In this document: piece after piece, positions 1-30,412 of the stretch | Numbering within the stretch: position 1 is the stretch's first letter | Layout: each line of letters begins with the position of its first letter | Source: a virus | DNA: 30,412 bases | Direction: 5' to 3' (one strand) | Virus record (IMG/VR): IMGVR_UViG_3300048809_000061 | Coordinates: 1-30,412 of that record | Position numbers and translations under genes: made by a program | The notes under the pieces: generated by a model | Databases searched by the model: none | Seen by the model: only the letters and a program-made list of their open reading frames with translations | What the model was told of the DNA's origin: nothing

Positions 1-26
1 TCTTCATTTTGGGGAAGCATAGAGAG

Positions 27-3000
27 TTAGTCGGGCCAGGGGCCGAGGCCACAGGAGCCGTAACAAACGTAGATTGTGCGAGTGAGAGCTGTGTCGATTG
101 GGACGTAAGGATTAGCGCCTGCACGTGGAGGACAAAAAGTAGAATCGAGGGACCCGATGCAGGGGCCGACGCCTCCACCATCCGTCGCGATGTGACCGAA
201 AAAATTAATATTAAAGAGGCCGTCGACATAAGAGCATCCAGTGCACAGCGCAAGATTGTGATAGTCGAACGTGCCCCACGGCGGCGAAACCAGTGGACAG
301 GTATAAATCGTTCCACTCGTGCAATCACCCGAAGGGAAGAGTCCTGAGCCGTATCCGATACCGTTGAGGAATCCCGTGAGTCCGAGACAGATCGGATTGC
401 CGTTTCCGTCGGCCGTCTGATTCGTTGCGCAGCCGACCGTTGCCGGGACGCAGTTGCCGCCGCCGTTCACGCCTGCCGTGCTCGGACAGAATGGGCTTCC
501 CGCGCCGCCCGCGCCAAACACCGCCGAATAGAGTGCTGCCCTGGCTGTCGTCGGCAAAACGAAAACGTCATGGTGGATCTGGTTACTCTGTTGATCCCAC
601 ATCTTGTATGCGCCCTTGTTGGCTTCGAGGCCAGAGCATGCGCCCGAACTGCAATAGATCCCGTTGCCGTTCGTCCCGAAGTACATGATCGAATTGATGA
701 GCGCGTTATTAAGCATCTGCGGGGTGTAGCCATGTGAGCCGCCGATGTGCGCGATCCCGCCGGTGTAGAGCGCGAAATGGTTGACGATGAAATTCTTCTG
801 AAAGCCGCTCGCGTTGTTAGCCTGGCAGTTGACTGCTGTCCCGGACGCTCCCGACGGGGCAGGGAAGCTCACCGTCAGAGTTGCGGGATTCGTGGTGTTG
901 CTGGCATAGACGTTCTGTCCGGACGGAGGGGGAACGCCGCCCGGCGGGACGTTGAAACTTCCGGGCGTGCAGTTTGTGACGTAGGCAATATCTCCCGGCG
1001 AAATGTCGAGCAGGTTGAAGGCGACTGATTGAATCGAGAGATTTGCGGGGCCACATCCTGTGCTCCCATTCCCTTCTCCGCCGCAGGCAATGTCGTTACT
1101 GTAAGGCGAGTTCCCCGCCGCGACCGAAGTTCGACCGAAGGCCGGACACTGCGAGGCGCCCCCAGAGCCGCAATTCGAGCAAGCCGTGCCGATCTGCGCG
1201 GAGTTCGAATAAACGCCCGCGTTGCAGGTAGGCGCGTAAAATCCCGCCGCGACGCCCGAGGTCGTACAGACGCCTGCGGACATAGTTCTGCAATCGATTC
1301 CCGTTGCAACGATGGCCGCGTAATTGGTATCGGTGCAGATCGCGGGGTACGGACCGCCGCCGGTGCACTGACTGGAGGCTAGTGAAAATTGCGCCGTCCC
1401 ACCGTTCAAAACATCTTGCCGCCCGATGAAGCAAACCGTCGCGGAATTCGCCGCGCCAGGACAGCTAGGATTTGTCGGGTTATCGAGGACAATGCCGGTC
1501 AGTCCTGAAACGTTGTAAGGCGGATTCGGACAGGTTACGCTCTCGACTCCGCCGGAAATGCTCGCGGTGCAGTTCGGGTAAGTGTTGCCCGCGGATCCGT
1601 AGAGGATCACATCTCCAAGGTTGGAGCCGCCGAATTGCTGGTTGTCGGTGTTGTAGGCCAGGACGTTCTGAATCAAGTTTCTATTTTCGCCGGCGGAGAT
1701 CCCGCCCCCGTTGCCCGGTCCGAGCGCGCGCGGAGAGATTGACCAGACACCGCTCGCGTTGCGGACGATTCCATTCGTAAATCGAATGTCGTTCGATTGT
1801 GTCAGAGGGACGCCAGTCGGGCCGACGATCGAGCAGACAGTCCCTCCGGAGCAAACCCGCGCATCCATCGCGAAGATTTCGCCCGTCTGTCCGTCCGGCC
1901 ACATATTCTCCCCGAGAAAACCGTCGATCGTGCAGCGCAGGCAATATTTTTCCTCGAAAGCTTTTTTCATCGCCCACGCGAACGGGCAGATCTGCGCGGA
2001 TTTCGTTTGGTAAAGTGGCCCCTGTCCGCATCCGTACCCTTGCGAGTTTGGAACTTGCGGGACCGTCGCTTGCGGAGAGTGGCCGGAATTGCCGGTCAGA
2101 AATCTGTAGCCGGGATCGCTTCCGGTGCGGAACGATCGAACCTCGACGTCGGTCAAAACGCCATTATTCGGATTGATCGCCGAGCCGCCCGAGAACCAAC
2201 ATTCCGCGGTGCAACGCAAGAGGAACTGCGCCATCTTGTGCGGTCCCTGCATACCGTTTCCGCCGGTATTGATCTGTCCAGGGACGACGCCCGCCGGAAC
2301 CGGGTTGAGGTTGTCGGCGCCGTGCCCGATCGAGTAGACGTGGCTCTCGTCCTGAAATTCGTGCGTTTTTGTGATGGCAAAATATTCGCTCGCAGTGAAG
2401 CCGCCGGATCTCACCGTGACACCCTGGTCAAGTTTTTCTCCACAGCCTGAATCGTAAGGAAGGTTCGAGCCGGTGAGCGTGATCGGGTTGAGCTGTCCGC
2501 TTCCGTTTAAGTTTGTTCCCCCTGGATAAGTCGAGTAGTAACTCCAACTCGGGCATTCGTGGTGCCCGTCGGTCGGGTTGACGGGATAGCCGGCGTTGAT
2601 CCCGATCTGCTCTTGCGAGAGCCCCCAACCGCTATACGGGGCCGGGTCGCCTGGATCCCAACCGTGCCCGAAAAAATGATCCTGGAAGCACGCGATGCAA
2701 TCGACTGAAATCAGCGTCGGCGAACCGTCGCAGTTCACGGTCGAATAAGCCGCGCACGGGCCGTTGTCGTCCATCTCCTGCACGATCCCCGGAGTGATCG
2801 TCACCTCGAAGCCAGAAAGGGAAGTATTGTTTCCCATCTGCTGGATGACCGTCGGCGTCACCGTCCCAGACCAGGCCGCGAGCGCGAAGGTGAACATCGA
2901 AGGGAGATCGTTGTAGCAGTTATTTGAATTCGCGCCCGTCGGCGAGACGTTCACGATCGCCGAGTCGAGGATGGAATGAAAACATGGGATCTGATTCGCG

Positions 3001-5462
3001 AGATTGTTGCAGGGCGTGTCGTTGGTCCCGCCGAAGGTTCCGTTCTTTCCGGATCCGGCGCCCGGCGAACATTGCCCGGTCATGCGGAAAAATCCATTCG
3101 CCGCCGGCACTGCGCTCGGAGTAAACACCGCGCCGCTCGTCTGTCCGATCCAGGTATGAGTTCCGTCCGCGGTGCCGTTGACGATCGGGCCGATCTGAAT
3201 TGGTCCAACTTGCGTGACTCCGGTTGCGCCTGCGACCACGCCATTCACGCAAGGCCGCGGATACACTGGCGGAACATCGACCGCGGGGCCGCCGCTCGAC
3301 TGGCATCCGTAGAAATATAAATTCGCTTCCGCGAGCGTCGTTTGCTGCTGAATCACTTCGCCAAGCTGAAAATTGCCGCTAGTGACTGATCCCGCGATCG
3401 ACCAGACGCCGATCGGCGTGTTAGTAGGCGAATGCGGACACACCGGAGTGCTGCCATAAAAAACTGGCTGCCATCCCTGGATCTTCACGGGAGCGTTCCA
3501 CATGGCGGTGTTCGTCGAGTCGAGAATGCCGCTCGAAAGCAGCGATCCATTCTTGACTTCGACCCAGAGATACCAATTCTGAAGCGCCGCGGTGCTCGTC
3601 AACTCCGAAGCCCAATCACATCCGGCCGAGTTCAATCCTGCGAGCGTGGCCGGGTAGTCGTTCGATCCGAAGCCTAATTGCTCATGCACGCAGTGATTCG
3701 CCGCGTTGCAGGTTTTCGGCAGGCTGTATGTACAGTTGGTGTCGGTCGGCTGGCACGGGTTTCCCGTCGTGGCATTGACGCCGCCCTGGTGGATCGTGAC
3801 CCAGTTCTGCGGTTCGACGGCGGTTTGAGGTGTTCCAGTTGCGCCTACCACAATTTCAGTGAAGGCCGCGATCGCGGTTTCCGGTGTCGGCGAACTCGAA
3901 TCGGTGACGAGAACCGTGTAGGCGTAAGTCGCGTTCGTCGCCGGAAAGCCGGATAAAACTCCCGCGGTGGTCAGGGTTTGCCCGAGCGGAATCGACCCGG
4001 ATTGAATCGTCCAGGTATAGGGCGCGGTGCCGCCGATCGCGTTGAAGGTGTAAGCGTAGAAGCTTCCGGTGACGAGCGGGGTTGGCGGATTCGGACAGGT
4101 GGGATAGTTCGTCGAGTAACTGACGCTGGTTTGCGTGCCTGCGGTTGCGGTGAGAGTTAATGACGTGCTGGAACCGATCGAGGCAATGACATAGTTCACC
4201 GAGTTAATGGTGATGACCTGCGTCGGCTGCAGATTATTGAAGTTGTTTCCGCTTACCCAGGTGACTGCTGTCCCGCTGGTCGAGACCACGCCGGAATTCT
4301 GCAAAGTCACAGTCGAATCGCAAACGACGAGGCCCGGTGCAGGAGTGTTCTGCGCGGTTTGCTGGAAGCTGGCCGTGACGCACGCGGGCGTGGCTTCGGA
4401 ATCGCAAGCCTCAATCCCAAACGTTTCTGTGCCGCTTGAATTGGTACAACTCCCCGAAAGCACGCCGCTCGGAGAAAGCGTGAGTCCCGGCTGCAAGGTT
4501 CCTGATGGCTGCGACCAGGTGTAAGGCGAGACTCCGCCGGTTGCCGCGAAAGTGAAAGAGTAGGGAATGCCGATGGTGCAATTCGGCAGCGGGGAAGTGC
4601 TCGTGATTGCGACCGTCGAAACCGGCGGATTGAGGACGATCCCGCCGTTCATTTTTACGCCGCCGTTCGCGAGAACCCCGGTCGTTTGCCCGACAAGGCT
4701 GGTCACATAGGAGAACGCGATCGCGGCGACGACGCCGGGAAGAGGAGTGCTCGACGCCCAGGCCGGAACCGGAGCCGAGCCGTTGACGTTGAGCAGATAG
4801 GAATTATTAAAATGCGATCCCGACTGAGTGAATTCGTTCGTCGCCCATACCGAAGGCGTGACGCCGATCGCCGTATTCCCCGAGAACATCTGAAAATAAA
4901 TGTCGTTTGCGCCGGAGAGGTAGAGGGGCACGCCGGAGTAGCTCGTCGTCGGACTGGAAATCGCGGCCGTGCCGAGACCGTCAACCGAGGCGAGGGTAAC
5001 GCTCGCGGGATAAGAGAACTCAAAAAATGAGAAGCCCCAAGTGTCGCTCGCGGCCGTCGAGCGCGTCAGTTGAAGGCAGTCCGCGCCGCCGCCACTCGTC
5101 AAAGAGTAGCCGACGGCCGCGTTGGTCGCGCCTTGCCAGATCTGGCCGGTCGGCGGGAGTGTGACGGTGTCGATCACGCTTCCCGTGCAGGTGTGAGTGA
5201 TCGTATTCACGCCGCCGTTGTAGGTCTGCGCGGTAACTAGAGAGCATTGATTCTGCAGCGTCGGCGAGCCGCAATTCCAAAGCAGGGCGAGAGCCTCGTC
5301 GGTCGATCCCGTCGAAGTGATCCCCTCGGCGCAAGTTAAATTCGTGGCGCCGCAGGTCGAGCTCGTTGCCGAGTTCGTCTGCTGAATGACGGTCCATCCT
5401 GTCCCGAAGGCGGGGATCGCCGCGAGAGCGCAGAAAAGCAGAATACAGAAAAGTTTTTTCAC
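27..5462 (-). CDS. Giant exported tailspike/adhesin-like protein with Ig-like repeats
   Basis: About 1,811 residues from a GTG start at 5462; an ATG at 5501 would add 13 residues and overlap the upstream gene. The GTG start places the basic KK directly before a hydrophobic core (LFCILLFCALAAIPAFG), a textbook Sec signal peptide, so I prefer it, although neither start has a clear Shine-Dalgarno. Two He_PIG/Ig-like modules are visible near residues 295-385 and 470-555, numbered from the ATG, each with a 'GGxxPYTW' core and an 'xGxLSG' turn. The rest is rich in Gly, Asn, Thr and Ser, with short irregular repeats like a right-handed beta-helix, as in tailspikes. I count roughly 65-70 cysteines, which is extreme for a phage protein. 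It lies last in the late cluster, the usual place for a receptor-binding protein. Function is inferred from position and composition; no catalytic motif was recognised. Confidence 0.8.
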   Translation of the reverse strand: MKKLFCILLFCALAAIPAFGTGWTVIQQTNSATSSTCGATNLTCAEGITSTGSTDEALALLWNCGSPTLQNQCSLVTAQTYNGGVNTITHTCTGSVIDTVTLPPTGQIWQGATNAAVGYSLTSGGGADCLQLTRSTAASDTWGFSFFEFSYPASVTLASVDGLGTAAISSPTTSYSGVPLYLSGANDIYFQMFSGNTAIGVTPSVWATNEFTQSGSHFNNSYLLNVNGSAPVPAWASSTPLPGVVAAIAFSYVTSLVGQTTGVLANGGVKMNGGIVLNPPVSTVAITSTSPLPNCTIGIPYSFTFAATGGVSPYTWSQPSGTLQPGLTLSPSGVLSGSCTNSSGTETFGIEACDSEATPACVTASFQQTAQNTPAPGLVVCDSTVTLQNSGVVSTSGTAVTWVSGNNFNNLQPTQVITINSVNYVIASIGSSTSLTLTATAGTQTSVSYSTNYPTCPNPPTPLVTGSFYAYTFNAIGGTAPYTWTIQSGSIPLGQTLTTAGVLSGFPATNATYAYTVLVTDSSSPTPETAIAAFTEIVVGATGTPQTAVEPQNWVTIHQGGVNATTGNPCQPTDTNCTYSLPKTCNAANHCVHEQLGFGSNDYPATLAGLNSAGCDWASELTSTAALQNWYLWVEVKNGSLLSSGILDSTNTAMWNAPVKIQGWQPVFYGSTPVCPHSPTNTPIGVWSIAGSVTSGNFQLGEVIQQQTTLAEANLYFYGCQSSGGPAVDVPPVYPRPCVNGVVAGATGVTQVGPIQIGPIVNGTADGTHTWIGQTSGAVFTPSAVPAANGFFRMTGQCSPGAGSGKNGTFGGTNDTPCNNLANQIPCFHSILDSAIVNVSPTGANSNNCYNDLPSMFTFALAAWSGTVTPTVIQQMGNNTSLSGFEVTITPGIVQEMDDNGPCAAYSTVNCDGSPTLISVDCIACFQDHFFGHGWDPGDPAPYSGWGLSQEQIGINAGYPVNPTDGHHECPSWSYYSTYPGGTNLNGSGQLNPITLTGSNLPYDSGCGEKLDQGVTVRSGGFTASEYFAITKTHEFQDESHVYSIGHGADNLNPVPAGVVPGQINTGGNGMQGPHKMAQFLLRCTAECWFSGGSAINPNNGVLTDVEVRSFRTGSDPGYRFLTGNSGHSPQATVPQVPNSQGYGCGQGPLYQTKSAQICPFAWAMKKAFEEKYCLRCTIDGFLGENMWPDGQTGEIFAMDARVCSGGTVCSIVGPTGVPLTQSNDIRFTNGIVRNASGVWSISPRALGPGNGGGISAGENRNLIQNVLAYNTDNQQFGGSNLGDVILYGSAGNTYPNCTASISGGVESVTCPNPPYNVSGLTGIVLDNPTNPSCPGAANSATVCFIGRQDVLNGGTAQFSLASSQCTGGGPYPAICTDTNYAAIVATGIDCRTMSAGVCTTSGVAAGFYAPTCNAGVYSNSAQIGTACSNCGSGGASQCPAFGRTSVAAGNSPYSNDIACGGEGNGSTGCGPANLSIQSVAFNLLDISPGDIAYVTNCTPGSFNVPPGGVPPPSGQNVYASNTTNPATLTVSFPAPSGASGTAVNCQANNASGFQKNFIVNHFALYTGGIAHIGGSHGYTPQMLNNALINSIMYFGTNGNGIYCSSGACSGLEANKGAYKMWDQQSNQIHHDVFVLPTTARAALYSAVFGAGGAGSPFCPSTAGVNGGGNCVPATVGCATNQTADGNGNPICLGLTGFLNGIGYGSGLFPSGDCTSGTIYTCPLVSPPWGTFDYHNLALCTGCSYVDGLFNINFFGHIATDGGGVGPCIGSLDSTFCPPRAGANPYVPIDTALTRTIYVCYGSCGLGPWPD

Positions 5463-5466
5463 GAAA

Positions 5467-6744
5467 TTAGTTGCGGAAGGTGCACTCGTAATCGACCACA
5501 TCAGTCGATCCGGAAGTGGTGAAGGTGACGCTGGTTGTTCCGGTGTAAGTGACTTTCACGGCCGCGATCGCCGTTTCGTCGGACCCGTGGCAGCTCGGAT
5601 GCACGTTATAGGTGCCGGTGAAGGTGTAAGTCGCCGTCCCGCTCGACATGGTTAAATTGCCGTTCAGGTCGGAGTTGCCAGACTGGCCGCTGCCGATCGC
5701 TTTGGTTCCAGTCGAAACTCCGAGAGTAGTTTGACCGCTATTCGCGACACTAAAGACCGAGGCCGCCGAGGCATTGGTGACGTTCAAGCACTGCTGTGTC
5801 GAGCCAGCCCCCGAGTTGCAACCTGGCGAAATCGGGATGACAGTCGAGGCGGTCGGCGCGATGGTGTTCGCCGCCGTGGTTCCCGGATTCGAGACCAGGG
5901 CGTTGGCCGAGGACGCCGACGCTCCGCTCAGTGGCGTGAGCTGGATATAGCAGCCAGGCGAGACGGTGCAGCCGGTTGGAATTGTGCCCGTGCTCGGATT
6001 GAGAATCACTTTCCCGACAATCGTCGCGGTTGAAGTGGGATCGGCGTTCCCAAGGTCGGTGACCGCTCCCGCAGTCGAGCCAGAGATTCCGACTGCATCT
6101 CCGACGGTGGGGCTCGCAGAATCAAAAAACACCTGCACATTGCCGGCGAACTGGATCGAGGCCTGTCCGCTCGTTCCGCAACCGGAATTCACCACTCCGA
6201 GAATCAGGAGCTCGTCGCCGGTTGTATTCGTCGCCTTGCCGAGCGTCGTCGAGCCCGCGGTCTGGTCAACTTTGGCGAGGGAGTTGCAGATCGTCCCGTC
6301 TGCGGAGTTCGGGTAGGTGAATACGAGTGAAGATGTCCCCCCGCCGCCGCCCACTGTGAAAATGCCAACCTGTGGATTGATGACCGAGCCGTAGAAAGTC
6401 GCCCAAAAAGTGCCCCCGTTTGCCAGGTAAACCGGCCAATTTCCGTAAGGATCGCTCGTCAGGGGGTTGGTTTTTGTCGACGTGACCGTGATGTCGCTAT
6501 AGAGCGTCACGAGCGACGCCGGAGGCAGGGGGCCGCTATAGGCTCCGGAGGGGTTTCCGGCGCAATAGGCGTAGCCTGGGGCGCTTCCGCAGGGGTTTAC
6601 GGAGGAAATGGCAACCGAGGCTCCGGCGATCGGCTGGCCCATGCCGTTTGCTACGGGAGGGCCACTGTAGACGACACCTTGGCCGAAAACGAGGGAGGTG
6701 CAGAGAAGTGCACAGAAGGCGAAAATACAGGTTGCTTTTTTCAT
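5467..6744 (-). CDS. Tail-fibre-like protein with Sec signal peptide
   Basis: A 425-residue protein starting at ATG with MKK and a hydrophobic core ending in SLVFG/Q, a likely signal-peptidase I site near residue 21. The segment after it resembles the short beta modules of phage tail-fibre N-termini ('LVTLYSD', 'NPLTSDPYGNWPVYLANGG'), a pattern I associate with acidobacterial phage fibres. A GGGGG linker follows near residue 135, then a Ser/Thr/Gly-rich beta region. The C-terminus ('TYTFTGTYNVHPSCHGSD' and after) resembles fibre tips. About 11 cysteines remain after the signal. It sits immediately upstream of the giant tailspike, separated by 4 nt from its GTG, so the two are probably co-translated. 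The ATG lacks a clear Shine-Dalgarno. The fibre role is inferred; the signal peptide and low-complexity beta composition are seen directly. Confidence 0.8.
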   Translation of the reverse strand: MKKATCIFAFCALLCTSLVFGQGVVYSGPPVANGMGQPIAGASVAISSVNPCGSAPGYAYCAGNPSGAYSGPLPPASLVTLYSDITVTSTKTNPLTSDPYGNWPVYLANGGTFWATFYGSVINPQVGIFTVGGGGGTSSLVFTYPNSADGTICNSLAKVDQTAGSTTLGKATNTTGDELLILGVVNSGCGTSGQASIQFAGNVQVFFDSASPTVGDAVGISGSTAGAVTDLGNADPTSTATIVGKVILNPSTGTIPTGCTVSPGCYIQLTPLSGASASSANALVSNPGTTAANTIAPTASTVIPISPGCNSGAGSTQQCLNVTNASAASVFSVANSGQTTLGVSTGTKAIGSGQSGNSDLNGNLTMSSGTATYTFTGTYNVHPSCHGSDETAIAAVKVTYTGTTSVTFTTSGSTDVVDYECTFRN

Positions 6745-6772
6745 GGGCGGCGTTAGGATGGTTGGCGTCTCT

Positions 6773-7048
6773 ATGAAGCGTGCTTTCTATTGGTTTTTCA
6801 GTTCGCGACGGTGGATACGCATCCCTCTCTGGTTAGGGTTGAGTCTGCTTGTTGGTTCGATCTGGGGTGATTTCGCTGGCGGCTGCGTCCTTGTGGCTCC
6901 CGGTTTCGCTCTCATGGTGCTCTACGTCTATTACCGACTCCGCCAATTCGTCCGGTTCCTTTCCCGCTCGATCAAGGCTTTGCTTTTTTCGCGGCCGCGA
7001 GTGATTTCGTCAGGATCGGCGTCAGGTCGTCCGGTGTTGCTGCCTTAA
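6773..7048 (+). CDS. Candidate small membrane protein (possible holin-like)
   Basis: A 91-residue open frame on the opposite strand fills most of the 227-nt gap between the fibre gene and the KTSC protein, and overlaps the 3' end of the latter. The preferred ATG at 6773 gives a basic N-terminus (MKRAFYWFFSSRRW). Two adjacent hydrophobic stretches follow near residues 20-36 and 43-58, separated by a short turn, then a basic tail. Other in-frame ATGs lie at 6743 and 6758. An AGGATGG tract lies upstream but its spacing is poor. The layout resembles small phage holins or inner-membrane proteins, and no other lysis candidate is visible in the window. It could also be a chance frame, since GC-rich DNA gives many antisense ORFs; the hydrophobic/basic pattern and intergenic location are the only support. 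Confidence 0.35.
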   Translation: MKRAFYWFFSSRRWIRIPLWLGLSLLVGSIWGDFAGGCVLVAPGFALMVLYVYYRLRQFVRFLSRSIKALLFSRPRVISSGSASGRPVLLP

Positions 7049-8222
7049 ATTCCATCGCTCCCTTGTTTGCTGTTCGCACTCCCTGTGGGCTGATCTTCGC
7101 GAGTTTCACGTTGTTATCGCGGATCGCTTTCCATGCCTGCCCTTTCGAGTCTGCGTTTGCGAAAGCGTCGGCCTGGTCCGGAGTCACTTCACCGTAAACG
7201 TGCACTGTCCCGTCTTTCGCGGTGACGTGCAACTCCCGCGCGGCGGGATCGTACTTGAAAGATTTCACCGCCGAAGATTCGACTGTCGTGTGGCCTTCCG
7301 GCCCAGAAACTTGCGGTTCTGTTTTGAACTGATCCCGAATCTTTACGCCGGGTTTGATCGTGACCGGCTTGTTGCCGAGCGCTTCGCCGAGTTTCTCCTG
7401 AACTTCTGCCGGTGCGATGGCGCGAGGAACTACTGGCGGCGCAACTTGTTCGGGGGCAGGAATGTTTCCCAGGGCCGCCCCTCGCGGCGGGGGAGGGGTA
7501 TGCCCGCCTTCAGTGAGCGCCCGCGCTTGAGTAACTTCGACTGCCGGCGTTTCGGGCAGCGGGGCACCCGGATAGACCGGTTTCGGAAGTCTGAATGTCT
7601 CTCCCGGCACGCGGAGTTTCGGCAGTAGTTCTTTGCCGACTCCGTACCCGATAGCAGCACCGACCGGGCCCGCTTCCGGAATTCCGGTTGCATGACCAAT
7701 CGCCGCGCCTGCTCCCGAGCCGATCAGGCCAGGGGCACGCTCCAAAACTTTATTGGTTCCTTTCGCTAGCCCGCGAACAACTGGCGGTACAACTTTCGGA
7801 ATCGCAGTTTCCATTCCTGCCGCGATGAGGGCTTGCGGTGCGCCCTGCCCCGCTGTCTCCTGCGCGACCTTCGCGTAAGTTCCGGCCGGATCGGCCGACT
7901 CATTGATGTCGTGAATTGCTGCTGGAATTTGCGCGGCCTGCTCTGGTAGAGCGATCAGGCCTTTTGCGGTGTGAATCGGATGGCGAAATGTATCGTAGAG
8001 TCCTACGCCTGCATCCCTGGCGCCGCGCGCGAGACTCTGCACTCCTGAGAGCGTCGCGTTCTTATAGCTGGTCAAGGGAACCTCTTTATCGAGAAAGCCG
8101 GGGTCGTCTTTGCTTCCAATCGGCTTCGCCGTGGACATATCGAGAGTCACTCCCGATTGCGGAGCAATCGGCTTCGCCGTGCTCATGTCGAGCGTGACCG
8201 GACTAGCGGACACTGGGGACAA
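6972..8222 (-). CDS. KTSC-domain virion/ejection-like protein
   Basis: A 416-residue protein. Residues 314-370 fit the KTSC domain (PF13619): 'VESSAVKSFKYDPAARELHV', then a 'GTVHVYGEV' strand and a 'SKGQAWKAIRDN' helix. KTSC domains are small nucleic-acid-associated folds, often found in phage or regulatory proteins, with no firm biochemical role. The N-terminus carries the 11-residue motif VTLDMSTAKPI twice (residues 9-19 and 25-35, period 16). The middle (about 110-200) is an Ala/Gly/Pro-rich, glycine-zipper-like hydrophobic stretch that could insert in membranes. It overlaps the upstream gene by 20 nt. Its position between the tail genes and the fibres is where podoviruses encode ejected internal virion proteins, so that role is inferred. 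Confidence 0.8.
   Translation of the reverse strand: MSPVSASPVTLDMSTAKPIAPQSGVTLDMSTAKPIGSKDDPGFLDKEVPLTSYKNATLSGVQSLARGARDAGVGLYDTFRHPIHTAKGLIALPEQAAQIPAAIHDINESADPAGTYAKVAQETAGQGAPQALIAAGMETAIPKVVPPVVRGLAKGTNKVLERAPGLIGSGAGAAIGHATGIPEAGPVGAAIGYGVGKELLPKLRVPGETFRLPKPVYPGAPLPETPAVEVTQARALTEGGHTPPPPRGAALGNIPAPEQVAPPVVPRAIAPAEVQEKLGEALGNKPVTIKPGVKIRDQFKTEPQVSGPEGHTTVESSAVKSFKYDPAARELHVTAKDGTVHVYGEVTPDQADAFANADSKGQAWKAIRDNNVKLAKISPQGVRTANKGAMEFKAATPDDLTPILTKSLAAAKKAKP
8118..8198 (-). repeat. Tandem direct repeat encoding VTLDMSTAKPI twice
   Basis: Two 33-nt copies (8118-8150 and 8166-8198) with a 48-nt period lie in the 5' end of the KTSC-domain gene. The copies differ at a few bases but encode the identical 11-residue peptide. 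Silent divergence with a conserved peptide suggests the motif is under selection rather than a recent duplication, perhaps as a short binding peptide. Confidence 0.75.
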
Positions 8223-9684
8223 CTCCTAAGTCCTGCCCTTGCGCGTTGGTGTAGTGCATTTGCTGGTCGCTGCCCATTGCCGTGTGGGTTGCGCCTGCGG
8301 GCGGCCCGGACGAGGCGCCGCCGCCTTCTTCCGCAATCATCGGCACTCGCTTTCCGAAATCTTTTCCGCCGTAGCCTTCCACGATGGAGCTTTCATCCTG
8401 ATAGGTGGCTTTGTAGCGGTCGTGAGCGCTTTTCGCGAGAATGTCCGCGAGTTGCTTGCCTTCGGCCTGTAGCTGTGGCGACATCTTTCCGGTGGTCGCT
8501 TTGTCGAACCACGCGTTAAATCTTTCGGACCAGCCGCCGGGAAGGTTCGCCGCTTGCGCTTCAGCCGGGGAGATGCGATGCACTCCGTTCGCTGCATTGA
8601 TTCCTAAAACTTCCATCGTCGGCGCGAACGAGGTCAGTAGTCCGTTGCCGTCCTTCGAGGCGTCGATTGCGGCCTTGAGTTGACCTACGCTTTTTTGCGT
8701 GTCGCGGTACTGGCCTTCAGCCTTGCGGATGCTCACGCGCGCTTCGCGTTCAACTTGGGCTTGTTCCTGTGCGGAGCGTTTGTCGGCTGAAGATTCGCCG
8801 GGAACTTTTGTTTGGCCTTCATCCTTCACGTCCGCGCCGGTTTGAGCGTCGACCATGACGGTGTGCGGAACGCCATTAACTACCCGCGTGATCTCTCGTG
8901 TGGCAAAACCCTCCGGCTTGATGGGCTTAATTCCTATCGGCGCTTTGTGGTCAGTCGCCCGTACGAGCTGCCCGGAGTTCTCTTCGTGAATCAGGGGTGT
9001 GCCGTCGGTATCGGAAAATCCGGGGAATGGGTTCCATTTTTCTTCTTTCGGTTTCGGCTGGCCCGCCGCCGCCGTCTGGGCGTCCGCAAGATTCGCGCGT
9101 GCTACCGTTTCCTTGCTCGTTGCTTCCTTTGCCTGTTCTCCTACATCGCCCGCAACTCGTCCTTCGGCTTGATTGACAAGGACGTTGTGATGCAGCGAAG
9201 TTCCCGGCACCATCGAGGCGACGCGCGGGAAAAACGATCCGAGTGCTGCATCTCCAATCGTTGCGATAGTTCCGAGAATGGGGTGTTTGTGGCGAAGTTG
9301 GTCGACTCCGGAGCCACTCTGCTGTAAACGCTGCAATTCCGCTTCGTCTACGGGTTGCCTTGCTTCTGCCGATCCGGCGAGCACAGGTTTCGGTGTCACT
9401 GGCGGCGGAAGGTTCGGCATTCCAGAAGGCGGAGCGCTCACAGGCGGTGGTGGAATTTCCGGAGTGGGCGACGGAAGATTCGGGGCAATCGGTTGCGGAC
9501 CTATCTTCGGCGTCAGTACCGGCGGCGGGCCTCCAGGGGCAGCGATGGGACCAGGCGCAGGCGGCGCTCCAGTCGGAGGGGTAAGAGGCGGAGCACCGTT
9601 CTGAGGCGGCGGCGCGGTGCTGTATTGCCGGATCAGCCGTTGCAATTGCTGGTCGGGAGACTCGTTATCGTAAAGAGGGTCCAT
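8203..9684 (-). CDS. Proline-rich internal virion/ejection-like protein
   Basis: A 493-residue protein. The preferred ATG at 9684 lies 7 nt after the stop of the upstream gene; the open frame continues 20 codons further upstream but would overlap that gene. The N-terminus is acidic and Gln-rich (MDPLYDNESPDQQLQ), followed by a long Pro/Ala/Gly-rich tract to about residue 105. Next come a short hydrophobic helix ('LGTIATIGDAALGSFF') and a helical, Lys/Glu/Ala/Gln-rich body with coiled-coil tendency near residues 300-350. No enzymatic motif was recognised. Composition and position, after the tail genes and before the fibres, match podoviral internal or ejection proteins. It overlaps the next gene by 20 nt. 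Confidence 0.75.
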   Translation of the reverse strand: MDPLYDNESPDQQLQRLIRQYSTAPPPQNGAPPLTPPTGAPPAPGPIAAPGGPPPVLTPKIGPQPIAPNLPSPTPEIPPPPVSAPPSGMPNLPPPVTPKPVLAGSAEARQPVDEAELQRLQQSGSGVDQLRHKHPILGTIATIGDAALGSFFPRVASMVPGTSLHHNVLVNQAEGRVAGDVGEQAKEATSKETVARANLADAQTAAAGQPKPKEEKWNPFPGFSDTDGTPLIHEENSGQLVRATDHKAPIGIKPIKPEGFATREITRVVNGVPHTVMVDAQTGADVKDEGQTKVPGESSADKRSAQEQAQVEREARVSIRKAEGQYRDTQKSVGQLKAAIDASKDGNGLLTSFAPTMEVLGINAANGVHRISPAEAQAANLPGGWSERFNAWFDKATTGKMSPQLQAEGKQLADILAKSAHDRYKATYQDESSIVEGYGGKDFGKRVPMIAEEGGGASSGPPAGATHTAMGSDQQMHYTNAQGQDLGVVPSVR

Positions 9685-9691
9685 AGAAAAT

Positions 9692-10255
9692 CTATCCGCT
9701 GTAAGTCGTCCCGCCGCTCGAATAGCCGGCGCCCTTGAGCCCATTCATTAAGCCGGTCATGTTCTGGAACCAACCGGATTGTCCGGCTTGCGTCGCCGCG
9801 TTCACGGCTGAGGTTTCGAGGCCGAGAGCGGAGAGAGCGTCTTTCGTGTTCGTCCCGTAGAGGCTGCCTTCTCCCGCGAGTCCGGCTTGCTGCTGGGCCT
9901 GCTTGAGCTGCTCGTTTTCGCCCTGGATCCCGACGGCATTTTGCGAGAGTTGACGTTCGCCGCTTCTAACTGCTTCATCTTCGCCGGCCGCGACTCCGCC
10001 CGAGTTGCGCGTCCGGGCTGCAGTGAGGCCGATGTCGCCAACCGCGCCGGAAGTCGCCCCGCCAACCGATTGCGAGTTTGCCGTGTTGAGAGCTGCGAGG
10101 CCCTTTTTCCCGAATCCTTGCGGGTCGGTCGCTTCCTGCTGGAGTTGGGGCAGAAGTTGCGAGTAGAGGTTCTGAGCGTTCTGGTTGGAATTCCCGAAGA
10201 CGCCGGAGGCCTGCCCGAAAACGTCATTTGCCTGCGTTGTTTGTCCGCGCGCCAT
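9692..10255 (-). CDS. Gln/Ala/Gly-rich small virion protein (ejection-protein-like)
   Basis: A 187-residue protein beginning MARGQTTQANDVF. It is rich in Gln, Asn, Ala, Gly and Ser and almost free of cysteine and tryptophan, with a helical central part ('ENEQLKQAQQQAGLAGEG') and a Gly/Ser/Tyr-rich tail. Small proteins of this composition lie next to long ejection proteins in many podoviruses; I recognise the style, not a named family. Its ATG directly abuts the stop of the GNAT-like gene (TAAATG), implying coupled translation. The next gene starts 7 nt after its own stop. A structural or ejection role is inferred from neighbours. Confidence 0.7.
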   Translation of the reverse strand: MARGQTTQANDVFGQASGVFGNSNQNAQNLYSQLLPQLQQEATDPQGFGKKGLAALNTANSQSVGGATSGAVGDIGLTAARTRNSGGVAAGEDEAVRSGERQLSQNAVGIQGENEQLKQAQQQAGLAGEGSLYGTNTKDALSALGLETSAVNAATQAGQSGWFQNMTGLMNGLKGAGYSSGGTTYSG

Positions 10256-10654
10256 TTAGGTTGTCCTTCTCGGAGCCGTCGATCGCGTGAGTGGCGTCCA
10301 GAGCGGCCGCACCCATCCGAAATCGCGCATCAGTCGGCGTCCGAAACTCTTCGTTTTCTCGGGCGGCAGAAAAACATGCGCGTCCTCGAAGCCTTTGCCG
10401 TGGAGATCTCGTCGCATACTCTCGTGGAGATCCTGTAAAACCTGAAAACGGCGAAGCGCGGTCGACCATTTAGGATCGGCAAGGAAATAAAGTTCCACCG
10501 TCGGCCGCGCCAGCACCGCTTGCTGAATCTCGCCATCGTCGAAGGCCTGCGCCGCGACCAGTGTCCGGAGATCCGGCAAGTCGTAATCGAACCCCTGCAG
10601 CTCGAAGAGTTCTTGCAGTCGAGCCGAGTCCGAAGATTCCAACCGTCGAATCAC
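10256..10654 (-). CDS. GNAT-like acetyltransferase-fold protein
   Basis: A 132-residue protein starting at a GTG that overlaps the upstream TGA by 4 nt (GTGA). The order of elements fits the GNAT fold: an N-terminal strand and helix (MIRRLESSDSARLQELF), a 'FDYDLPDL' segment, a central strand ending 'VELYFLADPKW', a long helix, and a C-terminal 'FLPPEKTKSFGRRLMRDFGW' region. I associate this pattern with GNAT-like proteins encoded in phage tail modules. The usual acetyl-CoA pyrophosphate-binding loop (Q/RxxGxG/A) is not obvious, so catalytic activity is uncertain. Placement inside the tail/ejection cluster suggests a virion-linked or host-modifying role. Alternative: a purely structural protein with a similar fold. 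Confidence 0.65.
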   Translation of the reverse strand: MIRRLESSDSARLQELFELQGFDYDLPDLRTLVAAQAFDDGEIQQAVLARPTVELYFLADPKWSTALRRFQVLQDLHESMRRDLHGKGFEDAHVFLPPEKTKSFGRRLMRDFGWVRPLWTPLTRSTAPRRTT

Positions 10655-11199
10655 TGCTCTCTCACCGGCAAAACTCCGTAACCGCTTCCGCCGCGTGTGC
10701 CGTTCGTCGGTGCCGTCCCGCTCCCGGCAGAGGCGAGCGGATTCGGGCCGGTGATCGAGCCGCCGCCGACAACCGGCGTTGGCGCGCGGAAGGGGCCGAA
10801 GTAAGTTTTTCCAGAAGGCTGCGAGGCGCGACCGTTTTGCGAGTATGTCCGCCAGTAGAGGGTTTGGTTGCCGAGATTTGCGCGGTGATTTCGCGCCGGC
10901 CCAAGGTGGATCACGATGGGAGCAATGAAGTTCGGCGTCAGCGAATACTCAAGAAAGTAATCGGGAGCGACGCCAACCTGCGAGGGGAGATTGTCTTGGA
11001 TGGCGACGTCGAAGATCCCGCCGGCCGCTGTCACGTTGAGTTGCGAAGGCGCGTTCGGAGTCGATTGAATTCCTTGCGCCGTCGCGCCGGTTTGCGAGGC
11101 AACCGTGTTGAGACTCGTCTGAAAAGCCCTTAACGCTTCGCCGAGAAGCGGGTCGCGCTGGCTGATGATGTCGAGGTGCGGAATCTGGAGGTTGGGCAT
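10651..11199 (-). CDS. Conserved tail-module structural protein
   Basis: A 182-residue protein starting MPNLQIPHLDIISQRDPLLG. A helical N-terminus leads into a beta-rich core with 'PNFIAPIVIHLGPARNHRA', 'LYWRTYSQ' and 'TYFGPF' segments, reminiscent of a fibronectin/Ig-like beta sandwich. The C-terminus is Gly/Ser/Pro-rich. I associate this arrangement with soil and acidobacterial phage contigs but know no assigned function. The ATG abuts the TAA of the long tail gene (TAAATG), and its own stop overlaps the GNAT-like start. It is therefore part of a tightly coupled tail operon and most likely a minor tail or tail-fibre-adaptor protein. Confidence 0.75.
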   Translation of the reverse strand: MPNLQIPHLDIISQRDPLLGEALRAFQTSLNTVASQTGATAQGIQSTPNAPSQLNVTAAGGIFDVAIQDNLPSQVGVAPDYFLEYSLTPNFIAPIVIHLGPARNHRANLGNQTLYWRTYSQNGRASQPSGKTYFGPFRAPTPVVGGGSITGPNPLASAGSGTAPTNGTRGGSGYGVLPVREQ

Positions 11200-14100
11200 T
11201 TACATTGCTCCTCGGAGCGGGGCCATCGGATCTTTCTTGAGTGTGAGTACGAGATGTTGCAGGTTGAAGCCGTTATCGGTTTCGCCGGGAAGCGGGATCG
11301 AGCCGATCTTTAAGGCGATGCGTTCGCCGTTGATCCAGGTGTCCCACTCGAAATCGTGCGTCGGCGTTGTGCTCAAGGGGTACGCCGGCAGAGCAGGGTA
11401 GGGGTTCAGTAACGACGCCGAGTAAGGCGTGATTGCGGTTTGTCCTGTGCCTGAGATGAAGGCCGCGAGATAGGTTGCGGTCTTGCGGTGGCAATCGAGT
11501 CCGAGTTGCTGCTCCTGGTCGCGGCTCACGAAAAAGTAAGTCGTGTAATAGGGCGTGACCTGGCCGTAGTCCTGATCGGTCAAAAGGTCCGTGGTGAAGG
11601 TGTAGGAATTGTTGAAGCCGGAGAGCTGCCCTGGGGTTTGTCCGTTGCCGTCGCCGATCGAGAATTCGTAATCGCCGCCCGGCCGCGCCAGAATCTCGCC
11701 GCAGTTTGCGCTCAAATTCCACCGCGTCCACTTGCGGCAGAATTCTTTTGCAATCATGCGGCCGCTGAAAGATTCGCGATAGGGCGCGTTCGATGCGATC
11801 GCTTCGGCCGAGTTCAGCTCGCGATAGTCGAGCACAAACATGATATCCGGCGCCGTCGCGGCGCCCGTGGGCACTCCGATATAACAACGCCGGTTCACGG
11901 TGTCGTTTTTGAGCCATGCGGTCGCGAAGGCCGCTTTATTGATCGAATCCCATCCCGGCATGCCGTTCTGTGTCGGGCTCTGGATCTCCTGAGAGATCTT
12001 CGTCTCCGCGCCGCCGGCAAAAATGTAGAGGCCGCCAAGCGAGAGTTTGAATTCCCATTGCTCGCCGCTTTCGCCGCTGCCTGCTTTGCCTGGATCCGTG
12101 CCGTGGACCGAAACTGATCCGACCGCTTGCGCAACTTCTTCCACGTCCCACGAAGACGGTTCACCGAAACCGTTGTCGGAAGTTCTGTGTTTCCCGTCGG
12201 CGGTGTTGAAGTACATCAAATTCCGCAACACGAAACAGTTCTTGATCTGCGAGCTGTCGTCGGTCGCGCCGAGGATCCCGGTCTCGCCGTCGAATTGCTC
12301 CGGGGCGTTGACGTAGCTCACACTGAATTGGTCGTCGAGGTAGGGCTCCAGGGTTGGGATCACCGAGCACTCGTCGACCAGAGCCGAAATCTCGGACACG
12401 GATCCGGTTTCATAAAATGCAAGCTGTAAATCGGACGGGATCACTGCGGGTGTTATGCCGCTAAAGGTTGCTTCCGCAAAGCCGCCGGTCGCGGGCATGG
12501 AAGCTAAAGCAATCGTCGCCGTGACACTGAAGCCGGTAGAAACACTGCTCAGAACGGCAACAATCGATCCCGCCGCAAGAGCAATCGAGGGCTTGAGCCA
12601 GCATCGGAAATCGTAAAGAGTGTTCGGTTCGGTGATGGCGATTCCGAGGCTGTCCTGGTAGGCGGATTGAAAGAGGTATCCGTTTTTCGCGTTGATTACG
12701 CCATTATCGGTAATCTTCCAGGCCATGCCCGACGCCCAAGCGCCGCCATTCACGAGAGTTCCGAGGGTCCCGGTCGCCCCGACGTAGGGACCGAGCCCCC
12801 ATCCGAGCGGCGTGCCGAGCACTCCGGAGAGATAGCCGCCTTCAAATCCCATGCTCAAAAAGTTTGTGATCCGGTTGCGCTCGCCCCAGGCAAAGAGACG
12901 GGAAGCGAACGGGAACATCCCGAGCACTTCGCCAAGCACTGCCTGCGCGAAATAGTTCCGGCCCTGGATGTCGACCGCGGTCGAGGCGAACAGGGAATTA
13001 TCCGAAAAGTCGATCGTCGTCGACGTGGTCACGTTGTCCGGGACGACGGTCGCAAAAACGGTGTACGAAGGGGCTCCGTATTGGCCGGGAATGTTGGTCG
13101 TCGTCGGGATATAGAAAAAGTTGTCGCCTTCGGCGCCGGTCAATTCGAGGATGCGAGCGACGACGTTCGACGGCCCGAGCGGAAGGTTCTCGAAAACGGT
13201 GCGCACACTTCCGCCCGAGTTCCAGGCGTAGACCGGCGACGGCTTCGAGATGAACCCTTGCCGCGTGAGCCACGAACAAGCAACCTGATGCGTACCGGCG
13301 GCCGAACTCCCGCCGATCGAGACCGTGCCGCCGCCGCTTGTGTCAGTGCCGGAATTCGCGAACCAATCTCCTACGTCAGTTTGAGGGACTGCACAGAGGA
13401 AAGTCGTCGCGTTCGTGACCGAGACGCAGCGAAAAGTCGCGTTGTAGCTCGGGTTTGAAGTCGACGATCCGCTGATGACTGCATTCAGGCCTGCACTGAA
13501 AGCATTGTTCGCCGTCGTCACGACTTGGATCGTGGGGAAGAAAACCTGATAGCCGCCGCCGGTGAAATTCGGGAGAGCTCCAGGGATCGTTGCCGCGCCG
13601 ACCTGGATCGTCGTGCCGGCGACGGCGAGAACCGCGAGCTGCATATAGTTGTTCGGGTTCGTGAGTGAGGTGTTCGGCAGTGTCGCGACAAAGACCATGT
13701 CGCCGACGTTGACATTTGCCGGGATCGTCGCGAGGTTGAGGGTGTAAACAGTGCCGTTCAGCGTGCCCGAGCTGATGACGTTCGCACCTTTGAAGAAAAC
13801 GCAGCTATAGGATCCAGAGGCGGAAGCGAGGCCGCTTTGTGCGATAACGTATTGAACGACGTTTCCGGCGATGTGAGTGATCGTGAAGCCGCCGGAATAT
13901 TGCCATCCCGTCGTTGGATACTGCGGGCCGAAGACGACGACGAAATCGCCGACGGCGGCGCCGCCCGGCACCGCGCCGCAAGTCATTGAAACGGTGTTGG
14001 CGCTTTCGGTGAATCCGCTCACCGTTTCGTAAGTCTGCCCGGCAAGCGAAATGCCGGGCACGCCGATCGCCGCGATGGGGTAGCTGCTCTGCTCGTCGGC

Positions 14101-14580
14101 TGCGATCGGGCCTTGCCCTGGCCCGTCCATCGTCACGCGATCGAGGTAGGTGCCGTCATATTGCAGAGGGACGTGCGAGCCGTGGAAACCATCGGAGCCC
14201 GCGATGTATTCACGGCCGAAAGCGGTGCACGACTGCGCCTGCACGATCGACGCCGGCAACGCTTGAATGAGCGTTTTTACGCCGGGATTGTTGCCGACGT
14301 CCTCTTGCCAGAGATTATTTGCCGAATCGATGAACAGATTTAGAGGATCTGCGTTCGGTTGAACGAAGGTCTTCTGGTAGACGGTCGAGGGATTGAAGCC
14401 GGGTGGCGTGACGGGGAAAAGGCGAGACGCACAGGGGCGATTCTGCACACTTCCAAGCAGAAAAGTTACGTCCTGATTGTCCGGGGAATCGCCTTCCGCG
14501 AGAACTGGCGGTGCGATCTCCGTGACCTGGCCTCCGAAGAGGCTCAGAGGGACACTGGTCCCCTGTGCGTCGCCCGGCAT
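11200..14580 (-). CDS. Large tail protein, tubular-B/stabilisation-like
   Basis: A 1,126-residue protein. The N-terminus ('GGQVTEIAPPVLAEGDSPDN', then 'QDVTFLLGSVQNRPC') resembles the start of T7 gp12-type tail tubular proteins and P22 gp10-like stabilisation proteins, where a similar 'NxxxxPGSVxxRxG' stretch opens a beta-propeller. This is a remote, by-eye similarity. A Ser/Thr/Gly-rich beta body follows. Near residues 600-745 an apparent jelly-roll/CBM-like insert is visible. The C-terminal third contains 'FVLDYRE' and 'WTRWNLSA' segments. It has about 14 cysteines and no signal peptide. The gene starts 3 nt after the upstream stop without its own Shine-Dalgarno, so it is probably coupled. 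Role: tail nozzle or tube, inferred. Confidence 0.75.
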   Translation of the reverse strand: MPGDAQGTSVPLSLFGGQVTEIAPPVLAEGDSPDNQDVTFLLGSVQNRPCASRLFPVTPPGFNPSTVYQKTFVQPNADPLNLFIDSANNLWQEDVGNNPGVKTLIQALPASIVQAQSCTAFGREYIAGSDGFHGSHVPLQYDGTYLDRVTMDGPGQGPIAADEQSSYPIAAIGVPGISLAGQTYETVSGFTESANTVSMTCGAVPGGAAVGDFVVVFGPQYPTTGWQYSGGFTITHIAGNVVQYVIAQSGLASASGSYSCVFFKGANVISSGTLNGTVYTLNLATIPANVNVGDMVFVATLPNTSLTNPNNYMQLAVLAVAGTTIQVGAATIPGALPNFTGGGYQVFFPTIQVVTTANNAFSAGLNAVISGSSTSNPSYNATFRCVSVTNATTFLCAVPQTDVGDWFANSGTDTSGGGTVSIGGSSAAGTHQVACSWLTRQGFISKPSPVYAWNSGGSVRTVFENLPLGPSNVVARILELTGAEGDNFFYIPTTTNIPGQYGAPSYTVFATVVPDNVTTSTTIDFSDNSLFASTAVDIQGRNYFAQAVLGEVLGMFPFASRLFAWGERNRITNFLSMGFEGGYLSGVLGTPLGWGLGPYVGATGTLGTLVNGGAWASGMAWKITDNGVINAKNGYLFQSAYQDSLGIAITEPNTLYDFRCWLKPSIALAAGSIVAVLSSVSTGFSVTATIALASMPATGGFAEATFSGITPAVIPSDLQLAFYETGSVSEISALVDECSVIPTLEPYLDDQFSVSYVNAPEQFDGETGILGATDDSSQIKNCFVLRNLMYFNTADGKHRTSDNGFGEPSSWDVEEVAQAVGSVSVHGTDPGKAGSGESGEQWEFKLSLGGLYIFAGGAETKISQEIQSPTQNGMPGWDSINKAAFATAWLKNDTVNRRCYIGVPTGAATAPDIMFVLDYRELNSAEAIASNAPYRESFSGRMIAKEFCRKWTRWNLSANCGEILARPGGDYEFSIGDGNGQTPGQLSGFNNSYTFTTDLLTDQDYGQVTPYYTTYFFVSRDQEQQLGLDCHRKTATYLAAFISGTGQTAITPYSASLLNPYPALPAYPLSTTPTHDFEWDTWINGERIALKIGSIPLPGETDNGFNLQHLVLTLKKDPMAPLRGAM

Positions 14581-14583
14581 CGA

Positions 14584-15102
14584 CTAGGCTCTGACGAAGG
14601 TGGCTTCGAAGACGAGCGGGGAAAGCGAGAGACTCGCGTAAGTGGGGTTGCCGGTTTTCTCGGTGTTCGGAGCGTTCGCGCCGCCGCCGTACATCAAAAC
14701 CATTTTCCCGTTGGCAAGCGAGGTGCCCTGACAGAAAACGTAGCTGTATCCGGAAGGGGTCGCGCCGGCCAATGGCTGTTCCAGGATGTAGACGCGCAGC
14801 GGAGCGTAACTCGATTTGATGAAATCGAGCGAGGCAAAGGAAAGCGTGTCGCCGAAGTTGCCGGCCGCGGGATAACTGCCTGAAGGCGTCAGCGTTCCGA
14901 AGATCGTAGTCAGTCGATCGGACTGATCGATGCCGTCAAAAGCGGAGTTTCCGGCGATGGCAGACGCGAGCGCGCCCCGCTGGTCGCTCGTAGGCCCGTA
15001 AAAATCGGCCAGGATGCGGCGGAAGCCCTTAATGAGTCCGACGCGACGAAGATAGAGACCGAGCGGCTCTTTCATGATTCGAGTAATTCTAGGTTCCAAC
15101 AT
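14584..15102 (-). CDS. Structural protein between adaptor and tail tube
   Basis: A 172-residue protein. The ATG at 15102 is chosen because AAGGAG lies at 15111-15116 with good spacing; a longer frame from 15147 would place that site inside the gene. It begins MLEPRITRIMKEPLGLYLRR, a basic amphipathic start, then a helical region and a beta-rich half containing 'TLSFASLDFIKSS', 'YSYVFCQG' and 'GKMVLMYGGG'. It ends with 'SPLVFEATFVRA'. No family was recognised. Its place directly after the putative head-tail adaptor suggests a connector or minor tail component. Confidence 0.75.
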   Translation of the reverse strand: MLEPRITRIMKEPLGLYLRRVGLIKGFRRILADFYGPTSDQRGALASAIAGNSAFDGIDQSDRLTTIFGTLTPSGSYPAAGNFGDTLSFASLDFIKSSYAPLRVYILEQPLAGATPSGYSYVFCQGTSLANGKMVLMYGGGANAPNTEKTGNPTYASLSLSPLVFEATFVRA

Positions 15103-15110
15103 GGGTGAGT

Positions 15111-15116
15111 CTCCTT
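15111..15116 (-). promoter_or_regulatory. Shine-Dalgarno that fixes the 15102 start
   Basis: AAGGAG on the minus strand, 8 nt before the ATG at 15102. It decides between the 172-residue and the 187-residue reading of the gene. Confidence 0.8.
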
Positions 15117-15133
15117 GGAAAATCAGAATTTCG

Positions 15134-15898
15134 TTACATGCGCCCAAAACCGCGATGCAGGCCGTGTGAATAACCTTTGCGGCGAAGGTTGCCGTGTGTT
15201 TTTGTCATCGCGTCTGAGCGCAGCATCTCGTTGACGAAGTTGTCGGCCATGCTCTTGATCTCCGCGAGCAGAGCGGAGCCGCGGGCTAGGGCGTAGGCAT
15301 AGAGAACGTAAGCCGCGAGCGCGTTCTCGCATCGCAGAAGCGGCACCTGGCTCGGTTCAGGCGTGAGCACAAGTTCGGGAAGGAACGGAACGTAGCGCAG
15401 TTGCAGATCGTTGACCTGGGTTGCGCCGCGGAAAACTAATTGCTCCTGTTCGTAAAGCCAACTGTGCAGCCAGATCGATTGCGGACGTGAGATCAATCCG
15501 TTCCTGGCTAAAGACATCGGCTGCCAGATTTGAGTTGTGAGCGTCTGCCGTTCCCAGAGTTTCAGTGGCCAGTTGAAATCGGCCGGGAGGACCGGAGTCG
15601 CGTGATTCTCGACGCCGTCATATGTGCCGGTGTAGCTGATCTCAAGCTGCATTCCGGGATCGAGCTGTCCGATCACCGGCACGCCGATAATCTGCACCGT
15701 CTTTTTGAAAGTCGCATACCCGGCGTTCGCGAGCCGTCTTTGTAATGCGCGATAGCCGGAATTGAGAAAGACGGTGACGTAAGACTGCGAGTCGGCAAGC
15801 AGGCTGCCCGCGAGCGTCTGGATCGCATCGTTGCCGAGCGAGCGCGCGATGTTCAGCACGTAATCGGCGGAATCGTAAGGTGTGGTCCCGAGGGGCAT
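15134..15898 (-). CDS. Head-tail adaptor / tail tubular A-like protein
   Basis: A 254-residue protein starting MPLGTTPYDSADYVLNIARS. Alternating helices ('LADSQSYVTVFLNSGYRALQ', 'RRLANAGYATF') and a central beta part with 'IGVPVIGQLDPGMQLEISYT' fit the size and style of podoviral adaptor proteins (T7 gp11, P22 gp4). The assignment rests mainly on position: after the capsid, before the long tail protein. A helix 'CENALAAYVLYAYALARGSA' near residue 200 is hydrophobic but probably a buried helix rather than a membrane segment. The last 20 residues are strongly basic (RRKGYSHGLHRG). No Shine-Dalgarno is evident. The start lies only 19 nt from the divergent Tat-signal gene. Confidence 0.65.
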   Translation of the reverse strand: MPLGTTPYDSADYVLNIARSLGNDAIQTLAGSLLADSQSYVTVFLNSGYRALQRRLANAGYATFKKTVQIIGVPVIGQLDPGMQLEISYTGTYDGVENHATPVLPADFNWPLKLWERQTLTTQIWQPMSLARNGLISRPQSIWLHSWLYEQEQLVFRGATQVNDLQLRYVPFLPELVLTPEPSQVPLLRCENALAAYVLYAYALARGSALLAEIKSMADNFVNEMLRSDAMTKTHGNLRRKGYSHGLHRGFGRM

Positions 15899-15917
15899 CT
15901 AGGTTAAAATCTTGCTC

Positions 15918-16238
15918 ATGGATCGGCGGAAATTCTTAGGCATGATGGTCGGAGGTGTGGCGGCTGCTGCGGCTGTCAGAACCTTTCCGTTCCGTGTGTT
16001 CAGTTTTCCGAAAGAGATCAAAACTTATAACCAGGGCCTTGATCTCTTCGGAGCATCGTCGATCGGCTCGAACCGGCCGATGCGTGTGCCCGGTCGACTG
16101 TTTGCCGTCTCCGGCAATGAAAAGTTGGAGGTCGGTCAACTCGTGTCGATCTATGACGCCGATGGTTCTCTCGCGGTCGAGGTCTTGAGGATCACTAAAA
16201 TCGAAGGCCGCTCGATCCACTTCGATCGCGTGGAGTAA
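15918..16238 (+). CDS. Tat-signal protein in an opposite-strand island
   Basis: A 106-residue protein from the ATG at 15918; a TTG six bases upstream is a less likely start. The N-terminus MDRRKFLGMMVGGVAAAAAV is a clear twin-arginine signal: RR-x-F-L, then an Ala/Gly hydrophobic core. The mature part is a small beta-rich domain with 'PMRVPGRLFAVSGNEKLEVG' and 'LVSIYDADGS' strands, function unknown. It is encoded against the direction of all neighbouring late genes, like a phage moron. Cargo of the Tat pathway is folded before export, so the protein probably acts in or beyond the inner membrane of the host, for example in superinfection exclusion. That role is inference; the signal is seen directly. 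Confidence 0.8.
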   Translation: MDRRKFLGMMVGGVAAAAAVRTFPFRVFSFPKEIKTYNQGLDLFGASSIGSNRPMRVPGRLFAVSGNEKLEVGQLVSIYDADGSLAVEVLRITKIEGRSIHFDRVE

Positions 16239-16248
16239 GGAGCGCTCC
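16237..16248 (+). promoter_or_regulatory. Shine-Dalgarno within a palindrome
   Basis: AAGGAG (16237-16242) overlaps the TAA of the Tat gene and lies 8 nt before the ATG of the 33-residue ORF. Its GGAG is half of the perfect 10-bp palindrome GGAGCGCTCC (16239-16248). The palindrome is weak as an intramolecular hairpin because it has no loop, but it could still mask the site. Confidence 0.6.
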
Positions 16249-16250
16249 AG

Positions 16251-16352
16251 ATGTACGATCCCGGGGCCGCTTTTTACAATCTGCGCCGCAAAATTCCAAT
16301 CATTTCGGTGCCGACACCGGAAGAGTTCCGCCGCGGCTTTCCTGACGGCTAG
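16251..16352 (+). CDS. 33-residue ORF downstream of the Tat gene
   Basis: ATG at 16251 and TAG at 16350-16352. The peptide begins MYDPGAAFYNLRRKIPIISV and continues with 'PTPEEFRRGFPDG'. A good AAGGAG precedes it and it follows the Tat-signal gene by 12 nt, so the two probably form a small operon. Its stop overlaps the stop of the convergent minus-strand gene in a shared CTAG. The peptide is balanced and protein-like, with a basic central patch and an acidic turn. No family was recognised. Confidence 0.6.
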   Translation: MYDPGAAFYNLRRKIPIISVPTPEEFRRGFPDG

Positions 16353-17179
16353 GCTTTATTCTTCGGCCGGTCTTCCGCCTTCTTGATCCCGAGTGCGATC
16401 GCCTTGTCCCAATCGAGCACCGAACCGCAGGTGTGAACCACCACTCCGGGCTTGATGTTCTCCTGGCATCCGGGGCAGGCAATCAACGTCATCCCCTTAA
16501 CCGGATCACTCCAGCCGCGCGTTTGTCCGCGGCGGAGCAACGCCTCGCGGTGCATTTTCGAGATGTTCTTTTGACCTTCTTGCCCTTGCGCGGCGAAGTC
16601 GTCACCCTCCGCGATCAGCGCCATATCGGTCTGCTCGAAGAGTGCGTTTGCGGTCGCGATTTCCTTCCGCGTCGGCTTTACGCCGAGCTTGCCTTTCTTA
16701 ACCCAGTCGGGCAGGTGCATTTTGATGGCTTTCCCGTTGCGGCCGGTCGCGACCCGGACCTCGGCGTTTTTCGCCGGATCGAAAGTGTCTTCGGCAGCGA
16801 TGAAGATGCCCCAATTCAAAAGGCAATTCGCTTTATTCTTGAACGGGCCGAGTCCGAGCAGGTCGATCACACAGACACGCCCCGACTCGTGCCGCATCTC
16901 AACCGTCTTCATCTCGACGCAGACGCCGGTGAAGACGAGGCCTTCGACGATCAAGGGCTCCGAGTATTCTTTGCCTTTTTCGCAGGCGGGAATGAGCAGG
17001 CGCCCAAACGAGGGATGTTCGATGATCTTCTCGTAAGGCGAGACGTTGAAGACGTGGATCAGGTTGCGCTGGGCAAACTCGATCGACTCTTCCGGGATGA
17101 ACTGAAGTTCTTTTTCGTTGCGCGCGACCAGTTCTTCGGTGCGTGAGTCGCCGCGTGTGGCAGTGATGGATTCTGGCAT
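16349..17179 (-). CDS. Accessory protein with C-terminal zinc-ribbon-like motif
   Basis: A 276-residue protein from the ATG at 17179, chosen because AGGAGG lies at 17188-17193; the frame is open for 24 more codons upstream but that part overlaps the previous gene. The N-terminal part is acidic and helical ('ARNEKELQFIPEESIEFAQR'). A beta-rich middle follows with 'GLVFTGVCVEMKTVEMRHES' and 'VCVIDLLGLGPF'. A basic segment near 170-185 ('DWVKKGKLGVKPTRKE') comes next. C-terminal Cys/His residues at about C235, C238, H249 and C251 (CPGC, HTCG) could bind zinc. Function unknown. It lies in the late operon just after the capsid region, 1 nt after the preceding stop. Confidence 0.75.
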   Translation of the reverse strand: MPESITATRGDSRTEELVARNEKELQFIPEESIEFAQRNLIHVFNVSPYEKIIEHPSFGRLLIPACEKGKEYSEPLIVEGLVFTGVCVEMKTVEMRHESGRVCVIDLLGLGPFKNKANCLLNWGIFIAAEDTFDPAKNAEVRVATGRNGKAIKMHLPDWVKKGKLGVKPTRKEIATANALFEQTDMALIAEGDDFAAQGQEGQKNISKMHREALLRRGQTRGWSDPVKGMTLIACPGCQENIKPGVVVHTCGSVLDWDKAIALGIKKAEDRPKNKA

Positions 17180-17180
17180 G

Positions 17181-17930
17181 TTACTTTCCTCCTGTTTTTC
17201 TCTTGATCTGCTGCATACTGACGCCGCGTTTCGGCAGCGCGTCACGGTCAAACGGTGCTTCAGATTCTGGGTTGTCGCCGCGATATTTGCGGACGGCTTC
17301 GCGGATCGCCATCGGGGTATGAAGTCCCGCCGTGTCGCCGGTTGGCTTCGAGGGATTTCCCGCCGTCATGCTGTCGCCGAAAGCGGTGTTCGCATCTTTC
17401 AGTCCGTCTTCGACCTTGCGCTCCCAATCTTTTCTCTGCTGTTCGTGGTGGAGCATGATTCCGGCTTTGATCTGCGCGAACGTGAGTTTCTTCGTCTGCT
17501 CCAAAAGCGGGACAATCAATTCCAGGTTCGGCGGGGAATCGTTCGGGAAGGAGTAGCAGTGGTCGTACCAGCCTTCGTGGGGGTACGGTCCCATGGTGTA
17601 GACGATGATGCCGTGCTGCACGAGAAATTCATCGACGTTCGAGCGAGTCCACTCGCTCTTACTGCCCGCGAACTCTTCAGGCGAGAGCCACTTTTCTAAA
17701 ACCCATTCCGATTTCGAGCCGTAGTACGGAGCCCAGCGGTATTCGACCTTACTGTCGGGCCAGCATCCCCCGAGCCTGTAGGTGTGGGACTCGGACCAGA
17801 TGACGCGATAGAGGGGCTTGCCGTGAGGATTCTTGCCCCAAGTGTTCGGGACGCCCGGCCAGAACCGCAGTTTCGCCGGTTCGCCGACGGTCGGAACCTT
17901 AGTAGTTAATGGGAGAGTTAGGACGCTCAT
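17181..17930 (-). CDS. Hypothetical late-operon protein, Trp/Tyr-rich
   Basis: A 249-residue protein starting MSVLTLPLTTKVPTVGEPAK. The first 120 residues are unusually aromatic ('RFWPGVPNTWGKNPHGKPLY', 'WPDSKVEYRWAPYYGSKSEW', 'GPYPHEGWYDHCYSF'), suggesting a compact folded domain. The C-terminal half is helical and charged ('HHEQQRKDWERKVEDGLKDA'), ending in a basic KRKTGGK. No family was recognised. It sits between the major capsid gene and the zinc-ribbon gene. There is no Shine-Dalgarno: the start is preceded by an AT-rich leader, so a promoter here and a leaderless or very short leader are possible. Confidence 0.75.
   Translation of the reverse strand: MSVLTLPLTTKVPTVGEPAKLRFWPGVPNTWGKNPHGKPLYRVIWSESHTYRLGGCWPDSKVEYRWAPYYGSKSEWVLEKWLSPEEFAGSKSEWTRSNVDEFLVQHGIIVYTMGPYPHEGWYDHCYSFPNDSPPNLELIVPLLEQTKKLTFAQIKAGIMLHHEQQRKDWERKVEDGLKDANTAFGDSMTAGNPSKPTGDTAGLHTPMAIREAVRKYRGDNPESEAPFDRDALPKRGVSMQQIKRKTGGK
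17188..17193 (-). promoter_or_regulatory. Strong Shine-Dalgarno AGGAGG
   Basis: A consensus AGGAGG, 8 nt before the ATG at 17179. It is the best ribosome-binding site I found in the window and lies inside the end of the upstream gene. It implies strong independent translation of the zinc-ribbon accessory protein. Confidence 0.8.
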
Positions 17931-17966
17931 AATTACGAATTACGAAATTTCGAATTTGTGAAAATT
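17931..17966 (-). promoter_or_regulatory. AT-rich leader with CGAAATTTCG palindrome
   Basis: A short AT-rich tract in otherwise GC-rich DNA, directly before the ATG at 17930. It contains ATTACGA repeated and the perfect palindrome CGAAATTTCG at 17943-17952. It could be a promoter or operator for the downstream accessory genes. No convincing -35/-10 pair was identified. Confidence 0.35.
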
Positions 17967-18018
17967 TCCGGGGCGGCAGGGGGTCATGGGGTAGGAGTCC
18001 AATTTCCGCCGCCCCGGA
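17967..18018 (-). terminator. Stem-loop after the major capsid gene
   Basis: A perfect 11-bp inverted repeat (TCCGGGGCGGC at 17967-17977 and its complement at 18008-18018) with a 30-nt loop, 28 nt after the capsid stop. On the minus strand the stem is followed by AAATTTTC, a weak U tract. It may act as a partial terminator or an mRNA-stabilising 3' hairpin that lets capsid transcript exceed downstream genes. The long loop and weak tail make intrinsic termination uncertain. Confidence 0.45.
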
Positions 18019-18045
18019 GTCCGAACGGATTCACTCCGTCACTGG

Positions 18046-19317
18046 TTAGTGACCGAAGTAGCCCGCCGGAATTGCAATGTTCGAGCCATACACGCCCGCA
18101 TGCACGTTCTCATCTCCGAGGTTCACACCCGACCAGAGATAGAAAATCGTGGACGAAGCGATGCCGCCCGAAGCGCCGTATGCGGAGAAGGTCGTCTGGC
18201 CGCCGACTTCGTAGAAGTCGATCGGCTGATTCTCCACCCGGAACAGGTGCTTCAACGGCAGGCCGTCGATCCGGCCCGGTGTGGCGTGCATCGAACCTTT
18301 TCCGCCGCCGACAATCGGCCTTCCGGCCAACGTCTTCGGAGGGGATTTCTTCAGCATGTCGATGCCGTTCCCGCCGTTGAGCTGGTTCTGGATCACGGTC
18401 GAGACGAGGAGCCCTGCGTTTTCCCAGGCCGCTACCATGTCCACGTTCATGTTCCAGGTCAGATCGACTTTGTCCGGCTGATCGATGCCCATCGCGATCT
18501 GCATCTGCGCCAGCATCAACCGGGCTTTCGCCGGGGTGAGGGCTTGCGAGTTGAAGTTCACAAAGGGAGTCGTCAGTTTTCCCGGATAGGCCGGGCGGCC
18601 GAGGCCGCCGACGTTGCCGGTGTTCGAGTTGACCTGGTAATACTTAATCCCCAGGAAACCCGTTCCGGCGACGCCCGCCGAACCGTTGACGAGAATCAGC
18701 GTGCCCGCACCCGTCGCTCCCGGAGGCGCGGCGGTGAGGTTGAGCTGGTTATTGAGGTTATCGACCGACTGCACGGTCACGGTCCCGAGGAAGTTGCCGG
18801 AAAGCGCGTTCCACAGGTCGTAATCGTTGTTGTCGCGGAACATGGTCGCGTTGTTCACCGTGAGCTGCGCCCCCGAGACCGAAACCACAGAGTCCAGGGT
18901 GTTCGAGCCGTCGGTGTTCAAAAGCGCTTCCATGAACACGTTGAACTCGGCCAGCGCCTCTTTGTTGGTGCGGGTGCCGTAGTTCTCGATCGCCTTTTTG
19001 TCGTTGTTGGTGGTGATCTCCGTCAGCTTCGAATATTGCCAGCAGGAGAACGGATACACGGGCACGAGGGTGTAGTAATCCGTCGTGAAGGACGAGCCTT
19101 GGCCCATGTCCGCGCCGTCGAAGGTGCCAAACCGATGCTTGCCGCCGCTCAGTAAATACTGAGGCACGCGGGTCGGACGGTAAGACACCACTTCGATGTC
19201 GTCGCGCGGCTTGATTTCCGCCCAGAGGGTGTCGTCCATCGGGAAGAGGCGGGGCAGTTCCGGCCGCACCTGTTCGCGCTGGAGCGCCAACGTCTGAGTG
19301 ACGCTTGCTACGCTCAT
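18046..19317 (-). CDS. Major capsid protein (HK97-fold, inferred)
   Basis: A 423-residue protein starting MSVASVTQTLALQREQVRPE. AAGGAA at 19326-19331 gives a good ribosome-binding site. Features expected of a capsid protein are a helical N-arm, an early beta stretch 'IEVVSYRPTRVPQYLLSGGK', and a long central domain of alternating Gly/Asn-rich strands and helices ('ALTPAKARLMLAQMQIAMGI'). Only one cysteine is seen. It lies after portal and scaffold candidate, and its hairpin-flanked, strong-RBS setting suits a highly expressed gene. Identification is by position, size and composition; no signature motif exists for this fold by eye. Confidence 0.8.
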   Translation of the reverse strand: MSVASVTQTLALQREQVRPELPRLFPMDDTLWAEIKPRDDIEVVSYRPTRVPQYLLSGGKHRFGTFDGADMGQGSSFTTDYYTLVPVYPFSCWQYSKLTEITTNNDKKAIENYGTRTNKEALAEFNVFMEALLNTDGSNTLDSVVSVSGAQLTVNNATMFRDNNDYDLWNALSGNFLGTVTVQSVDNLNNQLNLTAAPPGATGAGTLILVNGSAGVAGTGFLGIKYYQVNSNTGNVGGLGRPAYPGKLTTPFVNFNSQALTPAKARLMLAQMQIAMGIDQPDKVDLTWNMNVDMVAAWENAGLLVSTVIQNQLNGGNGIDMLKKSPPKTLAGRPIVGGGKGSMHATPGRIDGLPLKHLFRVENQPIDFYEVGGQTTFSAYGASGGIASSTIFYLWSGVNLGDENVHAGVYGSNIAIPAGYFGH

Positions 19318-19468
19318 AGAAATAGTTCCTTGTGTGGGCTCGCGGCTGCCGTTTTATCCCGGTGGGATGGCTGCTTCGGCGGTGCAGTGTGGTTGAGCTA
19401 CGCGGCGGTAGTTACTCGACTTCGTTTTGCTCCCTGTTTTCTCGGGTGTCAGTTTCCCGTGAGCAGAA

Positions 19469-20872
19469 CTAGGTCGGAATCTGGTTTCCCCAATAGACTT
19501 TCTTGCCGTCTTTGAGAATGGCCTGCTGTTTGGCGATCATGCCAAAATCGGATTGGGTGCGGTCGATCTCGTGGGGCTTCGGCCCGGCGGCGACTTTCGT
19601 CCAGCCTTTTTGCGGCTGTGCGGCTGCTCCGGGTTTCACGGTTCCGGCGACTGGTGCTTTCTTCGCCGGAGTTGCACCGCGGAAAAAGAGCTTCACTGCT
19701 CTTTCGACCGGACCCATCTTCGCAGGCTGGCCGTTGCGTCCCGGTTGCGAGCGGAGCACGGTCTCGAGTTTCTGTCGCATGTAGGCGACGAGACCAGCCG
19801 TGTCCTTCGCTTCGGAGTAGGCGGCGAACGTCTTAATGAAATCAGGGTCCGCGGCGAATTCCTTGTCCATGTAAACCGAGATCTGACGGTCGAGCGCTTC
19901 AAAAGTTTCGTCGTCGAGTTCGGCGCCCTTGGGCAAATATTGCGTCGCTTCCTTGCGGATCAGGGACGCGCGGAAGGGGTTGATCTGGCCTGCGGTTTCG
20001 TTCGCCCAGATCTTTGATTCGCGATCGTCGAGTGATTTATTGCGGTCGTCGACTTTGGGGTCTTTCTGTGGAGCGACTGGCGCTTTCTGTGCCGTGTCGT
20101 CAACGGCCGCCATCCAGTCGGTGACTTCTTTCAGGAGAGCGGTTGCCCCGTCTTTGTCTCCGGCGGAGATCAGCCGGTTCAGGAATCCGAGGTTCTGCTT
20201 CACGCCCGACTGCACGAGCGTGTTGCGGAGAACCTGCGCCATGTAGTGCTGATAGTGTTCGGGGTTCGTGCTCGCGAGCTTGTTCATCGCGACGGGCACG
20301 AGTTTCGCCGTCGCTTCCGGGTTCATGTCGAACCAGGTATCGATCACTTTCGGATCGGCTTTATTCCAGGCTTCGTCGATCCCGCGCCACTCTGCGATTT
20401 CCGTTTTGACGGCTGCCACGTCGGGGAAATCTTTTTTAAAGGTCGCGACTTCCGTCTTAAGGGTTTTCAGCTCTGCGAGGCCGCCGGGCAGTTCCTTTTT
20501 GAATTCCCGGTTCTCGAAGAGTCGATCCTTCATCCAGGCGTGGGCTTTCGGGTCGGTAGCTTTGAGGGCGTCGAGGGTTTCCCGGACTTTGGGCGGCATG
20601 GTGCGGCCGTCGAGTTGCGCGTCCGCTTGCGGCTTTCCGTCAATACCCGGTTTGTCAGCACCAGGCTCATCGGCGGATTGGTTATCGCTACCACTAGAAT
20701 CTTCCCCAGCGTCCGCGCCAGGATCTCCATTGGCCGCGCCATCGTCTGCGCCGGGGTCTCCTGCATCGTTTCCTCCTGCAGCGATCGGATCAGCAACCGC
20801 TCCGGCCGCGAAGAACATCGTACCTGCGAACATCAGGTAGCTGAAAATCGAGAAAAAGAATTTGTGTGTCAT
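19469..20872 (-). CDS. Candidate scaffold protein with signal-peptide-like N-terminus
   Basis: A 467-residue protein. The ATG at 20872 is fixed by AGGAGA (20876-20881), which overlaps the portal stop. The first 28 residues (basic MTHK, then SIFSYLMFAGTMFFAAGAVA/DP) look like a Sec signal with an AxA-type site. Residues 30-90 are very acidic, Gly/Asp/Ala-rich and disordered. A helical, coiled-coil-prone body follows ('DALKATDPKAHAWMKDRLFE', 'AELKTLKTEVATFKKDFPDV', 'DDRNKSLDDRESKIW'), then a basic C-terminus. No cysteines are present. Position between portal and major capsid, plus charge and helicity, fit a scaffold. A signal sequence on a scaffold is unexpected, since capsids assemble in the cytoplasm, so the role is uncertain. 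Between it and the capsid gene, 151 nt show no feature beyond a short ATCCC/GGGAT repeat. Confidence 0.75.
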   Translation of the reverse strand: MTHKFFFSIFSYLMFAGTMFFAAGAVADPIAAGGNDAGDPGADDGAANGDPGADAGEDSSGSDNQSADEPGADKPGIDGKPQADAQLDGRTMPPKVRETLDALKATDPKAHAWMKDRLFENREFKKELPGGLAELKTLKTEVATFKKDFPDVAAVKTEIAEWRGIDEAWNKADPKVIDTWFDMNPEATAKLVPVAMNKLASTNPEHYQHYMAQVLRNTLVQSGVKQNLGFLNRLISAGDKDGATALLKEVTDWMAAVDDTAQKAPVAPQKDPKVDDRNKSLDDRESKIWANETAGQINPFRASLIRKEATQYLPKGAELDDETFEALDRQISVYMDKEFAADPDFIKTFAAYSEAKDTAGLVAYMRQKLETVLRSQPGRNGQPAKMGPVERAVKLFFRGATPAKKAPVAGTVKPGAAAQPQKGWTKVAAGPKPHEIDRTQSDFGMIAKQQAILKDGKKVYWGNQIPT

Positions 20873-20879
20873 AAGTCTC

Positions 20880-23243
20880 CTATTGCAGCGTCGGCGCTGC
20901 GGGTGCGGGCGAATTCATCGGACCTGGTGTCGGGATCGGTGGAGCGACGTGTACGCCCTTTTTCGGCGGCATCGGTGGAATCGCGCCCGGCGGCGGAGCC
21001 TGCGCGGCCTTCGCCGCCTTATGCTCCATGCCGTGCAGCTTCACGTTCAAAATCCCCCACTTGTTGCTTTTCGCCTCTTCGATCCCATCGGAAGACGAAA
21101 GGAACTGCTCGATCTTTGCGATTTCGTAGTTGTGGCGATCCCACATCGGATCGACGGGAATCGAGGACTGATACATCTGCATGGCATTCGGCGGCGGAGT
21201 CTTTGGCACTGGAATCCCCGTGCCCTCTGCTTGCTCGGCGACGGCGCCCTCGATCGCCTGGTCGGCCGCGTAGGCCTTGATCGCATCGACGTTCGGCGTC
21301 GGCCGCGATTTCAAGAGCAGCTCGATCTCCATCATTTGCTTGTCGCCCGACTCGGCGCCGGGAATGACCCAATCGTGCACGCCCAAGAGTTCCCGCTGAA
21401 TTTCCAGGTTCTCCGGTTCGAGCACTCCATAGGCTTCGGTTGCCTCCGGGTTGGTCAAGGCTTGGGTCACGATCGACGAAACGGTCTGCCGCTTCGAGCC
21501 GGTTGTTTCCGGGAACGAGGAATCGAGATCCGGGTAGGTGTGGAAGTTGCCTTTTTGTAGATCGGCGACCGCGATCGTCGCGACCATCGACTTCCCGCGC
21601 TTGGCCGGGATCTTGACGTGAATCTTTTCGTCGGTATCTTTCGCCGAGGCCGCGGCGCGACACAAAGCGCCCTGCCGGTAAGCCGTAGCGAAGAGTTCCT
21701 GTACTCCGCCCCAGCAAATCGAAAACTGCCCCATCGCCTGATCGCGCATCATGGCGATGCCGCCCTTGGTTGTGTTGTCGGCGTCCGATCCACCGAACAG
21801 GGCCGGTTGCGCTCCGGTCATAAACTGGCCGAGGGCGCCCATCAGGTTCTCGTAGGCTTGCTGGATCTGAATCGGACAGCCAGGCGCGGGCTCGACATAG
21901 AAAGCGTCGGCAATAGTTCCGAGGCCGCCAGGCAGAACGACTTCGACGTGGTTGCCGGGCTCCGCGGTTTGGTCGCGCATCGCCTCGCCGTCGAACAACT
22001 CCTTGAGTTGGTAAACAGTCGGGATGCCGAAGTCGGCATACTCTTTTTCTAGGTTCCGGTAGTCGTTGAAAGCGTCCTGCACAGGAACGAAGTCGTGCAT
22101 CATCGAAGGCTTCGAGGCGCCGTCGCCAGGACCAGGCCAGCCAACCGAGAGATGGTCGTCCATCGCCTGATCGCAGGATCCGCAGTAGGCATCGCCGACG
22201 ACCACCACTTTCATTCCTGAGGGGTAAAGTTCGCGGAGTCGTTTTTCGATGTCGGCCGGCGCGTGACGGAAAGCCGCGGGCCGCATCCACACTCGTTTCC
22301 GGGTGACGAGATGCGCGAAAGCGTCGCCGGCATTGTTTAGTGCTCGCGTTCCCTGGAGCACGCCGATCCGCGCCATGCGCCGATAACTGCTTTCGCCGGC
22401 GCCGGAGTTGCCCTGGCGGATATTAGCCGCATATTTCGGGTACGTCTCTTTCGCGAGATTCAGGGCGAGCTCGTCGTCGATCGGGAAGTAGATCCACTCT
22501 TCCATTTTGTCGGTGGTGATCGGTGTCGGCTTGGTTTCGAGCGTGCCGTGCGCCGACATCAATTGCACGGTCTTCGGCTGGCCTTTATTTGGGCCGTCGT
22601 TCTCAAATCCGAATTTCTGCCCGTCGCGCACGTTGCGGGTGTAGATCACGCAGCGCGTATCGGTGCAGAAAAGGCTCATCGCGTCGGCCTGCAATTTCTT
22701 CCGTTTATTCACGCGATCGATCGCGAAGCGGAAGGTCTCGGCGGCGCGCGACGCGGAAATATCGGTCGAAACGGTTGGATCGTCGGGCTCGAAGTCAACG
22801 CCGGGCGGATTCTGCACGCCGATCGAGATCAGGGCGCGCATGTAAGGCCAGAAAATGTTATAGACGTCGGTGTATCGCGAAGAATCGCCGTCGGGTGCGC
22901 CGTTCGACTCGTCGCCCGCACCGCCATAGGGAGTGAAGATAAAGCCATTCGATTCCAAACAAACGACGTACTGATCGCCGCGGCGATAGAAGCGCTGCCT
23001 TCGGGCGTCGATGGTCTCGGTCCGGACGGCATATTTGTCGAGGCCTTCGTAGTGCTTCACCAGGGCAAGAATCGCTTGCTGCAGCGGTTCGTCGTTTTCC
23101 GCCGGATCCGTGAGTCCGTAGTCTTCACAGGCGCACTTCGAGCCGTCGTTCTCCTGGATTTCAGGAGTCTCTTGTTCGCCGTTGGTTTCGCCGGTTGCTT
23201 CCAGTGAAGTGCCTTGTGCGTTGGCGATGGGAGTGGTACTCAT
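20880..23243 (-). CDS. Portal protein (P22-type, large)
   Basis: A 787-residue protein. Its size, acidic N-terminus and Pro-rich C-terminus match podoviral portals of roughly 700-800 residues. Visible elements include 'RRQRFYRRGDQYVVCLESNG' near residue 81, 'YNIFWPYMRALISIGVQNPP' near 128, 'FGIPTVYQLKELFDGEAMRD', and the Gln-rich channel-like helix 'GCPIQIQQAYENLMGALGQF'. The last 60 residues are Pro/Ala-rich. Cysteines form C37xC39 and C354GSC357 pairs, which is odd for a cytoplasmic portal. The ATG abuts the upstream TAA (TAAATG). The portal anchors terminase and forms the DNA channel. Identification rests on size, order and general sequence style. Confidence 0.85.
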   Translation of the reverse strand: MSTTPIANAQGTSLEATGETNGEQETPEIQENDGSKCACEDYGLTDPAENDEPLQQAILALVKHYEGLDKYAVRTETIDARRQRFYRRGDQYVVCLESNGFIFTPYGGAGDESNGAPDGDSSRYTDVYNIFWPYMRALISIGVQNPPGVDFEPDDPTVSTDISASRAAETFRFAIDRVNKRKKLQADAMSLFCTDTRCVIYTRNVRDGQKFGFENDGPNKGQPKTVQLMSAHGTLETKPTPITTDKMEEWIYFPIDDELALNLAKETYPKYAANIRQGNSGAGESSYRRMARIGVLQGTRALNNAGDAFAHLVTRKRVWMRPAAFRHAPADIEKRLRELYPSGMKVVVVGDAYCGSCDQAMDDHLSVGWPGPGDGASKPSMMHDFVPVQDAFNDYRNLEKEYADFGIPTVYQLKELFDGEAMRDQTAEPGNHVEVVLPGGLGTIADAFYVEPAPGCPIQIQQAYENLMGALGQFMTGAQPALFGGSDADNTTKGGIAMMRDQAMGQFSICWGGVQELFATAYRQGALCRAAASAKDTDEKIHVKIPAKRGKSMVATIAVADLQKGNFHTYPDLDSSFPETTGSKRQTVSSIVTQALTNPEATEAYGVLEPENLEIQRELLGVHDWVIPGAESGDKQMMEIELLLKSRPTPNVDAIKAYAADQAIEGAVAEQAEGTGIPVPKTPPPNAMQMYQSSIPVDPMWDRHNYEIAKIEQFLSSSDGIEEAKSNKWGILNVKLHGMEHKAAKAAQAPPPGAIPPMPPKKGVHVAPPIPTPGPMNSPAPAAPTLQ

Positions 23244-23429
23244 TTAGCGATTGGCGTTGATCTTCATGGCAGTTAAGGCGAGATTGGCTCGTTTGCCGAC
23301 CTTGCCACCCGCGCCTTTTTCTTTTTCGGCGAAGGCGTGAGTGCTCAGTCCGTGCTTCTGGGCAGACTTGCGAAAAGAGCCTTTGTTTTTGGAGAATGCT
23401 TTCTCCATCCAGTGCGGATCGTTAGCCAT
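23244..23429 (-). CDS. Small basic conserved phage protein
   Basis: A 61-residue basic protein: 'EKAFSKNKGSFRKSAQKHGL', then 'STHAFAEKEKGAGGKVGKRA' and an 'ANLALTAMK' helix. I recognise this pattern (K-G-x-F-R-x-K-A-x-x-x-G and an 'AFAxK' helix) from small genes scattered through many phage genomes, without an assigned function. It starts inside the previous gene (8-nt ATGGCTAA overlap) and its TAA abuts the portal ATG. Strong positive charge suggests nucleic-acid or virion contact. Confidence 0.8.
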   Translation of the reverse strand: MANDPHWMEKAFSKNKGSFRKSAQKHGLSTHAFAEKEKGAGGKVGKRANLALTAMKINANR

Positions 23430-23640
23430 TTGCCAACCTGTCCGAGAGTTCTGCCGCCGACTCTACGGCTTGGAGTACGGTCCCAGTCGTGTCGTCGAGT
23501 TTGATCCCAGTGAAAGGCTTGGAGAGAGGTTGGTCGTCGCAGAAATCAGCGCTTTCTTCGAAGGCGATGATGCGGTCTACACGAACAAACCCGCGCCCGC
23601 CGCTGGGACTCGTAAACGCGATGAAGAATTCGTTAGCCAT
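23422..23640 (-). CDS. Small FlbD-like beta protein
   Basis: A 72-residue protein: MANEFFIAFTSPSGGRGFVR, then 'VDRIIAFEESADF', 'GIKLDDTTGTVLQAVESAAE' and 'LSDRLANG'. The strand-strand-helix pattern with a hydrophobic 'VDRIIAFE' and a 'TVLQAVESAAELSDRL' end resembles FlbD-like small proteins, which are often seen in phages; this is a by-eye similarity. GGAG lies about 8 nt upstream of the ATG, just after a terminator-like hairpin, so it may be the first gene of the portal transcript. Confidence 0.7.
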   Translation of the reverse strand: MANEFFIAFTSPSGGRGFVRVDRIIAFEESADFCDDQPLSKPFTGIKLDDTTGTVLQAVESAAELSDRLANG

Positions 23641-23654
23641 AGGTCAATCTCCAT

Positions 23655-23693
23655 AAAAAAGGGAGTGGGCGAGCCCGGAATTGCGACTCGCCC
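23655..23693 (-). terminator. Rho-independent terminator-like hairpin
   Basis: On the minus strand, GGGCGAG and CTCGCCC (23687-23693 and 23667-23673) form a 7-bp stem with a 13-nt loop. ACTCCC and then TTTTTT (23660-23655) follow. It begins 11 nt after the stop of the exported structural gene and precedes the FlbD-like gene. The U run is offset from the stem by 6 nt, so termination may be partial. Confidence 0.6.
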
Positions 23694-23703
23694 GTGGGAC
23701 AGA

Positions 23704-25437
23704 CTAGTTGATGACCTTCACTGTCACGTTCGAGAGCAGGGGCGTGTCGGTGGTGCCCGTGGTTTCGACGTACACGATGTCAATGCGCGCCGGTCCCGCC
23801 AGGTTCAGCGAGCCGATGGCCGCAATGCCGATGTTGGTTCCAGCCGTGGGTGCAGTGCCGGCCGCGATCGCCGTCGCTGTTTCCCATCCAAGAGTGGAGC
23901 GCAACGACCCGCCGGTTGCCGAAGCCGAGGCCACCGTGGTTTCGATGTCCTGGCAGAAGTTCCAGTTATAGGCGACGTTGGTTTGCGTGGTGGTGATCTT
24001 CGGACCGCCGATATAGACCGGAATGCCGGTGGTCACGTTCGAGCCGTCGGCATCCCACCAGAATTGGATGGCCGTGATGGTGTTCGCTCCGCCGGCCGCA
24101 TCGACGATCTGCCCACAGATTTCGATTTCCCGGCCCACGTAGTTCATAAACTGAGGGGGGATCTGCACGGAGCCGAGGACGAAGGGAACGGTAGAGGCGA
24201 GCGCCGCCGAGATGGTGGCGGGTTGGTTCGAGCTTACGACGCCATTCAGTCCCGGATGGGAACCCGGAACGTAACTGTAAACGGTGTGAGCTTCGACGTT
24301 TGGGGCGTAATAGGAAGTGGTAGAAACGCCGCCGAGCTGGAACGCTTGCTGTGAAGTTACGACCGGATATACGATCGCAACCGCGCCTGAACCTGTCTGA
24401 CCGTAGGTAGTGTTGGCGACTGCGCAAGCGGGAAGAATGGTTTCGACGGTGGTCAGAGTGCAGACGCCGTTCGAAACCGGGGCGGCTCCAATCACTGTCG
24501 GCTGCGTCACCAGTGGGATGTTGTACTCGTTCTTTGCTGAGCCGCTTTCGAGCCCGACGTAGAGAACATAACCGACAGCTCCCGCCGAAGCTGCCGGGGC
24601 GGTGAACTGAATCGCTTTCGCTGAGGTGTCGGTGAAGGAATAGTCAGCCGAGCATGGCCCTTCGTTGCCGGCGAGGTCCACGTATGCGATACAGACGTGA
24701 ATGGTGCCGCCTGTATAGCAGGAGCCGCTCGGAGTGCAGGACGCACTGGCGCTTGAAAACGCAGTGCTCGAGGTGAGCGTCGTCGGCGCGGCGAGGAAAG
24801 TCGTCACCGTCGGCAACAGGTTCCAGTATTGCGTGGCGTTGCCGCGGTAGTCGACAATCCCGACGCTCGGGAAGCCGGTGGCCGCGGTCAGGATCGCGTT
24901 CGTTCCCTGAAGTGCGGAGCCGTAGCCGCCCGCCCAGAAGGTGTCGATTACAACCTGACCGCCGCCGGTCGAGAACGCATCATTGATCGCTTCTTGCGAC
25001 CCAAACGTGCCAGATTGTACGATCTCACCTTGGCCGTGCAGGTTCGAAAACGATGCGGTGATGTTGCAGCTAATGCCTTGAGAACCGCTCAGAATCGAGG
25101 CTTCATAGCATCCCGAGACTGCAGTCGGCGTAACCGTTTCCTGGTTCGTGCCGTTGCCGACCAGAATCGGCGCGTTGACGTTGAAGGGCATATCCGTCCG
25201 GCCGTCGGGAAGGGTGACGAGTCCCATTTGCAAGGTGATCGTCTGCGAGCCGGTCGCGCTGTTGCCGGATTGCACGCGAGCGGGAGCCATCGCGCCGAAA
25301 CCGTAAGCGTAGTTCGGAGCATAGAAAACGCCGAGCCCGCGGGAAATATCCGAGGGCGGCGAAGCGGGAAGATACTGGCCGAAAGCGGATCCAGCCAGTA
25401 GAGCCAGGGTTGCAATTGCGAGTGTGATGCGTTTCAT
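23704..25437 (-). CDS. Exported beta-rich structural protein (decoration/fibre-like)
   Basis: A 577-residue protein with a classic Sec signal: MKRITLAIATLALLAGSAFG, then QYLP, cleavage likely after AFG. AAGGAG at 25448-25453 gives a good ribosome-binding site. The mature part is rich in Thr, Ser, Gly and Ala with beta character. A fibronectin/Ig-like module lies near residues 230-300 ('GGTIHVCIAYVDLAGNEGPC', 'GAVGYVLYVG'). The C-terminal half has 'IPPQFMNYVGREIEICGQIV' and 'IQFWWDADGSNVTTGIPVYI', which resemble jelly-roll virion proteins. About 11 cysteines are present. It is encoded between terminase and portal, where head decoration proteins can occur. Export of a head protein would be paradoxical, so the true role is open: surface decoration, fibre, or host-surface protein. 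Confidence 0.8.
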   Translation of the reverse strand: MKRITLAIATLALLAGSAFGQYLPASPPSDISRGLGVFYAPNYAYGFGAMAPARVQSGNSATGSQTITLQMGLVTLPDGRTDMPFNVNAPILVGNGTNQETVTPTAVSGCYEASILSGSQGISCNITASFSNLHGQGEIVQSGTFGSQEAINDAFSTGGGQVVIDTFWAGGYGSALQGTNAILTAATGFPSVGIVDYRGNATQYWNLLPTVTTFLAAPTTLTSSTAFSSASASCTPSGSCYTGGTIHVCIAYVDLAGNEGPCSADYSFTDTSAKAIQFTAPAASAGAVGYVLYVGLESGSAKNEYNIPLVTQPTVIGAAPVSNGVCTLTTVETILPACAVANTTYGQTGSGAVAIVYPVVTSQQAFQLGGVSTTSYYAPNVEAHTVYSYVPGSHPGLNGVVSSNQPATISAALASTVPFVLGSVQIPPQFMNYVGREIEICGQIVDAAGGANTITAIQFWWDADGSNVTTGIPVYIGGPKITTTQTNVAYNWNFCQDIETTVASASATGGSLRSTLGWETATAIAAGTAPTAGTNIGIAAIGSLNLAGPARIDIVYVETTGTTDTPLLSNVTVKVIN

Positions 25438-25497
25438 TGGTTTAGTGCTCCTTGAGGGCTGGAGGCCCGGATAGTAAAAACTGAGTGCCTGAAAAAT

Positions 25498-25890
25498 CTA
25501 GTAACCGGATTGCGCGATCTCTGCGCCAGGGCCGTCGCCGGGCTTTGCCTCTTCGCCGGCATCGTTGAATTCATCGTTGACCGGCTCGTGTTCGCAGTTG
25601 CCATCGCCTGAGCAGCCGTCCTTGCCGACGTGATCGTTCATGGCGTGGTGGGCTTCGTGGAGTGTGTTGTGGTGGCGCTCCTCGGGTGGCTCGCCGTTGC
25701 CCATGTGGTGCAGCGTCTTGAACGGGCCGGGCTCTTTGCCGTGCAGCTCGACGTGGTCGGGGTGGGTTCCGTCTTTCGGTTCTTGCTCGCCGGGATCGGG
25801 CTTGTGAATGCCTTTGTCCGGGCGCTGGCCGCCGTCGCCGTGCATCTTCGCGACCTGCGGATTCATGCGGTACTTACTGGCGTCTGCCAT
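25498..25890 (-). CDS. Histidine-rich, hydrophilic protein
   Basis: A 130-residue protein with about 14 histidines (several HH pairs), many Gly, Asp, Glu, Lys and Pro, and almost no hydrophobic residues, so it is probably disordered. A 'GCSGDGNCEHEP' segment adds two cysteines. The composition suggests binding of divalent metals, but no defined fold was seen. GAAGGA at 25898-25903 is a good ribosome-binding site. It lies between the charged coiled-coil gene and the exported structural gene. A role in virion maturation or metal capture is speculation. Confidence 0.7.
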   Translation of the reverse strand: MADASKYRMNPQVAKMHGDGGQRPDKGIHKPDPGEQEPKDGTHPDHVELHGKEPGPFKTLHHMGNGEPPEERHHNTLHEAHHAMNDHVGKDGCSGDGNCEHEPVNDEFNDAGEEAKPGDGPGAEIAQSGY

Positions 25891-25917
25891 GATGTTTTCC
25901 TTCTTGCTGCTGAACTG

Positions 25918-25941
25918 TGCCCCGGAGTGGATACCGGGGCA
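25918..25941 (-). other. Intergenic hairpin
   Basis: A perfect 8-bp inverted repeat TGCCCCGG / CCGGGGCA with an 8-nt loop lies in the 69-nt gap before the His-rich gene. No U run follows on either strand, so it is more likely an mRNA-stability or processing hairpin than an intrinsic terminator. Confidence 0.6.
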
Positions 25942-25959
25942 GGGGCTCGACCGTTGAAG

Positions 25960-26265
25960 CTAGGCGGAAGTTTTATCGTCCGCGGGTGCTTGTTTGGCGG
26001 CGTCGAGGGCTTTGGTGATGTCGGGCTCGGCGGTGCGTTTCTTCTCGCGTTCCTCGTGGAACTTGCGCAGGCCCTCGCCGGGATGATCTTTCTGCCATTC
26101 GTCGCGCTCTTTTTCGTCGGCGGCGATCTGTTTTTCGCGTTCTTCTACCGAGATCGAAAGCGCGGGCTTCTTGCCGTGGTTGAGGTGCAAGGTTTCGACA
26201 AACGATTTGCGCTGTGCCTCTTCTTTTTCGGCCAGTGCATTCACTATTTCTTTTTCGTCGCTCAT
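25960..26265 (-). CDS. Charged coiled-coil protein
   Basis: A 101-residue, Glu/Lys-rich protein: MSDEKEIVNALAEKEEAQRK opens a predicted helix, and 'SISVEEREKQIAADEKERDE' continues it. 'PGEGLRKFHEEREKKR' forms a second charged helix. It starts inside the stop of the membrane zinc-ribbon gene (ATGA overlap). The heptad-like hydrophobics are sparse, so it may be a single long helix. It has no cysteine and no recognised family. The size and charge would suit a scaffold-like or chaperone-like accessory, but the position before the portal does not decide this. Confidence 0.7.
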   Translation of the reverse strand: MSDEKEIVNALAEKEEAQRKSFVETLHLNHGKKPALSISVEEREKQIAADEKERDEWQKDHPGEGLRKFHEEREKKRTAEPDITKALDAAKQAPADDKTSA

Positions 26266-26621
26266 TGTGTTGTCCTCAGGACTGGAATTTGGTTCTCAAC
26301 TCTCCGCTTGATGGCGGTGAAACTTTCGCGGCCTCGGCGGATCGCTCTCGGCCGTTCGTAATCGCAAAAATCGCAGGGCTTATCGCCGACGATCGTTCCT
26401 GCCCCGCACTGCGGGCACATTCTCGGGACCTCGGAGAGTGGCACAGCCGGCCCAGGGGATGCGGCTGACGGCTGTGCCACTGGCTGCGGCCTGCGGATCG
26501 AGCCGCGCTGTACAGGGAGAGCTTTCACGTATTCGGCGATGCGCCAGACGAGCAGGCAACAAAAGCCGAGCAGGATGCAGGTCATCCCGGCGACTGCAAA
26601 GCTAGGAATCAAATTCACCAC
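26262..26621 (-). CDS. Membrane-anchored zinc-ribbon protein
   Basis: A 119-residue protein from a GTG start. One membrane segment spans residues 8-27 (FAVAGMTCILLGFCCLLVWR). A basic, Pro-rich linker follows, then a four-cysteine zinc ribbon with C69, C72, C83 and C86 (CPQCG, CDFC), and a basic tail. The topology puts the ribbon in the cytoplasm if positive-inside rules hold. It overlaps the upstream gene by 20 nt and the downstream gene by 4 nt, so it belongs to the operon. Residues 47-62 of the linker are encoded by a perfect inverted repeat (see separate entry), so the linker may have arisen by insertion. Confidence 0.7.
   Translation of the reverse strand: MVNLIPSFAVAGMTCILLGFCCLLVWRIAEYVKALPVQRGSIRRPQPVAQPSAASPGPAVPLSEVPRMCPQCGAGTIVGDKPCDFCDYERPRAIRRGRESFTAIKRRVENQIPVLRTTQ
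26437..26481. repeat. Perfect 13-bp inverted repeat, REP-like element
   Basis: AGTGGCACAGCCG at 26437-26449 is repeated in inverted form at 26469-26481 with a 19-nt spacer. The repeat lies inside the coding region of the membrane zinc-ribbon protein, in its Pro/Ala linker. From memory, GTGGCACAGCCG/CGGCTGTGCCAC hairpins resemble dispersed palindromic elements of Acidobacteria; I could not check this. Confidence 0.7.
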
Positions 26622-26859
26622 GGATTGCTTTCATCCAGGGAATGCCATCGAAGCCGGCAAAGAAAAACGCGTCGGCAATCGGATCGTCGTAAAAAGGGGA
26701 GAGTCTTGCCCAACTGAAACGCTTCGCTTTCTCGCCCGATTTATAAGCTTGGTTGTTCATCTGCAGACGACGCTGCAGCTTCGCGATCAGCTTTACTTGA
26801 TCGACCGCGGCCGCTGGAACCGGAGCTTTCGTTTCTTCCCGTTGTTTTGTTTCTTCCAT
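26602..26859 (-). CDS. Small hypothetical late protein
   Basis: An 85-residue protein: MEETKQREETKAPVPAAAVD, then a helical 'QVKLIAKLQRRLQMNNQAYK', then an aromatic C-terminus 'FYDDPIADAFFFAGFDGIPW'. The mix of a charged helix and a conserved-looking aromatic tail supports coding. No family was recognised. It overlaps the next gene by 20 nt; the ribosome-binding site is weak (GAAAGA). Confidence 0.6.
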   Translation of the reverse strand: MEETKQREETKAPVPAAAVDQVKLIAKLQRRLQMNNQAYKSGEKAKRFSWARLSPFYDDPIADAFFFAGFDGIPWMKAIRGEFDS

Positions 26860-27020
26860 TTGTCTTTCAGTCGCAGGTCAGCCAGGTAGCGGCGCTGCAC
26901 CATCTCGGAAACCATCGCTTCGTCGGAAACTTCAGCGAGCCGTTGGTCATCGATGCGGTCAAGGTGTGGTTTCAGGGCCAGGGTTCCGCAGACGGCGGAT
27001 TCTGTCGATCCGGTCGTCAT
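26793..27020 (-). CDS. Possible small basic protein bridging terL and downstream genes
   Basis: A 75-residue frame from an ATG at 27020, or about 40 residues from an ATG at 26915. It overlaps the TerL C-terminal fragment and the next gene by about 60 nt each and covers the otherwise 99-nt gap. Its end is very basic (LKDKWKKQNNGKKRKLRFQR). The overlaps are long and no Shine-Dalgarno is convincing; the shorter start at 26915 would largely avoid the upstream overlap. Either a real small protein or a filler frame. Confidence 0.35.
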   Translation of the reverse strand: MTTGSTESAVCGTLALKPHLDRIDDQRLAEVSDEAMVSEMVQRRYLADLRLKDKWKKQNNGKKRKLRFQRPRSIK

Positions 27021-27222
27021 ACGCTTGCAGCACTTCTTGCCGCTCCACTTCCCGCGGCTTCCCGGAAGGCGCGAGCATCGATTTCAAGCCGTAGCGCGCC
27101 GTGTCCGCGATGTCGTCCGCGACCGAATCGGTCTTGATGATGTCGCCGTCCCGATCGGGATCGGCCACCAACACCGGGAGCGCGTCGAGCAGTTCGTGAC
27201 ACTCGGAGGCAATCAGCCACAT
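26959..27222 (-). CDS. Large terminase, C-terminal fragment (nuclease end)
   Basis: 87 residues in the same frame as the upstream TerL part, starting at an ATG that directly follows its TAA. 'ASECHELLDALPVLVADPDR' and 'IIKTDSVADDIADTARYGLK' match the typical end of TerL proteins, where an acid-rich stretch precedes a D-x-x-D-A-x-R-Y-G-like motif; the Asp there is the usual third nuclease metal ligand. This fragment has no independent domain and makes sense only as the end of TerL. Both parts plus one residue for the stop give about 514 residues, normal for TerL. Either a nonsense mutation (for example AAA to TAA), a base-call error, readthrough, or translation of a second chain by stop-start coupling. 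Confidence 0.8.
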   Translation of the reverse strand: MWLIASECHELLDALPVLVADPDRDGDIIKTDSVADDIADTARYGLKSMLAPSGKPREVERQEVLQAYDDRIDRIRRLRNPGPETTP

Positions 27223-28503
27223 TTAGCTCGCTTGTTGCGTGGCACAGAGAGAAGTCTCGCGCATCTGGTTGTACATCAGCCGCCAGCCGCCGATCCGGTC
27301 ATGGTCGGCCAAGGTTGGCTCCGGCATTCCGTGCTTGCGCATCACTCTTCCGATCTGCAGCTCGACGGTTTGCGCGACGCCCAGCTTCTTTTTGCGCTCC
27401 GGGCCGATCGGGCCGATGAAGAAATACTTGATCGTGCGGCGCTCGACGGCGTTGCAGTTCTTGACGATCGCTTCGGCAATCTCGACCTCGCTCTGCTGCT
27501 CCATCATCAGCGTCTTGTAGGTGACGACCAGGTCGATCGGTGAAGCTTTCGAGATCAGGCCCGTCGCCTTGCGCAACTCTTCCGCGGAAACTTTCCCGCG
27601 CGCATGCCAGAGCACTCCGGTGTGGTGATAGACGCCCCAGTCGAGACTCAACCAGCGAGTCCACCAGGGCTTGACCAGCGCGAGTACCTGGTCCGGAGAG
27701 AGCTGCATTTTCTTTTTGTCGAAGACGGCGCCGAAATACTGACCCGCGAAGCGGTCGAACCTGCCTAGTAAATGGCCGATGCGAATGTGTTCCGGCTGCG
27801 CGTCGAGATCGCGGCCGTACTGGGTGCGGGTGACGAAATATTGAAAGCGCTTCGCCTCGTCCCAAGAGTCGTAGTCTTCGACAGTCAGTCCGTCCGACAT
27901 CAGCGCGGGACGCGCCCACTCGACATTGTCCCAGCCGTAGGCCTGGATGAAGGCGAAGTCTTCGGCGCGTTCTTTGCCTTCATAAACCTTGTCGTAGAAA
28001 ATCCGTTTCAGGAAGGCGACCGAGACGCCGCCGGGATTGTAGAAGAGTCCGAGCTTGCATTTGCCTTCGGGTTGGTTCGGGGCGCGGGCGGCCATCTTGA
28101 TCTGCCGCAGTTCTTTCTCTGTGAATTGCTCCGCCTGGTCGACGAAGATGTCCATGAATTCCGGCCCCCAGAATTTGCGGGTGACGTCGGCTTCGGTCTC
28201 GGCCGCCATAAACGAGATTCGCGAGCCGTTTGGCATATTGATTTCCTTGTTGGCGTAGAAGGGCACGAGATCAGGGAAGGCTTCGAGTATTGGTTGGACG
28301 TGGTTTTTCATCACATCGTCCCAGACGCGCCGCACAATGGCCGCTTTCGATCCGGGATAGTCGAGCCGCCGCCGCAAACACACGCGATCAATTCCGCCGC
28401 TCTTGGCGCCGCCACGTGAGCCGCCGTAGCCAATCCAGGTTGCAGGGCCTTCAAAGAGATCATCAAGCTCAGATTGTTTTGGCTGGAGAACGATTTGCGC
28501 CAA
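27223..28503 (-). CDS. terL: Large terminase, ATPase and partial nuclease
   Basis: 426 residues from a TTG start overlapping the TerS-like gene by 35 nt. The ATPase Walker A is 'GGSRGGAKS' (residues 27-35). Walker B is 'MDIFVDQAEQ' (D122; the usual DE is DQ, with E125 two residues on). The nuclease begins at 'SLDWGVYHHTGVLW' with D288, the expected first metal ligand. Where related TerLs carry SPD, this one reads 'YFFIGPIGPE', so the second acid may be missing; that comparison is from memory. The frame stops at TAA after 'CATQQAS', before the conserved end found in the next ORF. TerL pumps DNA into the prohead and cuts the concatemer. Packaging function depends on how the stop is dealt with. 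Confidence 0.85.
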   Translation of the reverse strand: MAQIVLQPKQSELDDLFEGPATWIGYGGSRGGAKSGGIDRVCLRRRLDYPGSKAAIVRRVWDDVMKNHVQPILEAFPDLVPFYANKEINMPNGSRISFMAAETEADVTRKFWGPEFMDIFVDQAEQFTEKELRQIKMAARAPNQPEGKCKLGLFYNPGGVSVAFLKRIFYDKVYEGKERAEDFAFIQAYGWDNVEWARPALMSDGLTVEDYDSWDEAKRFQYFVTRTQYGRDLDAQPEHIRIGHLLGRFDRFAGQYFGAVFDKKKMQLSPDQVLALVKPWWTRWLSLDWGVYHHTGVLWHARGKVSAEELRKATGLISKASPIDLVVTYKTLMMEQQSEVEIAEAIVKNCNAVERRTIKYFFIGPIGPERKKKLGVAQTVELQIGRVMRKHGMPEPTLADHDRIGGWRLMYNQMRETSLCATQQAS

Positions 28504-28795
28504 GTTTCACCAGTTCGAAAATGATCTTCCCGCCGGCCATGATCTGCTGTGCCGGCAGGCCGCGGGCGCGCTCGACACACACTTTAAGTGCCCACCGAAC
28601 CTCTTCGCGTTGCCGGTCACTCAGGGTGGCTAAAACTTTTCCCGCGTGCAGAAATTCCCGCCAGTAAGCCACTTCGTCAATGCTCGCGAGGACGTCGTTC
28701 GCGACTTCTTTCGAGGGAACGTACGGGAGCTTCGCTTTCGCTTTCCGGCCGGCGCCTGGCCGGGATCCGCCCGGCCCCTTTTTCTGGGTCGTCAT
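28469..28795 (-). CDS. Small terminase-like protein
   Basis: A 108-residue protein. The N-terminus 'GPGGSRPGAGRKAKAKLP' is the GG-x-RPGAGRK motif common at the start of phage small terminases and related HTH proteins. A helical core follows ('EVAYWREFLHAGKVLATLSD', 'REEVRWALKVCVERARGLPA'). It directly precedes and overlaps TerL, the normal terS position. The ATG abuts the upstream TAG. TerS would recognise the packaging site and stimulate TerL. Confidence 0.7.
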   Translation of the reverse strand: MTTQKKGPGGSRPGAGRKAKAKLPYVPSKEVANDVLASIDEVAYWREFLHAGKVLATLSDRQREEVRWALKVCVERARGLPAQQIMAGGKIIFELVKLGANRSPAKTI

Positions 28796-29548
28796 CTAGT
28801 AGAGGACGCAGCCGCCGGCGTATGCGTTGACGGTGACGGTTCCGGTTGATTCCGCGCCCGCTTGCACCTGCAAAGTGCCAGCGGTCGCCGCGTTCTCAAT
28901 GATGACGGTGAAGTGAACCCAGTCGGTGGTCGCCGCGGTCACGATGCCTGTGCCGATCATCCCGAACTGCGTCGGGAAAGCGGCGGCTTGTTGCGCGGCG
29001 GCGGTTGCTGTCGCTACGGCGGAGGCGCCGTTTCCGACCCACGTTTCCGTGACCAATGAAGGCAACGCCGGCCCGGTGAGTGCGAAGTTTAGGCCAGCCG
29101 TGCTTGCGCTCGCGGTGTAATTGAAATCGCACTGCAGCACATAGTTCGTGTTTCCGGCAATCGGCCAGGACAAACCGACCATGGCTGCCGGGCTGAAGGC
29201 CGACGAGAATGTCTGCGTGAATTGAGTCGTGAGGAATTGCTTCGACGGGATCGTGGGCGGGACCGCGGCCCAGGTTGAGCCGCTGTATTGGCAGACGACG
29301 ACGATCGAGCCGCCGCCCGTGGCGCAGTCGGTCGCCGTCGTTCCGTCGGTGACGGTTGCGATCGTCCCTTTGGTTTTGCCGGGGATCGAACTCAATCCGG
29401 AGACGGTCGTAATCGTGACGCCGCCGCCGCCGGATCCGCCGAAGTTGTTTTGGTTGGAAGTCTGCCCGAAAAGCAAAGGAAGGAAAGCCACGACCAGGAC
29501 GACGGCCGCGAGCAGGATAAAAGCAGAAGCGTTGCGGAGTTTAGCCAT
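28796..29548 (-). CDS. Signal-anchor/exported beta-rich virion-type protein
   Basis: A 250-residue protein: MAKLRNASAFILLAAVVLVV plus AFLPLLFG form a basic start and a long hydrophobic core ending before a 'QTSNQNNFGGSGGGG' linker, so either a Sec signal or a membrane anchor. The following 'GTIATVTDGTTATDCATGGG' part resembles short fibre modules. The C-terminal 150 residues form a beta-rich domain ('WPIAGNTNYVLQCDFNYTAS', 'DWVHFTVIIENAATAGTLQV') like a fibre head. Four cysteines remain in the mature part. It starts in the previous gene (8-nt ATGGCTAA overlap) and ends against the TerS start. It looks like a second tail-fibre-type gene placed upstream of terminase. Confidence 0.75.
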   Translation of the reverse strand: MAKLRNASAFILLAAVVLVVAFLPLLFGQTSNQNNFGGSGGGGVTITTVSGLSSIPGKTKGTIATVTDGTTATDCATGGGSIVVVCQYSGSTWAAVPPTIPSKQFLTTQFTQTFSSAFSPAAMVGLSWPIAGNTNYVLQCDFNYTASASTAGLNFALTGPALPSLVTETWVGNGASAVATATAAAQQAAAFPTQFGMIGTGIVTAATTDWVHFTVIIENAATAGTLQVQAGAESTGTVTVNAYAGGCVLY

Positions 29549-29939
29549 TCATTTTAGCCGTGATGCTGCAAGCGTTCGCCGGCTGCGTCGTTACGTATGG
29601 CCGGGCGAACTTCGCCTTGACGTGCAACTCGACGCGGGCATAGTAGAGCCCGGCGCCGCCAGTCTGCGTTGCCGTGGTGATCGAGCCACTGGCTTCGGTC
29701 TGATAGGCGCCGTTGATGTCGGTGTCGGCGGTTTGCAGGCCAATCGAAAAGACGCCAGGATTCACGGAGAACCACAGCTCCATCGAAATATCGCGTTCGC
29801 TGCCGTCCTGCGTTTGTGCCAGGGCGACACGTTCGCCGGGAGTGCCGCTAGGGTAGATATTGGAGGCCTCGGCGTTGATCGAGCTGAAAGAATCGCCAGG
29901 GTACAGCGCGGAGGGGAGAGTCAGAGTTCCGTACAGCAT
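29541..29939 (-). CDS. Small beta-rich structural-type protein
   Basis: A 132-residue protein starting MLYGTLTLPSALYPGDSFSS. It contains beta-like strands ('RDISMELWFSVNPGVFSIGL', 'GAGLYYARVELHVKAKF') and one cysteine near the end. No signal peptide is present. GAGGAA lies 11 nt upstream. The fold resembles a small beta sandwich; a decoration or fibre-associated protein is likely given the neighbour, but no family was recognised. Confidence 0.7.
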   Translation of the reverse strand: MLYGTLTLPSALYPGDSFSSINAEASNIYPSGTPGERVALAQTQDGSERDISMELWFSVNPGVFSIGLQTADTDINGAYQTEASGSITTATQTGGAGLYYARVELHVKAKFARPYVTTQPANACSITAKMNG

Positions 29940-29953
29940 AAGGGGTTAGTTCC

Positions 29954-30223
29954 TCACAGCTTCTCCGCCCGCAAGCATTCGACGATCGTCTCAAACGTCA
30001 CTTCGTGATGCACGCAGGGGCAGGTGGTGTGATCGCAGAATTTGTGCCGGCCGTGCAGACAGTCGATGCAGATCAGGGCAGCAGAACGCCCCTTTACTCG
30101 GGTAGATCGGCGCGCAGCCAGGAAGCGGGGCACGTCTGCGACCTTGAGGCCGGACAATTTCACGGCGACGAAGTGATCTGGATTCAGGATCACTACCTCT
30201 GGAGTTATGGTTGCGGTGCTCAT
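29954..30223 (-). CDS. Cys/His-rich zinc-binding protein
   Basis: An 89-residue protein. After a basic N-terminal part ('VPRFLAARRSTRVKGR'), a Cys/His-rich motif runs CIDCLHGRHKFCDHTTCPC followed by VHHE. Candidate ligands are C52, C55, H60, C63, C68, C70, H72 and H73, which could hold two zinc ions. Function unknown; such small zinc proteins in phages are often transcription or host-takeover factors. It overlaps the upstream gene by 4 nt (ATGA). Confidence 0.75.
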   Translation of the reverse strand: MSTATITPEVVILNPDHFVAVKLSGLKVADVPRFLAARRSTRVKGRSAALICIDCLHGRHKFCDHTTCPCVHHEVTFETIVECLRAEKL

Positions 30224-30411
30224 TGGGATTGCAGCGGAATCAGCTTCGCGGACGAGGGATAGAACGGTTCAATACGGCGGTGAGTGAGGCCCATCAGGTC
30301 GGGAATTCTTGAGGATTCGTAGCGCCAGGTTGAAAACTCGGCCGGCTGCACGCCTAAAAGCAGGCAATAGGCTTTATATCGTTCGTAGCGCTGGAATTCG
30401 GTGAATCTCAC
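30220..30411 (-). CDS. Partial gene at the right edge
   Basis: 63 codons are visible, beginning at a GTG 1 nt from the window end, so the true start may lie outside. The peptide is basic and aromatic ('FQRYERYKAYCLLLGVQPAE', 'FSTWRYESSRIPDLMGLTHR'). The helical first part could be a DNA-binding domain but is too short to judge. Its TGA overlaps the ATG of the zinc-binding gene. No family was recognised. Confidence 0.6.
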   Translation of the reverse strand: MRFTEFQRYERYKAYCLLLGVQPAEFSTWRYESSRIPDLMGLTHRRIEPFYPSSAKLIPLQSQ

Positions 30412-30412
30412 T

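Follow-up and report, generated by a model that had tools for sequence, protein, structure and literature searches.

How a tailed phage comes to encode several large appendage proteins with apparent Sec signal peptides and many cysteines is the question raised by the late gene cluster analysed here, as standard teaching holds that tailed phages assemble wholly in the cytoplasm, and known tail spikes fold in that compartment without Sec signals. The cluster lies on the minus strand of the window, by which we mean the whole 30,412-base IMG/VR virus record IMGVR_UViG_3300048809_000061, and runs in the order g26, g25, g24, small and large terminase, small genes, g17, portal, scaffold and capsid, followed by two small genes, adaptor-like genes, the nozzle-like g8, small and internal-virion-like proteins, g2 and g1. 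The large terminase (27223-28503, minus strand), which defines the clade considered below, matches Pfam Terminase_3, while the names portal, scaffold, capsid and nozzle rest on gene order and size and are without a family match. The portal-like protein (20880-23243, minus strand) was assigned from gene order and its clade homologues, there being no Pfam or PHROG match, and the major capsid-like protein (18046-19317, minus strand), together with g8 (11200-14580, minus strand), a large nozzle-like tail protein without signal that is conserved in the clade, served as cytoplasmic controls. PHROG, Pfam and PDB-sequence searches returned nothing useful and no tail-spike family match for g1, g2, g17 and g24; among annotated phages the large terminase matched three unannotated faecal-phage records only, and g17 and the portal matched none. 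A scan of a genome collection yielded one contig, in a MAG labelled Patescibacteria, which is uninformative on the host.

A preliminary description of this DNA had placed Sec signals at five starts, those at 5462, 6744, 20872, 25437 and 29548, and N-termini are indeed encoded at all five positions. N-termini were assessed by a rule-based signal-peptide test (not SignalP) that called for a basic n-region, an uncharged core of 9-12 residues, small residues at -3 and -1 and a c-region without charge, and that was calibrated on E. coli, lambda and T7. The test recovered the known secreted proteins of an E. coli stretch plus three membrane proteins, and in lambda it passed Lom, Bor, Rz and RexB and no virion protein; in the stretches of lambda, T7, P22, crAss001 and phi38:1 that were read, head and tail proteins were without signals and only lysis or membrane proteins scored. 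Six window proteins passed, namely g1, g2, g17, g24, the scaffold and a Tat-like open reading frame, as compared to a mean of 0.96 passes for shuffled N-termini of the window genes, with six being reached in none of 2000 shuffles. On the minus strand, g1 (27-5462), a predicted large spike- or fibre-like secreted protein, thus carries the predicted signal (M)KKLFCILLFCALAAIPAFG (5403-5462); g2 (5467-6744), a predicted fibre-like secreted protein of 425 aa, carries MKKATCIFAFCALLCTSLVFG (6682-6744); g17 (23704-25437), a conserved protein of 577 aa between the large terminase and portal genes, carries MKRITLAIATLALLAGSAFG (25378-25437), cut before Gln; and g24 (28796-29548), which is 250 aa long, predicted to be secreted and encoded upstream of the small terminase, carries MAKLRNASAFILLAAVVLVVAFLPLLFG (29465-29548), likewise cut before Gln. 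The basic n-region, hydrophobic core and small residues at -3 and -1 are found in all four proteins and in 32 homologues of g17; the +1 residue is Gln in g2, g17, g24 and the g17 family and Thr in g1, and a lipobox Cys is absent.

Four of the five proposed signals are upheld, those of g17, g1 and g2 also by homologues, and the fifth is not. The scaffold-like protein (19469-20872, minus strand) passes the test, but its export was rejected as the signal pattern is not kept in homologues and the protein contains no cysteine. Scaffold homologues that keep a hydrophobic N-terminus (MFLELLHHLPHILLAATAAV..., MLIQILHHLFPLAILAGT...) have no basic n-region, those of L006 and L007 have histidines, with acidic residues soon after, and those of L029 and L030 are missing the hydrophobic N-terminus altogether, the N-terminus being not signal-like in two of the three homologue types. 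We treat it as a conserved hydrophobic segment of the scaffold rather than an export signal.

As a separate observation, the Tat-like open reading frame (15912-16238, plus strand; leader MDRRKFLGMMVGGVAAAAA) encodes 106-108 aa between tail genes on the strand opposite to its neighbours, and no homologue of it was found in the loci searched. The locus L052 also contains a reading frame with a Tat-like leader (16514-16810, plus strand; 98 aa), located approximately 1.4 kb before the capsid gene, and the last 26 residues of its product match residues 223-248 of the window capsid protein at 58% identity.

The mature parts of g1, g2, g17 and g24 contain 68 cysteines in 1791 residues, 10 in 404, 10 in 557 and 4 in 222, respectively, all even numbers, as compared to one in the 423 residues of the capsid protein and none in the scaffold. 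The contention that these four mature parts are richer in cysteine than the capsid protein is borne out by the counts, although the property is not exclusive to them, as g12 (16349-17251) contains 9, g26 (29954-30223) 6 and the portal 10 cysteines; cysteine parity and paired conservation, rather than raw richness, are the informative features. For g1, which measures approximately 1811 aa from a GTG start at 5462 with an ATG upstream at 5501, and for g2, one signal-bearing homologue each was found, both in L015. The g1 homologue (compared from 5501/5462) carries He_PIG domains, and among the residue types compared cysteine stands out as best conserved, 35 of 50 being kept at an overall identity of 44%; g2 and its homologue share 50% identity over 290 aa. 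No further relatives were obtained with g2 as query, and no usable homologue of g24 was found.

The g17 family, which occupies a conserved slot between the large terminase and the portal, allowed the relation between signal and cysteines to be examined across phages. Terminase-guided searches provided approximately 100 related contigs and a second search was added for a non-redundant set of 81 g17 homologues, of which 32 carry a signal and 49 do not, the former class being defined by an N-terminal extension of at least 16 residues and the latter by one of 0-4 residues, plus L178, where a seeming extension of 14 residues suggests that the start was placed upstream of the true ATG. The extension is thus, L178 apart, all or none. 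Signal-less members start with MALTRFSGAFNVWDYAYG... directly after a Shine-Dalgarno sequence, leaving no room for a missed signal, while in signal-bearing members a complete signal ends at the same point (compare L089, MKKFLGSILVALVALSLPLSA|QNRTRFGGEF, with L039, MANRTRFAGRF) at a consensus cleavage site followed by Gln, a residue that the search for the cut favoured. A pair of cysteines in the N-terminal domain, at mature residues 90 and 104 of the window protein, is present in 31 of the 32 signal-bearing members and in none of the 49 signal-less ones (Fisher p 1e-21, uncorrected for kinship). All 31 complete signal-bearing proteins have an even number of cysteines (2, 4, 6, 8 or 10), as compared to 26 of 48 signal-less ones, a parity effect that was not significant alone on independent pairs in a first, smaller g17 set. 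Of the 20 amino acids, cysteine shows the largest shift (1.47% with signal, 0.49% without, p 5e-11).

With kinship accounted for on the terminase tree, at least 11 switches of the g17 signal fall on supported branches, and of 11 independent contrasts an average of 10.5 show the cysteine pair changing with the signal and none shows the opposite (p ~0.002). The tree of the g17 domain itself requires only 6 signal changes and is poorly supported, so that gene exchange between phages may explain part of the switching; the cassette may have moved with signal and cysteines or with neither, which would lower the independence of the contrasts. On that domain tree L083 and L095 are signal-less members placed among signal-bearing ones, and both N-domain cysteines are absent from them, a likely case of joint loss of signal and cysteine pair to judge from the sequences. 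In either case the signal and the potential for disulfides travel together, as would be expected if the proteins are truly exported to an oxidising compartment but not if the hydrophobic N-terminus is merely decorative. An alignment of 35 g17 proteins proved too diverse to scan with.

Spike-like proteins elsewhere in the clade, a group of uncultivated phages of soil type, extend the pattern beyond g17. Among 26 related records that were read, proteins of at least 300 aa with low charge and a T/S/G/N-rich composition, leaving out the nozzle, comprised 43 signal-bearing by rule and 14 signal-less; by inspection, the 14 resolved into 4 clear signals missed by the rule, 5 signal-less g17 proteins, 3 at or near contig ends and just two others, G004 28374 and G023 36493. 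Over these records and the window, almost every large spike-like protein besides the nozzle and the g17 family bears a signal. An even number of cysteines was counted in 38 of 45 signal-bearing clade proteins, in spite of crude gene calls. As with g1 and g2 in the window, which follow the nozzle and internal virion proteins, the clade spikes sit after internal virion proteins, also in genomes with terminal repeats. Several of the signal-bearing spikes match the tail-spike and EPS-depolymerase families of short-tailed phages (PHROG 2234, 4250 and 18522) or pectate-lyase families in Pfam (PF12708), indicating that these are phage spikes by descent and not captured host genes; some contain GDSL-lipase domains. 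They resemble the known depolymerases in being beta-rich and of low charge and in their position after internal virion proteins, and differ from them in carrying signals and even numbers of cysteines, while window g1, g2, g17 and g24 match no such family. Phages having a g17 signal did not differ clearly from those lacking it in the number of signal genes per genome (p 0.08), and export would thus be clade-wide with g17 as an optional part. In L217, L221, L241, L244, L248 and L251 the spikes have a longer conserved leader, comprising a transmembrane segment, a YSLAEIYFERDWPRRTWRGL-like stretch and a signal core ending in FGQ, which looks like a double-spanning export leader.

A parallel was found in cultured phages. 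Tunturi 1 and Tunturi 2 are podoviruses infecting Tunturiibacter psychrotolerans X5P2, a member of the Acidobacteriota (PMC11924767), and the passages of that paper found by word search make no mention of signal peptides. Signals are present at the depositor-annotated starts of Tunturi 1 gp12, gp13, gp14 ('tail spike'), gp16 and gp17 ('virion structural protein'), and the four large signal-bearing proteins have 20, 10, 20 and 32 mature cysteines, as compared to 0-8 in the terminase, portal, capsid and other tail proteins; Tunturi 2 gp14 is 99% identical to its Tunturi 1 counterpart. Tunturi 1 and 2 are like the window phage in having several tail-cluster proteins with Sec signals, the large ones cysteine-rich, and unlike it in sequence, no similarity being detectable between window proteins and those of Tunturi 1 or Tunturi 3, so that the combined trait recurs in unrelated phages. 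Tunturi 3, which infects the same strain as Tunturi 1, has signal-less fibres with few cysteines, and this shows that an acidobacterial podovirus need not have exported fibres. An acidobacterial host for the window phage is a guess from this parallel.

Smaller points of contact with these phages were also observed. The motif LDMSTA(K/Q)PI links two otherwise unrelated phages, each having it close to the start of a large protein of internal type: the window protein encoded at 6972-8222 (minus strand), which also has a KTSC domain, and Tunturi 3 gp25 (L106:26674-29886). A protein that we read as acetyltransferase-like without a family match is encoded inside the window tail cluster (10256-10654, minus strand); the annotations of Tunturi 1 (gp34) and Tunturi 3 (gp5 and gp22) likewise place acetyltransferases in the tail region.

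Exported phage proteins as such are familiar. Lambda Lom, Bor and Rz are Sec-type exported or membrane proteins that the same test finds; these are small outer-membrane, lipoprotein or lysis proteins, whereas the window proteins are spike-like and without a lipobox. Inovirus coat and adsorption proteins are structural proteins exported through Sec with signal peptides, the adsorption protein having disulfides, but inoviruses assemble at the membrane and are without capsid, terminase and portal, while the window phage is a tailed phage. Searches of the open-access literature turned up no tailed phage for which spike proteins with signals, or a Sec export and disulfide route for spikes, had been described.

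The proposal of the preliminary description that part of the late gene products is exported finds strong support for four proteins, in the signal and cysteine co-variation of 81 homologues and in the clade genomes, and none for the scaffold; signal retention, likewise, is seen in close homologues of g17 and in the L015 homologues of g1 and g2 and not in those of the scaffold. Judged on these sequence comparisons, g1, g2, g17 and g24 are very probably exported and disulfide-bonded. A further-reaching reading, with a probability of roughly 0.45, is a two-compartment assembly in a lineage of the Caudoviricetes, in which capsid, tail core and internal proteins would be made in the cytoplasm while receptor-binding spikes would be routed through Sec for oxidation in the periplasm, so that particles would be completed only once lysis brings both sets of proteins together. 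In the explanation that we favour for this clade, spike- and fibre-class appendages (here g1, g2, g17 and g24) would be made with a cleavable Sec signal, would cross the inner membrane and lose the signal, typically before Gln, and would fold in the periplasm with intramolecular disulfide bonds, while capsid, scaffold, portal, nozzle and internal virion proteins would be assembled in the cytoplasm as usual. The hardened appendages would then meet the particles at cell lysis and attach there, which is the most likely purpose of the route. We infer translocation, disulfide formation and virion attachment from the signals, the paired cysteines tied to them, the conserved gene slots and the tail-spike homology of some clade members, and we put the mechanism as a whole, attachment at lysis included, at about an even chance.

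Alternatively, the proteins may be exported without being virion parts, and have their effect in trans beyond the cytoplasm, at lysis or earlier, either as soluble exopolysaccharide depolymerases or as surface coats or receptor blockers against superinfection or the sticking of progeny to debris. We consider this a real possibility, somewhat short of an even chance. The g17 signal and cysteine co-variation fits trans action equally well, phage infection is known to yield soluble depolymerase as a by-product, and the pectate-lyase and GDSL-lipase domains of some clade spikes would suit it. The g17 structure model, which is mostly beta, with a mean pLDDT of 74.5 and values above 90 over much of the N-terminal domain, is also compatible, as polysaccharide-lyase jelly rolls are the closest solved folds in a full-model search, at a low TM-score and thus weakly, and the similarly weak viral fold matches include tail-spike and pectate-lyase proteins; a search of solved structures with the N-terminal domain, or with a short signal-less member modelled at pLDDT 88.7, gave no confident match. 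What weighs against trans action is that signal-bearing and signal-less g17 members have their whole architecture in common, with an identity of up to 67% in the C-terminal domain (L069 without and L168 with signal, over 154 residues; profile comparison probability 99.9%). For a signal-less member the only way out is at lysis, alongside the virions, and one architecture with and without signal argues for the same final workplace, on or with the particle, export being an alternative folding route. Of the purposes suggested in the preliminary description, namely coating of the host surface, a block on superinfection or the joining of particles outside, the evidence from g17 leans towards a protein that joins the particle. 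In addition, of the four records with terminal repeats (G008, G010, G014 and G023), no large signal-less appendage besides nozzle and g17 was seen in the first three; counting against the favoured explanation, G023 has one signal-less fibre-like protein that could be its receptor-binding protein.

It is improbable that the hydrophobic N-termini stay on the proteins as membrane anchors or membrane-active entry peptides. The extra transmembrane segment upstream of the signal in some spikes and the non-signal hydrophobic N-terminus of the scaffold would agree with retention, but in signal-bearing g17 members the segment ends in a consensus cleavage site and Gln, is present or absent as a whole, and has the paired cysteines strictly tied to it. 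An artefact of annotation or assembly (wrong starts, chimaeric contigs or host genes), to which the rule-based test, the crude gene calls and the absence of strong ribosome-binding sites at g1 and g2 might point, is highly improbable, as slot and order are common to tens of independent contigs, four of them with terminal repeats, and both this synteny and the depositor-annotated signal-bearing starts of cultured Tunturi 1 contradict it.

A lineage-wide use of Sec signals and disulfides on spikes would, if correct, account for the extreme cysteine content of these proteins. The signal and cysteine pattern is not peculiar to the window phage, since members throughout the terminase clade show it and so does cultured Tunturi 1, and the finding is accordingly broader than the preliminary description envisaged, namely a clade-wide habit with an independent cultured parallel. 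In a survey of phage DGR proteins the absence of signal peptides was taken as support for phage origin (PMC6199706); our results indicate that a missing signal peptide is an unsafe test for a phage structural gene. The Tunturi 1 and Tunturi 3 pair, on one host, makes the export habit directly testable. If true, lineage-wide Sec signals and disulfides on spikes would mean either that these tailed phages assemble in two compartments or that they secrete spike enzymes which act before lysis.
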